Assembly (NCBI GenBank): GCA_030429345.1
Contig: JAUIFJ010000019.1
Span: 22,532 to 86,531 of the forward strand
Origin: a bacterium
GTDB lineage: Bacteria > CAIWAD01
Length of the DNA stretch: 64,000 nucleotides
Direction of reading: 5' to 3'
Shown here piece after piece: positions 1 through 64,000 of this stretch. Position 1 is the first letter of the stretch. Each line of letters starts with the position of its first letter. The notes under the pieces were generated by a model. The model saw only the letters and a list, made by a program, of their open reading frames with translations, was not told the DNA's origin and ran no database searches. Both the position numbers and the translations under genes were made by a program.

Positions 1-104
1 TCTTTCTAGAGTTTGGCATGAAAGCCGGTGGCCCTTGAAGGCTATAAAGGAATATGCGAAAGCAAGAGGGCTGGTGCTGCCCGGAAAGGAAGAGGGCTCG
101 AAGG

Positions 105-141
105 AAAAAGACGCCTGCCCGGCCAACTGGACAGGCAGGCG
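105..141 (-). terminator. Intrinsic terminator after the first secreted-protein gene
   Basis: Read on the minus strand, the arms CGCCTGCC and GGCAGGCG (112-119 and 134-141) form a GC-rich stem 13 bases beyond the stop codon at 154. The stem is followed by TCTTTTTCC. Position, stem and T tract fit a rho-independent terminator. Bases 1-104 show no gene. Confidence 0.75.
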
Positions 142-153
142 CTGATACCGGAC

Positions 154-2481
154 CTAACGCAGGAGCAGAAGCTTTCGCGTTTCGACCTCTCCGTTCTGGC
201 GCAGCTGCAGGAAGTAGACGCCACTAGCCAGCTTTCCGGCATCGAAACGCAGGGCGTGCTCCCCGGCGGGCAGGGCCTCGTCGACCAGGCTCGCCACCCG
301 GGCTCCGAGGAGATTGTAGACCTCCAGCCGGACCGGCCCGGCCTGGGCCAGCTGGAAGGTGACGCGGGTACTCGGGTTGAAGGGATTGGGCGCGGGGGCT
401 CCCAGGGCGAAGGTCGGGGGGAGCGGCTCCCGGTCCAGGGCCGTCTGCGCCGTGTAGCGGTAACTCCTCAGGCCGCCATCGAGCACATAGACGGTTTCAC
501 CCAGTGCGACAAGGTCTCGCCCGCTTGATGTGGACACGGAGTCGCTCCAGCAGTCGATGCGGGGATCCGAGGGATCCTCCAGGTTCAGGTGACCGATGCC
601 GCGATAGCCACTGGAGAGGACCACACCCCGCTCGTCCGAGAACAGACGTGGCCCGCGCAGCTCAATGTCGAGCTGGCCCAAGTGGGCCGGGAAGGGCAGA
701 TAGTCCAGGCTGTAGATGCGGATGCCCCAGTTGCCGGCCACCAGCAGCATGTTCTCGTGGATCAGGAACTCGTCGGAACCAGGCACGAGGGGGCGTCCTC
801 CGATGAGGGCGTCTTCGCCGGGACCATCCAAGTCCAGAATGTCCACGCCTTCGTCCCAGACCAGCAGCAGGTGGTTGCCATAGGCCAGGATCCGCTCATG
901 CCGGTTGTACTCCAGCTCGTAGCTGCCGCGCGGCTGGGGATTCCAGGGCACGCCAAGGTCGTAGGCGAAGAGGCGCCTCCGGTTGTTGAGCACGAAGAGG
1001 CGCTCCTCGTCCACCTGGATGGCGCGCAGCGAATAGTTGTTGTATACCGGAATCCCGGCCACTGGAACCATGTCCGTGTGGGAACCGCAGTCCAGCACCT
1101 GCAAGCCGGCGGGCTCATCCGATTGGGGTTCGTATACGATCAGGTGGCCATCGGCGCTCATCCGCCTGATCCGGCCCGGGCATTCCGTTTCCGCGAGGAG
1201 GACGGGAGCCTGCCCGTCGGCCGTGTGCTCCAGACGGATCATGCCCAGGCTGCCGCTGAGCAGCAGGCTTCCGTCCAGGACCTGCATGTGCTGGTAGGAT
1301 TCCGGAAAGCCAAAGTGTTGCAGCCGAAGCACCTGGCCCTCGTGTCCCAGGGAGAGAAGGGTGATTCGTTCCTCTCCAGAGCGCAGAGCCAGCCGATTGC
1401 CGGAAAAGGCCCGAGGATAGAGGATGGAGGATTCCAGCTCGTCGGCGCTCACCGTGTTCAGAATCTGAGGGGCAGCGGGATCTTCCATGTCCAACACCTG
1501 CAGGCGCGTCGGGCGCTCGGCTTCCGAATGGTTGCCCGGTTTTCCGGCTTCGCTATTCAATACCCTGACCAGTGCCCGGTTGCCCGCGGGAAGGACCATG
1601 TCCACCGGATCCCGGGCATCCCAGGTCGTCTGCAGGTCCAGCACGCCCTCCGGGTTTGCGCGGTATACGGGTAGCAGGTGCAATTGGTCGTTGGTCCGGG
1701 GCTGGCAATATACCAGCGAGTCGGCGGCCCCGCGGAAGAAGACATGCCCCAGATCATTGACGGGTCCATGATCGGGCAGCGGGGAGGCACTGAAATCCAG
1801 AACCTTGATCCGCAAATGGGTCAAGTTCTCCATATGCACGCTTTCTAGCAGCATTCGCTCGCCGAATGCATGGAGCCTGTCCGGTCGATCGTCCCCCTCG
1901 AGGGGCTGAGAGCCCTGGAAGGTCAGCTCGCCGGTTTCGGCTATGCTGTGGACTTCCAGCGCGTAGTGGGCTTGTGGCCAAGCGTAGTCACTTGTCAGCA
2001 GGACCAGGTGGGACCCGGCGGTTTCGGCATCCAGCAACCACCAGCCCGGCTGCTGGACGTCCAAGGGCTGCTGCTGCAACAAGACCGGCGAGGAGGGGTC
2101 GGCAAGGGTGTATACATGCGCTTCCTGGGTCCCGCTCGTCAAGAGCAGAAGCCGGGCCCCTTCCGGCTGGTAGCGAAACCACCAGGAGGACAAGTGCTGA
2201 TCCAGCGCCGCAACGACCCCGGGTTCTCCATCCTCGGGAAAGGCGACGACGGACAGGCGCCCGTTCAGCCGGTAGAAGGCGTGGGTATCATCCAGCAGGG
2301 CCAGATCGGCATGCCAGCCCTCCAGTTCTCCATCGTGCGGAAGGCCTTCCTCGAAACACTCCTGGGCGGGCACCGCGGCGTGCCAGACGGGCAGAAGAAG
2401 GTACAGGGCCAATCGGAGGAAGCCGGGCCGGTTGGTTTGGTGGATCAAGGACCGTCCGTGACTCTCAAGCGGGGTTGCCAT
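154..2481 (-). CDS. Secreted beta-propeller-like protein with C-terminal sorting domain
   Basis: This 775-residue protein is predicted to be exported and anchored or released at the cell surface. A hydrophobic stretch at about residues 21-40 (LRLALYLLLPVWHAAVPAQ) looks like a signal sequence; the 20 residues before it are long for one, so translation may begin later. The middle is made of repeated beta-strand units (for example LQVLDMEDPAAPQIL and VDILDLDGPG) typical of LVIVD/WD-like propeller proteins. From about residue 690 there is a FlgD-like sorting domain (PAPNPFNPSTRVTF, then LASGVYFLQLR) ending RKLLLLR. Its last 130 bp or so are almost identical to those of the next gene. No catalytic motif is visible, so the substrate or ligand is unknown. 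Confidence 0.85.
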   Translation of the reverse strand: MATPLESHGRSLIHQTNRPGFLRLALYLLLPVWHAAVPAQECFEEGLPHDGELEGWHADLALLDDTHAFYRLNGRLSVVAFPEDGEPGVVAALDQHLSSWWFRYQPEGARLLLLTSGTQEAHVYTLADPSSPVLLQQQPLDVQQPGWWLLDAETAGSHLVLLTSDYAWPQAHYALEVHSIAETGELTFQGSQPLEGDDRPDRLHAFGERMLLESVHMENLTHLRIKVLDFSASPLPDHGPVNDLGHVFFRGAADSLVYCQPRTNDQLHLLPVYRANPEGVLDLQTTWDARDPVDMVLPAGNRALVRVLNSEAGKPGNHSEAERPTRLQVLDMEDPAAPQILNTVSADELESSILYPRAFSGNRLALRSGEERITLLSLGHEGQVLRLQHFGFPESYQHMQVLDGSLLLSGSLGMIRLEHTADGQAPVLLAETECPGRIRRMSADGHLIVYEPQSDEPAGLQVLDCGSHTDMVPVAGIPVYNNYSLRAIQVDEERLFVLNNRRRLFAYDLGVPWNPQPRGSYELEYNRHERILAYGNHLLLVWDEGVDILDLDGPGEDALIGGRPLVPGSDEFLIHENMLLVAGNWGIRIYSLDYLPFPAHLGQLDIELRGPRLFSDERGVVLSSGYRGIGHLNLEDPSDPRIDCWSDSVSTSSGRDLVALGETVYVLDGGLRSYRYTAQTALDREPLPPTFALGAPAPNPFNPSTRVTFQLAQAGPVRLEVYNLLGARVASLVDEALPAGEHALRFDAGKLASGVYFLQLRQNGEVETRKLLLLR
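261..395 (-). repeat. Sorting-domain DNA repeat, copy A (pairs with 2639-2773)
   Basis: This stretch encodes most of the sorting domain of the 775-residue protein. It matches 2639-2773 at all but about five positions, although the two proteins are otherwise unrelated. This suggests recent gene conversion or duplication of the sorting cassette. Confidence 0.8.
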
Positions 2482-2530
2482 GGTCTTCTCCTAGGATTCA
2501 GCTGGTGTATACAGGCGTGCAGCGGATTCG

Positions 2531-5500
2531 CTAGCGCAGCAGCAGCATCTTCCGTGTATCGACTCGTCCTTCCTGCTGCAGCTGTAGGAAATAGACCCCG
2601 CTGGCCAGTTCTCCAGCCTCGAATCGCAAAGCATGTTCGCCGGCGGGCAGGACCTCGTCGACCAGGCTCGCCACCCGGGCTCCGAGGAGATTGTAGACCT
2701 CCAGCCGTACCGGACCGGCCTGGGCCAGCTGGAAGGTCACGCGGGTACTCGGGTTGAAGGGGTTGGGCGCGGGAGAGTGAAGGGCGAAGGCCGCTGGCCG
2801 ATGCCGCTTCTCTGGCACGCTGACCTCCTCGAGCACATGCGGCCCGAACCACAGCGCGCTGCTGTCTCTCACGACATGCTGGCCGTAGAGCCCGATCACC
2901 AGCCCTTCGCTGCCATCCGGGGACTCGATGAAAGCCCGGACAGGGGCCGCGTCAGATTCCTCGTCCAAAAGGAGATAGCTGAATCGAAGGCTGGCATCCG
3001 GAGCATGCATTCTCAACTGGAGTTTCAGAAGATCCTGATACCCATAGCGACTCCAGTTGCGGAACTCGAGCAGCAGACCCTCCGGCTCCATGCGGTAGAG
3101 CACCTGGCTGCTGTCCGGCAGCGTGTGTTCGGCCATGCAGCCGCTGAAGAATCCGTTCGGGCCATCCGGAGTGGGAACGGATATCTGCCAAAAGGGAAGC
3201 TCCGGGCAATCGGGCTGGAAGCAGACCCAGCCCAGGCGCGAAAGGTAGATCTCCTCGTGGGACTCGCCGTAATACAGGAAGGGACTACCCAATGGCAGGG
3301 GGCCGGCCAGTCCCTCCTCGGGAAAGACGACTGGCTGAAAGCCTTCCGGGTCGGCCCATTCGAAGACGGCCGCCGGATCCGATTCTTCCGTGATCCACCC
3401 GTTTCCGAAACTGTCGGGCCCGCCTTCCACCCAGCGGATATCATGGAAGACTTCGGTGCTGTCCGCAAGCGTGGGGCGAGCCTCCGAGTGCATCACGAAA
3501 ACCGGCCGTACGACACTGAATCCCAGCCCCGTCGGCAGGGAGGTCTCCATCTGCAAAATCAGGCTGTCCCCGGGCTCGACCCAGGGCGTCCGCTCGATGA
3601 CTTCGTCATTGTGTCGCACAACCGCATCGAACCAGGACTGGCTGCGCGTCTCGACGGGGTAGCGATCCGCCTGCGTGCCGCGGTTCCAGAGGACGACTTC
3701 CGCCAGGACGGACTGGCCGGCAATCACCTCCTCCTGGTACCTTTCCGCCCAGAGACGGAAGAAGTACTCCGCTTCCACCAGTTGAATGCGATAGCTCCGC
3801 CCGGGCAGCAGCCAGAAGGGATGATTCGCCCGCCGCATCACAAGCCCCGTGTCTCCCCCTTGGTCCTCCATGCCGACGGCCAGCTCCCGGAAGGACCAGG
3901 ACTCCGTGTTGAGGCCGCCATGATGGATCCAGACCTCGTCCGTTGCCGTGTCGATCACGAGCTGGGCATTGTCGAAAGCCTGCTGTTCGGCGTCGGAGGT
4001 GGATTGCGCCAGGCGCTCCCAGGATATGACCAGCCGGTTGTCGGTCGTGAATCCGTACCAGGCCTGCAGGGAATCCAGGTTGAACCAGCGTTTCGACAGG
4101 GCATAGATCTGCTCATTGGGAAGGTTGGGTTCCACGAACATGAAGGATTCGGCATTGCCGTCGCCCATTTGCGCCGGATCAAAGCCGACCCGTCCCTGTG
4201 CGCGGATCCAGATCTGGGATCGGTTCTGGCCATAAAAGGCCAGCTCACCGGGAAGATCCACGGGTCCCAACACGGTGTCGTGCTCCACGAAGTCCAGGGC
4301 GATCCGAGACTCCTCGGGAAGCTCGATCCAGCTTGCCGGAGTCCCCTCGGGGTGGTTGCCGCCGTACCAGCGATTGCCCCAGGCATCCACGCCATGGGAA
4401 GCCAGGACGGAGATTGCACAGGGGAGGCTGCCTTCCACGGCCGGGTCGAACTGGCTGTGTGCTTCCAGGACGAACTCGTCGCTCCAGGAGCTGTCCGCCA
4501 GGGGCGCTTCGCAGCGCAGGAAGAGCCGCTGAGTCTGCCAATGTTCCAGAAAGGCACTGTGTGAGACTTCTGTGCCCAGGCTGTCCACTACGTTCCAGGA
4601 AACCACGGGATCTACTCCCTCGATCAGGAAAGTGAATCGGTCGAGCCCGGTACCGCGGTTCTGGATCGTGAAGGGAAGTGTCGTCACACCCCCGGCATCT
4701 GCGAAGCCTTCAACTTCCTCCGGCAAGTGCACCAGATGAAGTGGCGCAGGACCGAGTCCGAAGCGAAGACTCCACTCCGGGGGAAGACCCGTCGGGATCC
4801 CCTCCATGAGAACCACCAGGCTGTCCAGCTCCTCCGCATGCCGCAGGCTCACTTCGATTTCGGGTCTCTCGTCCACAGGGACGTTCGTGTATTGGCAGGT
4901 CAGGGTGCGCTCGTCCAGGTCGATCACGGCCTGAGCCCGGGCGCCGACTCCCTGCCGGTCGATGGTAACGACTAGATGTCCGGTACCGGGGTCAATTCCG
5001 TAATACCAGAAGCGGTGGCTCAGGGTGCCGTCGAAGCCATAAAAGCGCAGGCGTTCCGGCTCCGTGGACCCGGTATCCGCAAAGAAGCGCAGTTCGCCAG
5101 ACTGGTGGATCGCAAAAAATTCGTGATACCGGCCATTGAGATACAAGGGTTCCGGCAAAGGAAGCCGATCCGTTTCCCCCCAGTCGAAGTCCGGGAAGAT
5201 CCGCTGTGCTGCCGGCAAAATGATCCAACTCGCGTCGAGGCTGTCCGTCTCGCTGGACCACCAGCGATTGCCGAAAGAGTCGGGCCCGCCGGAACGCAAT
5301 GGTATGATTTCCGTGAGCAGTGGAATGGACATGCTGGCTTCAGGATCCACCTCGCTGCTCACTTCGAAAACGGCTTGATCCACATGGGCTTCCTGCAGAT
5401 CCAGGACCTGGGTTCGCAGCACCAGCTCCAGCCTTTGCTGCGGTTGCAGCAGGCCGGTCTGGCTGACAGCATCTCCGCCTACCAGGACCTGCCAATCCAG

Positions 5501-6358
5501 CAGGTCTTCAAGGAAGCTCAAGGCGAAATCCTCCGCCTGCTGGCTTCCGCAGGTCAAGAGGAGGGAATGCTCCACTTCCTGGTTCGAAGTGGTGATCGTC
5601 CCCTGCAAGGGAGGAAACAGCGCTACCCCGTGTGCCGCCGGCAGCAGGTCGAATCGCACTGAGGTCTGTTCCGGCATCGACTCACCGCTGAAAACCGTCA
5701 GCCCCGTTTCCCCCGTCGCATTCTGCAGGCCCACCTGGAAGCCCTGCAGCCCGACTTCATCCTGATCCTGGTAGTGGATGGTGATTTGCTGGTTGGCAAA
5801 ATCAAGAACGATCTGGGACCGTACCCAACCATGTAGAAAGGTGTCCAGAACGTGTGTCGTCTGGATCGTCATGCGCTGCAGCTCCGGCTCGGCATTCATG
5901 TTGATCCAGGCCAGATTGGTCGGGTGGTCCTCGTGCCACAGATAGGCCAGTTTCAGGCCCGGATCATCCGGATTCGGCAAGGGCGAGCTTCCTGACCAGT
6001 CTTCCGGAGGGTAGAAACAAAGCAGTCCGTTTCTTGTCAGCCATGCCGTGGAGTAGCTCAGGCCGTAGAGCGACAGCGCTCCTTCCAGGTAGAACGGCCC
6101 GTATACGCCTTGCTCGAAATTCAGGATGTTCCCGAAAAGCGGGTTCCATTCATACTCCGGCCCGCCCTCGTCCCCGGTCATGGTCCAGGTATTACCCCAG
6201 GCATCGGGGCCGCCCTCGTCCACGGCGTGGGCCGTCTTCCCGGCGTGGGCCGATGGGACAAACAGCGGGAGGAGGGCAATCAGGAAGAGCGTGCCGCGGA
6301 GTTTCCGCGCTCTCAGGGGGTGGCAGGCTGGGGGCGCCATGAAGAACTCCTGAAGCAC
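2531..6358 (-). CDS. Large secreted protein with four ~300-residue repeats and sorting domain
   Basis: This 1275-residue protein has a signal peptide after a short basic start (RKLRGTLFLIALLPLFVPSAHA). It carries four tandem repeats of about 300 residues, each opening with a G(G/V)PD-x-x-GN-x-W-like motif near residues 47, 356, 653 and 978. Each repeat alternates a lectin- or jelly-roll-like strand-rich segment with an Ig-like segment (NQEVEHSLLLTCGSQ, TTLPFTIQNRGTG). From about residue 1190 it ends in a FlgD-like sorting domain with PAPNPFNPST and final RKMLLLR. I recognise no enzyme motif; an adhesin or polymer-binding surface protein is the likeliest role, by inference. The start at 6358 is supported by the signal peptide rather than by a strong ribosome site. 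Confidence 0.85.
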   Translation of the reverse strand: MLQEFFMAPPACHPLRARKLRGTLFLIALLPLFVPSAHAGKTAHAVDEGGPDAWGNTWTMTGDEGGPEYEWNPLFGNILNFEQGVYGPFYLEGALSLYGLSYSTAWLTRNGLLCFYPPEDWSGSSPLPNPDDPGLKLAYLWHEDHPTNLAWINMNAEPELQRMTIQTTHVLDTFLHGWVRSQIVLDFANQQITIHYQDQDEVGLQGFQVGLQNATGETGLTVFSGESMPEQTSVRFDLLPAAHGVALFPPLQGTITTSNQEVEHSLLLTCGSQQAEDFALSFLEDLLDWQVLVGGDAVSQTGLLQPQQRLELVLRTQVLDLQEAHVDQAVFEVSSEVDPEASMSIPLLTEIIPLRSGGPDSFGNRWWSSETDSLDASWIILPAAQRIFPDFDWGETDRLPLPEPLYLNGRYHEFFAIHQSGELRFFADTGSTEPERLRFYGFDGTLSHRFWYYGIDPGTGHLVVTIDRQGVGARAQAVIDLDERTLTCQYTNVPVDERPEIEVSLRHAEELDSLVVLMEGIPTGLPPEWSLRFGLGPAPLHLVHLPEEVEGFADAGGVTTLPFTIQNRGTGLDRFTFLIEGVDPVVSWNVVDSLGTEVSHSAFLEHWQTQRLFLRCEAPLADSSWSDEFVLEAHSQFDPAVEGSLPCAISVLASHGVDAWGNRWYGGNHPEGTPASWIELPEESRIALDFVEHDTVLGPVDLPGELAFYGQNRSQIWIRAQGRVGFDPAQMGDGNAESFMFVEPNLPNEQIYALSKRWFNLDSLQAWYGFTTDNRLVISWERLAQSTSDAEQQAFDNAQLVIDTATDEVWIHHGGLNTESWSFRELAVGMEDQGGDTGLVMRRANHPFWLLPGRSYRIQLVEAEYFFRLWAERYQEEVIAGQSVLAEVVLWNRGTQADRYPVETRSQSWFDAVVRHNDEVIERTPWVEPGDSLILQMETSLPTGLGFSVVRPVFVMHSEARPTLADSTEVFHDIRWVEGGPDSFGNGWITEESDPAAVFEWADPEGFQPVVFPEEGLAGPLPLGSPFLYYGESHEEIYLSRLGWVCFQPDCPELPFWQISVPTPDGPNGFFSGCMAEHTLPDSSQVLYRMEPEGLLLEFRNWSRYGYQDLLKLQLRMHAPDASLRFSYLLLDEESDAAPVRAFIESPDGSEGLVIGLYGQHVVRDSSALWFGPHVLEEVSVPEKRHRPAAFALHSPAPNPFNPSTRVTFQLAQAGPVRLEVYNLLGARVASLVDEVLPAGEHALRFEAGELASGVYFLQLQQEGRVDTRKMLLLR
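2639..2773 (-). repeat. Sorting-domain DNA repeat, copy B (pairs with 261-395)
   Basis: This is the second copy of the near-identical sorting-domain segment, in the same orientation and about 2.38 kb from copy A. It encodes RVTFQLAQAGPVRLEVYN and the following strand of the 1275-residue protein. Confidence 0.8.
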
Positions 6359-6423
6359 CGCGACCGCGCGCGAAAGGGATGCGACCCGGAACGCGGCGTG
6401 CGGAATGGCTGGAACCTCAAGGG

Positions 6424-6441
6424 GATACCTGTTCAGGTATC
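6424..6441. promoter_or_regulatory. Inverted repeat GATACCTG-TT-CAGGTATC, candidate operator
   Basis: A perfect 8-bp inverted repeat with a 2-bp spacer lies 66 bp upstream of the start of the 1275-residue gene. Its left half (GGGATACCTG, 6422-6431) recurs exactly at 6501-6510. A symmetric site plus a half-site in a promoter region suggests a dimeric regulator; I cannot name one. Confidence 0.45.
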
Positions 6442-6535
6442 GGCAGAATGATAACTCTCTTCGAATTGGACAAGCGGAAAGCTCAAGGAAGGAGCGCTAC
6501 GGGATACCTGACAAAGTGCGTTCGCCAGAATTCCC

Positions 6536-6817
6536 CTACAGCATGGCATGAAACCCCGCCCGTTCTCCTTGGAGGACCTCGGCGGGTTCATCTTCCCGTG
6601 TGTGACGATCGACCCGGATCGAGCCCGGACCGGAGAGCAGGTAGTCCAGCCATTGCTGTACGACAGATGCTTCACCTGCGACAAGGGCCTCGACCCGTCC
6701 GTCGACGAGATTGCGCACCCAGCCGGAGAGGCCGAGCACGCGCGCCTGCTCCACCGCCTGCCAGCGGAAACCGACGCCCTGCACGCGGCCCTCGAAGAAG
6801 AAGCGTGTGACCCTCAT
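6536..6817 (-). CDS. acyP: Acylphosphatase
   Basis: This 93-residue protein matches the small acylphosphatase family in length and motif. It has the phosphate-binding loop GRVQGVGFRW with the catalytic arginine, and the catalytic asparagine in GWVRNLVDG. The enzyme hydrolyses acyl phosphates in the cytoplasm. Its ATG overlaps the gpsA stop by 4 bp (ATGA), so it is the last gene of plsY-gpsA-acyP. Since PlsY uses acyl phosphate as donor, the linkage may serve clean-up of excess acyl phosphate; that is inference. Confidence 0.9.
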   Translation of the reverse strand: MRVTRFFFEGRVQGVGFRWQAVEQARVLGLSGWVRNLVDGRVEALVAGEASVVQQWLDYLLSGPGSIRVDRHTREDEPAEVLQGERAGFHAML

Positions 6818-7809
6818 TCCTGTTTCAGGTCCCTTGTCATCAGGTTCTCGACCTCCTCGCGCACCGGGCTGCCCTCGAAGAGCGCGCGGTGGACGGCTTC
6901 GGTGATCGGCATGCGGACGCCGTGGCGGCGGCCCAGTTCGGCGGCGGCGTGGGTCGTGCGCACGCCCTCGGCGACCATCGTCATCCCGGCCAGCACCTCG
7001 TCCAGGCTGCGGCCCTTGCCGACTTCCTCGCCCACGAAGCGGTTGCGGCTGTGGCGGCTCATGCAGGTGGTGATCAGGTCCCCCATGCCCGAGAGGCCGG
7101 CGAAGGTTTCCGGCCGTCCGCCCATGGCCACGCCCAGCCGCGAGATCTCGACCAGGCCGCGGGTGATCAGCGCGCCCTTGGTGTTGTCGCCGAAGCCCAG
7201 GCCGTCACACATGCCGCTGGCAATGGCGATCACGTTCTTCAGGCTTCCGCCCAGCTCGACGCCGACCAGGTCGTCGTTGGTGTATACGCGGAAGGTGGTT
7301 CCGGAAAAGGCCTGCTGGGCGCGCTCGGCCAGGGCCAGGTCCGGCCCGGCAATGGTTACCGTGGTCGGCAGGCCGCGAGCCACTTCCTCTGCATGGCTGG
7401 GTCCGCTCAGGCAGAGAATCGCCGCCGGGTCGTGTTTCGGAAGCACCTCCTCCGCCACCTGGCTCATGCGCAGCAGGCTGCCCTCTTCCACGCCCTTGGC
7501 CACGTCGACCAGCGGCGTTTGCGGCCGGATCCATTCCGCCGCCAGTCCCAGCGTCGCGCGAACCGCGTGGCTCGGAACAGCCAGGACGATGAGCTCGGCC
7601 CCGTCCAGTACTGCCCGCATGTCGTTCTGGATGCTCAGGTCCGGGGGCAGGGGCACTCCGGGCAGGACGGGATTCTCCCGCAGGCCCTCCTGGTAGCGCA
7701 GGGCCAGCGCCGCGTCGTACTCCCACATGCGCAGGCGGTGTCCGTTCTCGCGCAGAAGCAGCGCCAGGGCCGTGCCCCAGCTGCCGGCTCCGATGACGGC
7801 GACAGTCAT
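6814..7809 (-). CDS. gpsA: Glycerol-3-phosphate dehydrogenase [NAD(P)+]
   Basis: This enzyme reduces dihydroxyacetone phosphate to sn-glycerol 3-phosphate for phospholipid synthesis. It is 331 residues long, the usual length. The N-terminus MTVAVIGAGSWGTALA is the Rossmann GxGxxG motif. LSGPSHAEEV and ELGGSLKNVIAI are the family signature blocks, the second with the catalytic lysine. The frame is open further upstream, but the ATG at 7809 fits the family N-terminus and overlaps the plsY stop by 4 bp, so I chose it. Confidence 0.95.
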   Translation of the reverse strand: MTVAVIGAGSWGTALALLLRENGHRLRMWEYDAALALRYQEGLRENPVLPGVPLPPDLSIQNDMRAVLDGAELIVLAVPSHAVRATLGLAAEWIRPQTPLVDVAKGVEEGSLLRMSQVAEEVLPKHDPAAILCLSGPSHAEEVARGLPTTVTIAGPDLALAERAQQAFSGTTFRVYTNDDLVGVELGGSLKNVIAIASGMCDGLGFGDNTKGALITRGLVEISRLGVAMGGRPETFAGLSGMGDLITTCMSRHSRNRFVGEEVGKGRSLDEVLAGMTMVAEGVRTTHAAAELGRRHGVRMPITEAVHRALFEGSPVREEVENLMTRDLKQE

Positions 7810-8441
7810 TCCTTTTCCTCCTCGATGCGGATCCTCCTGCCGATGCGGCTCTCCTCGCCGCGACGGAAACGGGCAATGTTGGCGCGGTGTTTCAGCAGCA
7901 GGGTCAGGGGCAGGACAATGGCCAGCAGGGACGCGATCGGCCCCCGCGGAAAGAGCAGCAGGCTGGCCAGGCCGTAGGCTACTCCGCCGCTCAGCGAAGC
8001 GAGGAACATGAAACGTCCCACAAACAGCACCGGCAGGAAGACGCCCAGCGCCACCAGGGCCGACAAGGGCGTCAGCGCCAGGGTCACTCCGGCGGCGGTG
8101 GCCACTCCCTTGCCTCCGCGAAAGCCTGCGAAGAGCGGATAGAGATGGCCCAACAGGGCGGCCAGTCCGCCAAGGGCCGGGGCCAGCAGGGGATCCGTCT
8201 CGCTGCCGGGCAGGGACTGCCCGTAGGTCAGCCAGACGCCGATGGCTCCCTTCGCCGCGTCCAGCAGGATCACGAAAATGCCCCAGCGCCAGCCGATCAG
8301 CCGCGCCGCGTTGGTCGCCCCCAGGTTGCCGCTGCCGTAGCGCCGCAGGTCCACGCCCTTCAGCGCCCGGACAATCCACAAGCCCGTCGGCACCGAACCC
8401 ACCAGATACGCCAAAGGCAGCAGCCACAGCAGTGCTGTCAT
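7806..8441 (-). CDS. plsY: Acyl-phosphate:glycerol-3-phosphate acyltransferase
   Basis: PlsY is an inner-membrane enzyme that acylates glycerol 3-phosphate using acyl phosphate. The 211-residue protein has several membrane segments and the family loops: YLVGSVPTGLW near the N-terminus, GSGNLGATNAARLIGW, and FRGGKGVATAAGV in the middle. It is the first gene of the coupled set plsY-gpsA-acyP. A palindromic repeat lies directly upstream. Confidence 0.95.
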   Translation of the reverse strand: MTALLWLLPLAYLVGSVPTGLWIVRALKGVDLRRYGSGNLGATNAARLIGWRWGIFVILLDAAKGAIGVWLTYGQSLPGSETDPLLAPALGGLAALLGHLYPLFAGFRGGKGVATAAGVTLALTPLSALVALGVFLPVLFVGRFMFLASLSGGVAYGLASLLLFPRGPIASLLAIVLPLTLLLKHRANIARFRRGEESRIGRRIRIEEEKE

Positions 8442-8460
8442 TCAGGAAACCTTGTAAGAA

Positions 8461-8611
8461 TAAGAGCTCGCACGGAGATCACAGAGAAGACGGAGACCGC
8501 AGGGAATTCAAAGAAGGTTTGTGATGCAGGCTTCGATCCGCTTTCCATTCAGCATTCAACTCTTCTTTGTGTTCTCCGTCTTCTCCGCGTCCTCCGTGCG
8601 AGTTCTTCCTA
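8461..8611. repeat. Modular palindrome copy a (outer arms only), ends in the recA stop
   Basis: The left arm begins TAAGAGCTCGCACGGAG at 8461 and the right arm runs to CTCCGTGCGAGTTCTTCCTA at 8611. The two arms pair over roughly 50 bases, separated by about 40 unrelated bases. On the minus strand the last codon of recA is the TAG formed by the right end of the element. This copy lacks the inner CACGCAGAGACGCAG arms seen in the copies at 32900, 35276 and 41444. Confidence 0.8.
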
Positions 8612-9655
8612 GGCCTTTTCCGCCTCGGGAGTCGGGACGGGGACGGGCGCCAGGCCGACGGCTTCGCGGACCTTGTTCTCGATCTCGGCGAAGAGGTCCG
8701 GACGCTCGACCAGCAGCTGTTTCACATTGTCGCGGCCCTGGCCGAGGCGCTCGCTGCCGAAGCTGAACCAGGTGCCGCTGCGGGTCAGGATGCCGTGCTC
8801 CAGGCCCAGGTCGATCACCTCGCCGGCGCGGCTGATGCCCTGGCCGAACATGATGTCGAACTCGACCACGCGGAAGGGGGGCGCCAGCTTGTTCTTGACC
8901 ACCTTGACCTTGGTGCGGTTGCCCGTCGAATCCTGGCCGCTCTTGATGGTGCCGATGCGGCGAATGTCCATGCGCACACTGGAATAGAACTTGAGCGCGT
9001 TGCCGCCGGTGGTCGTTTCGGGGCTGCCGAACATCACGCCGATCTTCATGCGGATCTGGTTGATGAAGACCAGGCAGGTACGCGACTTGCTGACGCTGGC
9101 GGTCAGCTTGCGCATGGCCTGGCTCATCAGGCGGGCCTGGGTGCCCACATGGTAGTCGCCCATGTCCCCTTCGATCTCGGCCTTGGGCACCAGCGCTGCC
9201 ACCGAGTCGACGACGACCACATCCAGGGCGTTGCTGCGGATCAGGCGGTCGGCGATTTCCAGGGCCTGCTCGCCGTAGGTCGGCTGGCTCACCAGCAGGT
9301 TGTCCGTGTCCACTCCCAGGTTGCGGGCGTAGATCGGGTCCAGGGCGTGCTCGGCGTCGATGAAGGCGCAGATGCCGCCGCGCTTCTGGGCCTCGGCCAC
9401 CACGTGCAGCGTCAGCGTGGTCTTGCCGCTGGACTCGGGACCGAAGATCTCGACGATGCGCCCGCGGGGCACACCGCCCACGCCCAGGGCCAGGTCGAGC
9501 TGCAGCGATCCCGTGCCGATGCTCTCGATGTCGACGATCGCGCCCTCGTCCCCCAGGCGCATGATCGAGCCCTTGCCGAATTCCTTGTCGATCTGGCTCA
9601 GCGTGCTGTCCAGGTTCTTCAGGCGATCGTCCTTGCCGTTCTGCTTGGCGGCCAT
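8609..9655 (-). CDS. recA: Recombinase RecA
   Basis: RecA forms the ATP-dependent strand-exchange filament of homologous recombination and the SOS co-protease. The 348-residue protein has the Walker A motif GPESSGKTT near residue 70, the [14 protein letters not shown] Walker B block, and [18 protein letters not shown] (L2 region). The start at 9655 has a clear GAGGGGAG ribosome site eight bases upstream. It is the last gene of the conserved-type neighbourhood pgsA-cinA-thpR-recA. No recognisable LexA box was seen in the 45 bp upstream. The stop codon is supplied by the end of a palindromic repeat. Confidence 0.98.
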
Positions 9656-9700
9656 GTGCTGTACTCCCCTCTATGCGATTCGATTTCTTTCTGTCTCACA

Positions 9701-10276
9701 TCATTTCTTCGTTGTCCCTCGGACGACTCTCTTCGCGAAGGACGCCAGATGCACGAGGCGGTATTCCGCGCCCCGTTCTTTCAGTCTGCTTTCGTAGAGC
9801 CCCCAGCCCTCGGGCCGGAACTCCAGCGCTCTCGGCGGCGCCTGCAGCCAGGCGGCGCAGAGCTCCGCCGAGCCCTGTTTCACCCGGCCGATGCTCACAT
9901 GGGGCCGGTAGCGCCGCTTTTCCAGGGCCTGCCCCGCGCGGCGCAGGTCCCGCTGCAGAGCCTCGACCTGCTTTTGCAGAAGCCCTTCCGAGTCCTCGAC
10001 ACCCGTCCAGAGCACTCGCGGCTCGCGATCCGGACCGAACCAGCCGTTGCCGGCCAGCCTCAGTTTCGGCGCATGTGCCTCTGCGAGGCGATCCAACAGG
10101 GCCGGCAGGTCCCGGGCGGCGGCGGCATCTACCTCCCCGAGAAAGGCGCCGGTCAGGTGCAGGTTGCTTTCCGGGATCCAGCGCACCCGCTCGCGCCGCG
10201 AGCGCAGCAGCCCCTGGCACAGCATCAGTTCTTCGCGCACCTCCCGGGGCAAAGGCATGGCAACGAAGAGCCTCAT
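9701..10276 (-). CDS. thpR: RNA 2',3'-cyclic phosphodiesterase (2H family)
   Basis: This 191-residue 2H phosphoesterase carries the two family motifs, HLTG near residue 41 (WIPESNLHLTGAFLGEV) and HVS (RYRPHVSIGRVK) in the second half. It opens with the typical MRLFVAMPLP. Members hydrolyse RNA 2',3'-cyclic phosphates in the cytoplasm. The ATG overlaps the cinA stop by 4 bp. The gene lies between cinA and recA in one operon. Confidence 0.9.
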   Translation of the reverse strand: MRLFVAMPLPREVREELMLCQGLLRSRRERVRWIPESNLHLTGAFLGEVDAAAARDLPALLDRLAEAHAPKLRLAGNGWFGPDREPRVLWTGVEDSEGLLQKQVEALQRDLRRAGQALEKRRYRPHVSIGRVKQGSAELCAAWLQAPPRALEFRPEGWGLYESRLKERGAEYRLVHLASFAKRVVRGTTKK

Positions 10277-11574
10277 TCTGCGATCGGTGACAATGTCTCA
10301 GGGGCCTGGGACATCTGGCGATAGAGCCAAGCCAGGGCCCGGCCGACGGCCCGCTGGCGGATCTGCTGCCGTGTTCCGTGGAAGCGGCAGGCCAGGGCCT
10401 CGACTCCCTGCGGGGAAGCCAGGCCGATGAAGGCCGTGCCGAGGGGCTTTTCCTCGCTGCCGCCGTCGGGCCCGGCAATGCCGCTGACGGAAAGACACCA
10501 GTCGGCGCCGCTTTCCCGGCGGCAGCCCTCGGCCATTTCGCGCACCACCTCGGCAGAGACGGCTCCATAGGCATCGAGGGTGGCTGCGGATACGCCGAGG
10601 CGGCGGCACTTCTCATCGTTGTCGTAGACGACCCAGGAACCGTGGAACACGGCCGAACTTCCCGGCCAGTCGGTGATCGCCGCGGCCAGCAGGCCCCCGG
10701 TGCAGGATTCGGCCAGGCTGATCCGCTGAGTGCGCCTTTTCAGCGCCTCGACCACCAGCTGGGCCACCGGTCTTTCGTCGCGGCAGAGCAGATCGTCCCC
10801 GAGCTGATCGGCAAGCGCCTGCGAGAGCACAGCCGGATCCTCCTTGCCGGGAAGTACCTTGACCAGCACTCCGTCGGGACTGGGATAGTAGCCCAGGTCG
10901 GCGGCGGCGAGATCCGGGTGCGCTTCCACGCGGCGCGCCACTTCCTGCTCGGGCAGCAGCCAGACGCGGGCGTAGAGCGCCTCCCCGGCGGGCGGCGCCT
11001 GCAGGTAGTCCGCCAGCCAGTCCTCCAGCCCGCCGTCGAGGATGGCGCGCATCTCTCCGGGAACTCCCGGCAGGGCCAGCCAGCTGCAGCGCTCATTGTA
11101 GAAGAAGAGGCCGTCCGCCGATCCGACGGGATTGGCAAAGTTCAGCCCCGGAGAGGGATGCAGGCTCTGGCCGGTGTGGCCATGGTCAGGATCCCGTCCC
11201 GCGGCCAGCAACCGGGCGCGGAAACGCTGGCGGTGTTCTTCGTCGTGCACCAGTTCCACGCCGAAAGCCCCGGCCAGCACATCGCGTGTGCGGTCGTCCC
11301 GGGTCGGTCCCAGGCCGCCCGTGCTGAGCGTCATCCAGCCCTCTTCGCGGCACAGCGGTTCCAGAGTGCGCGGCAGGTCCGGCACGACCCGCACCTCCTC
11401 GACGACCAGGCCGCGCCGCGAAAGGCGGGCGATCAGCTCGGCGGAGTTGCGGTCGACGCGCAGGCCCGAAAGCAGCTCGTCGCCAATGCAGACCACGCGC
11501 AGGCGCGGCGGTGCGGCGGGCAAAGAAGGCAAGGCGACGCGCGCGCGCGCCATCGGGTTCTGTATCACGCTCAT
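10273..11574 (-). CDS. cinA: CinA: nicotinamide-nucleotide amidase with MoCF-like N-terminal domain
   Basis: This 433-residue two-domain protein matches CinA. The N-terminal half has the molybdopterin-binding fold (VVCIGDELLSGLRVDRN, MTLSTGGLGPTRDD). The C-terminal half is the PncC-type deamidase (SLAESCTGGLLAAAIT, SVSGIAGPDGGSEEKP). PncC recycles nicotinamide mononucleotide from NAD breakdown. The start is uncertain: the annotated ATG has GAGG only two bases away, and the GTG two codons on is better spaced. The recA association of cinA is widespread. Confidence 0.93.
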   Translation of the reverse strand: MSVIQNPMARARVALPSLPAAPPRLRVVCIGDELLSGLRVDRNSAELIARLSRRGLVVEEVRVVPDLPRTLEPLCREEGWMTLSTGGLGPTRDDRTRDVLAGAFGVELVHDEEHRQRFRARLLAAGRDPDHGHTGQSLHPSPGLNFANPVGSADGLFFYNERCSWLALPGVPGEMRAILDGGLEDWLADYLQAPPAGEALYARVWLLPEQEVARRVEAHPDLAAADLGYYPSPDGVLVKVLPGKEDPAVLSQALADQLGDDLLCRDERPVAQLVVEALKRRTQRISLAESCTGGLLAAAITDWPGSSAVFHGSWVVYDNDEKCRRLGVSAATLDAYGAVSAEVVREMAEGCRRESGADWCLSVSGIAGPDGGSEEKPLGTAFIGLASPQGVEALACRFHGTRQQIRQRAVGRALAWLYRQMSQAPETLSPIAE

Positions 11575-11629
11575 GGCCTCAAGTTCGCAAATCCGGTTCT
11601 GCGGAAACAGCAGCGAAGAGGCACTTCGC

Positions 11630-12451
11630 TCACCGGGGCTTCTTGCTGTCCTCTTTTCCGGACGCCGGGGAGTCGCGGCCTTCCCCGCTCAGGTCGCGGG
11701 CGATCTCGCGGGCGGCTCGCAGGGCTTCCTGGCGCCGCGGCCTTCCCGGAGCCTGCTCGACAATACGCTGCAGATGCTCACGGCGTCGGGCCGCCCGGTC
11801 GCGGGCCTGCTGGCGGGCGAGGCTCAGCTGGGCGCGGTGGTCCGGGTAGCGGGCGATGTAGACGATCAGCGTGCTCACCGTCAACAGGGCGCTCAGCGCG
11901 AAGGCCAGGGTGAGGAAGTGATCCTGCCAGGGGTGGGTTGGCGGCAGCAGCCCCAGGTCCCCGCCCAGGTTGAGCAGCAAGAGGCAGCTGAGCAGGGTCA
12001 GGAACTGGACGACGGTCTTGACGCGCCCGACCATCGCCGGTCGAATGGCGATGCCGCGGGCATGGCTGATGCCGGAAATGGTGGCGATGAGGATTTCCGT
12101 TCCCACGATCACGAAGATCGCCACGCGCGCCAGGCCCGGATCGCTCATCGGCAGGTCACGGATCAGCAGAGCCAGAATCACGCTGACGCTGAGCAGCTTG
12201 TCCGCCAGCGGATCGGCCAGCCGGCCGAAGGGCGTCTGCTGCTCGAGCACGCGGGCCAGCCAGCCATCCAGCGCGTCGGAAAGCGCGGCCAGCACAAAGA
12301 GCGCGCTGGCCACCAGGTGCAGCCCGGGAAGCGGACTGAGGAAAAGGATCAGGAAGACCGGCACCAGGGCGAAACGGAAGAGAGTGATGATGTTGGGAAG
12401 CGTGTAGACTCCCGGATCCTTCCCTTTCAACTCTGGAGACTTCGCTTCCAT
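11630..12451 (-). CDS. pgsA: CDP-diacylglycerol-glycerol-3-phosphate 3-phosphatidyltransferase
   Basis: This integral membrane enzyme makes phosphatidylglycerol phosphate from CDP-diacylglycerol. The CDP-alcohol phosphotransferase signature D-G-x2-A-R-x8-G-x3-D-x3-D is intact (DGWLAR, then GRLADPLAD). The start TLPNIITLFRFALVPVF is characteristic of PgsA. At 273 residues it is longer than usual because of a charged, Arg/Glu-rich tail after about residue 200 that looks helical and cytoplasmic. It heads the pgsA-cinA-thpR-recA gene set. Confidence 0.92.
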   Translation of the reverse strand: MEAKSPELKGKDPGVYTLPNIITLFRFALVPVFLILFLSPLPGLHLVASALFVLAALSDALDGWLARVLEQQTPFGRLADPLADKLLSVSVILALLIRDLPMSDPGLARVAIFVIVGTEILIATISGISHARGIAIRPAMVGRVKTVVQFLTLLSCLLLLNLGGDLGLLPPTHPWQDHFLTLAFALSALLTVSTLIVYIARYPDHRAQLSLARQQARDRAARRREHLQRIVEQAPGRPRRQEALRAAREIARDLSGEGRDSPASGKEDSKKPR

Positions 12452-12473
12452 CCTCCCCCACCCATCCTACACC

Positions 12474-12733
12474 CTGTCATCCCGTGGCTTGACCACGGGA
12501 TCCTCGTCCGCGTCGAAGACCGCATCGCCGCCATTCATACCTACTCACACACACCCGCGGACCCTCCGGCCTGCGGCCCACGCAAAGGATTCCGTGGTCA
12601 CGCCACGGAATGACAGCGGGGGGGGGATACTGGTGCGTCCGCCGCCGCCCCGGTGGCCATTCCGGTGCATCCGCCGCGGATCATCGTGACCGGTGTTGGT
12701 GGTTTCGCCGCCGCCCCGGACTGAAGCCCGGGG
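12474..12733. repeat. Composite non-coding repeat, copy 1
   Basis: It begins with the palindrome CTGTCATCCCGTGGCTTGAC and its mirror, and near its middle has the inverted counterpart GTGGTCACGCCACGGAATGAC. It continues with a GC-rich block and ends in the hairpin CCCCGGACTGAAGCCCGGGG (12714-12733). Together with copy 2 it fills the gap 12452-13147, in which I see no gene. Confidence 0.85.
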
Positions 12734-12757
12734 CCCACTCCACTAGCATGCCCTGCC

Positions 12758-13047
12758 CTGTCATCCCGTGGCTTGACCACGGGATCCTCGTCCGCGTCGA
12801 AGACCGCATCGCCGCCATTCATACCTACTCACACACACCCGCGAACCCTCCGGCCTGCGGCCCACGCAAAGGATTCCGTGGTCACGCCACGGAATGACAG
12901 CGGGGGGGATACTGGTGCATCCACCGCCGCCGCGGTGGCCATTCCGGTGCATCCGCCGCGGATCATCGTGACCGGTGTTGGTGGTTTCGCCGCCGCCCCG
13001 GACTGAAGCCCGGGGCTATCGTTGTTCGCCCTGCGGGCGGTGGATCT
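12758..13047. repeat. Composite non-coding repeat, copy 2
   Basis: This is a near-identical direct copy of 12474-12733, offset by 284 bp. It ends in the same hairpin (12996-13015), here followed by CTATCGTT and a second small hairpin CGCCCTGCGGGCG. That tail is shared with the arrays at 42.8 kb and 52.6 kb. Confidence 0.85.
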
Positions 13048-13101
13048 GGTTCATTGTACGGTAGTCGCAATGGGGCAAGGGCTCTGATTTCATGCTCTTT
13101 C

Positions 13102-13150
13102 CCCCTCCGTGTTCCCTGTCTTCTCCGCGCCCTCCGTGTGAGCTCTTCTA
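13102..13150. repeat. Modular palindrome copy b (single outer arm), ends in the recR stop
   Basis: Only the right outer arm is present (CCTCCGTGTTCCCTGTCTTC through GTGTGAGCTCTTCTA). As at recA, its terminal TAG on the minus strand is the stop codon of the neighbouring gene, here recR. Confidence 0.75.
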
Positions 13151-13759
13151 TCCTTCCGGCCCCTGCAATTTTTCCCGGCCGTCGATGGCCCGCGAGAGGG
13201 TCAGCCGGTCGATGAAATCCAGGCTGCCGCCCATGGGCACGCCGCGGGCCAGGCGGCTGATCGCGATGTCGGCCCCGCGCAGGCGCTCGACCAGGTAGAG
13301 GGCCGTGGCGTCGCCCTCGACGGTGCCGTTGGTGGCCAGCAGCAGTTCGCGCACCGTGCCGCCCGCCACGCGCCGTTCCAGTTCGGCAATGCGCAGATCC
13401 CGCGGGCCGATGCCGTCCAGCGGGCTGAGCGCCCCGCCGAGAATGTGATACAGGCCCCGGTAGTCCCCCGAGCGCTCGACGGCCAGCAGGTCGGGCAGGC
13501 TTTCCACCACGCAGATCAGCCCCGCATCCCGCCGCGGATTGCTGCAGACGGCGCAGAGCTCCTCTTCGCTCAGGTTGCCGCAGTCCTTGCAGAAGCGGCA
13601 TTCCTCGGCCAGGCGCTTGAGGGCGCCGGCCAGGGCGGCGGCCTCCTCGCGATGGCCCAGGCTGTGCAGGGCCAGGCGCAGGGCGGTCTTGCGGCCGATG
13701 CCCGGCAGGCGGGCGAATTCGGCGACGAGGGCTTCCATGGCCGGAGTCAAGAGGCTCAC
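13148..13759 (-). CDS. recR: Recombination mediator RecR
   Basis: RecR works with RecF/RecO in loading RecA at gaps. The 203-residue protein has the helix-hairpin-helix (RLPGIGRKTALRLALH), a Cys4 zinc finger (CRFCKDCGN and CAVC), and the Toprim block (ICVVESLPDLLAVERSGDYRGLYHILGG). The frame is open further upstream, but a GTG at 13759 overlaps the dnaX stop by 4 bp (GTGA) and gives the normal N-terminus, so I chose it. dnaX-recR is a common pair. Confidence 0.92.
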   Translation of the reverse strand: MSLLTPAMEALVAEFARLPGIGRKTALRLALHSLGHREEAAALAGALKRLAEECRFCKDCGNLSEEELCAVCSNPRRDAGLICVVESLPDLLAVERSGDYRGLYHILGGALSPLDGIGPRDLRIAELERRVAGGTVRELLLATNGTVEGDATALYLVERLRGADIAISRLARGVPMGGSLDFIDRLTLSRAIDGREKLQGPEG

Positions 13760-15557
13760 TCGATGATCCTTCCTTCCATGCGGCGCACCAGCTCGGCCAG
13801 GCCCGGGTGCTCCTTGTCCAGGGCCTTCAACCGGCCTTCCCCGCGCAGGTGGCGGGTGTCCTCCTGGATGAAGCGTTCGTCTTCGGCCAGCTCGCCGTCC
13901 TCGAAGGCCAGTTTCAGCCGCCGCCATTCCAGTTCTTCGGCGCAGACCGTTTCCAGGGCCAGCAGGTTGCGCTGCATCTGGCTGCGCGCCGCTTCGGAGG
14001 CGTAGCGCCCTTTGAGGCGCAGGCGATCCGGCTCCACGGCCACGGGCAGGAAGGCGTTGAAATTGCTGGCCAGCATGGAGAACTCGCGGGCCACCCGTTG
14101 TCTCACGCGGCGCCAGGCCTGCTTGACCTCGTCCAGGCTGCGCAGGGATGCGCCCTCTTCGACGGGGGCGGACATCTGCCGGGAAGCGGGCGCCCTTTGC
14201 GGAACCGGCGGCGCGCCCTCATGCACTTCGCCCGCGTCGGGAAGCTCCTCGGCCTGCAGCTGCTCCTGCTCCTGCAGATCCAGGGGGCGCAGGGGCGCGG
14301 CCTCGGCCGGAGGCTCTTCCTGTGCGGGGGATGGGGTCGAGGGAATCGGCTCAGCCCTGGGCGCGGGCGGCGGGACTAGGGCTTTTTTTTTTCGGTGTGC
14401 TGGCCCAGGCTGTCCTCGGGCAGGCCGGCCAGGCTGGAAAGCAGGTCCTGCACCTGCAGGCTGCGGCTCATGGAGGCCAGGCGCAGCAGGATCAGCTCGA
14501 AATTGAGCCGCGGCTGGCTGGCTCGCTTCAGGGAATCGATGCGGCCGCCGAGCAGGCTCAGCATGCGCAACAGATCGTCCTCCTCGAAGGAGCCGGCCAG
14601 GGGCGCCAGCTCCTCGAGCTGCTCCTGTGTTGTCTCACAGAGGCTGCCGTCGGGGGCGATCTTCAGGAGCATCAGCGTGCGCAGCCCGTCGGCGAGCTGC
14701 AGCAGGAACTCGCCCAGGTCGATGCCGGCGGCGGCCAGCATGCGCGCCTCGCGGAAGGTGGCGCCGCGGTCGCTGGCGGCAATGGCCTGGATCACGCGCA
14801 GCAGGATGCCGTCCTCGACCATGCCCAGGGCCTGGATCACGTCCTCGTGGATCACGCGGCCCTCCGAAAAGGAGATCACCTGGTCCAGCAGGGACTGGGC
14901 GTCGCGCATGCCGCCGTCGGCGCGGCGGGCGATCAGCTGCAGGGTGCGGGGCTCGATCTCCATGCCTTCCGCCGCGCAGACCGTTTCCAGGCTTTGGGTG
15001 ATCTCGTCCAGGCTGAGGCGCTTGAAATCGAAGCGCTGGCAGCGGCTGAGCACCGTGGCCGGCACCTTGTGCAGTTCCGTGGTGGCAAAAAGGAAGACCG
15101 TGTTCGGCGGCGGCTCTTCAAGGGTCTTCAACAGGGCGTTGAAGGCGCTGGTCGAGAGCATGTGCACTTCATCGATGATGTAGACCTTCCAGCGGTGCTG
15201 GCTGGGACCGTACTTGACATTGCCGCGCAGGTCGCGGATGTCGTTGACGCTGTTGTTGGAGGCGCCGTCGATCTCGATGACGTCGAAATTGCTGCTATCG
15301 TCCATGTCGAGGCAGCTGGCACAAGTGCCGCAGGGCGTATCCGTCGGCCCCTGTTCACAATTGAGGCAGCGGGCCAGAATGCGGGCGATCGAGGTCTTGC
15401 CCACCCCGCGCGGACCGCTGAAGATATAGGCGTGGGCCACGCGCTCGCTGCGAATGGCGCTGGAAAGGGTACGGGTGACATGCTCCTGGCCGATCACATC
15501 GGCGAAGGTCTTGGGGCGCCACTTGCGGGCCAGCACGACATAGGGTTTGGTGGACAT
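13756..15557 (-). CDS. dnaX: DNA polymerase III subunit tau/gamma, made by frameshift
   Basis: DnaX is the clamp-loader ATPase. Frame 0 from 15557 gives a 393-residue gamma-like product with Walker A (GPRGVGKTS), zinc cysteines (CLNCEQ, CGTCASC), Walker B (IIDEVHMLS) and domain III. It stops at 14376, right after A10. The -1 frame is open without interruption from the A10 tract to 13756. It encodes a Pro/Glu-rich linker and then the tau C-terminal domain (SLDEVKQAWRRVRQRV to the end). Shifting back one base gives about 600 residues, a normal tau length. The gene follows the SRP RNA and overlaps recR by 4 bp. I read the two parts as one gene, not as a broken one. Confidence 0.88.
14376..14393 (-). 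other. dnaX: dnaX slippery A10 tract with gamma stop codon
   Basis: On the minus strand the tract is G followed by ten A (14392-14383), then GCCCTAG, where TAG (14378-14376) ends gamma. An AGCCCT/AGGGCT stem could form just downstream (14383-14378 with a partner about 20 bases on). Long A runs in dnaX cause ribosomal -1 frameshifting in Escherichia coli and transcriptional slippage in Thermus. Either would yield tau here. No well-spaced internal Shine-Dalgarno stimulator was seen. Confidence 0.8.
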
Positions 15558-15606
15558 TCAGGCGCTCGCGGGTGTGGGGCGCGCGGCCCCGGTAGAGAAG
15601 CGGCCG

Positions 15607-15715
15607 CCTGCAGGTGACGGAGGATCGCGGCACAAGCCAGTATCGCTTACCGCTGCTACCTTCCGGTCCTGACGGGGTTTGGCAACCTGTCATTGCGCGC
15701 CCCCGCCACCTGCAG
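15607..15715 (-). ncRNA. ffs: Small bacterial signal recognition particle RNA (4.5S type)
   Basis: The minus strand contains the conserved SRP apical block GTCAGGACCGGAAGGTAGCAG followed by CGGTAAGCGA. Flanking arms pair across the whole element: CTGCAGGTGGCGGGGGCGCG at the 5' side with CGCGATCCTCCGTCACCTGC near the 3' side. The total is about 109 nucleotides, close to the 4.5S length. Its location just upstream of dnaX is the common bacterial arrangement. The exact ends are estimated from the stem. Confidence 0.93.
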
Positions 15716-15816
15716 CCGGCCGGCTGCCGATCGAACGGTCGAGAAGGTAAGGAAGGGGGTGGACAGAAGGAAGGGCGTGGGGGCGGCCTCCGGGATCCTG
15801 TTGCCGCGCAGCTCGC

Positions 15817-16395
15817 TCAGTCTCGGTGGGGCAGCTCCATGCCGATGCCGACGCGAAAAGTCCGCCCGCCGCTCAGCAAGCCGCCCCGTTGATCAAAGAT
15901 CAGCCTCGCGCGGCTGACGCGGATGTTCAGGTCGATGACGGTGTGCGGCGAGAGACGGAAGAACACACCGGCCGAGGCCCAGAACCCCATGCCCCTGGCC
16001 TTGTGCGTGGGCCCCGCCGTAACACTGCCATAGGCGGCTGAAACTCCCCCGGCCGCATAGGGAGACAGGTCTCCCGGCTGGAAGAAGAGCGAATAGACCC
16101 CCAGCGACAGGTCCGTGGTCGTTGCCTTGACAGGTTGCGAGAAGACCTTGTCGGACTTGCTCGAATGGCTGAGATCGAGGATCAGGCCCTGGCCCCGCGA
16201 AGTCCCCGTGAACAAGGTGAGCCCTGCCAGTCCCTGATCCTGCAGGGGATCCCAGTCCTGGTCAGGCATGGCCTTGAGGCCCAGCTGGGCCTGCAGCCGC
16301 AACTCGGCCCGAAGATCCGCCAGGCCGGTGGCGAGCAGGGCCATGAGGATCAGAAGAAGCCGTCTGGGAATACCCATTGCAGTTCCTGCGTCCAT
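15817..16395 (-). CDS. Small outer-membrane-type beta-barrel protein, paralogue 1
   Basis: This 192-residue protein has a signal peptide (RRLLLILMALLATGLADLRA). Its mature part opens with the family pattern LQ-x-LG-x-K-x4-DW-P, here LQAQLGLKAMPDQDWDPL. Alternating hydrophobic strands follow, ending in a barrel-like strand (FRVGIGMEL). Four other members lie at 20873-23413. Length and strand pattern resemble small OmpA/OmpW-type barrels; the function is unknown. It is preceded by 169 bp with no visible gene. Confidence 0.7.
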   Translation of the reverse strand: MDAGTAMGIPRRLLLILMALLATGLADLRAELRLQAQLGLKAMPDQDWDPLQDQGLAGLTLFTGTSRGQGLILDLSHSSKSDKVFSQPVKATTTDLSLGVYSLFFQPGDLSPYAAGGVSAAYGSVTAGPTHKARGMGFWASAGVFFRLSPHTVIDLNIRVSRARLIFDQRGGLLSGGRTFRVGIGMELPHRD

Positions 16396-16564
16396 TTCAA
16401 TCCGGTTATGCGGCAGGGTGAATCACAAGGTCTCGCCGCGAATCAGTCACGGGTTCAACAAAGGAATGTGCGGGGCAGGATGGATTGATTGCCGTCAAGC
16501 AGCAGGGTTTGCCTGACCGTACCTTTGAATAGCCTGCACCGGAATGCAGGGCGAGAGCAACCGC

Positions 16565-19500
16565 CTATTTGAGCAAGAGCAGCTTGCTCACCGCGCTCTG
16601 CCCTTCCGGTGTGCGAGCGCGCAGGAAGTAGACTCCGCTGGCCAGCTCGGACCCGTCGATGCCCAGGCGATGGCGTCCGGCGGCGAGGCTTTCCCCCGCG
16701 AGGATCTGCAGCACCTTGCGCCCCTGCAGGTTGAAGAGGACCGCGGTGACACGCGTCTCCTGGGGCAGGTCCAGGTCCAGGTGCGTGCTCGCGTTGAAGG
16801 GATTGGGATAGGGTGCCGAGAGCGCGAAGGCTTCGGGCAACACGCCTTCCCGTGCGTCGATGCCGGTGCTCGCCCGCGTGATACGAATTTCGCCGATGAG
16901 CCCGTTGGCCGAATCCTCGGCTCGTACGACCACATCCAGCGGCCCCTGGTCCAGGATCACGAGCCGTGCCCTCTCGCCGGACTCGCCCTGCACACTTTCC
17001 ACCTGCAGGAGCGCAGGTTCCAGCGAGGTCCATTCGTATACGGGCGTCTGCAGGCCGAAGAGCGTTTCCGCGCGCAGGGTCGTAGCGAGACTGTCCGGCG
17101 CAAGCTCCAGCTGCACCTGGCCCGCCAGCGCATCGAAGCCGCGGTTGATGTAGACGCCTGGCGGCAGGCTCGAGAAGCCCTCGCTGCTGAAGGGCACCTG
17201 CAGGACATGCGGCACAGGATTCTCGAGAAGCGAGAGCGCCAGCTCGGCCTGTGGGTTGTTCCGGCTGGGACTCAGGTAGGCCAGGCGATAGAAGCTGTGG
17301 GCATAGTCCGCGATCTGCATCTGGATCCAGGCAAACATGGCGGGCAGCTCGGCGAAGTCGCCGTCGCTGAAGCCGGCCGATCCCAGTGCGGCCAGCACCT
17401 CCGTATCCGCCTCCTCGCCGACGGCGACGGTGAAAACCTGCCGTCCCTGAACGGCCGCCAGGGCCTGCTCGAAGCTGGCCGTTCCCTGCGTGTCCTCCCC
17501 GTCGCCCAGCAGCAGCAGCGAATGCTGGATCACGCCGCCGACCTCGTACTGGTCCTCCATCTGCTCGATCGCCTGGATCACGGCGCCGTAGAGGTTCGTG
17601 GTCGGCTCGCCCAGGGGAATCGCGACGATGGCGGCCAGCAGGGAGGTGCTGTCCGTGCTGTACTCGTGCCGCTGGATCACATCCTCGGCAAAGGTCCACA
17701 ACGCGATCTCCTGCTCGCCGAAGCGCGAGCGCACGGCGGTTCGCGCCGCTTCCTTGACCTGCTCCAGGTTGAGCCCGATGGAAAAGCTGTTGTCCAGCAT
17801 CAGCAGGGTGCGCTGGCGGAAGGGGAAAGATTCGGCGCGGCCGAACCAGGGCAGGGTCTCGCTGGGCGAGAGCGGGTTGCCGTTCTCCTCCGCCAGGAAC
17901 TGCTCCAGGCCTTGCAGGAAGGGAATGCCGCGGCCGGCGGCGTCGCTCACGCGGAAGAGCAGGTTGACGAAACACGGGTGCACGGTGTCCGCCTGCACCT
18001 CGTGCAGCACCAGGCCCGGGCCGGTCAGGGAGAACAGGCCGCTGCTGTCGGCGTATACGGGTTCCGCGAAGTCCGGCCGCAGGTGCAGGCGGTAGCCGGG
18101 ACCGGAGGGCAGCAGCCCGGGAAGCCAGGCCGCCTCTCCGGCAGAAGCCGGCACCTGCAGCACGGGTCCCAGATCGCTGCCGTTGTGTGACAGGCTCAGC
18201 ACCAGCTCGCCGGGCAGGGTGGTTTCCCAGATCACGGAATTCGGCTGGTCCCAGGAGAATTGGGCACCCGACGCGGGTTCCAACAAAGTGATCGGATTGA
18301 CAAGCTCGAAAAAGCCGGAACTATGGTCCTGGTATACGAAGCCCCCCGCTTCCACAATCGCTCGGACTCGAAATCCAGGCCCCAGGGGCAGCAGGGGCAC
18401 CTGCCAATCGAAGGCGCCATCGTTGGGCGTGAAGGGCGTGATCTCCTGGATCGGCGTGGTGACCTGCAACAGGTCGAGGGCGACATTCTCGCCAATGGTG
18501 GCGGTCCACGTGACCGCGACCGTGTCTCCCGGCTGCAGGGCGGCTCCGGACGCGGGCGTGTGGACCAGCACCGGGTTCGCAAGCGTGAATGCGGGGCCCT
18601 GTGATTCATAGGCGACACCTTCCCATTCCGTCCGCAGCCGGATGTGGGCCTGTCCACCCAGCGGGAGCGGTGGAATCGACCACACGATCGACGGCTCGCC
18701 CTCCCAGTCCGTATGGATCACATGATTGAGGCTGTCCGCGATCCACAGCTCCACGGTCGTGGGGCTGGCAACCGTCCGGTTCCAGCTGATCGTCAGATCC
18801 GTGCCGATGGCCTGCTGGCTGCCGGGCGTGGGCAGAACGAGCAAGAACGGCGGGGTTACCGTGAAGGATTGGCTGCTTTCAACCATGAACTCGATGTCCT
18901 CGATGACTGCACGAAGATGCAGTCGGCATGAACTTCCTGCAGGTAGCATGGGTACCTGCCATGCCAGCATTTCAACGCCTGCCGGAGCCAAGCCTAGACT
19001 TTGGTGGAATTCCCCTGCGACCCGGATCTCGACCTCCAACTGCGTCGGGATCGTTGTGCTCCAGGTCGCAATCTGCTGAGAGCCTGCAGTCAACTCCCCA
19101 CCTTCGTTGTGTGACTCAAGTGCAATTGGCGAGAGAACGTGGAGTACACCATTCGTCGATGCGTTGTAGACCGGGGGGTCCTGCATGTCGGAGACGACCA
19201 GGGTATACGGACCCGTTTCCATGACTGGAATCGGTAGTGTATATCTGGTAGGCTGCCCATTCGAGCTCTGCAGGTTCTCTGCCAGGACCACGGGTTCCGT
19301 TTGTCCATCGGCAACTAGAAGAACCTGCATCAGCGTCCCTCCTGGAGCGCACCATTCGACCTGCAAGGAGTCTCCCACCTGACAGGAAGCCCCCGGATCA
19401 GGCAAGAGGATTTCCAGGGGATTGGGGGCGTAGATTGCTCGCAGGCCCTGTAACTCAAAAGTGACAATGTCCGCAAAGGCATCCGCATTCAGGCGGCCGG

Positions 19501-20602
19501 TTGACATGGTATAGACCGACTGATTGTGCTCCTCACGCAGCCCATGAAACTGGTAGGTGCCGCCCAGATTCTCGTACCAGGCAATATCCGGGTAGTTAGG
19601 CATGCTGTGCGCATCATCCGTGATTCGGAGCACATCCAGATCCCCATCGGCATCGAAGTCTTCCAAAGCGCTGAAAGTGATGACCTCGCTTTCGAGGTCA
19701 TAGTATTCCTCGAGTGTCGTATACCAGAAAACCTGGTTTCCCGTATTCTGGAAGAGATAGATTCCCGTATATCCCGGGTCCCCGCTCCAGTGGGCATTGA
19801 CCAGGAAGTCCATATCCCCGTCCGGTTCCACGTCCCCGATATCCAAATCATCGTACAAGTCGGCAAACCATGTAGGGCTATCAATCGAAAGGGCGTTCCA
19901 CGAAGTACCCACGCCATCCAGATTGCGCAGAGTATACAGACTCTCTTCATTGTAATCCGAATCAACGAAGACGATATCGACATCCTCATCCCCATCGAGG
20001 TCTGCGGCCTTCATGTCTGCACTGCATGTATAGCTGGAGTAGTCGTAGACGGCATGATAGATCCAGTCCTCGCCGAAGTCCACGTTCTCGAACCATGCGA
20101 TCGTCCCCGTTCCATCGGATGACTGACAATCGGTGAAGGACTGGAACAGGATGTCCGGTAGATCGTCTCCGTTCATGTCCACGATAATCGGGCAGCAGAC
20201 GGCATAGTGAGGAATCGGAACATTCAGGGGCTCTGCACTGAATTCCCCAGCTTCGTCCAACAGGTTGCGCAGCCAATAGATTCCGTCCGACCAATTCTCA
20301 TGGATCACCAGGTCCGGCATCCCGTCTCCGTCCAGATCCCCTACGGATCCCCGTCCACCTCCGATCGGGTTCGTGATCGTGTTTGTGTTCCAAACACCTT
20401 CACCATTGTTCTCGATCCAGTGGATGCTGTCCTGTGCAAAAATGACCACATCGTGCAAGCCATCTTGATCCAGATCAGAGATCTCAGCTTCCTTCGGGTT
20501 TTGCACCGTTGCGATGATTTCGGATTCCCAGGTATACGGCCATTGGGCCTGGCAAATGGCAGTGAGGAGCAGGCAGATAAAAACACTTGTCACGGGAGTC
20601 AT
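16565..20602 (-). CDS. Secreted FG-GAP / Ig-like / VWA multidomain protein with sorting domain
   Basis: This 1345-residue protein has a signal peptide (MTPVTSVFICLLLTAICQAQ). Residues ~20-390 are FG-GAP/VCBS-like repeats with calcium-loop motifs (DLDQDGLHDVV, DLDGDGMPDLV, DFDADGDLDVL). Five Ig-like units follow from about residues 404, 500, 589, 680 and 774, each with a G-D/T-x4-W core. A von Willebrand A domain lies at about 920-1080 (LLMLDNSFSIG, with an intact D-x-S-x-S). A FlgD-like sorting domain starts near 1259 (PYPNPFNAS, SGVYFL, final KLLLLK). The architecture suggests a calcium-dependent surface adhesin. It interrupts the cluster of small barrel paralogues. Confidence 0.88.
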   Translation of the reverse strand: MTPVTSVFICLLLTAICQAQWPYTWESEIIATVQNPKEAEISDLDQDGLHDVVIFAQDSIHWIENNGEGVWNTNTITNPIGGGRGSVGDLDGDGMPDLVIHENWSDGIYWLRNLLDEAGEFSAEPLNVPIPHYAVCCPIIVDMNGDDLPDILFQSFTDCQSSDGTGTIAWFENVDFGEDWIYHAVYDYSSYTCSADMKAADLDGDEDVDIVFVDSDYNEESLYTLRNLDGVGTSWNALSIDSPTWFADLYDDLDIGDVEPDGDMDFLVNAHWSGDPGYTGIYLFQNTGNQVFWYTTLEEYYDLESEVITFSALEDFDADGDLDVLRITDDAHSMPNYPDIAWYENLGGTYQFHGLREEHNQSVYTMSTGRLNADAFADIVTFELQGLRAIYAPNPLEILLPDPGASCQVGDSLQVEWCAPGGTLMQVLLVADGQTEPVVLAENLQSSNGQPTRYTLPIPVMETGPYTLVVSDMQDPPVYNASTNGVLHVLSPIALESHNEGGELTAGSQQIATWSTTIPTQLEVEIRVAGEFHQSLGLAPAGVEMLAWQVPMLPAGSSCRLHLRAVIEDIEFMVESSQSFTVTPPFLLVLPTPGSQQAIGTDLTISWNRTVASPTTVELWIADSLNHVIHTDWEGEPSIVWSIPPLPLGGQAHIRLRTEWEGVAYESQGPAFTLANPVLVHTPASGAALQPGDTVAVTWTATIGENVALDLLQVTTPIQEITPFTPNDGAFDWQVPLLPLGPGFRVRAIVEAGGFVYQDHSSGFFELVNPITLLEPASGAQFSWDQPNSVIWETTLPGELVLSLSHNGSDLGPVLQVPASAGEAAWLPGLLPSGPGYRLHLRPDFAEPVYADSSGLFSLTGPGLVLHEVQADTVHPCFVNLLFRVSDAAGRGIPFLQGLEQFLAEENGNPLSPSETLPWFGRAESFPFRQRTLLMLDNSFSIGLNLEQVKEAARTAVRSRFGEQEIALWTFAEDVIQRHEYSTDSTSLLAAIVAIPLGEPTTNLYGAVIQAIEQMEDQYEVGGVIQHSLLLLGDGEDTQGTASFEQALAAVQGRQVFTVAVGEEADTEVLAALGSAGFSDGDFAELPAMFAWIQMQIADYAHSFYRLAYLSPSRNNPQAELALSLLENPVPHVLQVPFSSEGFSSLPPGVYINRGFDALAGQVQLELAPDSLATTLRAETLFGLQTPVYEWTSLEPALLQVESVQGESGERARLVILDQGPLDVVVRAEDSANGLIGEIRITRASTGIDAREGVLPEAFALSAPYPNPFNASTHLDLDLPQETRVTAVLFNLQGRKVLQILAGESLAAGRHRLGIDGSELASGVYFLRARTPEGQSAVSKLLLLK

Positions 20603-20872
20603 TGGTTACCCTCCGGGATTGGAGTACCATAAACATTCGCCAATGTAGATCATCCCGAACTGAGTAGCCTCCCCTTTTGAGAGGGCGGGATCCGCCAGCA
20701 GGAATGAAGGATCCTCGAAGCGAAAGCCACTCCAGCCGTGCCTGCGGAGAATGACCCTGAACGACCCATTCGAAGTGATTCTGCGACTTGAAAATCGAAC
20801 ACGGTGATGCAGACTGGCATGAGAGCCTGGAATGGGAGAAGGGAGTGGCTGCTTCAGGAATACCGAAAGCAG

Positions 20873-21415
20873 TTAGAAGGGCACACCTACACCGGCCCGA
20901 AGCATTAGGCCACCAGGCCTGACCTTTCTGCCGTAGAGCCTGATTTCTTGCGCCATGCTGTAGCGCACACAGGCGTTCAGCAGCAGCCCGGACAGCGGCT
21001 GTAGATGCAGGCCGGCCTCGCACCACACTCCCGGTGCAGAGCCACGGTCCTTCCCGGCGCTTCTACGGGAGGAAGGCCCCTGCCAGGCGAAGATGAGAAC
21101 TCCGCCACCCGCCAGATAGAAGCTGCCGCTTGTGTCCTGATCGAGGGGTGCGTAGGCTCCAATGGCCACTTCCCGCGAGGAAGCCTTGTATCCGTCGTCG
21201 TAGGAGCTCAACAGCACTTGCAGCATCACGCCGATGGAAGCCGGCTCTTTTCTCGAATGAATGGAAACCCCGAGCATCCGCTGGGCATTCGTGGGACCCC
21301 ACCCGTGCTTGTCGAGGCGTTTCGTGCCATATTGAAAAAGAACCCCGTTGTCGGCCTGTAACACGCTCCATGGCAGAGCGCAAGCCACCAGGCAACACAG
21401 CAGCCACCGCAGCAT
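20873..21415 (-). CDS. Small outer-membrane-type beta-barrel protein, paralogue 2
   Basis: This 180-residue protein has a signal peptide (MLRWLLCCLVACALPWSVLQA) and then the family opening LFQYGTKRLDKHGWGP. Later segments match the paralogues (REVAIGAYAPL, LNACVRYSMAQ, GLMLRAGVGVPF). The reading frame is open far upstream, but ATG 21415 has GAGGAGGAAGG just before it and yields the signal peptide, so I chose it. The function is unknown; an outer-membrane barrel is the likeliest structure. Confidence 0.7.
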   Translation of the reverse strand: MLRWLLCCLVACALPWSVLQADNGVLFQYGTKRLDKHGWGPTNAQRMLGVSIHSRKEPASIGVMLQVLLSSYDDGYKASSREVAIGAYAPLDQDTSGSFYLAGGGVLIFAWQGPSSRRSAGKDRGSAPGVWCEAGLHLQPLSGLLLNACVRYSMAQEIRLYGRKVRPGGLMLRAGVGVPF

Positions 21416-21495
21416 GTCCTTCCTCCTCGCGAGTCCTGAATTCCGTCTGAAGCTTGCCGGAGTCCCGCTGTATACGCTCCGGTACTGGAAGATAT

Positions 21496-22083
21496 CTACT
21501 CCCATAGAAACCCCACTCCCGCCTTCAGGACCCACCCACCGGCATCGCCGTGCCAGTCCAGGATCTCGACCCGCGCCCGGCTCCAGTGCAGGCTGCCGCT
21601 GAAGAGAAAGGGTCCGGGCAGGCCCAGGTCGCAGCCCAGTTCCAGCCAGGGGCCGAGGCCGCTGCCGGGACGAGTCTGGTTGCGGCCATGCGAACGGTCT
21701 TCCTGCGTTTCGGCAAGCAGCAGGGCCAGGCCGACGGAGGCGTAGAGTTCTGCCGGCCCCTGTCGCAGGAAGGGCCACCAGGCGCCGATGGCCCATTCGC
21801 TGGTCTTTTCCGTCCAGCCGTCCCGTGTGCGGGATGCATTGCGGATCCAGGAGACCTGGATGCCGGCGGGGTCGCCCTCGCCCCTGGCGTGCAGCGAGAG
21901 GCATTGAGCCCCCTGCCAGGAATCCCGCCAGTCCGAAGAGCTCATCCGCTTCCCGCCCCACTCGAAGAGCACGGCCGCCGGGGCCTTCGCGGCGTGGATC
22001 ACGGAAGGCGCAAGGGCGGGAAGCAGGAGGGCAAGGGCAAGCAGGAAGTGTCTCACAGCCTTCCCCTGGAGATCCACACGCAT
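21496..22083 (-). CDS. Small outer-membrane-type beta-barrel protein, paralogue 3
   Basis: This 195-residue paralogue has hydrophobic export sequence VRHFLLALALLLPALAPS and family pattern VLFEWGGKRMSSSDW. Conserved features continue with EWAIGAWWPF and a last strand GWVLKAGVGFLWE. A GTG at 22056, preceded by GGGGAAGG, may be the true start and would remove the first nine residues. The gene begins 21 bp after the stop of paralogue 4, so the two are probably co-transcribed. Confidence 0.68.
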   Translation of the reverse strand: MRVDLQGKAVRHFLLALALLLPALAPSVIHAAKAPAAVLFEWGGKRMSSSDWRDSWQGAQCLSLHARGEGDPAGIQVSWIRNASRTRDGWTEKTSEWAIGAWWPFLRQGPAELYASVGLALLLAETQEDRSHGRNQTRPGSGLGPWLELGCDLGLPGPFLFSGSLHWSRARVEILDWHGDAGGWVLKAGVGFLWE

Positions 22084-22104
22084 TCCAACGGCAATCGTAT
22101 CACA

Positions 22105-22659
22105 TCAGATCCTCAGGCCAAGGGCCAGGTAGAAGGCAAGGCCGCCGGCTTCGACCTCCATGTCCTCGAAGTCCACTTTCGCCTTACTGTAGCGGACACC
22201 GAGTCCGACTTCCAGCCGTTCGCCTATGTCATGGCTGGAAGCCAGTTCGGCCCAATAGCCCAGTGCAGCGTCACTGGCTCCTCCGGAGGAGTTGCCGATT
22301 TGAACGGCCAGATCCGCTTCGACGCGTGCCAGGCCCAACGCGAAGACCAGCAGGGACTGCTCCGTGATCACCCAGGGCCATGCCGGCCCCAGGGCCAGCT
22401 CCCGGGTCTCGCCGTGTACGCGGTACCCGTTCAATGACTCCTTGTCGCTGTTGAAGAGCACCTGGACCTGAACTCCGAGTCCCGCTCCCGCAGGCAGATG
22501 CAGGAGACTGAATCCGATGGCCTCCTGCTGATCGACTGGAAACCAGTGCTTCCGTTCAAGGGTCTGTTTTCCCAGGCGGAACTGCAGGGTCGTCTGTGCC
22601 AGCAGGGGAGCAAGCGGAAGGAGCAGGTACAGAACGGCCAACTGGAATGGGCGCAGCAT
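22105..22659 (-). CDS. Small outer-membrane-type beta-barrel protein, paralogue 4
   Basis: This 184-residue protein opens with signal peptide MLRPFQLAVLYLLLPLAPLLAQ, then the family pattern LQFRLGKQTLERKHWFPVD. The closing part is very close to paralogue 5: GVRYSKAKVDFEDMEVEAGG versus a matching LRYSKATVELFDTDGEAGG. The ATG at 22659 has AAGGA nine bases upstream and gives a clean signal peptide, so I preferred it to earlier starts. The function is unknown. Confidence 0.72.
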   Translation of the reverse strand: MLRPFQLAVLYLLLPLAPLLAQTTLQFRLGKQTLERKHWFPVDQQEAIGFSLLHLPAGAGLGVQVQVLFNSDKESLNGYRVHGETRELALGPAWPWVITEQSLLVFALGLARVEADLAVQIGNSSGGASDAALGYWAELASSHDIGERLEVGLGVRYSKAKVDFEDMEVEAGGLAFYLALGLRI

Positions 22660-22810
22660 ACTGGATTCCTTGCCGAAATGGAGATTTCGTCGCGAACGTG
22701 AACTGTCGTTCAAACTGGAGATCGGGGCAGCCATGCCGGTTGATTTTCATCAAGGAGAAGCCGGGCGGGGCGAGTGATTCGTCCGGGGGATCCAGGGGCA
22801 GGCAAGAGAA

Positions 22811-22850
22811 CCCGGCCGGCCTGTATTACACAGAGGACAGGCCGGCCGGG
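22811..22850 (-). terminator. Hairpin after barrel paralogue 5
   Basis: On the minus strand, CCCGGCCGGCCTGT and ACAGGCCGGCCGGG form a 14-bp stem (22837-22850 with 22811-22824) nine bases past the stop at 22859. It is followed by TTCTCTT. This is a strong candidate terminator separating paralogue 5 from paralogue 4. Confidence 0.7.
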
Positions 22851-22858
22851 CATGGCAT

Positions 22859-23413
22859 TCAGAAACCGTAGCCCAGGCCGGCCTTGAACATCAGGCCGCC
22901 GGCCTCTCCGTCCGTGTCGAAGAGCTCCACCGTGGCCTTGCTGTATCTCAGGCTGGCGTTGAGGGTCAGATGCTCGCCCAGCTTGAAGTTGCCGCCGCCT
23001 TCGGCCCAGAAGCCGGTCGCCGAATCATCGTCCTTGATCACGGCGAATCCGTTGGCACCTTCCAGCGTTGCCGCCACGAAGGCCAGGCCGCCTGCGCCGT
23101 ACCATTCGGCCGAGGACGAAGAGCTGATGGGGATGTAGGCGCCCAGGGCCAGTTCCCCCGTCGAGCCGGTCACATCCACTCCCATCAGTTCGTCTTCCTT
23201 GGCGCTGACCAGGTACTGGGCGATGAAGCCGACAGAGCTTTGCTCGCCGATGGCGTGGAAGGCAAAGCCGAAGAGGCCCTGGCTTTCCAGGGGTTCCCAG
23301 TCATCCTTGTTCAGCGATTTCTGGCCCAGTTGCACCTGAATGCATCCCGCGGCATGGGCCTGCTGAAGCCCGAAGGCGCAGAGCAGCGCTCCGGCGATCA
23401 CCAATGTTCTCAT
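22859..23413 (-). CDS. Small outer-membrane-type beta-barrel protein, paralogue 5
   Basis: This 184-residue protein has a signal peptide (MRTLVIAGALLCAFGLQQAHA). The family pattern is clear: IQVQLGQKSLNKDDWEPLES. A barrel-like end follows (GGLMFKAGLGYGF). The start has GGGAGG five bases upstream. It is the only paralogue with an elaborate leader: an FNR-type inverted repeat, two hairpins and a T tract lie between 23423 and 23504. Regulation by oxygen or redox state is therefore plausible, by inference. The function of the barrel is unknown. Confidence 0.75.
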   Translation of the reverse strand: MRTLVIAGALLCAFGLQQAHAAGCIQVQLGQKSLNKDDWEPLESQGLFGFAFHAIGEQSSVGFIAQYLVSAKEDELMGVDVTGSTGELALGAYIPISSSSSAEWYGAGGLAFVAATLEGANGFAVIKDDDSATGFWAEGGGNFKLGEHLTLNASLRYSKATVELFDTDGEAGGLMFKAGLGYGF

Positions 23414-23422
23414 CCATACCTC

Positions 23423-23460
23423 CCAAAAGAAAAAGGACCAGCACCCACGTGCTGATCCTT
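23423..23460 (-). terminator. Terminator-like hairpin in the leader of barrel paralogue 5
   Basis: On the minus strand AAGGATCAGCAC and GTGCTGGTCCTT pair around GTGG and are followed directly by TTTCTTTT, then the ribosome site GGGAGG. A second hairpin (AAAGTGA / TCACTTT, 23463-23484) lies just upstream. A stem plus T tract between promoter region and start codon suggests attenuation, or a short leader RNA. Confidence 0.5.
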
Positions 23461-23490
23461 TAAAAGTGACGGTTTGTTCACTTTCAGGAA

Positions 23491-23504
23491 TTGACCCTTG
23501 TCAA
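23491..23504. promoter_or_regulatory. FNR/FixK-type inverted repeat TTGAC-N4-GTCAA
   Basis: TTGACCCTTGTCAA is a perfect match to the Crp/Fnr-family half-site arrangement (TTGAY-N4-RTCAA). It lies about 78 bp upstream of the start of barrel paralogue 5. Family knowledge supports FNR-like proteins binding such sites; no such regulator is in the window. Confidence 0.5.
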
Positions 23505-23619
23505 ATACTGACACAGGATCCCAGAGGAAATCACCCGCTCCCGTGGCGAAACCGGCAAGAACACATTCCGAACGACTCATCGGCATCGGCTCATGGCCGA
23601 AGGATCGAGGCGGAAGCCT

Positions 23620-24828
23620 TCATATTAGCTGGCTGAGGAAAGTGCGCGCGGGAACGATGCGGGGGCGATCCAAGGCAAGGCAATCGGCCTCCAGGTAGTC
23701 CAGGTCGAAGGCCGCCTGGAATGCCTTGACAGAGCCGATCTGTTTGGAGAAGTACTCCAGGTGCGGACTGAGCGCCGCCTTCCCGGAAAGCTTGACTTCC
23801 ACCATGAACCAGGCCTCGCCGTCCCGTGATACAAGGAAGTCCACTTCGCGGCCTTCCTTGTCCCGCAGGTAATGCAGTGCGAAGTCGCCTTCTCCGCTGT
23901 CCGTCCAGTAGTGGCAGAACTTGAGCAGCGCCGAGGCGACCAGGTTTTCCGCCCTTGCACCCTCGTCCTGTACCTGGGACCAGTCCCACAGGTAGTACTT
24001 CGGCTCCTTGCGCAAGGCGCGTCTCACATTCCTGTGCCAGGGCCGGACCGTGAAGACCGTGAAGAGCTTCTCAAGCACGTCGCACCAGCGGCGGACACTG
24101 TCCACGGATGCGCGCAGATCGCGGGCCATGCCGCTGTAGTTGCAGGAAGCGCCGACCTGGGCACGCAGCAGGTTCGCCAGCACTTCCACCTGGCTCAGGT
24201 CGCGCACCTGGGTCAGGTCTCGCAGATCTTCCCGCAGCAGCTGCATGCGCCGTGTACGGCTCCAGTTGTTCCAGAAGCGGGTGTCCTGCTTGAGGAAGGG
24301 TTCCGGAAATCCCCCGAAGCGCAACAGGGCCGGCAGGAGATCGGCATCTCCTTGAATCGGTTCCTGCACCAGCGAGGTTGCCGTTGTGCTACGCAAGCAC
24401 TCGGCAAGAGAAAGGGGATGCATGCGTCGGGCAAAATACCGGCCGACCAGGCTGTCTCCAGCGGAAGGATAGAGGTCCAGCCGCGCGCTACCCGTCACCA
24501 GGATCTTCAGCTCCCTTTCGTGCAGATCAAAGAGCCCTTTGAGAAGGTCCTTCCACTGGCTGTGCTTGTGCAACTCATCCAGCGCCAGATACCTTTCGCC
24601 AGCTGGCAGTCGATCCAGCCCCAGGCGCTGAACCAGCTTCGAGGGATCTGCGAGCAGGAGCTCGCGATCCGAAGGTGCGTCCCAATTCAAATAGAGGGTC
24701 CGCTCTGCCTCCTGCACCCATCTCCTGGCCAGAGTGGTTTTGCCTACCTGACGAGGTCCGGAAAGGAAGAGCATTTGACGAAAATTGTCAAAATGCTGAT
24801 GAACTGACTGTAAATATTGTCTTTCCAT
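23620..24828 (-). CDS. AAA ATPase with C-terminal DUF4143 domain
   Basis: This protein of about 402 residues belongs to the widespread ATPase/DUF4143 family, whose role is unknown. The N-terminal ATPase has Walker A GPRQVGKTT (lysine 30) and Walker B LALDELHK near residue 80. A conserved ILVTGSARLDLYPSAGDSLVGRY block follows. The C-terminal DUF4143 segment has a nuclease-like strand pattern (EVDFLVSRDGEAWFMVEVKLS). I chose ATG 24828 because the preceding 18 codons lie inside a 63-bp palindrome; no good ribosome site is visible for either start. Stand-alone, not in an operon. Confidence 0.85.
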   Translation of the reverse strand: MERQYLQSVHQHFDNFRQMLFLSGPRQVGKTTLARRWVQEAERTLYLNWDAPSDRELLLADPSKLVQRLGLDRLPAGERYLALDELHKHSQWKDLLKGLFDLHERELKILVTGSARLDLYPSAGDSLVGRYFARRMHPLSLAECLRSTTATSLVQEPIQGDADLLPALLRFGGFPEPFLKQDTRFWNNWSRTRRMQLLREDLRDLTQVRDLSQVEVLANLLRAQVGASCNYSGMARDLRASVDSVRRWCDVLEKLFTVFTVRPWHRNVRRALRKEPKYYLWDWSQVQDEGARAENLVASALLKFCHYWTDSGEGDFALHYLRDKEGREVDFLVSRDGEAWFMVEVKLSGKAALSPHLEYFSKQIGSVKAFQAAFDLDYLEADCLALDRPRIVPARTFLSQLI

Positions 24829-24830
24829 AT

Positions 24831-24893
24831 GACCATTTTCTTGCCGATCGTAAATTGGTCGCGACCATCTTACGATAGGCATGGTAAATGGTC
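24831..24893. promoter_or_regulatory. 63-bp near-perfect palindrome at the start of the DUF4143 gene
   Basis: The outer arms GACCATTT and AAATGGTC (24831-24838, 24886-24893), inner arms ATCGTAA/TTACGAT, and central TGGTCGCGACCA (24856-24867) share one centre near 24861/24862, with a few unpaired bases. It begins two bases upstream of the ATG at 24828. It could be an autoregulatory operator, a target of the ATPase, or an mRNA hairpin hiding the start. Confidence 0.65.
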
Positions 24894-24994
24894 AAGGAAA
24901 TCGATTGCTCGACAGCACTTGCTGCAACCCTCGATCCACGCTGGACCTGTGACTTCAAGGCGCGGCTTTCGGGTGATTTCATCTAGAATTCAAA

Positions 24995-25019
24995 CGGCCC
25001 GGAAACCTCTTCCGGGCCG
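24995..25019 (-). terminator. clpB terminator
   Basis: On the minus strand a 10-bp stem CGGCCCGGAA / TTCCGGGCCG with a five-base loop lies 59 bases past the clpB stop. It is followed by TTTGAATT. This is a good match for a rho-independent terminator. Confidence 0.75.
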
Positions 25020-25078
25020 CTTTCCGCGAAGCCTTCCAGTTGCCCTTCGCGTCTGCAGTCGATTCAGCTTAGGGTCTG

Positions 25079-27661
25079 TCACACAGCTCCTGGCAGCTTC
25101 GCCAGAGCCAGTCCCTGTGATCCATCCGCCTCCAGCCGCACAAGGTCCCCGTCAACGACTTTTCCCGCCAGCAGCAGCTCTGAGAGGGGCTCGAGCACTT
25201 CCGCGCGGATCACGCGCTTCAGGGGTCTCGCGCCCCAGGCGGGGTCGAAGCCCAGCTCGGCCAGGCGGTCGAGGGCTTCCGGCGAGGCCTCCAGCACCAG
25301 GCGGCGTTCGGCCAGCAGGTGGTCCAGCTGCTTCAGCTGAATGGCGACGATCTCGCGCAGTCGCTCCCTGTCCAGCTTGTGGAAGAGCACCTGGGCGTCG
25401 ATGCGATTCAGGAATTCCGGGCTGAAGCGCTCGCGCAGGGCGGCGCGGCAGCGCTCGGCGATCTGCTCTTCGTCCTGAAGCTCGAGGATGTACTGCGAGC
25501 CGATGTTGCTGGTCAGGATCAGGATCGTGTGACGGAAGTCCACGGTGCGTCCGAGGCCGTCCGTGAGACGCCCGTCGTCGAGCACCTGCAGCAGGATGTT
25601 CTGCACCTCGCGGTGGGCCTTCTCGATCTCGTCGAGCAGCACCACGCTGTAGGGCCGGCGTCTCACGGCCTCGCTCAATTGGCCGCCCTCCTCGTGGCCC
25701 ACATAGCCGGGAGGCGCGCCGATCAGCCGGCTGACACTGTGCTTTTCCATGTACTCGCTCATGTCGAGGCGCAAGAGGGCCCCTTCGTCGTCGAAGAGGA
25801 ACTCGGCCAGGGCCCGGGCCAGCTCGGTCTTGCCCACGCCCGTCGGGCCCAGGAAGAGAAAGCTGCCGATGGGCCGCCTGGGGTCCTGCAGGCCGGCGCG
25901 CGCCGTGCGGATCGAGCGTGAGACAAGGCGCAGCGCTTCCTCCTGGCCGACCACGCGCTCGCGCAGGCGGTCCTCCATGGCCAGCAGGCGGGCGCTCTCC
26001 GTTTCCAGCATGCGTGAGACGGGAATCCCCGTCCAGCGCCCGACCACCTGGGCAATGTCCTCGGCGCCGACCTCCTCGCGCACCAGGGGCTCGTCGCCCT
26101 GGGCTTCAACAAGTTGCTGCTGGGCCTTCTCCAGTTCCTGCTGCAGGGCCGGCAGGCGGCCGTACTCCAGCTCGGCCACCTTGTCCAGCTCGTCGCGGCG
26201 ACGGTGCAGCTCGGCCTGGCGGCGGGCCTCCTCCTGGCGCTCGCGCACATGGCGGATCGCCAGCACCAGTTCGCGCTGGTGCTGCCAGCGGCCGCGCAGG
26301 GCCTTGAGCTCTTCCTCCAGTTCCGCCAGTTCCTCTTTCAGCGCCGTGAGACGCTCGCGGACCTCCTTGCCGCTTTCGCGCTTCAGGGCTTCCTTCTCCA
26401 CCAGCAGGCGGGTACGGATGCGCTCGCGGTCGTCGATTTCCGCGGGCAGACTCTCGATCTCGATCTTGATCCGGCTTGCCGCCTCGTCCACCAGGTCGAT
26501 GGCCTTGTCCGGCAGGAAGCGTCCCGAGAGGTAGCGCTGGCTGAGCTTGACGGCCGCGCCGAGGGCCTCGTCGCGAATGCGGATGCCGTGATGCAACTCG
26601 TAGCGTTCGCGAAGGCCACGCAGGATCGCCAGGCTGTCCTCCGCCGAAGGCTCGGCGATGTGCACGGGCTGGAAGCGGCGCTCGAGGGCCTTGTCCTTCT
26701 CGATGTGCTTGCGGAACTCGTCCATCGTCGTCGCGCCGATGCAGCGCAAAAGGCCGCGGGCCAGGGCAGGCTTCAACATGTTGGCCGCGTCCTGCGCGCC
26801 CTCGGCGGCGCCGGCCCCGACCAGGGTGTGCAACTCGTCGATGAAGAGGATCAGCGCGCCCTCGGCGGCCTCGACTTCCTTGAGCACGGCCTTCAGCCGG
26901 TCCTCGAACTCGCCGCGGTACTTGGCTCCGGCTACCAGGGCCGCCAGGTCCAGGGCCAGCACGCGCTTGCCGGCCAGGCTCTCGGGCACATCTCCGGCGG
27001 CGATGCGCCCCGCGATGCCTTCGGCAATGGCCGTCTTGCCCACGCCGGGCTCGCCGATCAGCACCGGGTTGTTCTTGCTGCGGCGACTCAGGACCTGCAG
27101 CGTACGACGGATCTCGTCATCACGGCCGATCACGGGATCCAGCCTCCCGGCGGCCGCGTCCGCCGTCAGGTCCCGCGTATACTTGGCCAGGGCGCGGTAC
27201 TTGTCCTCCGCCCCCTCGTCGGTGACACGCTGTCCGCCGCGGACCTCCTTCAGGGCATGCTCGAGGCGCTCCTGTGTCACACCGGCGGCCTTCAGCACTT
27301 CCCCCGCTGCGCTGCCGTCGAGCATCGCCAGCAGCAGGTGCTCGCTGGAAATGAACTCGTCCTTGAACCGCCCCGCCGTCCTCGCGGCCGAATCCAAGAG
27401 CCGCGTCAACTCGCGGGCCGGCAGGACTTCCCCGCCATAGACCTTGGGCAGCTTCCCGATGCGCTCATCCAGCTGGCGCGCGAAATGCTCTCCCTGCACG
27501 CCGACCTTGGCCAGCAGCGCCCCTGCCAGGCCGTCCTCTTCCTTCAGCAGAGCCTTCAGCAGGTGCAGGCTGTTGACCTCCTGCTGCTCGGCGGCCCGCA
27601 CCAGGCCTTCCGCCTCCAGGAGGGCCTCGCGGGCCTTGAGGGTCAGTTTGTCGCTTCTCAT
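25079..27661 (-). CDS. clpB: ATP-dependent disaggregase ClpB
   Basis: ClpB is the hexameric cytoplasmic chaperone that, with DnaK, pulls proteins out of aggregates. The 860-residue protein has the full layout: N-domain repeats, NBD1 with GEPGVGKTA (about residue 205), a long coiled-coil middle domain rich in Arg/Glu at about 400-520, and NBD2 with [10 protein letters not shown] (about 605). The [12 protein letters not shown] and GARPLKRVI blocks are typical. No GPxGxG pore extension for ClpP binding was noticed. The start follows GAGGAGAAC. dnaK lies 31 kb away in the same window. Confidence 0.96.
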
Positions 27662-27855
27662 CCTCGGAGTTCTCCTCTATAGGGTATGACCCCTGACAAG
27701 GCGGAAAACTGGTGGATTGCGGGGGAAGTTCCCGCAGCCCAATAGATGAGGCGTGCATCTTCAGCGATCAATGGCGACTACCGCCAGCAGTCTCTCCGGA
27801 CCTGTCGCCGCCACATGGGAAAGGTTGCTCCATTCGGATACACTTGACAAAGGTC

Positions 27856-27885
27856 TTGGCTAGCGGGAACTCTTGTTGCTATTCT
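27856..27885 (+). promoter_or_regulatory. Candidate sigma-70-type promoter
   Basis: TTGGCT (27856-27861), an 18-bp spacer and TATTCT (27880-27885) precede the gene starting at 27914, which has GGGAG at 27904-27908. The same TATTCT hexamer ends the promoter candidate at 33080. Evidence is consensus matching only. Confidence 0.35.
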
Positions 27886-27913
27886 CCGAACACTGGTCGA
27901 ACCGGGAGAATCC

Positions 27914-30337
27914 ATGCGCATCCTGCTTCTCATCCTGCTTGCCCTGCCCGCCGCCTGGGGTGAGATTCGACATGTGCCGGAGGACCACGGGACGATTCAG
28001 GAGGCGATTGATGCAACCTCAGCCGGCGATACGGTTCAAGTAGCTCCCGGAACTTGGCACGAGAATCTCGTCTACCCCGCCCACGCAATCTGCCTTACAT
28101 CGAATTTTTTATTCAGCCAGGATTCGCTGGACATTATCAACACGATTCTAGATGGGGATTCTCTGGCCACGGTAGTCACAATCCAAGGAACTCTTGACGG
28201 TCAAAGCATTCTTTGTGGATTCACGATTCAAAATGGACTGGGGTATTGGGAAGGCATCGGAATCGAAAGCATAGGGGGTGGTGTTCACATTCAAGGCGAC
28301 GTGTCATTTTTGCTTCGGGATCTAGTTTTCAGGGATAATGTTAGCCCCTACCATGGTTCGGCAATTCGCAATTCGCCTCGCCTAGATAATCAATCACTTG
28401 TTCAGCTGCGGAACTTGAAATTCGAAGTAAATCCCATTGAAAGAGTGAGTACTAGCCGATATGCCCAAGTCCGTCTTGATACGGATGCTAGCATTCATGC
28501 CCAGCAACTCTACATCGACGGCGAGTTTGAATCTAAGCAAGGTCTGTATTTAACGTCTGGAGATAGCCTGGTCGTGAAGGATCTGTCCGTACGCAATTGC
28601 GACCTTATGTGGATAAGTCTTATCGCAGATTCAAATGTCTGCGTATCTGACTTTCAATTGTTGGATTGTAGAAATGTAGCTCCCGTGATTAAATGCCTAT
28701 CAGGACGGCTTTCATGTAGTAATCTTCGATTCGAGGACAACTTTTGGATGAGTGAACACGCTTTCTATGGAGTTTGGCTTAATGGTGAGCTAGCAATTAT
28801 CGATTCGATCCAATTTCTGAATAATAGAATGAATCTTGCTGATGGTGAATCATCCTCAACAATTGCGCGCATAGCAAGTTATAGTGAACGGGGTTCAGTC
28901 AGCAATATGATTATGCGCTACAACACTGTTGATGACAGTATTCCAGAAGGTGATAGTTATGGCGAATTGGCATGGCTTACTAGCGTCAACTTGCTGAACT
29001 CAGAATTCACGGACAATCACCTTCACCTCAATCCTTCCCAGAACGCATCCAGAGAAGGCGTTGAAGGTGGAATGGTAAAGGTGACTGTCCTGCTTCCGGA
29101 GGAGTATGTGATGCAGAATGTCCGCTTCGAGGACAATCTGGTGACAGACAGGCGCGACTTTTCAGTGCTTCCAGATGCATATTACCCTGGCATCTTTGGA
29201 AGATCATTGTACTTCATCGGAACAAATTCGGCAGACACATTGACAATACGAGATCTATACTTTAGAAACGAACGAAGCCCAAACATAGCACCTGAATACA
29301 GCACAACTGCCGGTTTAGCAGGAGTTGGTAACACCTTCTATCTGCAGGCGCATCCAAACGTGCAATGTCTGACAATGGAAAACATCAACATTATCGATTG
29401 CGATGACGGTGGTATGTATGTTGAATCAGGTGCATGGAATCAACGGTTGAGTGGTTTCCAGATTGTCAATGTCAATCGAATGGGTCTGCTATATGATGCA
29501 TACAATGCTGACCAAGGCATTCATGAAATCTCGAATGGCTGGATCCACAACATTGTAGAGCAACTTGCATACATGCCATACCCATACATTTGGAGCATTC
29601 AACGTCCTGCAGTCATCACACAGGATGGTGACCATCTTCAATTATCAAATGTTACCATCACAGATTGCTTTACAAACTGCTTCATGATTACCAACGCTGA
29701 ATGGAGGAATAGCATTTTCTCTGGAAATACCTATGACCACTTGTTCGTTCCATACTACGGTGATCTTGGCAGTTCATTCTCCTACTGCAACTTGCAAGAG
29801 GAGATGCCCGGAAGTTTCAATCAGTTAGATCAAGACCCACTTTTCGATGGGGCACAGCCTCCAATGCTCTCTCAGTCCTCTCCATGCATCGATGCTGGAA
29901 ACCCTGATACTAGCTACAATGACTCGGAAGACCCTGGCAACCCGGGATTCGCACTTTGGCCAAGTCAGGGTGGCATTCGGTCAGATATGGGTGTCACGGG
30001 TGGCCCCAGGGCATTCTTACCCGAGGCGAGCATGGATATCGCACACCCGCGGGAAAGCGGTGGCAGTTTGGCTGGTGAGATTCGTCTTTCCCCGGCCTTT
30101 CCCAATCCCTTCAACTCATCTACTCGACTGCAGTTTGAACTACCTCATTCGGGCCCGCTATCTATTCGACTGTACAATGTCCGCGGACAACTTGTCCGCG
30201 TTGTCCTTGAGCAAGAGATGGCAGCTGGAATCCACGAACTGACTCTCCATGCTCAGGATCTGGCCAGCGGTGTATACTTTCTCCACTTCGACACACTGAA
30301 AGAGACGGCGGTGCAGAAAGTGCTGCATCTCAAGTAG
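27914..30337 (+). CDS. Secreted right-handed beta-helix protein with sorting domain
   Basis: This 807-residue protein has a signal peptide (MRILLLILLALPAAWG). It then has the start typical of parallel beta-helix surface proteins: VPEDHGTIQEAIDATSAGDTVQVAPGTW. Repeated strand units with Asn ladders fill residues ~60-650. The sorting domain begins near residue 727 (PAFPNPFNSST, SGVYFLHF) and ends VLHLK. Base composition is odd: from about 28.1 to 29.8 kb the DNA is clearly AT-richer than all neighbours, while both ends are GC-rich. That suggests a transferred or replaced central domain inside a native signal-peptide/sorting-domain frame. Confidence 0.85.
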   Translation: MRILLLILLALPAAWGEIRHVPEDHGTIQEAIDATSAGDTVQVAPGTWHENLVYPAHAICLTSNFLFSQDSLDIINTILDGDSLATVVTIQGTLDGQSILCGFTIQNGLGYWEGIGIESIGGGVHIQGDVSFLLRDLVFRDNVSPYHGSAIRNSPRLDNQSLVQLRNLKFEVNPIERVSTSRYAQVRLDTDASIHAQQLYIDGEFESKQGLYLTSGDSLVVKDLSVRNCDLMWISLIADSNVCVSDFQLLDCRNVAPVIKCLSGRLSCSNLRFEDNFWMSEHAFYGVWLNGELAIIDSIQFLNNRMNLADGESSSTIARIASYSERGSVSNMIMRYNTVDDSIPEGDSYGELAWLTSVNLLNSEFTDNHLHLNPSQNASREGVEGGMVKVTVLLPEEYVMQNVRFEDNLVTDRRDFSVLPDAYYPGIFGRSLYFIGTNSADTLTIRDLYFRNERSPNIAPEYSTTAGLAGVGNTFYLQAHPNVQCLTMENINIIDCDDGGMYVESGAWNQRLSGFQIVNVNRMGLLYDAYNADQGIHEISNGWIHNIVEQLAYMPYPYIWSIQRPAVITQDGDHLQLSNVTITDCFTNCFMITNAEWRNSIFSGNTYDHLFVPYYGDLGSSFSYCNLQEEMPGSFNQLDQDPLFDGAQPPMLSQSSPCIDAGNPDTSYNDSEDPGNPGFALWPSQGGIRSDMGVTGGPRAFLPEASMDIAHPRESGGSLAGEIRLSPAFPNPFNSSTRLQFELPHSGPLSIRLYNVRGQLVRVVLEQEMAAGIHELTLHAQDLASGVYFLHFDTLKETAVQKVLHLK

Positions 30338-30416
30338 TTGCCGGGCATTCAGCCAGGTTGACTCGGCAGCTGATGTTATCGATTCCAAAACCGCCGCCGT
30401 CCATCCTTCACCTTCC

Positions 30417-32078
30417 CTACTCCAGGGTAATCACCCTGTACATGCCGGAGCTGTTCTCCGCGGGCGGAGGCAGGAGCAGGCTGGTTTCGCTCTGCAGGCT
30501 CCATTGCACCCAGAGGGCGAAAGGGTCGCTGCGATACTCGACGCGGTAGGAGCTCGCGTTCTCGACCGCGTTCCAGTTGAGCTGCAGCAGTCCGTTGGGC
30601 AGACGGGAGATCTGCACTTGCGGCGCTTCGGGGGGCGCGGGCTGGGGCAGGCGGAAATCGAACCAGAGCGGCAGGTGATCCGAGGCGGCGGGGGTGTCGC
30701 CTTCCTGCAGCTGCCAGGCGCTGAGCAGGCTGTCGTCCAGGGCCGGCGTCCAGAGCACTCCGGCGCCGAGGGCCTCGAGCACGCTGGCCGTATACAAAAT
30801 GTAATCCAGGCGTCCCGGCGGATAGCTGGAGAACTCGTTGAACCAGGTGAAGGCATCCGCGCGTGTGGCATGGCGCGGGATGGCGTCGGCCAGGGGGCTG
30901 CCGTCCCAGTCCGGCGGGCTGTCGGGGCCGTAGGAGCCGTTGTCGACGATGTCGCCCGTCAGCAGGGTCACGAGCTGCTGCCGCTCGCCGACCAGGTTGA
31001 AATCGCCCGCCAGCAGCATCGGAGTGTCCTCGGGCAGGTGGAGACGGCCGCCGGGTTCGCGGGCGTCCTTGAGGAACGCGACCAGGCCGTCGGCCTCGTC
31101 CTGGCGCTGGGCATCCGCCGAGCAGCAGCGCAGGTGGCAGGCCACCAGCAGCAGGCTGTCGCCCAGGGCGGCGGAAGCGTCGATCAGGGCCGCTGTCTCA
31201 CGGTAGCCGGACTGTACTTCCCAGGCATTCCGGATCGGGAAGCGGCTGGCGATCACATTGCCGGCGTCCTCTTTGACCGCCTGCCAGCTGCCGCTTTCGG
31301 GCAGCAGCGTTTCCAGCCGGGTGGCTACCTGCGCCGCGCTCTGGTCCCAGACCTCGCAGAAGACAATCAGGTCGGGCTCGGCTGCCCGCAGGATGCGCTG
31401 GTAGACGGATGTGAGACCACTGTTGAAGAGGCTGCCGCTGAGCACATTCCAGCTCAGCAGGCGCACACCTTCCGCGGGGCGAGGCAGGCAGGCCGTCGGC
31501 AGCTCCGGCAGGCTGCCCGCGCCAAGGTCGAGACTCACGGACCCGCTGTCCGGCAGGCGGTCCCCTCCGTTCGTGTACACGACGGCGCGCACCGTATCCC
31601 ACGGAAAGAGCGGGCTGCCCGTGGGCGTAGCGGCCAGGTCGAGGGCGATCTCGAAGAAGGACGAGGAATGGCTGGGCAACTGGCGCAGGCCGATGTCGTC
31701 GTGAAACACCGTACTCCCGCTGCCTCCCGCGCTGTAGACCGTGCCGCTGCGCGAGCCGAAGGTCCAGACCAGTTCGGCACCCAGGCCCTGTGTCGAGAGG
31801 CCGGTGGCCGGGTTGGCGTCCGTGTCCAGCACCAGGCGCAGGCTGTTGTCCTGCTGCAGCAGGAGCTCTTCGTCAAAGGAGAGCTTCAGCACCAGGGTCC
31901 ATTCGTCGCGGACCGCCTGCAGGCTCGTCAGGTCGGGAAAGGCATCGCCGACGCCGTCCGTGGCCAGGACCGGCAACCCGGTCCATTCCGCATCGAGGCC
32001 GTCGATGGTGACTCGGGCCCACTCGGCGCGCAGCAGGGCAGGCAGGCAGATCAGGGAAAGCAGGAGCAGGTTCTTCAT
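30417..32078 (-). CDS. Secreted endonuclease/exonuclease/phosphatase-family protein
   Basis: This 553-residue protein has a signal peptide (MKNLLLLSLICLPALLRA). Residues ~20-190 form a strand-rich domain (LVLDTDANPATGLST) that could bind carbohydrate or calcium. Residues ~205-480 form an EEP fold: LLSWNVLSG, FCEVWDQ, the catalytic LAGDFNLVG and terminal SDHLPLWFDF. A short FN3-like unit closes the protein (PEAPQVQISRLPNGLLQLNW); there is no PNPFN sorting domain. Members of this fold cleave phosphodiesters in DNA, RNA or lipids. The substrate here is unknown. No ribosome site precedes the ATG. Confidence 0.85.
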   Translation of the reverse strand: MKNLLLLSLICLPALLRAEWARVTIDGLDAEWTGLPVLATDGVGDAFPDLTSLQAVRDEWTLVLKLSFDEELLLQQDNSLRLVLDTDANPATGLSTQGLGAELVWTFGSRSGTVYSAGGSGSTVFHDDIGLRQLPSHSSSFFEIALDLAATPTGSPLFPWDTVRAVVYTNGGDRLPDSGSVSLDLGAGSLPELPTACLPRPAEGVRLLSWNVLSGSLFNSGLTSVYQRILRAAEPDLIVFCEVWDQSAAQVATRLETLLPESGSWQAVKEDAGNVIASRFPIRNAWEVQSGYRETAALIDASAALGDSLLLVACHLRCCSADAQRQDEADGLVAFLKDAREPGGRLHLPEDTPMLLAGDFNLVGERQQLVTLLTGDIVDNGSYGPDSPPDWDGSPLADAIPRHATRADAFTWFNEFSSYPPGRLDYILYTASVLEALGAGVLWTPALDDSLLSAWQLQEGDTPAASDHLPLWFDFRLPQPAPPEAPQVQISRLPNGLLQLNWNAVENASSYRVEYRSDPFALWVQWSLQSETSLLLPPPAENSSGMYRVITLE

Positions 32079-32084
32079 CTGCCA

Positions 32085-32112
32085 AGAATGGCATTCTCCG
32101 AAGGGGCGTCAA
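32085..32112 (-). promoter_or_regulatory. Candidate promoter placing the start codon at +1
   Basis: On the minus strand TTGACG (32112-32107), a 16-bp spacer and CATTCT (32090-32085) end six bases before the ATG at 32078. Transcription would begin about at the start codon, and no ribosome site is present, so the endonuclease mRNA could be leaderless. This is weak consensus evidence. Confidence 0.3.
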
Positions 32113-32293
32113 AGCAAAAAGACTCCTGCAGATTCCCGTATTCGGCGGAACCTGGGAAGTCGAGATCGAATTCGATCCCAGGTCGAAGCTCTCCCTTGCC
32201 AGTGGTATTTGTTAGAAAGGGGAGAGAAAATCGTGATGCCCCCTGCGCTTCCGGGTGTCATCTTGCGGAGCGAATGAACAGGAGGACCCGAGA

Positions 32294-32902
32294 ATGAACA
32301 CCCTGAACACCCTGGCCCTGGCCCTGGCCCTGTTGCTGCTGACGGGCCTGACGGAGAAAGCAATGACGAAAAACCTGGAATCGGCAACCTTCGGCGCCGG
32401 CTGTTTCTGGTGCGTGGAGGCGGTCTTCAGCGAGCTGAAGGGCGTGCACTCGGTGGTCTCCGGCTACAGCGGCGGCCACGATCCGGACCCCGACTACCGC
32501 GAAGTCTGCAGCGGGGAAAGCGGACACGCCGAAGTCTGCCAGATCACCTATGATCCCGGAGTGATCACCTTCGGCGAACTACTGGAAGTCTTCTGGCAGA
32601 CACACGACCCGACGACCCTGAACCGCCAGGGCGCCGACCGCGGCACACAGTACCGTTCCGTGATCTTCTATCATGACGCGGAGCAGCAGCGCCAGGCGAC
32701 GGAGTACAAAAAGCGCCTCGACGCCTCCGGCGCCTTCAACGACCCGATCGTCACCGAGATCAGCCCGTATACGGACTTCTACAAGGCCGAGCCCTACCAC
32801 CAGGACTACTACGCCAACAACAGCCAGCAGGGCTACTGCCAGTTCGTGATCGTGCCCAAGCTCGAGAAGTTCCGCAAGGTCTTTGCGGAGAAGCTCAAGT
32901 AG
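32294..32902 (+). CDS. msrA: Peptide methionine-S-sulfoxide reductase MsrA, exported form
   Basis: MsrA reduces S-methionine sulfoxide in proteins. The 202-residue protein carries the catalytic GCFWC motif (cysteine 37), GYSGGH, and YRSVIFYH. The C-terminal QDYYANNSQQGYCQFVIVPKL block is also typical. A hydrophobic stretch (LNTLALALALLLLTGLT) before the enzyme domain suggests export or membrane anchoring. ATG 32294 has a perfect AGGAGG eight bases upstream and is preferred to an in-frame upstream start. The stop TAG is also the first triplet of a palindromic repeat. Confidence 0.95.
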   Translation: MNTLNTLALALALLLLTGLTEKAMTKNLESATFGAGCFWCVEAVFSELKGVHSVVSGYSGGHDPDPDYREVCSGESGHAEVCQITYDPGVITFGELLEVFWQTHDPTTLNRQGADRGTQYRSVIFYHDAEQQRQATEYKKRLDASGAFNDPIVTEISPYTDFYKAEPYHQDYYANNSQQGYCQFVIVPKLEKFRKVFAEKLK

Positions 32903-33072
32903 GAGCTCACACGGAGGGCACGGAGGGGACAGAGAACACGGAGTTTTTAAGAACTCACGCGGAGACGCGGAGGCGTAGAAGGATTCCTCTTCGCGCCTCT
33001 GCGTCTCTGCGTGAGAACTCTTCTTTGAAACTCTCTGTGTTCTCCGTCTTCTCCGTGCCTCCGTGCGAGCTC
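32900..33072. repeat. Modular palindrome copy c (outer plus inner arms), starts at the msrA stop
   Basis: This is the most complete copy. Outer arms GAGCTCACACGGAGGGCACG (32903) and CGTGCCTCCGTGCGAGCTC (to 33072) enclose inner arms AACTCACGCGGAGACGCGG and TCTGCGTCTCTGCGTGAGAA, forming a hairpin of about 170 bases. The element begins with the TAG that stops msrA. Confidence 0.85.
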
Positions 33073-33079
33073 TTCCGTC

Positions 33080-33108
33080 TTGCCAGTTTCAAGGGCTTTG
33101 GCTATTCT
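33080..33108 (+). promoter_or_regulatory. Sigma-70-type promoter for the 694-residue propeller gene
   Basis: TTGCCA (33080-33085), exactly 17 bp, then TATTCT (33103-33108) lies 65 bp before the ATG at 33173. Spacing and both hexamers fit the housekeeping consensus, and the site starts just after the palindromic repeat. Confidence 0.5.
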
Positions 33109-33172
33109 TGGTTTCCCGCCAGCAGTTGGTTGACTCCCTCTCCCCTTGTCTTTGCCTCTGGAGAGGTGCGCC

Positions 33173-35257
33173 ATGTCTTTTCGAGTCCTGTTTCTATGCC
33201 TGATCCTGGCCGTTCGTTTGTCCCCGGCACAGAATCCGATCTCTCTGGCAGAGACCTTCTCGAACCGGGCCCTTTGCTCCTGTGATACGGGGATCGCCGT
33301 CGCCTTGGGCAGCCAGCTGCTGATCCTTGATCCGGTCGATACGGATGAGCTCCGGGTGCTGGGCCGGTTGCGCCTGGATGCCCAGGTGGAAAGCCTGGTT
33401 GGCAGGGGTAACACTGTATACGCGGGTTTGCGCAATGGCACTCTCTGCGTCATCGACGCGGAGGATCCGGCGGATCCACAGGTCGCCTTTTGTCAGACAA
33501 CGGCCGCAACACCGCTCTCCATGCATGCCGCGGGAGACCTGCTGGCGCTCGCCGAAGGGGAAGGTGGCCTCGAATTCTACGATGTCTCCCAGGCCCTTTC
33601 CCCCTTGCTGCTGGCCCAGGTGCTTACGCCGAGTCCGGCCTACTCCGTCGCGTTGAGTGACACCCTGGCGATCGGCGGACTGGACGACGATGTGATCCTC
33701 TATGATCTGCGTTCACCTGCCTCTCCGCTTGCGCTTTCCGGGCATGCCCTTCCCTCTCCGGCACTTGCCCAAGTACTGGATGGAACTCGCGCCCTGCTGG
33801 CCTGCGGAAGCCAGGGGCTGCGGATCCTTGATTTCGCCGATCCGTTGGCACCGAGCCTGGGTCCGCCGACCACCTACGGCCCTTATGTGCACACAGTCGC
33901 CTTGCGGGACAGCCTGCTGCTCGTCGCCGGCATCGACTACGTGGACCTGCATCGCCTGGATCCCCTGCTGAGGCGCCTGGATCACTGGCCCAGCCTCTGG
34001 GGAACTCATGGCGGCGTGCTGACGGAAGAAGCCTGCTGGCTGGCCCAGGGCGAGAACGGCCTGCAGGTGCTGGCCTTGAGTGACACGGACACACTCAGCG
34101 CCGCCGCTCAGCTGGCCCTTCCGGACTGGGCCGGATCGCTGGCGAGGCAAGAGGATCGCCTGGCGATTCTCGATCCACTGATCGGCTTGTACTCAATGGA
34201 CCTGCAGGATCCCGGCTTTCCGCTTCCCACTGCGCCCTATCTGCATCCAGGCACGATTCGCGCCTTCTGCCTGAATGAGCAGGGCGCCTGCCTGGCCCGC
34301 GCCGAGGGGCTGGAATGGATCAACTTCGACCCGCAGCTGCCGCCGACACAGGAAGAGAGCTGGGCAATCCCCTGCGAGGTTCGGCATCTCCACGCCGCAG
34401 GGGAGTTCACCCTGGCGGCCTGCACGGACGGATTGCTGAAGGTGATCCGCAGGGACCCGGAACCCGCCGTCGTCGACCAGCTTCCGACGCCGCAGAATGC
34501 CAGCGCGCTGGGCGCACTGGGCGAGCACACTTTTCTGGCGGATCACAGCGGAGGCCTACGACTCCTGTCCGTAGACGATAGCGGCGGTATCCAGGTCCTG
34601 GGCGAGTACACGGAACCGGGAGGCATCCAGGCGGCCACCGCCGCCGGGAGCCTGCTCGGACTCGCCGGTGGAGCTCCGGCAAGACTCCTGCTCCTTGAGT
34701 GGATGGGGTCGTTCTTCGTGGATAGAGGCGAGGTCGCCCTGGAGGACTCGGTCCTCTCCCTGGGGCTCGGAGAAGAAACACTCTGGGTTCTGTCGCACGA
34801 TGGCGTGCTCAGCGTATACGACATCCAGGCACCCGGCCTGATCACATTCCTTGCCTCGACGCTGGTCGATCCGCAAAGCGAGTCGATCCTGGCCGTCGAC
34901 GACCGGATCTACATAGGCGAGGCCCAGCGCGGGCTGCGGGCCTATGTATACAACCCGGAAACAGGAATCCGACGCGAGAAGGCCTTCCGTCCACAAGGCA
35001 TGGAACTCCTTCCGCCCTGGCCGAACCCCTTCAATGGCCGTTTGAACTACAACATCCAGCTCCAGGCCGCGGGGCCGGTCCGCCTGCGCCTCTTCGACCT
35101 GCGCGGCGCGAGAGTGCTTGAGCGAAAGCTGGGGCGATTGGTTCCAGGGAGCCACACGGGAACCCTGGAGCTGCAGGGGCAGAGCGGTGGTCTCTACTTC
35201 CTGCAGCTGGAAACAGCCGCGGGCTTCAGCACACGAAAGGTGAGCTACATCCCTTGA
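33173..35257 (+). CDS. Secreted LVIVD-type beta-propeller protein with sorting domain
   Basis: This 694-residue protein starts MSFRVLFLCLILAVRLSPAQ, a clear signal peptide. GGAGAGGTG lies a few bases before the ATG, which is why I chose it over the in-frame start 27 bp upstream. Repeated strand units such as LLILDPVDTDELRVLGRL, LCVIDAEDPADPQVAF and LEFYDVSQALSPLLLAQ mark an LVIVD propeller. The sorting domain begins near residue 610 (PWPNPFNGRLNYN, GGLYFLQL) and ends RKVSYIP, a divergent final strand. It is built like the 775-residue protein at 154-2481. Ligand unknown. Confidence 0.85.
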   Translation: MSFRVLFLCLILAVRLSPAQNPISLAETFSNRALCSCDTGIAVALGSQLLILDPVDTDELRVLGRLRLDAQVESLVGRGNTVYAGLRNGTLCVIDAEDPADPQVAFCQTTAATPLSMHAAGDLLALAEGEGGLEFYDVSQALSPLLLAQVLTPSPAYSVALSDTLAIGGLDDDVILYDLRSPASPLALSGHALPSPALAQVLDGTRALLACGSQGLRILDFADPLAPSLGPPTTYGPYVHTVALRDSLLLVAGIDYVDLHRLDPLLRRLDHWPSLWGTHGGVLTEEACWLAQGENGLQVLALSDTDTLSAAAQLALPDWAGSLARQEDRLAILDPLIGLYSMDLQDPGFPLPTAPYLHPGTIRAFCLNEQGACLARAEGLEWINFDPQLPPTQEESWAIPCEVRHLHAAGEFTLAACTDGLLKVIRRDPEPAVVDQLPTPQNASALGALGEHTFLADHSGGLRLLSVDDSGGIQVLGEYTEPGGIQAATAAGSLLGLAGGAPARLLLLEWMGSFFVDRGEVALEDSVLSLGLGEETLWVLSHDGVLSVYDIQAPGLITFLASTLVDPQSESILAVDDRIYIGEAQRGLRAYVYNPETGIRREKAFRPQGMELLPPWPNPFNGRLNYNIQLQAAGPVRLRLFDLRGARVLERKLGRLVPGSHTGTLELQGQSGGLYFLQLETAAGFSTRKVSYIP

Positions 35258-35275
35258 TGGAAGGGCTGGATTCAG

Positions 35276-35413
35276 AAGAAGAACTCACGCAGAGACGCAG
35301 AGGCGCTGGAAGAAGATTTTCTCTCCGCGCCTCCGCGTCTCTGCGTGAGAACTCTTCTCTATTGAATCTCCGTGTTCTCTGTATCCTCCGCGCCCTCCGT
35401 GCGAGCTCTTCTA
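35276..35413. repeat. Modular palindrome copy d (inner arms plus one outer arm)
   Basis: Inner arms GAACTCACGCAGAGACGCAG and CTGCGTGAGAACTCTTC enclose a short loop. A right outer arm follows, ending GTGCGAGCTCTTCTA at 35413. It sits between convergent genes, so it may also act as a bidirectional terminator. Confidence 0.8.
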
Positions 35414-35480
35414 AAGAATAACCCACCGACAAAAACCGGCCTTGTGTTCTTTCTGACGGGCGCGCTGAGCACAAGGAAAG

Positions 35481-36293
35481 TCACTCTCCTTCCCTGAGCC
35501 CTTTCGGTCCAGGGCCGGCGAGATCCTTGAGACGGTCCCGGTAGCGGCGGCTGGCAAGGACCTCGCGGCCGCCGCGCAGGCGCAGGAGCATGTCCCCGCG
35601 CCCGAGACTCTCGGCGGATTCGATGGCGTCCAGGCGGACCAGGGCCGAGCGGTGCACCCGGCGGAACTCGGCCGGATTGAGCCGTTCCTCGAGACCGCCC
35701 AGGCTGCTCCGCAGCAGGTGCTGCTCCTTCTCCGTATACAGGCGGACATAATTCCCGTCGGCCTGTGCCAGCAGCAGCCGCTCGCAGTCGATGAAACGGA
35801 TCCTGCCGCGCCCGGGCAGGGCGATGCGCTGGATCCAGTCCAGTCCGCTTTCGTGTTCCAGCACCCGGATCATCCCCAGGACCTCCTGCAGGCCTGCCCC
35901 CTCCGCCGTCGCTCCCCGCGCCAGGCGGACCCGGGCCAGGGCCTGCAGCAGGCGCCGGCGGGTGTAGGGTTTGAGCAGGTAGTCGGTGGCGCAGAGATCG
36001 AAGGCCCGGACGGCGTGGCGATCGTGAGCCGTCACGAAGACCACCTGGGGCGCCTTCCCGCCAGCGCGGGCCAGTTGCTCCGCCAGTTCGATTCCGCTGG
36101 CGCCCGGCATGCGGATGTCCAGGAAGACCAGCTCCGGCGAATGCTGGCGCAGGGCCGCTTCGGCCTCCTCCGCCGAGCCGCACTCGCCGCAGAGGTCCAG
36201 GTCGGCCTCGAGGCGCAGCCAGTTGGAGAGCTTGCGGCGCGCCAGGGGCTCGTCGTCGACGATCAGGCAGCGCATGCGCCCGTCCGGACTCAT
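35481..36293 (-). CDS. LytTR-family response regulator
   Basis: This 270-residue cytoplasmic regulator has a receiver domain (CLIVDDEPLARRKLSNWL, phosphoacceptor aspartate in LVFLDIRMPG, VFVTAHD, YLLKPY) at about residues 8-125. A LytTR DNA-binding domain follows at about 165-262 (LLAQADGNYVRLYTEKEQHL, RRVHRSALVRLDAI). Its ATG at 36293 overlaps the stop of the kinase gene by 4 bp. LytTR regulators bind imperfect direct repeats upstream of target promoters. An open frame continues upstream of 36293 but only as a shadow of the kinase gene. Confidence 0.93.
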   Translation of the reverse strand: MSPDGRMRCLIVDDEPLARRKLSNWLRLEADLDLCGECGSAEEAEAALRQHSPELVFLDIRMPGASGIELAEQLARAGGKAPQVVFVTAHDRHAVRAFDLCATDYLLKPYTRRRLLQALARVRLARGATAEGAGLQEVLGMIRVLEHESGLDWIQRIALPGRGRIRFIDCERLLLAQADGNYVRLYTEKEQHLLRSSLGGLEERLNPAEFRRVHRSALVRLDAIESAESLGRGDMLLRLRGGREVLASRRYRDRLKDLAGPGPKGLREGE

Positions 36294-37426
36294 GCCTCTT
36301 TCGCGGCGGTCCCGAGAACCATCTCCGCCAGCCATTCCTCGCCCTCCTTTTCGCTGCGCAGGGAAGCGCGCGGACCGTACTCCAGTTCCAGCCGCTGGCG
36401 CACGTTGGCCAGGCCCGTCCCGCGGCCGGCCGGCGTCGCGCGCCCTTCTTCCGGCAGGCTGTTGCGGATGCCGATGCGCAGGCCCGCGGAATCCGCCGTG
36501 ACACAGAGCGCGATCCGCCCGGCGCCGCTCCGCTCGCTGATGCCGTGCACGAAGGCATTCTCCACCAGCGGCTGCAGGATCAGCCAGGGGACCTCCTCGT
36601 CCAGGCCTTCCGGATCCACCGCCCAGTCGACGCGCAGGCGGTCGGCAAAACGGACTTCCTCGATCTCCAGATAGGCGCGCGTATACTCCAGTTCGCGGCG
36701 CAGGGGAACGCGCGGCCGCTCCGCGTCCTCCAGCGCGAGCCTCAGGAAGCCCGCCAGGCGCTCGAGCATCTCGTCGGCGGCCACCGGATCCTCCTGCAGG
36801 AGGGCCGAGATCGAGTTCAGCGTGTTGAAGAGGAAATGGGGCTGCAGCTGCATGCGCAGTCCCTGCAGGCGCGCCTCGTCGAGGCGGTGCTGCAGCTCCG
36901 CCTCCCGCTGCTGCTGCGCCAGCACGCGGTGGAACATGCGCCGCGAAGTGATCGCTCCCAGGACGAGCAGATAGACCAGCAGGCCGCGGAAGAGACCGAC
37001 TCCCTGCAGGTAGAACAACTCCAGGCTTTCGCGGGCCGGCTGCCAGAAGGCGCGCGGGTCCTCGACGATCCACCAGCGTTTCAACTGGATCACGAAGGTC
37101 AGAAGCAGCAGGGTCAGCGCGTAGACCGCCAGGGGCAGGAGCAGGGCCGCGAGGGCATGCAGCACGACCCGTCCGACACGACCTGTGGACGCAGCCTCCA
37201 GGCGCGGCAGCAGCAGCTCGAGCGCGCGATAGCCGCAGGCCCAGCCGATCCAGTAGAGTTCCACGTTCATCAGCTCGCCCAGGAAGGCCATGTCCCAGCC
37301 GCGCAGGCGGGAAACGGCCTCCCAGTAGAGCGGCGGCACCAGTCCCAGGAGCAGGGCCACGCCCAGCACCTTGTGGAAGGGGGTCAGGGGAACCGCCGTA
37401 TACCCGGCGGCGTTGCCGTGTGACAT
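36290..37426 (-). CDS. LytS-type sensor histidine kinase
   Basis: This 378-residue membrane kinase has about four to five hydrophobic segments in residues 20-170 and no obvious extracellular sensor. The His_kinase box is QLQPHFLFNTLNSI (near residue 197), and the ATP-binding N box is LVENAFVHG, with a G-rich loop GRGTGLANVRQRLELEYG. It is coupled to the LytTR regulator by a 4-bp overlap. It begins 6 bp after the stop of the secreted beta-helix gene at 37433, so the three genes are probably one transcript. Confidence 0.92.
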   Translation of the reverse strand: MSHGNAAGYTAVPLTPFHKVLGVALLLGLVPPLYWEAVSRLRGWDMAFLGELMNVELYWIGWACGYRALELLLPRLEAASTGRVGRVVLHALAALLLPLAVYALTLLLLTFVIQLKRWWIVEDPRAFWQPARESLELFYLQGVGLFRGLLVYLLVLGAITSRRMFHRVLAQQQREAELQHRLDEARLQGLRMQLQPHFLFNTLNSISALLQEDPVAADEMLERLAGFLRLALEDAERPRVPLRRELEYTRAYLEIEEVRFADRLRVDWAVDPEGLDEEVPWLILQPLVENAFVHGISERSGAGRIALCVTADSAGLRIGIRNSLPEEGRATPAGRGTGLANVRQRLELEYGPRASLRSEKEGEEWLAEMVLGTAAKEA

Positions 37427-37432
37427 GGCGCT

Positions 37433-39160
37433 CTACTTCAGCAGGAGGACCTTTCGGCGCGCCACCTGCGCGCCGCTCGCGAGCTCAAGGTAGTAGATGC
37501 CGGAGGACAGGCCCAGCCCCTCCAGCTGTCGACGGTGCCCTCCGGCGGGCAGGCCGCCCTCGAAGAGGCGCAGCACGCGGCGTCCGCGAATGTCGTACAG
37601 GTCCAGGCGGACCTTCCCGGGGCGCGCCAGGGAGAAATGCACGCCGGCGGAGGAATTGAAGGGATTGGGACGCACCGGCTCCAGGCGGAAACCGTCGGGC
37701 CTGGCTGCGGCGGACAGCGAAACGAGGGCGTTGCCTGTCACACGGAAGGACAAGGGCCCCTCTCCGGGGGGAGTGGTATGGAGCACGACCTCGGCATCCA
37801 GCGGGCCTTCCTCCGCGGGTCGCCAGACCAGGTCCAGTTCGCGCCTCTCGAAGGGAGCGACCGGAAAGGGGAATTCAGCGCGCACCTCCAGCCCTTCACC
37901 GCTGCCGTAGAAGACCTCCACCGAGTCGACGCTCTGTGTGACACTTCCCAGGCTCGACAGGGGCTGGGCGGCCTGTGTCGAGTCCCCCGCCGCGAGGGTC
38001 CCCAGCTGCAGATCCTCCCCAAGGCCGGAGAAGCCGCTCAGCGCGAAGGCGGGCAGAAGGGCCGCTCCCGGACCGCCGTATACTCCGGCGTCGCAGGCCA
38101 GGCTGCCGAGAGCGGGTGGAAGCGGCTCTCCGGGCAGGTCCGGATGCTCCGCGTCCTCGCAGGCGGAATCCGCGCCCAGATCGACGGCTGGCGAGGCGGG
38201 CAGGCTCAGCAGCCGGCCGCCGTCCTGGAAGAGCGGGGCCGCGTCCGTGTTCGGCCCGGACCAGCCGCCTTCGACCAGGTTGTACTCCCCCGTGATCCCG
38301 CTGCCGGGCCCGATGGCGCGCAGGGCGTGCAGCGAGGGGCTGCGTCCCGTGTTGGCCCAGACGATGTTGTGTCGCAGTAGCGCGCGGCAGTTCCAGGCAA
38401 GGACCGCGGCCCCGCTGCCGGACGGCGTCGAGCCCTGTCCCAGGCTGCGGTTGCCGATGAAGAGGTTGTGCTCGATGAGGCTCTCCTCCCCGTCGCCCCA
38501 GAGCAGCATCGCCCCGCCGCCGCCGTAGGCGTCGCTTTCGTTGTCCACGAAGATGTTGTGGCGGAAGATTCCTGCGCAGCCGTTGGTGACGATGCCGCCG
38601 CCGTAGTGCCCGCGGTTGCCGATCACCAGGTTGTGTTCGACGAGCGGCGCCCCGTCGCTGAACTGCATCGCCCCGCCGCCGTTGCAGAAGGTGGACCAGG
38701 CATCGCTCTGGATCACATTGTCACGGAAGATGTTCCAGCGCACGGTGGGCTCGCCGGCACGGGCGTATACGCCTCCGCCCTCGCGGCAGTTGGCGGTCAT
38801 CCTCGTCCCCGCGCCTCCGGTGACGGTGAAGCCGACCAGCTCGGCCCCGTTGTCCTCGCCGGAAAGGAAACTGACCGTCGACTGGCTGTCCGGATCCGCC
38901 GCCTGGCTGCCGTCGAGCACCGTGTTCTCCAGATGCTCCAGGTCGCCGTCGAGCACGAAATGGCTTGCCAGCACCACGGCCTCGCCGCGAAAGCGCAGGG
39001 TTTCGTAGTAGTGCCCCGGGGCCACCAGCACCGTGTCTCCCGCCTGCGCCTGGTCGAGGGCGGCCTGCACGGTCGGCTCTTCGGCAGGCACCTGCCATTG
39101 CAGGGCGGAAGCCGGAAGGGCGGCGCCGAGGAGGATCAGAAGGGTCGAAGTGAGTGTCAT
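37433..39160 (-). CDS. Secreted right-handed beta-helix protein with sorting domain
   Basis: This 575-residue protein has a signal peptide (MTLTSTLLILLGAALPASA). It opens with the beta-helix start VPAEEPTVQAALDQAQAGDTVLVAPGHYY, close to that of the 807-residue protein. Repeated N-N-x-G-x-G-G-I units (HYGGGIVTNGCAGIFRHNIF) build the helix to about residue 310. A linker with a strand-rich domain follows, then the sorting domain near residue 493 (VRPNPFNSSA, SSGIYYLEL), ending RKVLLLK. It is the first gene of a likely operon with the LytS/LytTR pair, which might therefore monitor or control it; that is inference. Confidence 0.86.
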   Translation of the reverse strand: MTLTSTLLILLGAALPASALQWQVPAEEPTVQAALDQAQAGDTVLVAPGHYYETLRFRGEAVVLASHFVLDGDLEHLENTVLDGSQAADPDSQSTVSFLSGEDNGAELVGFTVTGGAGTRMTANCREGGGVYARAGEPTVRWNIFRDNVIQSDAWSTFCNGGGAMQFSDGAPLVEHNLVIGNRGHYGGGIVTNGCAGIFRHNIFVDNESDAYGGGGAMLLWGDGEESLIEHNLFIGNRSLGQGSTPSGSGAAVLAWNCRALLRHNIVWANTGRSPSLHALRAIGPGSGITGEYNLVEGGWSGPNTDAAPLFQDGGRLLSLPASPAVDLGADSACEDAEHPDLPGEPLPPALGSLACDAGVYGGPGAALLPAFALSGFSGLGEDLQLGTLAAGDSTQAAQPLSSLGSVTQSVDSVEVFYGSGEGLEVRAEFPFPVAPFERRELDLVWRPAEEGPLDAEVVLHTTPPGEGPLSFRVTGNALVSLSAAARPDGFRLEPVRPNPFNSSAGVHFSLARPGKVRLDLYDIRGRRVLRLFEGGLPAGGHRRQLEGLGLSSGIYYLELASGAQVARRKVLLLK

Positions 39161-39312
39161 GCGTACTCCGGATTGCGGGACCGGGCACTCGCCCGGTGCC
39201 GGAGACTAGGAAGGGCGCGGCAGGGACCGCCAGTTTTTTGGTGCGAACGGGATCCGGGACGGGACGAATGCGGACTCCGTCAAGCCTGCGCCCGATTCCC
39301 GATTGCCGAATG

Positions 39313-39339
39313 CCGCGGGCAATCCTAGCTTGCCCGCGG
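39313..39339. promoter_or_regulatory. Perfect hairpin just upstream of the 691-residue lipoprotein gene
   Basis: CCGCGGGCAA and TTGCCCGCGG pair around a seven-base loop, ending 19 bases before the ATG at 39359. It could be an operator or an mRNA stem close to the ribosome site. No T tract follows. Confidence 0.45.
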
Positions 39340-39358
39340 GTTCCAGTCAGGATCATTC

Positions 39359-41434
39359 ATGCCATCCACCACCGATTCCGCCCCTTCACCGGGAAGCTCC
39401 CTTTCCGCCGGACACAGAGCATCCGGCCGCATCGGCTCCGCCCTGGCCCTGGCCTGTCTGCTCTTCGCCTGCGACTACAGCGACGAAGAGCCCTCCTTCG
39501 CCGGGCCTGCGGGGGATCCGCCTGTGGCGCGGCTCAGCATTGATCCTCCCTGCGGAGTACCGGGAACCCTCTTCAGCCTGGACGCCTCGGCCTCCAGCGA
39601 TGACCTCACGGCCGACGAGGAGCTCCGGTTCCGATTCGACCTGGACGGCGACGGCAGCTGGGACACGCCCTGGGCTTCCGAAGCGGTCCATGCCTTCATG
39701 TGTGTGACACCGACGGAAAGCGCCCGACTGGCGGTCCGGGACGCCGGGGGCCAGGTCGGCGTGATGCACTTCGCACTTGGCCAGGCCGAGGTCCTGCCGG
39801 ACCTGGAGCTGGAGCTGCTGCAAACGGGTCTGCTGCCCTTCAACGGGGATCCGCAAGGCTCTGCCGTCTTCGAGACCGCGATCCTCCTGCACAACCACGG
39901 CGCACTGGCGCGGAACACGCTTTCCCTGCCGTACGTGGATGTATACCGCAATGGCGGCGATGACCTGCTGGGACGCATTCCCTGCGTTGCAACACAGGGT
40001 CTACAGGAATGGCCAGGGCTGGTGCAGGCCGGGGGAAGCCGGGCCCTGCTCCTGCGCACGCAGGCCGACAACGGTGTGACACTTCCCTGCGTCGAAGGCC
40101 TTGCCTGGCGGCTGCCGCTGTTCCACGAAGGATGTCATACAGGCATCGAACTCGAGGGACAATGGGACATGCCCGCCGCCCCTCCCGCGCAGGGGCTGCA
40201 AATGGAGATCGGGAACCTCTCCTGGACCTACCCCACTCTCCACACGGGAAGCGCCTACGGTCTGCTGAGCGCGCAGATCCGGCTGCTCAACAACGGCCCT
40301 TCGCGGATCGAGGGCCTCTCCTTCCGCACGGCGAGGCTGTACCCCCGGGACGACTACGGGGCCGGCCGCAGCTTTCGCGTGATCCACGGCGAGGACCCCT
40401 TCAGCGGGGCGCTGGAACCGGGGGAGGAACGCCTGCTCGAGGTGCGAACGGCCGAGAGCCTCTTGCTGGATTTCGAATGCGAGCGGGACTGGCTGATCGA
40501 GATGCCCCTCTGGCAGGGCCATTGCAGCACGGAACGGCGGGTCGAAGGCATCGCCCTGGCGGGCAGCAGCGCCGCCCTGCAGGTGGATGTGCTGCAAACG
40601 CGCCTGATGCTTTCGCCCTCCTCCGCTTTTCTCATCGAGCTGGACCTGGTCCTGGAAAATCCGCTGAACGAGGAACTGGACGCCCTGCAGCTGATGGCCT
40701 TCCTGGATGCCGAAGGAGTCCCCGACTGGGAAACGTCCTTGCTGCTTTCCAGGCCCGATGGCACACGGCCCTCCTTGATGGGGGGCCAACGGGACACCTT
40801 GCGCCTGCACAGCGAAACCTTCCAAGCGAGCGTCGATTCGCACGATGTGCTCTCGCTGAGACTCTGGGGCCTGCATCGTGGCTGCCCGCTGGACCTGCAG
40901 GGAGCGGAACCCATGCAGTTGTCCTTCGTGGGCTACGGAGGCGAAACCCCCGACGAGGCCGTCTGGATCCAGCCCTTCGACGAGCCGAGCGGGTGGCCGC
41001 AGCAGAGCTACTTCACTCTGCTGGGAAACACCTTCTCGTTCCACAATTTCTTCGAGAACGCTTCCGGCTTCCCGCCTTGCTGCGGCAGCGATTCGACCTG
41101 CGAATGGGAGTATCAGTATACGGCGGGAAAGGATGTCTTCTACCGCTTCGAACTCTCCCGGCACCAGCATCTGGCCATCGAGCTTCGCTCGCATCAACAG
41201 GAGTTCTTTCCCGTGGGAGTACTGATGGACAGCCTGGGCACCGTCTTCCGCAGCTTCATCGGGAGCACCGAACTGCTCTATCCGGAAGCCGGCAGGTACC
41301 TGATCGGCGTCGACGGCACGACCGGCACCTACCACTGCACGAGCAGCAACGGTTCCGTCTACGAAGAGAACTACCTCGCTTCGGGACCATTCAACCTGAC
41401 CTTCCGGCCGGCAATCCCCATCGTCGCCCCTTGA
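39359..41434 (+). CDS. Large lipoprotein with PKD-like domain
   Basis: This 691-residue protein has a lipoprotein signal with lipobox LLFAC, cysteine 38, after an unusually long polar N-region. An N-terminal PKD-like domain follows (PPVARLSIDPPCGVPGTLFSLDASASSD...). Residues ~130-520 contain strand-rich units separated by conserved cysteines (CVEGLAWRLPLFHEGC, CERDWLIEMPLWQGHC, CPLDLQG), a repeated pattern of about 130 residues. The last 130 residues resemble a PPC-type domain (DVFYRFELSRHQHLAIELRS). There is no PNPFN sorting domain. AGGAT seven bases upstream supports the start. Function unknown. Confidence 0.8.
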   Translation: MPSTTDSAPSPGSSLSAGHRASGRIGSALALACLLFACDYSDEEPSFAGPAGDPPVARLSIDPPCGVPGTLFSLDASASSDDLTADEELRFRFDLDGDGSWDTPWASEAVHAFMCVTPTESARLAVRDAGGQVGVMHFALGQAEVLPDLELELLQTGLLPFNGDPQGSAVFETAILLHNHGALARNTLSLPYVDVYRNGGDDLLGRIPCVATQGLQEWPGLVQAGGSRALLLRTQADNGVTLPCVEGLAWRLPLFHEGCHTGIELEGQWDMPAAPPAQGLQMEIGNLSWTYPTLHTGSAYGLLSAQIRLLNNGPSRIEGLSFRTARLYPRDDYGAGRSFRVIHGEDPFSGALEPGEERLLEVRTAESLLLDFECERDWLIEMPLWQGHCSTERRVEGIALAGSSAALQVDVLQTRLMLSPSSAFLIELDLVLENPLNEELDALQLMAFLDAEGVPDWETSLLLSRPDGTRPSLMGGQRDTLRLHSETFQASVDSHDVLSLRLWGLHRGCPLDLQGAEPMQLSFVGYGGETPDEAVWIQPFDEPSGWPQQSYFTLLGNTFSFHNFFENASGFPPCCGSDSTCEWEYQYTAGKDVFYRFELSRHQHLAIELRSHQQEFFPVGVLMDSLGTVFRSFIGSTELLYPEAGRYLIGVDGTTGTYHCTSSNGSVYEENYLASGPFNLTFRPAIPIVAP

Positions 41435-41443
41435 AGCAAAAGG

Positions 41444-41573
41444 CCTCACGCAGAGACGCAGAGGCGCGGAAAGAGGTTCTTCTCTCCGCGCCTCCGCGTC
41501 TCTGCGTGAGAACTCTTCTCTTAGAAACTCTCCGTGTTTTCCGTCTTCCCCGTGCGCACCGTGCGAATTCTTA
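41444..41573. repeat. Modular palindrome copy e, ends in the SPOR-gene stop
   Basis: Inner arms CTCACGCAGAGACGCAGAGG and CTCCGCGTCTCTGCGTGAG surround a short loop, then a right outer arm ending GTGCGAATTCTTA. On the minus strand the terminal TAA is the stop codon of the SPOR lipoprotein. Confidence 0.8.
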
Positions 41574-42095
41574 CTCTTCCCGCATCGCCAGCACCACCCA
41601 GGCCTTGCCATACCCCAGGCGCCGGGCCCGGTGCTTTAAGCGCTCAGCCGCCTCCCTGGCGGCGAAGAAGCCGACGCGGATCTTGTAGTTGGGAGCATCC
41701 CAGACCATTTCCACCGGGTGATCCGGAAAGAGCAGCAGGGCCTGGGCCTGCACTTCCTGGGCCGCTTCCAGCTTGCGCCCGGAATGGATCTGCACCTGGA
41801 AGCCCTCGCGGGGCAGGGCGTTGGGCTGCTCCTGGTTGAGGGAGTCCGGCATAGCGGCCAGGGTGTCGGCGGGAAGCGCTTGCCCGACCGGGGCATGACT
41901 CTCCCGCAAGGGGAGCAGGATCTCGTCTTCCGGCAGCAGCAGCGGATCATAGTCCTCCACCGGCGCCTGGGCCAGGCTGTCGGCGGGCGGCTGGGCATCC
42001 GGGTCCGGCGGCACGGCAGGAGTCATGCAGCTGGCAAGGAAAAGCAGCAGAAGGAAGACAAAAGCGGGAAGGCGATGCATGGGAATCCAATCCAT
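41571..42095 (-). CDS. SPOR-domain lipoprotein
   Basis: This 174-residue protein has a lipoprotein signal (AFVFLLLLFLASC) followed by an acidic, proline-rich linker. A C-terminal SPOR domain lies at about residues 98-172 (FQVQIHSGRKLEAAQEVQAQ, YKIRVGFFAAREAAERLKHR). SPOR domains bind septal peptidoglycan stripped of stem peptides, so a role at the division site or in lytic-transglycosylase control is likely. A second ATG at 42080 gives a shorter start and equally good signal peptide. The stop codon is the edge of a palindromic repeat. Confidence 0.85.
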   Translation of the reverse strand: MDWIPMHRLPAFVFLLLLFLASCMTPAVPPDPDAQPPADSLAQAPVEDYDPLLLPEDEILLPLRESHAPVGQALPADTLAAMPDSLNQEQPNALPREGFQVQIHSGRKLEAAQEVQAQALLLFPDHPVEMVWDAPNYKIRVGFFAAREAAERLKHRARRLGYGKAWVVLAMREE

Positions 42096-42197
42096 CTTCA
42101 GGGTTCAGTAACAGTTCTGGAAGGTAGGATTCTCCCGTCTGTGCTACAGGCAGATGCCGGACAATGCGCCGGGAACCACCACCAGGATTCCACTAAA

Positions 42198-42848
42198 CGC
42201 CCCCACCAGGGGGCGACAGACCGATAGCCCCGGCTTCAGTCCGGGGCGGCGTAGGATCAGGACGCCACGGTACCGATGCGGCGCAAGGTCGGGGCACCAT
42301 GTTGCCGGTGCCGCACCGCCGTTGCGGATGAATCGTCACCGTGTGGGCAAACCGCCGTCGTGGGGCGAACCGACGCCGTGGTGCGAATCACCATCGCGGG
42401 TGCGAACCGCCATCGCGGGGACGAACCGCCGCCGTGTGGGCAAACCGACGCCGTGGTGCGAATCACCATCGCGGGCCGAATCACCACCGCGTTGGCGAAC
42501 CGCAATCGCGGGGCGAACCGACGTTGCGAATGAACCGCCACCGCGTGGAGGAACCGCCGCCGTGGGGCGAACCGCAATCGCGGGACGAACCGCCGTTGCG
42601 GATGAACCGTCACCGCGTTGGCGAACCGCCGCCGTGGGGCGAATCACCATCGCGGGTGCGAACCGCCATCGCGGGGACGAACCGCCGCCGTGGGGCGAAC
42701 CGCAATCGCGGGACGAACCGCTGTTGCGGATGAACCGCCGTCGTGTGGGCGAATCACCATCGCGGGGGCGAACCGCCGCCGTGGTGCGAACCGTCGCCCC
42801 GGACTGAAGCCCGGGGCTATCGTTCCTGCCCCCTGCGGGAGCAATTAT
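42198..42848. repeat. Satellite-carrying element 1
   Basis: The head has hairpin CGCCCCCACCAGGGGGCG (42198-42215), ACAGACCGATAG and a CCCCGG..CCGGGG hairpin (42228-42246). A 75-bp unique stretch follows. From about 42320 to 42796 runs an array of 18-bp units of the type GGCGAACCGCCGCCGTGG, with variants. The tail is the same hairpin in reverse (42797-42816), CTATCGTT and a second small hairpin. Head and tail are inverted copies, so the element has transposon-like ends. Open frames inside are in all registers and reflect the 18-bp period, not genes. Confidence 0.8.
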
Positions 42849-42956
42849 CCGAAGCGGACATTCCTCGATTGGATAGCATGGGTCGCATTGGCCGCAGGCC
42901 CGCGCCGAAGGAATCCCAGAGAACCACCTCACAATCGAACCATCACCAGCATTCCA

Positions 42957-43272
42957 ATAATCGCCCCCACCAGGGGGCGACAGACCGATAGCCCCGGGCT
43001 TCAGTCCGGGGCGGCGTAGGATCAGGACGCCACGGTACCGATGCGGCGTAAGGTCGGGGCACCATTTTGCCGGTGCCGAACCGACGTTGCGAATGAACCG
43101 CCACCGCGTGGAGGAACCACCATCGCGGGGGCGAACCGCAATCGCGGGGGCGAACCGACGCCGTCGGGGCGAACCGCAATCGCAGGGCGAACCGCCGCCG
43201 TGGTGCGAACCGCAATCGCGGGGGCGAACCGCCGCCGTGGTGCGAACCGTCGCCCCGGACTGAAGCCCGGGG
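42957..43272. repeat. Satellite-carrying element 2, with truncated third unit
   Basis: The head at 42957-43011 repeats that of element 1 (distance 764 bp). The array (about 43080-43252) has the same 18-bp unit but is shorter, and the hairpin CCCCGGACTGAAGCCCGGGG is at 43253-43272. Bases 43273-43345 repeat the head-internal stretch (CGGCGTAGGATCAGG..) in degenerate form, as if a third unit began there. The whole gap 42096-43439 contains no gene I can support. Confidence 0.8.
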
Positions 43273-43439
43273 CGGCGTAGGATCAGGGCGATTTGATGCC
43301 GGGGGCGGTGTGTAGTCGGGATACCATGTTACCGGGGCGGCGTATCCATGGCCACAATGCCGGGTAATTTTCATTTGGGGTTCGTTCGGTATTGCCAGAT
43401 CGGCGAATCCCAGGCCGCAGGGCGCGGGTGTGCCCTCGA

Positions 43440-44192
43440 TCAGGGTTCGACGACCTTCGCGCCGCCGGGAGGGCACCAGCCCTCGCGGCCATCGGGCAGG
43501 CGCAGGCTGAGCCATTCGCCGCTGCGGCGATCGACGGCCAGCGTGGTGCCCTCGTGCAGGTCGAAGAGGGCCTCGGCATCGACCAGCGGAGCCCCCAGCA
43601 GGGTGACCTGGGGAGCCACGATCACCGCTTCGCGGTTCTGCTCGCGCACGCGGACCTGCAGGGCCAGCAGAAGCAGCAGCAGCAAGCCCAGCGAAGCTCC
43701 GGTCCAGGTCCCCGCCAGCAGGATCGGCCGGGAGCTGAAGCTCAGCCTGGCCAGGCGCAGGCTCAGGCAAAGGGAGGCCAGCGCCACCGCCAGCAGCAGG
43801 CCGAGAGCCAGCATGTTCGGCGGCAGGCTCCACAGCAGGCGATCCAGGGCGTCCCAGAGGGCCAGCCGCGGAGCCGGTTCCAGGCGATCTTCCTGCAGGC
43901 CGGCGGCGATCTCCAGGTTCTTGCGCACATCGCGGTCAAAGGGGGCATGGAGCGCGGCTCGCTTCCACCACCAGACCGCCTCGCCCAGTTCTCCCTGGCG
44001 GAATCGGGCATTGCCCAGGTTGTAATAGAGCTCCAGGCCGGCGTAGCCCTCGTCGACCAGACCTTCCCAGGCGGCAATCGCGCCGTCATAGTCCCCGGCG
44101 GAATAGGCCTGGTTGCCGGCCTCGAAGTCCTCCGCGGCGATAGCGCGGAAAACGCTGAGCAGCAGCAAGATCCCCGTGAAGAAGGTTCTCAT
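43440..44192 (-). CDS. batE: BatE-like TPR/SH3 membrane protein
   Basis: This 250-residue protein has a signal peptide, two TPR units (NQAYSAGDYDGAIAAWEGL, ELYYNLGNARFRQGELGEAV), two hydrophobic segments near residues 120-180 and a C-terminal SH3-like unit (GTTLAVDRRSGEWLSLRLPDGREGW). This matches BatE, the last gene of Bacteroides aerotolerance operons. It overlaps batD by 4 bp. Bat proteins have been linked to oxygen tolerance and envelope integrity in other bacteria; the mechanism is unclear. Confidence 0.82.
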   Translation of the reverse strand: MRTFFTGILLLLSVFRAIAAEDFEAGNQAYSAGDYDGAIAAWEGLVDEGYAGLELYYNLGNARFRQGELGEAVWWWKRAALHAPFDRDVRKNLEIAAGLQEDRLEPAPRLALWDALDRLLWSLPPNMLALGLLLAVALASLCLSLRLARLSFSSRPILLAGTWTGASLGLLLLLLLALQVRVREQNREAVIVAPQVTLLGAPLVDAEALFDLHEGTTLAVDRRSGEWLSLRLPDGREGWCPPGGAKVVEP

Positions 44193-45955
44193 GCCTTCCT
44201 CCCTTCCAGCGCGGCCCGCAACTGTCCCAGCAGCCCGAGCGCCTGCTCGGGCAGCTGCTCGCTGCCGTCGGCGGACCCGGCGAAACGGGCCAGGTCGAGG
44301 CGCTTGCTGAAGTCCAGCAACTCCTCGGCCAGGGCGCTCTCCAGCTGCCCCTGGCCCTGCAGTTCGCGGGTCACTTCGGCCAGGATCAACCCGCCGCGTT
44401 CCCGCCCCAGGCGATCGGCCAGGTAGCCCAGCAGGGCCTCGTCGAGCAGTCGCAGCCCCTCTTCGCGCTGCCCGCCGGCAAGGGCCTTCTGCGCCGCCTG
44501 CAGGCGACGCTTCGCCAGCTTCCCTGCCTCGCGATAGCGGCGGGCCTGCGGGTCCGCCTCATGGGCCTGGCGCCTGCGGCCGGCAACATGCGCCAGCGCG
44601 GGCAGGAGCACCAGCCCGGCCAGCGAAGCGCGCCAGGGGAGGCTGCGGTGCAGGGGCGCCCGCAGCGCCTCGAGCTGCTCCGGAGCATCCAGGATGTGGC
44701 GAATGTCCTCGCCGTAGCTGGTCACGCCCCGGGCGCGGCCGATGGGGGCCAGGCCCTCCACGGCGCTGGCTTCGCCGGGCAGGACCTTGATCTCCCAGGG
44801 GCCGGCCTGCAGGATGCGGTACTGGTCGGCCTGCGGATCAAAGACCGGCAGCCGCAGGGCGCCGATCTGCTGCCGGCCGGACTCGCGGGCCACGATCAGC
44901 GTCTGCTGGCTGCGGCGACCGGCAATCTTTCCCCTGCGATTGATCTCTGTTTCCTGCTGCGTATCATAGAGTTCCAGGCCATCGCTGAGCTGCGGCTCCA
45001 GCAGCGGAAGCAGGTCCAGGTTTCCCTCGCCCTTCAGCAGCACTTGCAGGGTGATGGCCTCGCCGGCCTTCAGTTCCAGCTTGTCCGGCGAGGCCTGCAG
45101 TTCGTAGCGACCGACCACTCCGCTGAATCCCTCCGGAGCGCCGGACGGCAGGGGCTGCACCTGCAATACCTGCTCTTCGGTGGCGAGCTGCAGCTGGCGG
45201 GATCGGTTGAAGGGGTCATTGCTGAAGAAATCGTCGAAGAGGCTTCTCCGCTGCCGCCGGCTGTTGTCCGGCAGGCGGAAAGTGCCCGTGACGGAGGGCA
45301 GCCGCAGTTCGCCCTCCCTGGTCGGGAAGAGGGCGATCTCCTTGAGCACCGCCACGTTCCAGTCCTCGCCCAGGTAGCGTTCCGTGCTCCCGCGCGGATT
45401 GCTGATCTCCTGCAACGGCTCGGCCAGGAAGCCGGAGCTGGAAGTGAGCGGGCCGACATCGTAGCCGCTGATGCGGGTGTTGTAGTAGATCTTGAAGCGC
45501 AGCAGCACCATTTCCCCGACGACGGGACGATCGGTGCTCAGTTCGGCCACGAAGTGCAGGTCCTGCCCGCTGGCGGAAGGGCCTTTGTACTCGACCGTGC
45601 GGGCCTGGCTGCGGTAGGTGCGGCCACCATACTTCAGGCTCGCGGAGTCAATGCGCAACCGGCCCCTGGACTGGGGCGCCAGCAGAAAGGTCCAGCTGTA
45701 CTCGTAGCTGGCGCGGCCATTGTCGATGCTCAGGCTGCTGCCGGTGGCGGGGCCGCTCAGAACGCGGAAGCCCTTGAAGTCCGGAAAGTCGGGGCGCAGG
45801 TTCTGCGGCAGGCGCTCGTCGCTGGAAAGCACGAAGCGGGCCTCGAAATGGCTGCCCTGCCGTTGCAGCTCCAGCTGGAATTCCACGGCGGCGAGGGCCT
45901 GCCCCGCGAAAAGCAACACCATGAGCAGCAAGGAGATGAAGACTCTGTCTCTCAC
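44189..45955 (-). CDS. batD: BatD (oxygen tolerance protein)
   Basis: This 588-residue protein has a signal peptide (VFISLLLMVLLFAGQALA). The periplasmic part has beta-sandwich repeats with the BatD pattern (ELQRQGSHFEARFVLS, FKGFRVLSGPATGSSLSIDNG, SYEYSWTFLLAPQSRGRLRID). A membrane segment near residue 430 is followed by a cytoplasmic Arg/Ala-rich helical tail. Coupled by 4 bp to both batC and batE, it sits in the conserved order batA-B-C-D-E. Confidence 0.88.
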   Translation of the reverse strand: MRDRVFISLLLMVLLFAGQALAAVEFQLELQRQGSHFEARFVLSSDERLPQNLRPDFPDFKGFRVLSGPATGSSLSIDNGRASYEYSWTFLLAPQSRGRLRIDSASLKYGGRTYRSQARTVEYKGPSASGQDLHFVAELSTDRPVVGEMVLLRFKIYYNTRISGYDVGPLTSSSGFLAEPLQEISNPRGSTERYLGEDWNVAVLKEIALFPTREGELRLPSVTGTFRLPDNSRRQRRSLFDDFFSNDPFNRSRQLQLATEEQVLQVQPLPSGAPEGFSGVVGRYELQASPDKLELKAGEAITLQVLLKGEGNLDLLPLLEPQLSDGLELYDTQQETEINRRGKIAGRRSQQTLIVARESGRQQIGALRLPVFDPQADQYRILQAGPWEIKVLPGEASAVEGLAPIGRARGVTSYGEDIRHILDAPEQLEALRAPLHRSLPWRASLAGLVLLPALAHVAGRRRQAHEADPQARRYREAGKLAKRRLQAAQKALAGGQREEGLRLLDEALLGYLADRLGRERGGLILAEVTRELQGQGQLESALAEELLDFSKRLDLARFAGSADGSEQLPEQALGLLGQLRAALEGRKA

Positions 45956-46791
45956 CAGTCCTTCTCCACCTTGCGCTTGGATGCGGGCAGTTTCTCGAGC
46001 TGCTTTTCCAGGGCTTCCTTTTCCTGGGCCTCGACCGCGCGCAGGATCTGCTCCAGCTGTTCCGGGCTGACCGGCTTCACCGCGGAGGAATCCCCCAGGG
46101 CCGTGGTGCTGTCGGGATTCATCGGCTGGGGCTGCTCCTGCTGTCCTGGCTGATCCTCTTGGGAATCATCGCCTTCACCCTGATCATCCTGCTGCTGCTC
46201 GTCCTGCGAAGGCTCCTGCTGCTCCTGGGAGTCCTGCGGCTGCTCCTGCGAATTTTGATCCTGGTCTCCCTGGTCCTGCTGCTGGTCCGAGTCCTGCTCT
46301 TCCTGCGGCTCCTGCTCGTCGGAACTCTCGCCGTCCTCGCCCTGCTGCTGCTCTTGCTGCTCCTGCTGCTGCAACTGCCTCAGCGCCAGTTCCAGGTTGT
46401 GGCGCGCCTCCTCAAGGGCGGGATCCCGTTTCAGGGCTTCGATATAGCTCTCGACGGCGGCCTGCGGGTCCTGCAGCGCCAGCTGGCTGTTGCCCAGGTT
46501 GTACCAGGACTGGGGCGCCAGGTCCGGGTCCCCGCTTTCGGCGGCCATGCGGAAGCGGTTGGCCGCGCCCTCGAAATCCTCCTGCCGATACTGGCTGGCT
46601 CCCAGGTTGAAGAGCGCCTCGGCGTCCCCGGGGGTCGTGGCCAGGGCTTCCGCGCTGCGCTCCTCGCTGCGCTCGAAGTCGCCCTGGCGGTAGGCCTGCA
46701 CCCCCTCGCGGAGCAGCTGCTCCCGCTCGCCGGCAAAGCCCAGCGTTCCCCAGCACAGCAGGCACGTGATCAACAAACAAAGTCGATTCAT
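45952..46791 (-). CDS. batC: BatC-like TPR protein with long acidic Gln-rich tail
   Basis: This 279-residue protein has a signal peptide (MNRLCLLITCLLCWGTLGFA) and three TPR units (REGVQAYRQGDFERSEERSA, LFNLGASQYRQEDFEGAANR, WYNLGNSQLALQDPQAAVES). An 80-residue Gln/Glu/Asp low-complexity stretch follows, then a short helix (EQLEQILRAVEAQEKEALEK). ATG 46791 gives the signal peptide; the open frame upstream has none. The Gln/Glu tract creates a long leucine-rich open frame on the other strand, which is a shadow. Confidence 0.86.
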   Translation of the reverse strand: MNRLCLLITCLLCWGTLGFAGEREQLLREGVQAYRQGDFERSEERSAEALATTPGDAEALFNLGASQYRQEDFEGAANRFRMAAESGDPDLAPQSWYNLGNSQLALQDPQAAVESYIEALKRDPALEEARHNLELALRQLQQQEQQEQQQGEDGESSDEQEPQEEQDSDQQQDQGDQDQNSQEQPQDSQEQQEPSQDEQQQDDQGEGDDSQEDQPGQQEQPQPMNPDSTTALGDSSAVKPVSPEQLEQILRAVEAQEKEALEKQLEKLPASKRKVEKDW

Positions 46792-46793
46792 TG

Positions 46794-47825
46794 CTAGAAC
46801 CCCTTGCTGTTCATTGATTTCAACTTGGATGCTGGCGCAATCGCCTGCCCCAGCAGCAACACGAGTAGCGCCGCCGCGGCGAACCACTGGTAGCGGTGCT
46901 CCCAGCCCGCATAGAGCAGGCTGCCCAGCTCCTGCTTGTCCATCTGGTCGATGCTGTCGCGAATGCGGATCAGCTCTTCCCCGCCGGCGCTGCTGCGATA
47001 GTACTCGCCTCCGCCCAGTGTGCTCAGGCGGACCAGCAGCTCCTCGTTCAGCCGCGAGAGCACGATGCTCCCCTGGCGATCGCTCTTCCAGTTGCCGGGT
47101 CGTTCAGGGTCCGGCACCGGCGCTCCTTCCGGACTGGCCATGCCGACAGCGAAGATGCGCACGCCGGCCTGCTTTGCCCGTTCGGCGGCTTCTTCCCATT
47201 GCCCCTCAAAGTCTTCGCCGTCCGAGAGCACCACCAGCACGCGGTGCTGCCCTTCGGCGCTTTCGCCGCTTTCCTCGAAGAGCCTGAGCGCGCTCTCGAT
47301 GGGCGCCGCCAGGTTCGTCCCCGGCCGGGGAATCAGTCCCGGGCGCAGCAGGTCGACGAGCAGGTTGACCATGGTGTAGTCCGCCGTCAGCGGGTTCTGC
47401 TCGAAGGCCGCTCCGGCAAAGGGCACCAGGGCCACCCGGTCGCCCTTGAGGGTGCGCAGCAGCTGGCGGATGCTGAAGCGCGCCCGCGCCATGCGGTCGG
47501 GAGCCAGGTCCTGGGCCGCCATCGACTGGCTGACATCGACAGCCAGCACCACGTCGACGCCCATCCGTTCGACTTCCACGGTCTTCGTGCCGATCTGCGG
47601 ACCGGCCAGGGCCAGGATGCCCAGCCCCAGGCCCAGGCAGAACAGCAGGCCGCGCAGCACGCCGCGGGCGGCGCTGTAGCCCGGCAGCATGGCCGAAAGC
47701 ACCTGCCAGTCGCCGTGGGCGCCCAGGCGCCGCCGTCCGCGCAGGGCCTGGCGCACCAGGGCCCAGCCGAGCAGCGGCAGGCCCCAGAGCAGATGCAGCA
47801 GCAGCGGAAACTCGAAGCGGATCAC
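46794..47825 (-). CDS. batB: BatB, VWA-domain membrane protein
   Basis: This 343-residue protein has an N-terminal transmembrane pair, a von Willebrand A domain with intact MIDAS motif VDVSQSM (residues ~95-290) and a C-terminal membrane helix. GTG at 47825 overlaps the batA stop (GTGA) and puts FEFPLLLHLLW at the N-terminus, the normal Bat start; the much longer open frame upstream is a shadow of batA. VWA proteins of this family pair with MoxR ATPases. Confidence 0.9.
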   Translation of the reverse strand: MIRFEFPLLLHLLWGLPLLGWALVRQALRGRRRLGAHGDWQVLSAMLPGYSAARGVLRGLLFCLGLGLGILALAGPQIGTKTVEVERMGVDVVLAVDVSQSMAAQDLAPDRMARARFSIRQLLRTLKGDRVALVPFAGAAFEQNPLTADYTMVNLLVDLLRPGLIPRPGTNLAAPIESALRLFEESGESAEGQHRVLVVLSDGEDFEGQWEEAAERAKQAGVRIFAVGMASPEGAPVPDPERPGNWKSDRQGSIVLSRLNEELLVRLSTLGGGEYYRSSAGGEELIRIRDSIDQMDKQELGSLLYAGWEHRYQWFAAAALLVLLLGQAIAPASKLKSMNSKGF

Positions 47826-48805
47826 GCGGGCCACCTCCGCCACCAGAGACCCAGCAGCTGCCCCAGCAGCAGGCTGCAAAGGGCCGGAGCCAGCAGCCAG
47901 CGGAAGCGCTCCTCGACCAGGTTGAACTCGCGCACCTGGATCTCGGCCCGTTCCAGGCGGTCGATCTCTCCGTAGATCTGCTTCAGTTCTTCCACGTCCC
48001 GGGCGCGAAAGTATTGACCGCCAGTACTTTCGGCGATCTCGCGCAGCAGGGGCTCGTCGATCTTGACTTCCACCTGCTGCATCTGGATGCGGCCGAACAT
48101 GTTGCGCACCGGGTAGGGCGCCATGCCCTCCGTGCCCACGCCGATGGTGTAGATGCGCACGCCCATCGACTTCGCCAGGTCGCGAGCCGTCAGCGGATCG
48201 ATGCCGCGGTTGTTCTCTCCATCGGTCAACAAGATCATCGCCCGGCTGTCGGCGGGGCTTTCCTTGAGCCGGTTGAGGCCGGTGGCGATGGCCAGGCCGA
48301 TGGCCGTGCCGTCCTCGACCAGGCCGGTCTCGACACGTTCGATCAGGCCGTCCAGAATGCGGTGATCCAGGGTCAGCGGGCACTGGGTGATCGCCTCGCC
48401 CCCGAAGATCACCAGGCCCAGCCGGTCGCCGGCGCGCTGGATGACGAAGTCGCGGGCCACGGCCTTGGCCGCCTGCAGGCGATCGGGCTGCAGGTCCTGG
48501 GCCAGCATGCTGCCGCTGATGTCCAGGCAGAGCAGCAGGTCGACGGCTTCCTTGTCCAGCTCCCGCTCCTCGGACTGCGCCTGCGGGCGCGTCAGGGCCA
48601 GCACCAGCAGCAGCAGTCCCAGGCCGCCCAGAACCGGCGGCGCGTGGGCCTTCACCTTCTGCCAGGCGCCCTGGCGCGCGGCCCAGGCCGCTCCGCGGCT
48701 GTAGCGGAAGACGACCGTGCGCTGCCGGCGGCGCTGCCGGACCCACAGCGCCAGCGCCAGCAAAGGCAGCAGCGCCAGGAGCCACAAAGGACTGGCCAGC
48801 ATCAT
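47822..48805 (-). CDS. batA: BatA, VWA-domain membrane protein
   Basis: This 327-residue protein has the same plan as BatB: PLWLLALLPLLALALWVR at the N-terminus, a VWA domain with MIDAS motif LDISGSM near residue 93 and LLTDGENNRGID, and a final membrane helix. Start and stop overlap neighbours by 4 bp each. Together BatA and BatB probably form the membrane partner of the MoxR ATPase encoded upstream. Confidence 0.92.
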   Translation of the reverse strand: MMLASPLWLLALLPLLALALWVRQRRRQRTVVFRYSRGAAWAARQGAWQKVKAHAPPVLGGLGLLLLVLALTRPQAQSEERELDKEAVDLLLCLDISGSMLAQDLQPDRLQAAKAVARDFVIQRAGDRLGLVIFGGEAITQCPLTLDHRILDGLIERVETGLVEDGTAIGLAIATGLNRLKESPADSRAMILLTDGENNRGIDPLTARDLAKSMGVRIYTIGVGTEGMAPYPVRNMFGRIQMQQVEVKIDEPLLREIAESTGGQYFRARDVEELKQIYGEIDRLERAEIQVREFNLVEERFRWLLAPALCSLLLGQLLGLWWRRWPA

Positions 48806-49737
48806 GTTCCTGCCTCCGGCGAGGGCTGCAGCCGGGGACGCGCCTTTTCGCCCCAGCTTCGCAGGGCGGCCAGCAATTCGCCATGCCGTTCCAGGGGCGG
48901 TTCATGGCGGGCGTAGATCACGAGTTCGCAGAGGTCCAGCCAGCGCAGCAGGTCCCGGGCGCTCGCTTCGTCCAGCGGCGAGGTCGGCAGGGCCTCTTCG
49001 ACTTCCCCGCGGCTCATTTCGCGCCAGGGCTTTCCGCTGCAGTCTTCCAGCAGGCCGCGGGCGCAGAGGCTCAGCTCGGCGTAGTAGTCGACCAGTTCGC
49101 CGCGCCGCCAGCGCTCCTCGCGACCGATGCGCGCCAGCTCCTTCGTGAAGACTTCCCAGGGATCCGGCGAGGGAGGCGGGGCCGCTGCGGGAGCGGCAGG
49201 ACGGCGACGCCACAGGCGACGGGCCAGCAGGGCCACCAGGACCAGCCCCAGCAGGGCCAGCAACCAGGGCAGCAGATCCATCGGCCCCAGGGGCACCTCG
49301 CGGGGATCGCGGATGTCGCGCGGGGCCAGGCTGTCCGGGGCGGCCTCAACGGGCAGAACACTGCGAATGCGGATGCGCAGGGAATCGCTGGCCAGGCGCA
49401 GGGGCCCTCCTTCGTCCTGGACAAGGACCTCCAGCGGCGCGATCGATACCTCGCCCGTTTCGTAGACCGCCGCGGGCCAGCGCTTCTGCAGCAGGCCGGC
49501 GCGCAGGGTATCGACGCGCCCTTCGCCCAGCAGGACGAGGGGACGCAGGCTTTGTTCGTCGGGAGGGATCCATTCGACGGCCAGGGCGGGATCGTGCTCC
49601 ACCTGCAGGACCAGCTCGAAGGGGTCCCCCAGGCGCAGGGTGTTCGGCGGCGGCAGCAGGCTCAGTTCGGCGATCAGGTTGGCGCGGGCGGAGGCGGCCA
49701 GCAGCAGGATCCAGGCGAGAAGGCGCGGCAGGCTCAT
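48802..49737 (-). CDS. Membrane protein between DUF58 and batA (DUF4381-like)
   Basis: This 311-residue protein has a signal peptide (MSLPRLLAWILLLAASARA), a periplasmic Ig-like domain (LRLGDPFELVLQVEHDP), one transmembrane helix (LLPWLLALLGLVLVALLARRLW, near residue 165) and a cytoplasmic helical domain. Proteins with this layout occupy the same slot in MoxR-Bat operons of other bacteria. It is coupled by 4-bp overlaps to DUF58 and batA. The exact family is my best guess from layout and context. Confidence 0.7.
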   Translation of the reverse strand: MSLPRLLAWILLLAASARANLIAELSLLPPPNTLRLGDPFELVLQVEHDPALAVEWIPPDEQSLRPLVLLGEGRVDTLRAGLLQKRWPAAVYETGEVSIAPLEVLVQDEGGPLRLASDSLRIRIRSVLPVEAAPDSLAPRDIRDPREVPLGPMDLLPWLLALLGLVLVALLARRLWRRRPAAPAAAPPPSPDPWEVFTKELARIGREERWRRGELVDYYAELSLCARGLLEDCSGKPWREMSRGEVEEALPTSPLDEASARDLLRWLDLCELVIYARHEPPLERHGELLAALRSWGEKARPRLQPSPEAGT

Positions 49738-50606
49738 CGGCGGCGGCTCCTCATGCGGAAGAAGCGGGTCACCGGCAGCACGTAGTCCTCCGTGGTCGAG
49801 AGGGCGATGTGATCCACGCCGGCCTGCGAGAAGAGGCGCTCCAACTGGCGGCGGGCCTCGTTCTCGCCCTCTTCGAAGGAGCGCCGCAGGGCGGGATCGC
49901 GGGTATCCAGCCAGTGGCGCTCGCCGCTTTCCGGATCCTCCACGTGCAGAAGACCCACCGGCGGCAACTGCCATTCGAAGGGGTCGCGAATGCTGACGGC
50001 GATCAGGTCGTGGCGGCGGGCCAGGCTGCGCAGGGGCCGCTCGAAGCCCTCGTCGAGGAAGTCGCTGAGCAGGAAGACGATCGCCTTCTTCCGCTGCAGG
50101 CGGGCGATGTGGTCCAGGGCCGGCGCGATGCGCGTGCCCGTGCCGCGGGGCTCGTAGGCCAGCAGGTCGCGGATCAGTCGCAGGCTGTGGGTGCTGCCCT
50201 TGGCCGGAGGCACATAGGTCTCGATGCGGTCGCTGAAAAGCAGCAGGCCGACCTTGTCCTGGTTGCGCAGGGCGGAAAAGGCGAGAACGGCGCCCAGTTC
50301 GGCCATCCATTCGCGCTTGAGGCGGGCGCTGCCGAAGTCCCCACTGGCGCTCAGGTCGACCGCCAGCAGCACGGTCAGTTCGCGCTCCTCCTGGAAGACC
50401 TTGACGAAGGGGTGGCCCATGCGCGCGCTGACATTCCAGTCGATGGAACGCACCTCGTCGCCGGGCGTGTATTCGCGGACCTCGGAAAAATCCATGCCCT
50501 GGCCGCGGAAGACGCTGTGATACTCGCCTCCGAAGAGCTCCTGCACCATGTGGCGGGTGCGGATCTCGATGCGGCGCACACGGCGCAGGACCTCGCGGGG
50601 GACCAC
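49734..50606 (-). CDS. DUF58 domain protein
   Basis: This 290-residue cytoplasmic protein matches the DUF58 family found next to MoxR. It has the FRGQGMDFSEVREYTPGDEVRSIDWN signature near residues 33-59, and a VWA-like metal motif VDLSASGDFGSARL. It probably links the MoxR ATPase to the membrane VWA proteins. The start at 50606 is 11 bp after the moxR stop. Confidence 0.9.
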   Translation of the reverse strand: MVPREVLRRVRRIEIRTRHMVQELFGGEYHSVFRGQGMDFSEVREYTPGDEVRSIDWNVSARMGHPFVKVFQEERELTVLLAVDLSASGDFGSARLKREWMAELGAVLAFSALRNQDKVGLLLFSDRIETYVPPAKGSTHSLRLIRDLLAYEPRGTGTRIAPALDHIARLQRKKAIVFLLSDFLDEGFERPLRSLARRHDLIAVSIRDPFEWQLPPVGLLHVEDPESGERHWLDTRDPALRRSFEEGENEARRQLERLFSQAGVDHIALSTTEDYVLPVTRFFRMRSRRR

Positions 50607-50617
50607 GGCCAGCCGCC

Positions 50618-51607
50618 CTAGGCCACTTCGATGCGGTTGAGAATCCGCTCCAGCAGCTGCTCGCTGGACAGCTCTTCCGCCTGGGCCTCGAAGCTCAGGC
50701 CGATGCGGTGCCGCAGGACATCGTAGGCCACGCCCTTGATGTCGTCGGGCGTGACGAAGCCGCGGCGGCGAAGGAAGGCGTGGGCGCGGGCGGCGCGGAC
50801 CAGGAAGATGCTGGCGCGCGGGCTGGCCCCGTAGTGGATCAGGTCCTTCAGCTCCGGCAGGCCGGCCGCTTCCGGATCGCGGGTGGCGAAGACGAGGTCG
50901 AGCACATAGTCCTCGATCTTGCGCTCGACGAGGATCTGCCCGCAGAGCTCGCGGGCCTTGAGCAGCTCCTCCGGCCCGCAGATGGCGCTCACCGGGTCGC
51001 CGGCCGGCGAGGTCATGCGGCGCAGGATCTCGCGCTCTTCCTCGCGGTCCGGGTAGTCGATCTTCACCTTGAGCATGAAGCGGTCGGTCTGCGCCTCGGG
51101 CAGCGGGTAGGTGCCTTCCTGCTCGATGGGATTCTGGGTCGCCAGCACCAGGAAGGGATGCGGCAACTTGTGCGACTGGCCGCCGATGGTGACCTGCTTT
51201 TCCTGCATCGCCTCGAGCAGCGCCGCCTGGACCTTGGCCGGGCTGCGGTTGATCTCATCGGCCAGCACGATGTGGGCGAAGACCGGTCCCTTGCGCGTGC
51301 TGAAATCCGCCTTGTGCTGATCGTAGATCATGGTGCCCACCAGGTCGGCGGGCAGCAGGTCGGGGGTGAACTGGATGCGGGCGAAATCCAGCTTGAGCGC
51401 CTGGGCCAGGGTCGAGACCGCCGTGGTCTTGGCCAGGCCGGGCAGGCCCTCGAGCAGGATGTGCCCGTCGGCCAGCAAGCCGATCAGCAGGCGCTCGAGC
51501 ATTTTGCGCTGGCCCACCAGCACCTTGCGGACCTCGCCGTCCAGGCGGTCCAGAAAACCGGCTTCGCCTTCGATGCGGCGCGAAAGTTCGATGGCGTCGA
51601 ATTCCAT
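50618..51607 (-). CDS. moxR: MoxR-family AAA+ ATPase
   Basis: This 329-residue ATPase has Walker A in the MoxR variant GLPGLAKTTAV (near residue 55), Walker B ADEINRSPAKVQAALLEAMQE, and sensor 1 LATQNPIEQEGTYPLPEAQTDRF. MoxR ATPases work with VWA proteins as chaperones for assembly of envelope or cofactor-containing complexes. It opens the eight-gene moxR-bat operon. The start at 51607 fits the family N-terminus. Confidence 0.95.
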   Translation of the reverse strand: MEFDAIELSRRIEGEAGFLDRLDGEVRKVLVGQRKMLERLLIGLLADGHILLEGLPGLAKTTAVSTLAQALKLDFARIQFTPDLLPADLVGTMIYDQHKADFSTRKGPVFAHIVLADEINRSPAKVQAALLEAMQEKQVTIGGQSHKLPHPFLVLATQNPIEQEGTYPLPEAQTDRFMLKVKIDYPDREEEREILRRMTSPAGDPVSAICGPEELLKARELCGQILVERKIEDYVLDLVFATRDPEAAGLPELKDLIHYGASPRASIFLVRAARAHAFLRRRGFVTPDDIKGVAYDVLRHRIGLSFEAQAEELSSEQLLERILNRIEVA

Positions 51608-51718
51608 CCACGTCCTCCGGGAACAGGCCGCGCATCGTTCCGAAGAGCGATGCGCGGTGCAAGAATCTCGTCGATTGAAGAAGGCAGGGTCCAGGGATCA
51701 GACCCGGTCGGGGACCTG

Positions 51719-52096
51719 TCAGTCGCCCGGGATCACGTCGATCTCACTCAGGTTCTGCCCCAGGTGTTCCAGCTCCCATTCGGCGCTGACGCGCAGCTCG
51801 CTTTCGGGGAACTGCTGCAGGAAGGCCTCGTAGGCCGCGCGGGCCTTGTCGACCTCGCCCAGCTCGTTGGCGTAGAGGTAGGCTACCATGAACTGGCACT
51901 TGGCCGCCTGGCTGCTGTCGGGGAAGGTGCTGACATAGTTTCCGTAGTGCAACACGGCATCGGCGTAGCGCGCCTCGGCGTGACTGGTCTGGGCCAGCTC
52001 GAACAGTTCGCCGGCGGTCTGCTGTGTGGGCTTCTGGCCTCCGCAGGCCAAAAGGCCGAGCAGGCTCAGGCTAAGAATCCAAGCGAGCAGTTTCAT
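51719..52096 (-). CDS. Small TPR-like lipoprotein
   Basis: This 125-residue lipoprotein has a signal MKLLAWILSLSLLGLLAC with cysteine 18 (lipobox LLAC). It is followed by paired helices (ELFELAQTSHAEARYADAVLHYGNYVSTF, YEAFLQQFPESELRVSAEWEL) of the YfiO/CpoB tetratricopeptide type. Distance to moxR is 111 bp, so it may be the first gene of that operon. ATG 52096 gives the lipoprotein signal; the open frame further upstream has none. Confidence 0.8.
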   Translation of the reverse strand: MKLLAWILSLSLLGLLACGGQKPTQQTAGELFELAQTSHAEARYADAVLHYGNYVSTFPDSSQAAKCQFMVAYLYANELGEVDKARAAYEAFLQQFPESELRVSAEWELEHLGQNLSEIDVIPGD

Positions 52097-52226
52097 GGGA
52101 TGACTCCTGCTGTCTTCGTGGGCGGTTTGTTGCTGTCGACACAAAGCCGGCAAAACTAGCAAAAAACCATGTCTGAACCGGTGGCATCGAAAACGGGCAT
52201 CGCGGAAACTACTCCGCCCACAGCAG

Positions 52227-52602
52227 GGACGTTCCCTGGTGCGCGGCCTCTCCCCGAATTCGTGGATCGGGCGATCCGACGGGGGCACGGGAAATTGTGC
52301 CGGGCGATCTGACGAAACCATGTGGAATCGGGTCTGGCGATTCGACGGATCCATGGGGAAATGGGGCGGGCGTTCCGACGGGGGCGCGGGGAAATTGTGC
52401 CGGGCGATCCGATGGGGGCACGGGAAATTGGGTTGGGCGATCCGACGGGGGCACGGGGAATGGGGCCGGGCGATCCACCGGGGGCACGGGAAATTGTGTC
52501 GGGCGATTCGACGGGGGCACGGGGAATTGTGTTGGGCGTTCCGACGGGGCCCCGGACTGAAGCCCGGGGCTATCGTTCGTGCGCCCCAGAGGGGCGATTA
52601 TC
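52227..52602. repeat. 33-bp direct-repeat array ending in the shared hairpin tail
   Basis: From about 52262 to 52549 a unit of about 33 bp recurs with small variations (core GCGATCCGACGGGGGCACGG followed by an AATTGTG-like stretch). At its end lies the hairpin CCCCGGACTGAAGCCCGGGG (52550-52569), CTATCGTT and a small GCGCCCCAGAGGGGCG hairpin, exactly the tail of the elements at 42.8 and 13.0 kb. The unit differs from the 18-bp one there. Open frames across it reflect the period. The rest of the gap 52097-52733 shows nothing I can name. Confidence 0.8.
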
Positions 52603-52733
52603 TGAATATCCGCGTATTACATTCTACAGTCGCAGGGGGCAACGATGGGAGTCGTGGGCTCTGATCGACGGATCGGGTGGCGGGGTATTCGGGCCCCGCG
52701 TGTCCGGGGTGAAATCCTTAGATTTTCGCCGTT

Positions 52734-53558
52734 GTGTGCCGGATCGCGGGGATCCGGCCCCTGGTCCCCAATTCCCGGACAGCCCCTATCGAGCTCCAGC
52801 ACGACACCGATCCTCTCTCCGGCCTGCGGAACACCCTGCACGCGGGAGACAACGACGAGCTCTTCGGGAAGCTCCCGGCCGACAGCATCGACCTGCTGCT
52901 GACCGACCCGCCCTACAAGGACTACCAGTCCAACCGCCCGGTGGCCCACGACAAGGTCAAGAAGATCTGCGCCCGGGATTTCGAGGCGCGGCCCTTTTTC
53001 GACCAGGTGGAGCGGGTGCTCAAACCGGGGGCGCATTTCTACTGCTGGTGCGATCACCTGACCTTTCCGGGTCTGGTCGCCGCCCTGGAGGGTCGTCCCA
53101 CGGAAGGATTGCGCTACAAGAACTGCCTGGTCTGGGTCAAGAACAACCACGGCGCCGGCGACCTGAAGAGCAACTGGGCGCCGCAGCACGAGTTCATCCT
53201 CTTCGCCTGCAAGGGCCGGGCAAGGCCCATCGAATCCCGCCGCCGCGGCAATGTCCTGTACTACAAGGACGACGAGGACCGCATCCGCTTCTTCCGCAAG
53301 GTCAGCAACTACGACTTCGAGCACGGCACAGTCAAGCCCATCGAGATCCTCAAGATCCTGATCGAAATGAGCACCGCCCCGGGCGAACTGGTCTTCGATC
53401 CCTACGCCGGCTCCTGCTCCACCGGCGAGGCGGCTCTGGCCTGCGGGCGCGACTACCTGCTGGCGGAGCTGGATCCCGACCATGCCCGACGGGGAGACGA
53501 ACGCCTGGATGAGGTCCGCCGCGCACTTTCCGGAAAATCCCGCCATTCCGGAAGCTGA
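52734..53558 (+). CDS. Orphan beta-class DNA methyltransferase
   Basis: This 274-residue protein has the catalytic motif IV DPPY (LLTDPPYKDY, about residue 58) before the AdoMet motif I (FDPYAGSCSTGEAAL, about residue 230). That order marks beta-class amino-methyltransferases acting on adenine N6 or cytosine N4. The motif between, NCLVWVKNNHGAGDLKSNWAPQHEFILF, is typical. No endonuclease or specificity gene is adjacent, so it is probably an orphan modifier. GTG 52734 is the only convenient start and has no ribosome site; the true start may be a little downstream, before LHAGDNDE. Confidence 0.85.
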   Translation: MCRIAGIRPLVPNSRTAPIELQHDTDPLSGLRNTLHAGDNDELFGKLPADSIDLLLTDPPYKDYQSNRPVAHDKVKKICARDFEARPFFDQVERVLKPGAHFYCWCDHLTFPGLVAALEGRPTEGLRYKNCLVWVKNNHGAGDLKSNWAPQHEFILFACKGRARPIESRRRGNVLYYKDDEDRIRFFRKVSNYDFEHGTVKPIEILKILIEMSTAPGELVFDPYAGSCSTGEAALACGRDYLLAELDPDHARRGDERLDEVRRALSGKSRHSGS

Positions 53559-53621
53559 GCCATCAGCTCCTGCCATAGAACAGTATGAATCCCCTGGTTC
53601 TGTTCGCCGATATGTGCGGCA

Positions 53622-56600
53622 ATGGGATTCCTGTCACTCGTCCTCAGCCTGTTGCCTTTCCTCTGCCTTCCCGCGAAGGCGGCACAATACTCCATCGGCC
53701 ACTGGGGCCTGCGGGACGGACTGCCCCAATCCCAGGTCAATGCCCTGCACCAGGACGAAGAGGGACTGCTGTGGGTTGCCACCATGGGAGGCCTGGCCCG
53801 CTTCGATGGCATCCTGTTCGAAGCCCTGGAGCAGGGACTTGCGCCTTCTCCTGTGACACGCATTCAATGCGACAGCCGTGGGCGAACCTGGTTCGCACAC
53901 TACGAAGGCGGCGTCAGCCTGCGCGACGAACTCGGCGTCCTGCGCGTGGTCCACGAAGGGGAGGGCGCGAGAGGCAGCCTGCTGACGGGCATCGTCGAAG
54001 GGCCGCGGGGCCGGATCTGGTTCGCAGGCGGCCGGGACAGTCTGCTCTACATCGAGGACGGCCGCCCGGATTGGCTGCCCTTGCCGGACGATCTCAATTA
54101 CAACCTCTGTTTCGATGCGGCCGGCGACCTGTGGCTGGCCAACCAGAACAGCTTTCAGCGCCTGCGCTATCGAAATGGATCCTATGAAACGGTGCCCCTG
54201 CCGCCCGCCCTGGAAGGCGAATTCCCCTACGACATTCTGCGAGCCCGCGATGGCTGGATCTGGCTCGCCGAAAGCTCAGCCGGACTGAGTCGCTTTCGCG
54301 TCGACGAAGACCAGCCGGACTCGCTCGCAGCACTCGAGCACTGTGCGGAACAAGGCCGGCTCAAGGACCTGAATGCCTGGCTTCTGCGCGAGGACGCGGC
54401 GGGGGGGATCTGGATCCTGACCCCCGATGAGGGCGCCTGCAAGGTCGAGCCCGGCGAAGGCCTGGCCGATGCGGACGTGTTTTCCCTGGGCCCCGCCGAG
54501 GGTCTTCCGGGATCCTATGTCAACGACCTGCTCCGGGATCGCGAAGGGAACATCTGGCTGGCCCTCGAGGGGCAGGGGATCGCCCGCTACCGCAACAACC
54601 ACGGCATGCTCTTCGGGGCCGGCGACGGACTCGACGACCGCATGATCTGGAGCGTCGGCGAGGATTCCCGCGGGAACCTGTGGGTCGGCGGGGAGAGCAA
54701 GGTCTTCCGCATGAAGGCGCACGCGAAGGGCCTGCAGCCCGGCCGCCGCTTCGACCTGGCGCCCTTCCTGCCCGCGCCGGTCTCCTTCTGCGAAGATCCC
54801 GCGGGCGGTTTCTGGATCACCCATGCCGAAAAAGGACTTCTGCGCTACGACGCCGAAACGGACAGCCTGCTGGACGCGCCCGCGCTGGCGGACACCCTGA
54901 AGGCGCTCTACCTGGGCGAAGGCGTCAGTCCGGCACCGGGCCGCTTCTGGATTGCCTGCCAATACGGCCTGGTCCACGCCGACCTCCAGGGCAAAAGCCT
55001 GCGTCTGTATACCATGGAAGACGGATTGTCCGCGCCCTCCGTCAGCACCCTTTTGCTACACAGCAATGGCGACCTGTGGATCGGCAGCAGCGCCGGCATC
55101 GACATCTACCGCGACGGTCGCTTCCACGCCTACAGTTTGTCTCACGACATTCCACGCCTGGACGTGACCTCGCTCGAGGAGCGCGTCGACGGCAGCGTGC
55201 TCTGCGCCACCAGCGGACAGGGACTTGCCCTTTGCGCGACGCAGGGCATCCGCCGCTACACGCGCGCTCAGGGCCTTTCCAGCGACATCCTCTACCTGGC
55301 GACCGAAGATTGCCACGGCACCACCTGGCTCGGCACTCCCAACGGCATCGACCGCCTGGACCTGCAGAGCGGACATGTGCGTCACATGGGAACGGCGGAG
55401 GGCTTCCCGGCCACGGAGACCAACGCCGGCGCCGCTTTCTGTGATTCCGAGGGCCGGTTGTGGATCGGCACCATCGAGGGCCTGGTGCGCCTGGATCCTG
55501 AGGCGGACACCCTCTCCACGGTGTCTCCCCTCGCGCAGATCCTGCAGCTGCGCGGAATGTACGACGAGATTCCCGCTCTACCCGGAGCCGAGTTGCCGCC
55601 GCGACGAAACTCCCTGCAGTTCGCCATTCGCGGCATCCACCTGAGCAATCCTGTCGCCCTGCGCTACCGCTACCGGCTGCTGGGGCTCGATCCGAGCTGG
55701 TCGCCGCTGACGGACGAGAACCGGATCCAGTTCACCCGGCTTCCGCCGGGAGCGTATACACTCGAGCTCCAGGCGCGCAGTCCTGAAGGACTCTGGAGCC
55801 GGGAAAGCGCCCGCTGGCCTTTCGTGATTCGTCCGACCTTCTGGCAGAATCCCTGGTGGCAGCTGCTGGCCCTGGCCCTGCTGGCCCTGGCCCTGCGCGC
55901 CGTCGCTCTCCGCCGGTCGCGATACCACGCCGAACAGCGGATGGAGCTGGAGCGAACCGTCGCCCAGCGTACGCGCGACCTGCAGGCGGAAAAGGAGCGC
56001 GCGCTGCTCGCCAATCGCCGGCTCGCGCAACAGAAGGAATGGATCCAGGGCATCTCCGAGCTGCGGCAGGACCTCTTCGAGAGCGAGGAGCTCGCCCCGA
56101 CGATCCAGAAGGCCCTCGGGCGGCTCGGCGAGATGATCGGCGCGTTTGCCGTGGCCGTATACAGCCGCAGCGGCGATGGCCTGCGCCTGCGTCATAGCTG
56201 GGCGAAGGAGGGCTTCCGCTGCGGCCTGGCGAAGAAGCCGGGCTTCCCCTTCGAGCCCTGGATCGAGGACCTGCGGCGCGGCGACCTGGTGCATCTGGGT
56301 CCGCGCGGCAGCACAGAGAAGAACCGCCCGTCGCTCTGCAGCGCGATGGAAAAGTCCCACTGCGCCCTGTACGACAGCCTGTCGATGGCCGGGGAAGGGG
56401 AATCGGAACCCTGCCAGGCCATCCTGCTGCCCGCGCACCGGGAGGATCAGCTGCAGTCGGTCGCCTGTTTCGTGCGAGCCCAGGGGACGGAAGAGGGCGA
56501 AGAGGCCTTCCAGCTGCTCTTCCAGCAGCTGGCGCAGAGCATCTACAGCGCCATCGAGCAGCGGAGGCGCTCGCAGCAGATCCGCCGGGCGCGCCGCGAG

Positions 56601-58148
56601 GCCGAACGCGGCACACAGGCCAAGAGCGAGTTCCTGGCCCGCATGAGCCACGAGATCCGCACGCCGATGAACGGCATCTGCGGCATGGTCGACCTGCTGC
56701 GTGATACAAAGCTGGACGGTGAACAGCTGACGCTGCTGCAGCACGTCCGCCAGTCGGCGGACAACCTGCTGGGCATCATCAATGACATCCTGGACTTTTC
56801 CCGCATCGAGGCCGATCGCCTGGAACTGGAACAGGCCGAGTTCGATCTGCGCTCCTGCATGGAACACGTCGTTGTCGTGCTTCGTCCCCTGGCGGAAGCC
56901 CGGGGCCTGCACTTCGACGGGAACTGTGATCCGGAACTCCCTCCCCTGATGATCGGCGATTCCATGCGCCTGCAGCAGGTCCTGACCAACCTTGCGGGCA
57001 ACGGCATCAAGTTCACCGACAGCGGCGAGGTCCAGCTGCTGGCACAGCTGCTGGAACAGTCGGACACGCAGGCGCGCGTTCGCATCGAGGTCCGTGATAC
57101 GGGGATCGGCATTCCCGCGGCCAAGCTCGACAGGCTGTTCCAGTCCTTCAGCCAGGTCGATGCCGGAACCACGAGACGCTACGGGGGCACAGGCCTGGGC
57201 CTTGCCATCTCGCAGCGCCTGGTCCAGGCCATGGGGGGCCGGATCCAGGTGCAGAGCGAAGAAGGCAAGGGAACCTGCTTCCACTTCGAACTGGAGTTCC
57301 CGATCCTGCAGCAGGGCTCCGACTCACAGTCGATCGACCTGAGCGGCCACCGCTGTCTGGTGATCGAACCCAGCCATCGCATCGAGAAATGGCTCTGCGA
57401 GCGCCTCGACCAGTGGGGCCTGGAAACCCGGCTGCCGACCCACCCCGTGGACGAGCAGGCGATCCGCGGCCTTTTGCACGAACTGGGCAGGGACCCGGTG
57501 GACCTGGTCCTGCTGGGGGAACTGGAGCCCGCCCTGGCCGAGGAACTGGAGCCCCTGCTGCGCGAAAAAAGCCGCGAAGGCCTGTTGAAGCTCTGCGCCG
57601 AAGGGGCGGAACCCGTGGATCCTTCCCGGAGCCTGCGCAAGCCTCTGCGCAGCCTTGAGCTGCAGCAGACCCTGCAACGACTGTTGGCACACGCGCCGGC
57701 GACACGAGAGCGGAGCGGCGGCATGGATGCGGCCGGGGATGGGGCGAGGGTCAGCGGACAGGGCGAAGCGGCCCGCCCTCGCATCCTGCTGGTCGAGGAC
57801 AATCCGACCAACAAACTGCTGGCGAGCAGGCTGCTGCAGAAACTGGGGCATGAGTGTGTGACAGCGGAAAACGGCCTGCAGGCCCTGGAACTCCTGACGC
57901 GTGAAGCCTACGATCTGGTGCTGATGGACTGCATGATGCCGGAAATGGACGGCTATACGGCCACCCGCCAGATCCGGCAGATCGAGCAGGGAGATCGTCA
58001 CACGCCGATCGTCGCCCTGACCGCCAACGCCATGCAGGGCGACCGCGAACGCTGCCTGGAGGCCGGCATGGACGACTACCTGAGCAAGCCGATCCGCCGC
58101 GAGCAGCTGCGAGACATGCTGGAGCGCTACCTGCAAAAGGCGGTGTAG
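53622..58148 (+). CDS. Hybrid two-component sensor kinase with propeller sensor
   Basis: This 1508-residue protein has a signal peptide ([18 protein letters not shown]). A periplasmic two-component propeller fills about residues 20-650 with repeated WVA/GL motifs ([31 protein letters not shown]). A Y_Y_Y domain at ~655-740 and a transmembrane helix near 745 follow, then a coiled coil, a GAF-like region (~815-980), HisKA (SHEIRTPMN, His near 1010), HATPase ([10 protein letters not shown]) and a final receiver ([19 protein letters not shown], Asp near 1436). A second receiver-like segment at ~1240-1360 lacks the acidic pocket. No DNA-binding domain, so output must use another protein. Polysaccharide sensing is the usual role of such propellers. 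Confidence 0.92.
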
Positions 58149-58435
58149 GACGGAACCACCCAGTGGATTTCGCCGTGGGACGGAAGTCGCTGCTGGCTGT
58201 TCCACGCTGCGGGCTGGCGGCCGCAGCTACCCCTGGTGCGCCCTGCGGGCTTGGGGATCCTCAGGGGCTGCCACTGCAGGATTGTAGTACACTTGTCTCC
58301 CCACGAACCCCCACGAAGACTTGACATCACGGCGAATGCCGCAGCAGCTGCAACACAGTTGCCTAATCCAATCCCTCACACGACACACATTGCCTTTCAT
58401 ACTTCATACTTCATTCTTCTCCCCAAAAACCAAAA

Positions 58436-58464
58436 AGCCCCCGGCCGCATTGCAGCCGGGGGCT
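58436..58464 (-). terminator. dnaK terminator
   Basis: On the minus strand AGCCCCCGGC and GCCGGGGGCT (58464-58455 and 58445-58436) form a 10-bp stem around TGCAATGCG, followed by TTTTTGG. It lies 33 bases past the dnaK stop. The rest of the gap 58149-58496 contains CTTCATACTTCATACTTC-type low-complexity sequence and no gene. Confidence 0.85.
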
Positions 58465-58496
58465 CTTGTCTCTCGAACCGATGGAAGGAGCGTCGC

Positions 58497-60440
58497 CTAG
58501 TCCTTCTTCTTGTCCTCGTCGACGACCTCGAAGTCGGCGTCGACCGCGCCCTCTCCCTTGTCGCCGTCCTGCTGGCTTCCGCCAGTGGGGTCGCCCTGGG
58601 CGCCGCCCATGTCGGGGCCGGGCTGGCCCTGCTGCTGGGACTGCTGGTACATGGCCTGGCTGACCGTGCTCCAGATCTGGTCCAAGGCATCCGATGCGCT
58701 CTTGATCTCGTCCAGGTTCTCGCCCTTCAGGGCCTCCTCGACGCGGCCGCAGGCGGCCTCGAGCTTGCCGCGATCCTCTTCGCCGATCTGCTCCTTCAGC
58801 TCCTCCAGCTGCTTCTTCGTCTGGAAGACCTTGGCGTCGGCGCTGTTGCGGATCTCGACCTGCTCCTTGCGCTTGGCGTCGGCCTCGGCGTTCTCCTCCG
58901 CCTCGCGCTTCATGCGCTCGACCTCGTCGTCGGAAAGGCCCGAATTGGCCGTGATACGGATCGACTGCTCCTTGTTCGTCGCCTTGTCCTTGGCCTTGAC
59001 GGACAGGATGCCGTTGGCGTCGATGTCGAAGGTCACCTCGATCTGCGGCACGCCGCGCGGCGCGGGCGGAATGCCGTCCAGCTGGAAGCGGCCGATGGTC
59101 TTGTTGTCGCCGGCCATGGGACGCTCGCCCTGCAGCACGTGGATATCCACGGTGGGCTGGTTGTCGGCGGCGGTCGAGAAGACCTGGCTCTTGCTGGTCG
59201 GAATCGTCGTATTGCGCTCGATCAGCGCCGTCATCACGCCGCCCATGGTCTCGATGCCCAGGCTCAGCGGTGTGACATCCAGCAGCACCATCTCCTTGTC
59301 GCCCATCTCGCCGCCAAGGATGCCGGCCTGGATCGCCGCGCCCATGGCGACGACCTCGTCCGGATTCACGCCGCGGTGCAGTTCCTTGCCGAAGAACTTC
59401 TTGACGGCTTCCTGCACGGCCGGCACGCGCGTCGAACCGCCGACAAGAATGATCTCGTCGATCTGGCTCGCGCTCTTGCCGCTGTCCTGCAGAGCCTTGC
59501 GGCAGGGTTCGATGCTGCGGCGGATCAGGTCGTCGATCAACTGCTCGAACCTGGCGCGGCTGATCGTCAGGTCCAGGTGCTTCGGCCCTTCGGCGGTCGC
59601 CGTGATGAAGGGCAGGTTGACATGGGTCTCCATGCTGCTGGAGAGTTCCATCTTGGCCTTTTCCGCGGCTTCCTTGAGGCGCTGCAGGGCCATGGGATCC
59701 TTGCGCAGGTCGACACCTTCGGCCTTGTGGAACTCGTCGGCCAGGTGATCGATCAGGCGCTGGTCGAAATCGTCGCCGCCCAGGTGTGTATCACCACTTG
59801 TGGCAAGCACCTCGAAGGTGCCGTCGGCGATCTCGAGAATCGAGATGTCGAAGGTGCCGCCGCCCAGGTCGTATACGGCGACCACTTCCTCGCCTTCCTT
59901 CTCCAGGCCATAGGCCATGGCGGCAGCCGTCGGCTCGTTGACGATGCGCATCACCTCGAGGCCCGCGATCTCGCCGGCTTCCTTGGTCGCATGACGCTGG
60001 CTGTCGTTGAAGTATGCCGGCACGGTGATCACGGCCTGTGTCACCTTCTCGCCCAGGTATTCCTCGGCGGATTGCTTCAGCTTCTGCAGGACCATGGCGC
60101 TGATCTCCGGCGGAGCGTAGTCCTTGCCGCCGATCTTGATGCGCGCCACGCCGCCGCTGCCGCTGGTGACCTCGTAGGGGACTTCGTTGATCTCGTTGCC
60201 GACTTCGTTGAACTGACGTCCCATGAAGCGCTTGACGCTGAAGACCGTGTTCTGGGGATTGGTGACGGCCTGGCGCTTGGCGGGGCTGCCGACGAGGCGC
60301 TCGCCGTCCTTCTTGAAGGCGACCACGGAGGGAGTCGTGCGTCCGCCTTCGCTGTTGGCGATGACCGTGGGCTCGCCGCCCTCGATCACGGAAACGCAAC
60401 TGTTGGTGGTGCCCAGGTCGATGCCGATGATCTTGCCCAT
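58497..60440 (-). CDS. dnaK: Chaperone DnaK (Hsp70)
   Basis: This 647-residue Hsp70 has the opening [20 protein letters not shown], the nucleotide-binding blocks [15 protein letters not shown] and [14 protein letters not shown], and a substrate-binding domain with [15 protein letters not shown]. The lid is lysine- and glutamate-rich and ends in an acidic tail ([10 protein letters not shown]). It folds clients with ATP and supplies ClpB. The start has AGGAGAG nine bases upstream. No dnaJ or grpE is adjacent. It is transcribed alone, away from nirK. Confidence 0.98.
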
Positions 60441-60494
60441 GCTGTACTCTCCTGTCTATTTCGTTTTGATTGTTTCGAGTCTGCCCTCCGTCAG

Positions 60495-60509
60495 GCAAGG
60501 TCTGTGCCA
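60495..60509 (-). promoter_or_regulatory. Sigma-54-type -24/-12 promoter for dnaK
   Basis: The minus strand reads TGGCACAGACCTTGC, an exact match to TGGCAC-N5-TTGC with the correct spacing. It would start transcription about 45 bases before the dnaK ATG (60440). No CIRCE element was found in the gap, which would otherwise be expected if HrcA controlled dnaK. Confidence 0.5.
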
Positions 60510-60667
60510 GTTTGAGTCAGATCTGTATCCATATATTTATACATGCTTTAGAGAACGCAACTATTCAACAGGGTTCTTTCCGACAAATTGATCTGCCGAA
60601 TTGATGCCACAATGGCAGTAGCTGTTCCGAGGGCTGGCGGAGTCTGTCGGGTGTTGTGGCAGGATTT

Positions 60668-60689
60668 AATTGGATGTTTGCATCCAATT
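60668..60689. promoter_or_regulatory. Perfect inverted repeat upstream of nirK
   Basis: AATTGGATG and CATCCAATT flank TTTG, a perfect 9-bp inverted repeat 126 bp before the nirK ATG, in the nirK-dnaK divergent gap (60441-60814). The inner core TGGAT-N6-ATCCA has Crp-like spacing, though the half-site differs from the FNR consensus. It is a candidate operator for nirK. Confidence 0.45.
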
Positions 60690-60814
60690 CATTGCATTTG
60701 CGTCGTGAGCGGCCGGACTTCCGGCACAAAACCGTACGAGCCGTTCTTCGCGTTTCCTGTGGCCGGTCTTTGCGCTGGCGTTCGGGCAAACTCGTTTCAT
60801 CAGGAGAATTGACC

Positions 60815-62266
60815 ATGTTTCGACACCGCCTTGCCCTTTGCCTGTTCCCCCTCCTTCTGCTGCTGTCCTGCGCGAAGGAATCGCAAGATCTGCCCGACTG
60901 GACCTCATCCGAAAGCGCTTCTGTCGAGCCCCAGGGAGAGGAAACCGCCATCCTGACCCATGCTCCGGAAGTGCCACCGCCCATCCAGCGTTCTCACCCG
61001 AGCCATGTGCGCGTGGACCTGGAAGTGCGCGAAGAGGTCGGCCTGCTGGCGGACGGAGTCGAGTATACCTTCTGGACCTTCGGCGGCACGGTGCCCGGGC
61101 CCTTCATCCGCGTGAGACAGCACGATGTGGTCGAGTTCCACCTGAGCAACCATCCCGACAACAAGATGCCGCACAACATCGACCTGCACGCGGTCACCGG
61201 ACCCGGCGGCGGAGCGACCTCCTCTTTCGCCGCTCCCGGCAAGAGCGCCCAGTTCTCCTTCACCGCGCTCAATCCCGGCCTCTTCGTGTATCACTGCGCC
61301 ACGGCGCCGGTCGGCATGCACATCGCCAACGGCATGTACGGCCTGATCCTCGTCGAGCCTCCCCAGGGCCTGCCACCCGTGGACCGCGAGTACTACGTGA
61401 TGCAAAGCGAATTCTACACGGCCGGCGCCTTCGGGGAGAGCGGGCTGCAGCCCTTCGACATGGCCAAGGCCCTGAGCGAGAATCCGGACTACGTGGTCTT
61501 CAACGGCTCCGTGGGCGCGCTGGCGGAAGACCGGGCCCTGCAGGCCCGCACCGGGGAGCGCGTGCGCCTTTTCGTCGGCAACGGCGGCCCCAACCTGGTC
61601 AGCTCCTTCCACGTGATCGGCGAGATCTTCGACATTGTACACAGCGAGGGCGGCACCTATCCCAACCAGCGCGACGTGCAGACTACGCTGATTCCCGCCG
61701 GCGGTTCCGCGACGGTGGAGTTCAAGGTCGACGTGCCCGGCACCTTCCTGCTGGTCGATCACTCGATTTTCCGCGCCTTCAACAAAGGCGCACTGGGCAT
61801 GTTGAAGGTCGAAGGCGACGAGGACGAGGCGATCTATTCGGGCCTGCAGGCCGAAGGCGTGTACCTGTCCGAAGGGAGCGCGATCCAACACATCAGCGAA
61901 GAAGAGAACAGTGAATCGGCAGCGCCTCGCACCCTGAGCAAGGCCCAGCGCATCGAGGAAGGCAAGCGTCTCTACACGCAGAACTGCGCCGCCTGTCATC
62001 AGCTGGATGGCAAAGGCATTCCCGGCGCCTTCCCGCCGCTGGCGGGTTCCGACTACCTGCTGGAGGACCCGACCCGTGGCATCCACGCGATTCTCGAGGG
62101 GCTGGAAGGGCCGCTGACCGTGAATGGGCAGCTCTACAACAGCGTCATGCCGGCCATGCAGCTCAACGATGAGGAAGTCGCCAGCGTGTTGACCTATGTG
62201 CTCAATTCCTGGGGCAACGAGGGTGGCGAAGTATCGCCGCAACAGGTAGCCGGGATCCGCAAATGA
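60815..62266 (+). CDS. nirK: Copper nitrite reductase fused to cytochrome c
   Basis: NirK reduces nitrite to nitric oxide. The 483-residue protein is a lipoprotein (LLLLLSC, cysteine 19). Its copper ligands follow the AniA-type class: PHNIDLH (type 1 and type 2 histidines), [15 protein letters not shown] (H160/C161, H169, M) and SSFHVIGE (type 2). A C-terminal cytochrome c domain (CAACHQ near residue 390, SVMPAMQ axial methionine) should pass electrons to the type 1 copper. ATG 60815 has AGGAG eight bases upstream, which decides it over upstream starts. It overlaps the next gene by 4 bp. Confidence 0.94.
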
Positions 62267-63060
62267 GGCTCGTGGGTGCGACAGCCCTTTGTCTGTTGTT
62301 CACGGCCATGCAGGCATCTGCTGGCGGGGCGCAGCTGCGCGCCCTGCCGGGCGGATCCTTTCTGCCGCTCTACGCCGCGCCCGGTGACACACTCGAAGTC
62401 GTGCTTGCGCCCTTCCGGCTCGCCGAACACGCCGTCACCAACGCGGAGTACCTGGACTTCGTGACCGCCCGCCCCGAGTGGCGCCGTTCGAATGTCTCAC
62501 CGCTCTTCGCCGACGAGAACTACCTGCGGCACTGGCGAACGGACCTGGATCCAGGGGACACCCTGCGGGCCCCGCTGGACAGTCCCGTATGCTATGTGTC
62601 GTGGTTCGCCGCCCGGGCCTACGCGGCCTGGCGTGGTGGCCGTCTGCCCGGCACCGCGGAATGGGAGTACGCCGCTGGCTCCGGCACCGGAAGGGCCGAC
62701 CCGGAGCTCCGGCAGCGAATCCTCGACTGGTACGCCAAGCCGTCCCGGCACCCCCTGCCACCCGTCCGGTCGACCTTCGAGACCGATGACGGCATCTGGG
62801 ATCTGCACGGCCTGGTCTGGGAATGGGTCGAGGACTTCAATTCGGCTCTCGTCACCGGCGAGTCTCGTGCCGACAGCGACCTGGACCGCAAGCTCTTCTG
62901 CGCCGGCGGCGCCGTCAGCGCCACGGACCTCAACGACTATGCGGCCTTCATGCGCTATGCCTTTCGCAGCAGCCTCGGGGGGCGCGACTGCATCGCCAGC
63001 CTCGGCTTCCGCTGCGCCGCCGACACTGTGATCCATCCCCTCAAGGAGCCCCGCCCATGA
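62263..63060 (+). CDS. nirV: NirV-like protein (formylglycine-generating enzyme fold)
   Basis: This 265-residue secreted protein has a signal peptide ([13 protein letters not shown]) and an FGE-sulfatase/SUMF1 fold ([58 protein letters not shown], final GFRCA). The paired active-site cysteines of true formylglycine-generating enzymes are missing; that segment reads [23 protein letters not shown]. Proteins of this type, called NirV, lie next to nirK in other bacteria. I expect a role in NirK maturation or activity rather than sulfatase activation. It is coupled by 4 bp to both neighbours. Confidence 0.82.
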
Positions 63061-63716
63061 AATTGCGCCTCTGCCTGATCCTACTGCTGGCATGGACCGG
63101 AGTCACGCTGGCCGGCGACGCTCTTCCCGCCAAGGCGGCCTGCTGCGCCCAGACAGCTTCCCCCGACGGGGCGGAAAAAGTTCTTCCTGCAGAATCCATC
63201 TACCAGCTGGAGTCCGACTGGCTGGATGCACAGGGTGTGTCACGACGCCTGTCCGACTTCGCCGGACCGGTCCAGGTGCTTGCGATGTTCTTCACGCGTT
63301 GCGAGTACGCCTGCCCGCGCATCCTGGCCGAACTGAACACGCTGGCAGACGACCTGCGGCCGGATGAGCAGGTCGAGTTCCTGCTGGTCAGTTTCGATAG
63401 CGAGAAGGACACACCGGAAAGCCTGGCCACCTTCGCCCGCGAACAGGGTCTGGCTCCCGAACGCTGGCAGCTGCTGCACGGAACCGCCGAAGCGGTCCGC
63501 GAGCTTTCCGTCGTGCTGGATGTGGCTTACACGCGCCTTCCCGACGGCATGTACTCCCACGCCAGCGTGATCCATGTGCTAGATGGGCAAGGCCGGGTCC
63601 TCTACCAGAAGCAGGGGCTGGGCGGTGAACTCGACGAGTGCAAAGAGGTCATCCACGCCACCGCCGAAAAGAACAGGCACTCCGAAGCCCGCTGGAAAGA
63701 ACCCGGTTCAAAGTGA
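63057..63716 (+). CDS. SCO1/SenC-family copper protein
   Basis: This 219-residue exported thioredoxin-fold protein has a signal peptide (LRLCLILLLAWTGVTLA), the copper-binding cysteines CEYACPR (C82, C86) and the conserved histidine in MYSHASVIHV (H168). SCO proteins move copper or thiol reductant to copper enzymes; here the likely client is NirK, in whose operon it sits (4-bp overlap with nirV). The open frame starting at 62823 is a longer shadow of this gene; ATG 63057 gives the signal peptide. Confidence 0.9.
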   Translation: MKLRLCLILLLAWTGVTLAGDALPAKAACCAQTASPDGAEKVLPAESIYQLESDWLDAQGVSRRLSDFAGPVQVLAMFFTRCEYACPRILAELNTLADDLRPDEQVEFLLVSFDSEKDTPESLATFAREQGLAPERWQLLHGTAEAVRELSVVLDVAYTRLPDGMYSHASVIHVLDGQGRVLYQKQGLGGELDECKEVIHATAEKNRHSEARWKEPGSK

Positions 63717-63752
63717 TCCCCCCCGCGAGCCGCCCCCGGGCTACTCGCAAGG

Positions 63753-63781
63753 AAGCCCCCTGCATCGCCTGCAGGGGGCTT
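63753..63781. terminator. Terminator of the nirK operon
   Basis: AAGCCCCCTGCA and TGCAGGGGGCTT form a 12-bp stem with a five-base loop 36 bases past the SCO stop, followed by CGTGTTT on the plus strand. It also reads AA-rich on the other side, so it may work for the convergent gene at 63805. Confidence 0.8.
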
Positions 63782-63804
63782 CGTGTTTCCAGGATCGATG
63801 AGCT

Positions 63805-64000
63805 CTACTTCAGCAGCAACTTCCGGCTATCGCGAAAGCCCACGCTGCCCAGGGTATACACGCAAGTCCCTTGACCAGGCCGCCGGCGTCGAGGACCACC
63901 TCGTGGCTCCCCCCGGCACCGTCCCTGGCACCGTCCTTGGCACCGTCCCTGGCACCGTCCTTGGCACCGTCCTTGGCACCGTCCTTGGCGCCGTCCCTGG
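63805..64000 (-). pseudogene. Frameshifted 3' end of a sorting-domain protein (runs past window)
   Basis: On the minus strand one frame encodes GGSHEVVLDAGGLVKG, and the next frame, one base off, encodes VYTLGSVGF and RKLLLK before TAG (63805-63807). These are the two last strands of the sorting domain, so one base is missing near 63864-63869. Without a shift translation ends at TGA 63812-63810 with IPWAAWAFAIAGSCC, losing the final sorting strand. Upstream a 12-bp repeat encodes (K/R)DGA units. Either the gene is damaged or there is a read error. Confidence 0.6.
63915..64000. repeat. 12-bp tandem repeat (GGCACCGTCCYT) continuing off the window
   Basis: At least seven copies of a 12-bp unit are present and end at the window edge. 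In the frame of the sorting domain they encode repeated RDGA or KDGA, inserted before GGSHEV. Confidence 0.85.

Follow-up and report, generated by a model that had tools for sequence, protein, structure and literature searches.

A dispersed repeat arm adjoins stop codons in the genome of a CAIWAD01 bacterium

RESULTS

Repeat arms start at stop codons more often than chance placement predicts

Copies of a short intergenic repeat in this 4.24-Mb bacterial genome are placed at gene 3′ ends beyond chance. A genome-wide profile search with the outer arm of the repeat, GAAGARCTCGCACGGAGRGCACGGAGAAGACRGAGANCACRGAGAAGA, gave ~100 copies (102 matches at an E value of ≤0.01), and exact outer cores were found 57 times, compared to none for a reversed control. 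Placement was analyzed for 98 arms. The conserved end pointed toward a gene 3′ end in 73 of them, and 38 of these stop-facing arms started 0 to 3 nt from the stop codon, where random placement in the same intergenic regions predicted 2.4; 20,000 simulations yielded at most 9 stop-adjacent arms and never reached the observed number. Adjacency was seen for 34/68 arms outside the window (the whole 64,000-nt stretch of DNA analyzed) and for 5/12 arms recognized by the profile only. The other 25 arms faced gene starts, and none of them lay within 0 to 3 nt of a start codon. A preliminary description of the window, which suggested a search of this kind, had proposed that the element settles exactly at gene 3′ ends. 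The enrichment was found, but exactness applies to only part of the family: roughly half of the stop-facing arms lie away from any stop, and the arm end is not in a fixed phase with the stop codon. Because of these arms, the start-facing ones, and two arm pairs that sit between divergent genes, gene ends are not the sole home of the repeat.

Arms occur alone or in pairs, and the inner arms form a family of their own

The repeat is built from a purine-rich arm of 46 nt, which either stands alone or faces an inverted partner across a center that varies. Outer arms form 26 inverted pairs with arms of ~46 nt, giving these pairs the terminal inverted repeats and noncoding core of a MITE, and about half of the arms are single (~46/98 have no partner within reach). 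The arm alone folds weakly (−7.0 kcal/mol); the adjoining hairpin does fold. A reading of the arm as CsrA-type GGA sites was rejected on the ground that an A often takes the place of the G (CACAGAG). As a possible start signal carried by the arm, an ATG followed the inner end in 27/78 arms (14 expected), with real open reading frames in only a few (L035, L207, and L068). The inner-arm family gave 52 matches genome-wide, compared to 3 for a reversed control, and since most of these have no outer arm nearby, inner and outer arms are independent modules, as the preliminary description had held, and belong to separate families.

All five copies reported for the window were present at their sites, as follows.

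8462–8507, plus strand: copy 1, outer arm; conserved end preceded by TAA; faces the start of a plsY-like gene at 22 nt
8560–8608, minus strand: copy 1, outer arm facing recA; TAG, then GAAGAACTCGCACGGAG
8609–8611, minus strand: recA stop codon TAG; GAA next, then the arm
13102–13147, minus strand: unpaired outer arm following recR; TAG, then AAGAGCTCACACGGAG
13148–13150, minus strand: recR stop codon TAG; AA next, then the arm
32900–32902, plus strand: msrA stop codon TAG; arm directly after
32903–32947, plus strand: copy 3, outer arm, flush with the msrA stop
32951–33020, no strand: copy 3, nested inner-family palindrome, GAACTCACGCGGAGACGCGGAG ... CTCTGCGTCTCTGCGTGAGAAC
33029–33074, minus strand: copy 3, second outer arm; end GAAGAGCTCGCACGGAGG; faces a gene start at 100 nt
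35279–35356, no strand: copy 4, inner-family palindrome
35365–35410, minus strand: copy 4, outer arm, preceded by TAG (35413–35411), the stop of no gene
41442–41517, no strand: copy 5, inner-family palindrome, 7 nt past the stop of the 39359–41434 gene
41528–41570, minus strand: copy 5, outer arm, flush with the SPOR-protein stop
41571–41573, minus strand: TAA stop codon of the SPOR-domain protein gene; the AA agrees with the conserved terminal AA of the element

The arm adjoins the stop at recA, recR, msrA, and the SPOR-domain protein gene, and the TAG at the remaining copy is indeed unused; the nearest gene there codes for a LytTR response regulator and has its end 72 bases farther on. Inner arms occur in only three of the copies, as had been described. 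The outer palindrome is complete only at 8461–8608 and 32903–33074, however; the recR copy is a lone arm, and the copies at 35276 and 41444 have one outer arm each, beside the inner palindrome.

The junction usually lies within the stop codon, and protein ends are native

The arm most often joins the gene inside the stop codon, as T-AA, T-GAA, or TA-GAA (hyphens mark the junction). The AA and usually the G are conserved element bases: AA directly precedes GARCTC in 46/50 arms away from stops and in 31 or 32 of the 33 at stops, and a G precedes this AA in 39 of the 50. In the TAA cases, the conserved terminal AA of the element constitutes the last two stop bases. TAA stops were found at 13/33 arms, compared to 10/111 control genes (Fisher P = 1.3 × 10^-4), and TGA stops at about 4 to 5 of 33, compared to 42/111 controls.

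Proteins encoded next to arms end where their families end, as judged by family profiles. The match reached residue 415/416 at profile position 403/404 for SucB, 377/379 at 376/377 for cystathionine gamma-synthase, 623/626 at 579/581 for SelB, and 154/155 at 164/165 for TadA; these genes are therefore not truncated. The ends of recA and recR, whose comparison with element-free relatives had been put forward as a check, agreed with those relatives within a few codons, so the protein end is not shifted. Thus, the earlier proposal that the element replaced native stops is borne out insofar as the element end often forms part of the stop codon, with an excess of TAA, but the protein ends have not moved, and many of the stops with TAG followed by GAA or AA may be whole native ones.

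Most of the stop-to-hairpin spacer is arm sequence

A recognizable hairpin was present in only 16 of the 38 stop-proximal arm genes. The median stop-to-hairpin distance was 55.5 nt in arm genes (n = 16; mostly 46 to 62 nt) versus 36 nt in other genes (n = 23). The arm occupies most of this spacer, and subtracting it leaves ~10 nt (P = 1.6 × 10^-5). In E. coli, proximity to a stop codon represses a terminator, which works at full efficiency once it is more than ~30 bp away (PMC4824070). Since the control genes are adequately spaced without arms, the arm is not needed as a spacer.

Searches for signs of mobility

No excess of target-site duplications was detected in 24 pairs at six end offsets and lengths of 2 to 9, and the stretches around the copies contained neither an outward-facing arm pair around a gene nor a parent IS. 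The genome has 10 Y1_Tnp (RAYT-type) genes, the first four of which are flanked by other palindromes; the flanks examined for all ten, up to ~1.5 kb, contained no arm. Rfam families matched only a small SRP RNA within the window and nothing at the arms, and plasmid and phage collections held no match to the arm.

DISCUSSION

We tentatively favor, as a reading that may well be right, a lineage-specific short dispersed intergenic repeat of MITE/REPIN-like type that is retained at the ends of genes, where it completes stops and serves as spacer DNA. The arm would act in this genome as a gene-end module, with its conserved end on the native stop and its inner end almost at the terminator hairpin, and the variable center of many pairs would be a bidirectional terminator hairpin. 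Because the arm end, (G)AAGAR, still yields a stop after the T or TA of a stop codon (T-AA, T-GA, or TA-G), arrival of an arm there would cost the gene nothing. Retained arms might then provide an unstructured stretch between stop and terminator, in the range free of hindrance to termination by the last ribosome. As neither a mobilizing gene nor a target-site duplication nor an empty-site relative was found, mobility of the arms and their mode of arrival are offered as proposals. A variant that we think quite unlikely is an element that replaces gene 3′ ends, spreading from end to end and exchanging the stretch from inside the stop to the terminator hairpin while carrying stop bases with it, perhaps through template switching at such stops and hairpins instead of transposition.

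Targeted insertion without function, which we consider somewhat unlikely, would involve a nonautonomous element and a putative enzyme cutting next to TA(A/G)-like or 3′-UTR sites; insertions would pile up at stops because TA is rare outside stop codons in a genome of 65% GC. It agrees with the paucity of TGA stops at arms, with TAG or TAA directly before the arm end in ~8 of the 50 arms off stops (the intergenic TA rate is 2%), and with the frequent TTA(A/G)C ends of related repeats in two other genomes (G187 and G143). At most arms away from stops, nevertheless, the junction has no TA, the pairs have no target-site duplication, and the missing spacer up to the hairpin would go unexplained. 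Arm, hairpin center, and arm might instead move or be copied jointly as a SPRITE-like mobile bidirectional terminator, an unlikely account to our minds, with centers that diverge fast because palindrome centers are unstable. Partner arms are more similar to each other than are shuffled partners (0.740 versus 0.692; P = 8 × 10^-4) and share rare variants at three loci (L032, L054, and L043), so a paired unit or hairpin-templated correction fits better than two independent arrivals. Pair lengths cluster at 96 to 170 nt in convergent and tandem settings alike, and many centers form a perfect hairpin that has A and T tracts. Against joint movement, the centers have no sequence common to different copies although the arms are conserved, nearly half of the arms lack a partner, and palindromes with flush stops on both sides (L031, L040, and L043) would require replacement of the whole intergenic region.

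Integron attC-like recombination sites also have conserved ends, a variable palindromic center, and a position directly after stops, and the genome encodes a true integron integrase (452 bits; cutoff, 265) on a contig, C58, that bears two arms as well. We regard this identity as very improbable: the real cassette next to the integrase terminates in an ordinary attC-like site (TAACAAC ... GTTAGAA) that does not resemble the arms, GTTRRRY/RYYYAAC is absent from the arm ends, and the arms are not in arrays but follow housekeeping genes on both strands. Genes were called with a home-made hexamer caller, which could produce false gene ends if arms contained stops. The probability that chance or such an annotation artifact accounts for the pattern is close to nil, since none of the six reading frames of the consensus arm contains a stop, proteins end where their family profiles do, and the simulations fall short of the observed count.

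Among known systems, SPRITE of Streptococcus pneumoniae (PMC3049150) resembles the repeat in being small, noncoding, present in tens of copies, lineage restricted, enriched near CDS 3′ ends, and terminator-like, with no target-site duplication established and a suggested co-option as terminators. SPRITE has its own conserved stem and T tract, while here the conserved arm is nearly unstructured, lies outside a hairpin that is unique to each locus, and ends inside the stop codon; the portions of the SPRITE report covered describe no base-level adjacency to stop codons. By description rather than sequence, the MITE Chunjie of Geobacter uraniireducens (reviewed in PMC10969869) is likewise intergenic, ~100 to 240 bp, noncoding, and inverted at its ends, with many partial copies, but it has conserved terminal inverted repeats and direct repeats, whereas our pairs have no direct repeats and unconserved centers. 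REP/REPIN sequences with RAYT (TnpA-REP) genes are similarly extragenic, paired in inverted orientation or single, and without target-site duplications; they differ in that the single arm here is not a REP hairpin and that arms are absent from the RAYT gene flanks examined.

Dispersed repeats of bacteria are known to accumulate in intergenic DNA, but the base-by-base alignment with stops ties this repeat to gene structure much more tightly than in any case found in the literature searched, in that the repeat shares bases with the stop and fills the stop-to-terminator spacer. With such a repeat, one can test whether the ends of translation units attract repeats by targeting or retain them by selection. 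The literature searched returned nothing relevant for the sequences of the arm or of the related CACRGAG palindromes. The extended outer core (23 bases) was absent from 84,980 species genomes, a set in which the window's own genome is possibly masked. None of the four genomes from the same family or class contained the 14-base core, which elsewhere among the genomes compared gave only three matches, each single and isolated. Stop adjacency was not general for CACRGAG-type repeats in five genomes, where few or no copies lie at stops: none was seen in G051, G247, or G233, and there were two possible cases in G143 and G187. These tandem-unit palindromes have terminal sequences (TTAAC, TTCAC, GGAAC, or TTTAAA) unlike the arm, but they share its grammar, CACRGAG RN CACRGAG in inverted pairs. 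They occur in 63/290 sampled genomes, with up to 133 pattern matches per genome, and point to a cross-phylum CACRGAG palindrome family, seemingly without a name.

Genome-wide census of the arms

The source assembly, a draft genome of 4,235,962 bases in 92 contigs (98% complete), contained 57 exact matches to the core of the outer arm, a 46-nt purine-rich repeat with the conserved end (G)AA then GARYTC, while the reversed control gave none. A profile built from 30 arms found 102 matches (E ≤ 0.01). The core of the inner arm, a second palindromic repeat, was matched 52 times with up to 3 mismatches allowed, compared to 3 for its control. Gene ends were examined in stretches no longer than 16 kb that surround the copies, genes were called with a home-made hexamer caller trained on the DNA of those same stretches, and distances were measured from the conserved end of the arm to the nearest gene on the arm's outer side.

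Direct reading of the window sites placed the outer arm core GARYTCRCACGGAG at 8464/8605, 13145, 32903/33072, and 35408; the match at 41570 has one mismatch. The preliminary description had presented five copies of a modular palindrome sharing an outer arm; this needs one correction, in that three of them are not full outer palindromes: copy 2 (13102) is a lone outer arm, and copies 4 and 5 (35276 and 41444) have a single outer arm beside an inner palindrome. The stops of recA, recR, msrA, and the SPOR protein do lie at outer arm ends, as described, at 3, 2, 0, and 0 nt, respectively, from the G of GARYTC.

Outer arms adjoin stop codons

Among 98 outer arms, 73 were oriented toward a gene 3′ end and 25 toward a gene 5′ end. 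The stop-facing arms lay 0 to 3 nt (38 arms), 4 to 30 nt (16), or farther (16) from the stop codon, and 3 overlapped. Random placement in the same intergenic regions put a mean of 2.4 and a maximum of 9 arms at 0 to 3 nt (20,000 trials), confirming genome-wide the enrichment at stops proposed from the window. With the window left out, 34/68 stop-facing arms were 0 to 3 nt from the stop; among arms found only by the profile, a set identified once the stop-adjacency hypothesis was already fixed, 5/12 were at a stop versus 0.75 expected (P = 1e-4). None of the 25 start-facing arms was within 3 nt of a start codon, and single arms between same-direction genes had their conserved end toward the stop 16 times and toward the start 6 times.

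AA directly preceded GARYTC in 46/50 arms away from stops and in 31 or 32 of 33 at stops; the base before it was G in 39 of the 50 arms away from stops. Junctions at stops (slash) took the forms TAA/GARCTC (12), TAG/AA (9), TGA/A (5), and TAG/NAA (3), with TAG/GARCTC (2), TAA/AA (1), and one other being rarer. Given these forms and the conserved bases before GARYTC, in most cases the T or TA of the stop comes from the gene and the remainder coincides with conserved element bases. TAA was the stop at 13/33 arms and in 10/111 comparable arm-less genes (Fisher P = 1.3e-4), the excess expected if the element supplies AA. The claim that the element's end supplies the stop is thus supported for the AA of TAA, but TAG junctions may contain a complete native stop. 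By direct inspection, the consensus outer arm is open in all six frames, with no stop codon.

Genes are not truncated by the element. SucB, the cystathionine gamma-synthase/lyase family protein, SelB, and TadA, all ending at arms, reached the ends of their family profiles, GltX and RecR ended at most 7 residues from theirs, and MsrA had a longer tail. Structures of SucB and the cystathionine gamma-synthase/lyase family protein agreed with native ends. The C-termini of RecA and RecR, singled out in the preliminary description for comparison with relatives lacking the element, matched those in three such same-family genomes to within a few codons. The SelB homologue (L203, a stretch of the source genome, 3009-4889, minus strand) has TAG as its stop at the arm; its presence means that this organism may decode UGA as selenocysteine.

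Spacing, pairing, and the inner family

In arm-less genes whose next neighbour is 60 nt or more away, the median distance from the stop to the start of a terminator-like hairpin was 36 nt (n = 23); for genes followed by an arm at 0 to 8 nt, it was 55.5 nt (n = 16, mostly 46 to 62). Subtracting the arm leaves ~10 nt, far below the native spacer (P = 1.6e-5). Thus, either the arm replaces the spacer instead of adding to it, or it was retained only where the spacer was short.

The 26 arm pairs were mostly 96 to 170 nt long, with no conservation of their centres. Partner arms were more similar (0.740) than shuffled partners (0.692; P = 8e-4), which points either to a shared origin of the pair or to one arm having been corrected against its partner via a hairpin. 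An ATG followed 27/78 arms (14 expected). The arm's inner GGAGAAGA lies just upstream of the next gene's ATG at L035 2266, L207 3043, and L068 9394 and could be that gene's ribosome binding site.

Genome-wide, inner arms were mostly apart from outer arms, in keeping with the earlier view of the two as separate modules. Of 44 inner arms, 4 lay 0 to 3 nt past a stop, and at least 7 came immediately after a terminator hairpin's T run (CTTTTTT/GTTCTCACGC) or within a few bases of it.

Inner arms at or a few bases past intrinsic-terminator T runs (stretch, position)
L065: 8442
L072: 233, 5238, 10201, 10302
L074: 3023
L076: 3236
L079: 3071

Because inner arms also adjoin stops and T runs, both families have copies exactly on functional gene-end boundaries. 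The palindromic repeat CTGTCATCCCGCGGCTTGACCGCGGGATCC (L042, L055, L056, L060, L062, and L066) is often right behind or within outer arms, so the repeat families nest.

Origin of the arms

We consider the arms most likely to be MITE/REPIN-like repeats retained at gene ends, a reading that the data separate poorly from TA- or stop-directed insertion and from a mobile bidirectional terminator. No target-site duplication was found at arm pairs, and terminator hairpins differed between all loci. As retained repeats, the arms would restore the stop at the junction through their purine-rich end, and their nearly unstructured body would separate stop from terminator. In E. coli, a terminator near a stop codon is repressed, with full efficiency beyond ~30 bp (PMC4824070), so we infer by analogy that the arm spacer could benefit termination.

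The source genome has 10 RAYT-type (Y1_Tnp) genes (L187-L196), a type linked to REP/REPIN repeats, and no arm lies beside any of the 10 in the flanking DNA examined, up to about 1.5 kb. Palindromes of their own surround the first four (e.g., CTGCAGGTGAAACCTGCAG / CGGCCGTTGCACGGCCG by L189), which suggests that more than one REP system is present. After an integron integrase (L209 1396-3780, contig C58 of source genome G000; TIGR02249, 452 bits) comes, on the same strand, an AT-rich cassette ORF whose attC-like site is of the normal kind; this site is unlike the arms, and outer arms were rejected as integron recombination (attC) sites.

The general pattern CACRGAGRNCACRGAG occurred in 63/290 genomes sampled across the domain (controls, approximately zero), with a maximum of 133 matches in one genome. 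CACRGAG palindromes with the genome-specific ends TTAAC, TTAGC, TTCAC, and GGAAC (sampled genomes G051, G143, G187, G233, G184, and others) constitute a cross-phylum superfamily. In the five genomes checked, related repeats adjoined stops in isolated cases only, and the extended outer-arm core of the source genome had no match in an 84,980-species collection. Taken together, the repeat grammar is widespread and the stop-flush arm seems a local development.

Other window features

Window 15611-15709, minus strand: bacterial small SRP RNA (Rfam RF00169)
Window 27914-30337: 807-amino-acid ORF; Por secretion tail at the C-terminus, weak beta-helix match
Window 42228-43273: two blocks of degenerate 18- to 19-nt tandem units (CGAACCGCCGCCGTGG...)

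The 807-amino-acid ORF was not called as coding by the genome's own hexamer model and is possibly foreign. The tandem-unit blocks end in the palindrome GCCCCGGACTGAAGCCCGGGGC, which is also present at 12991 and 52549.
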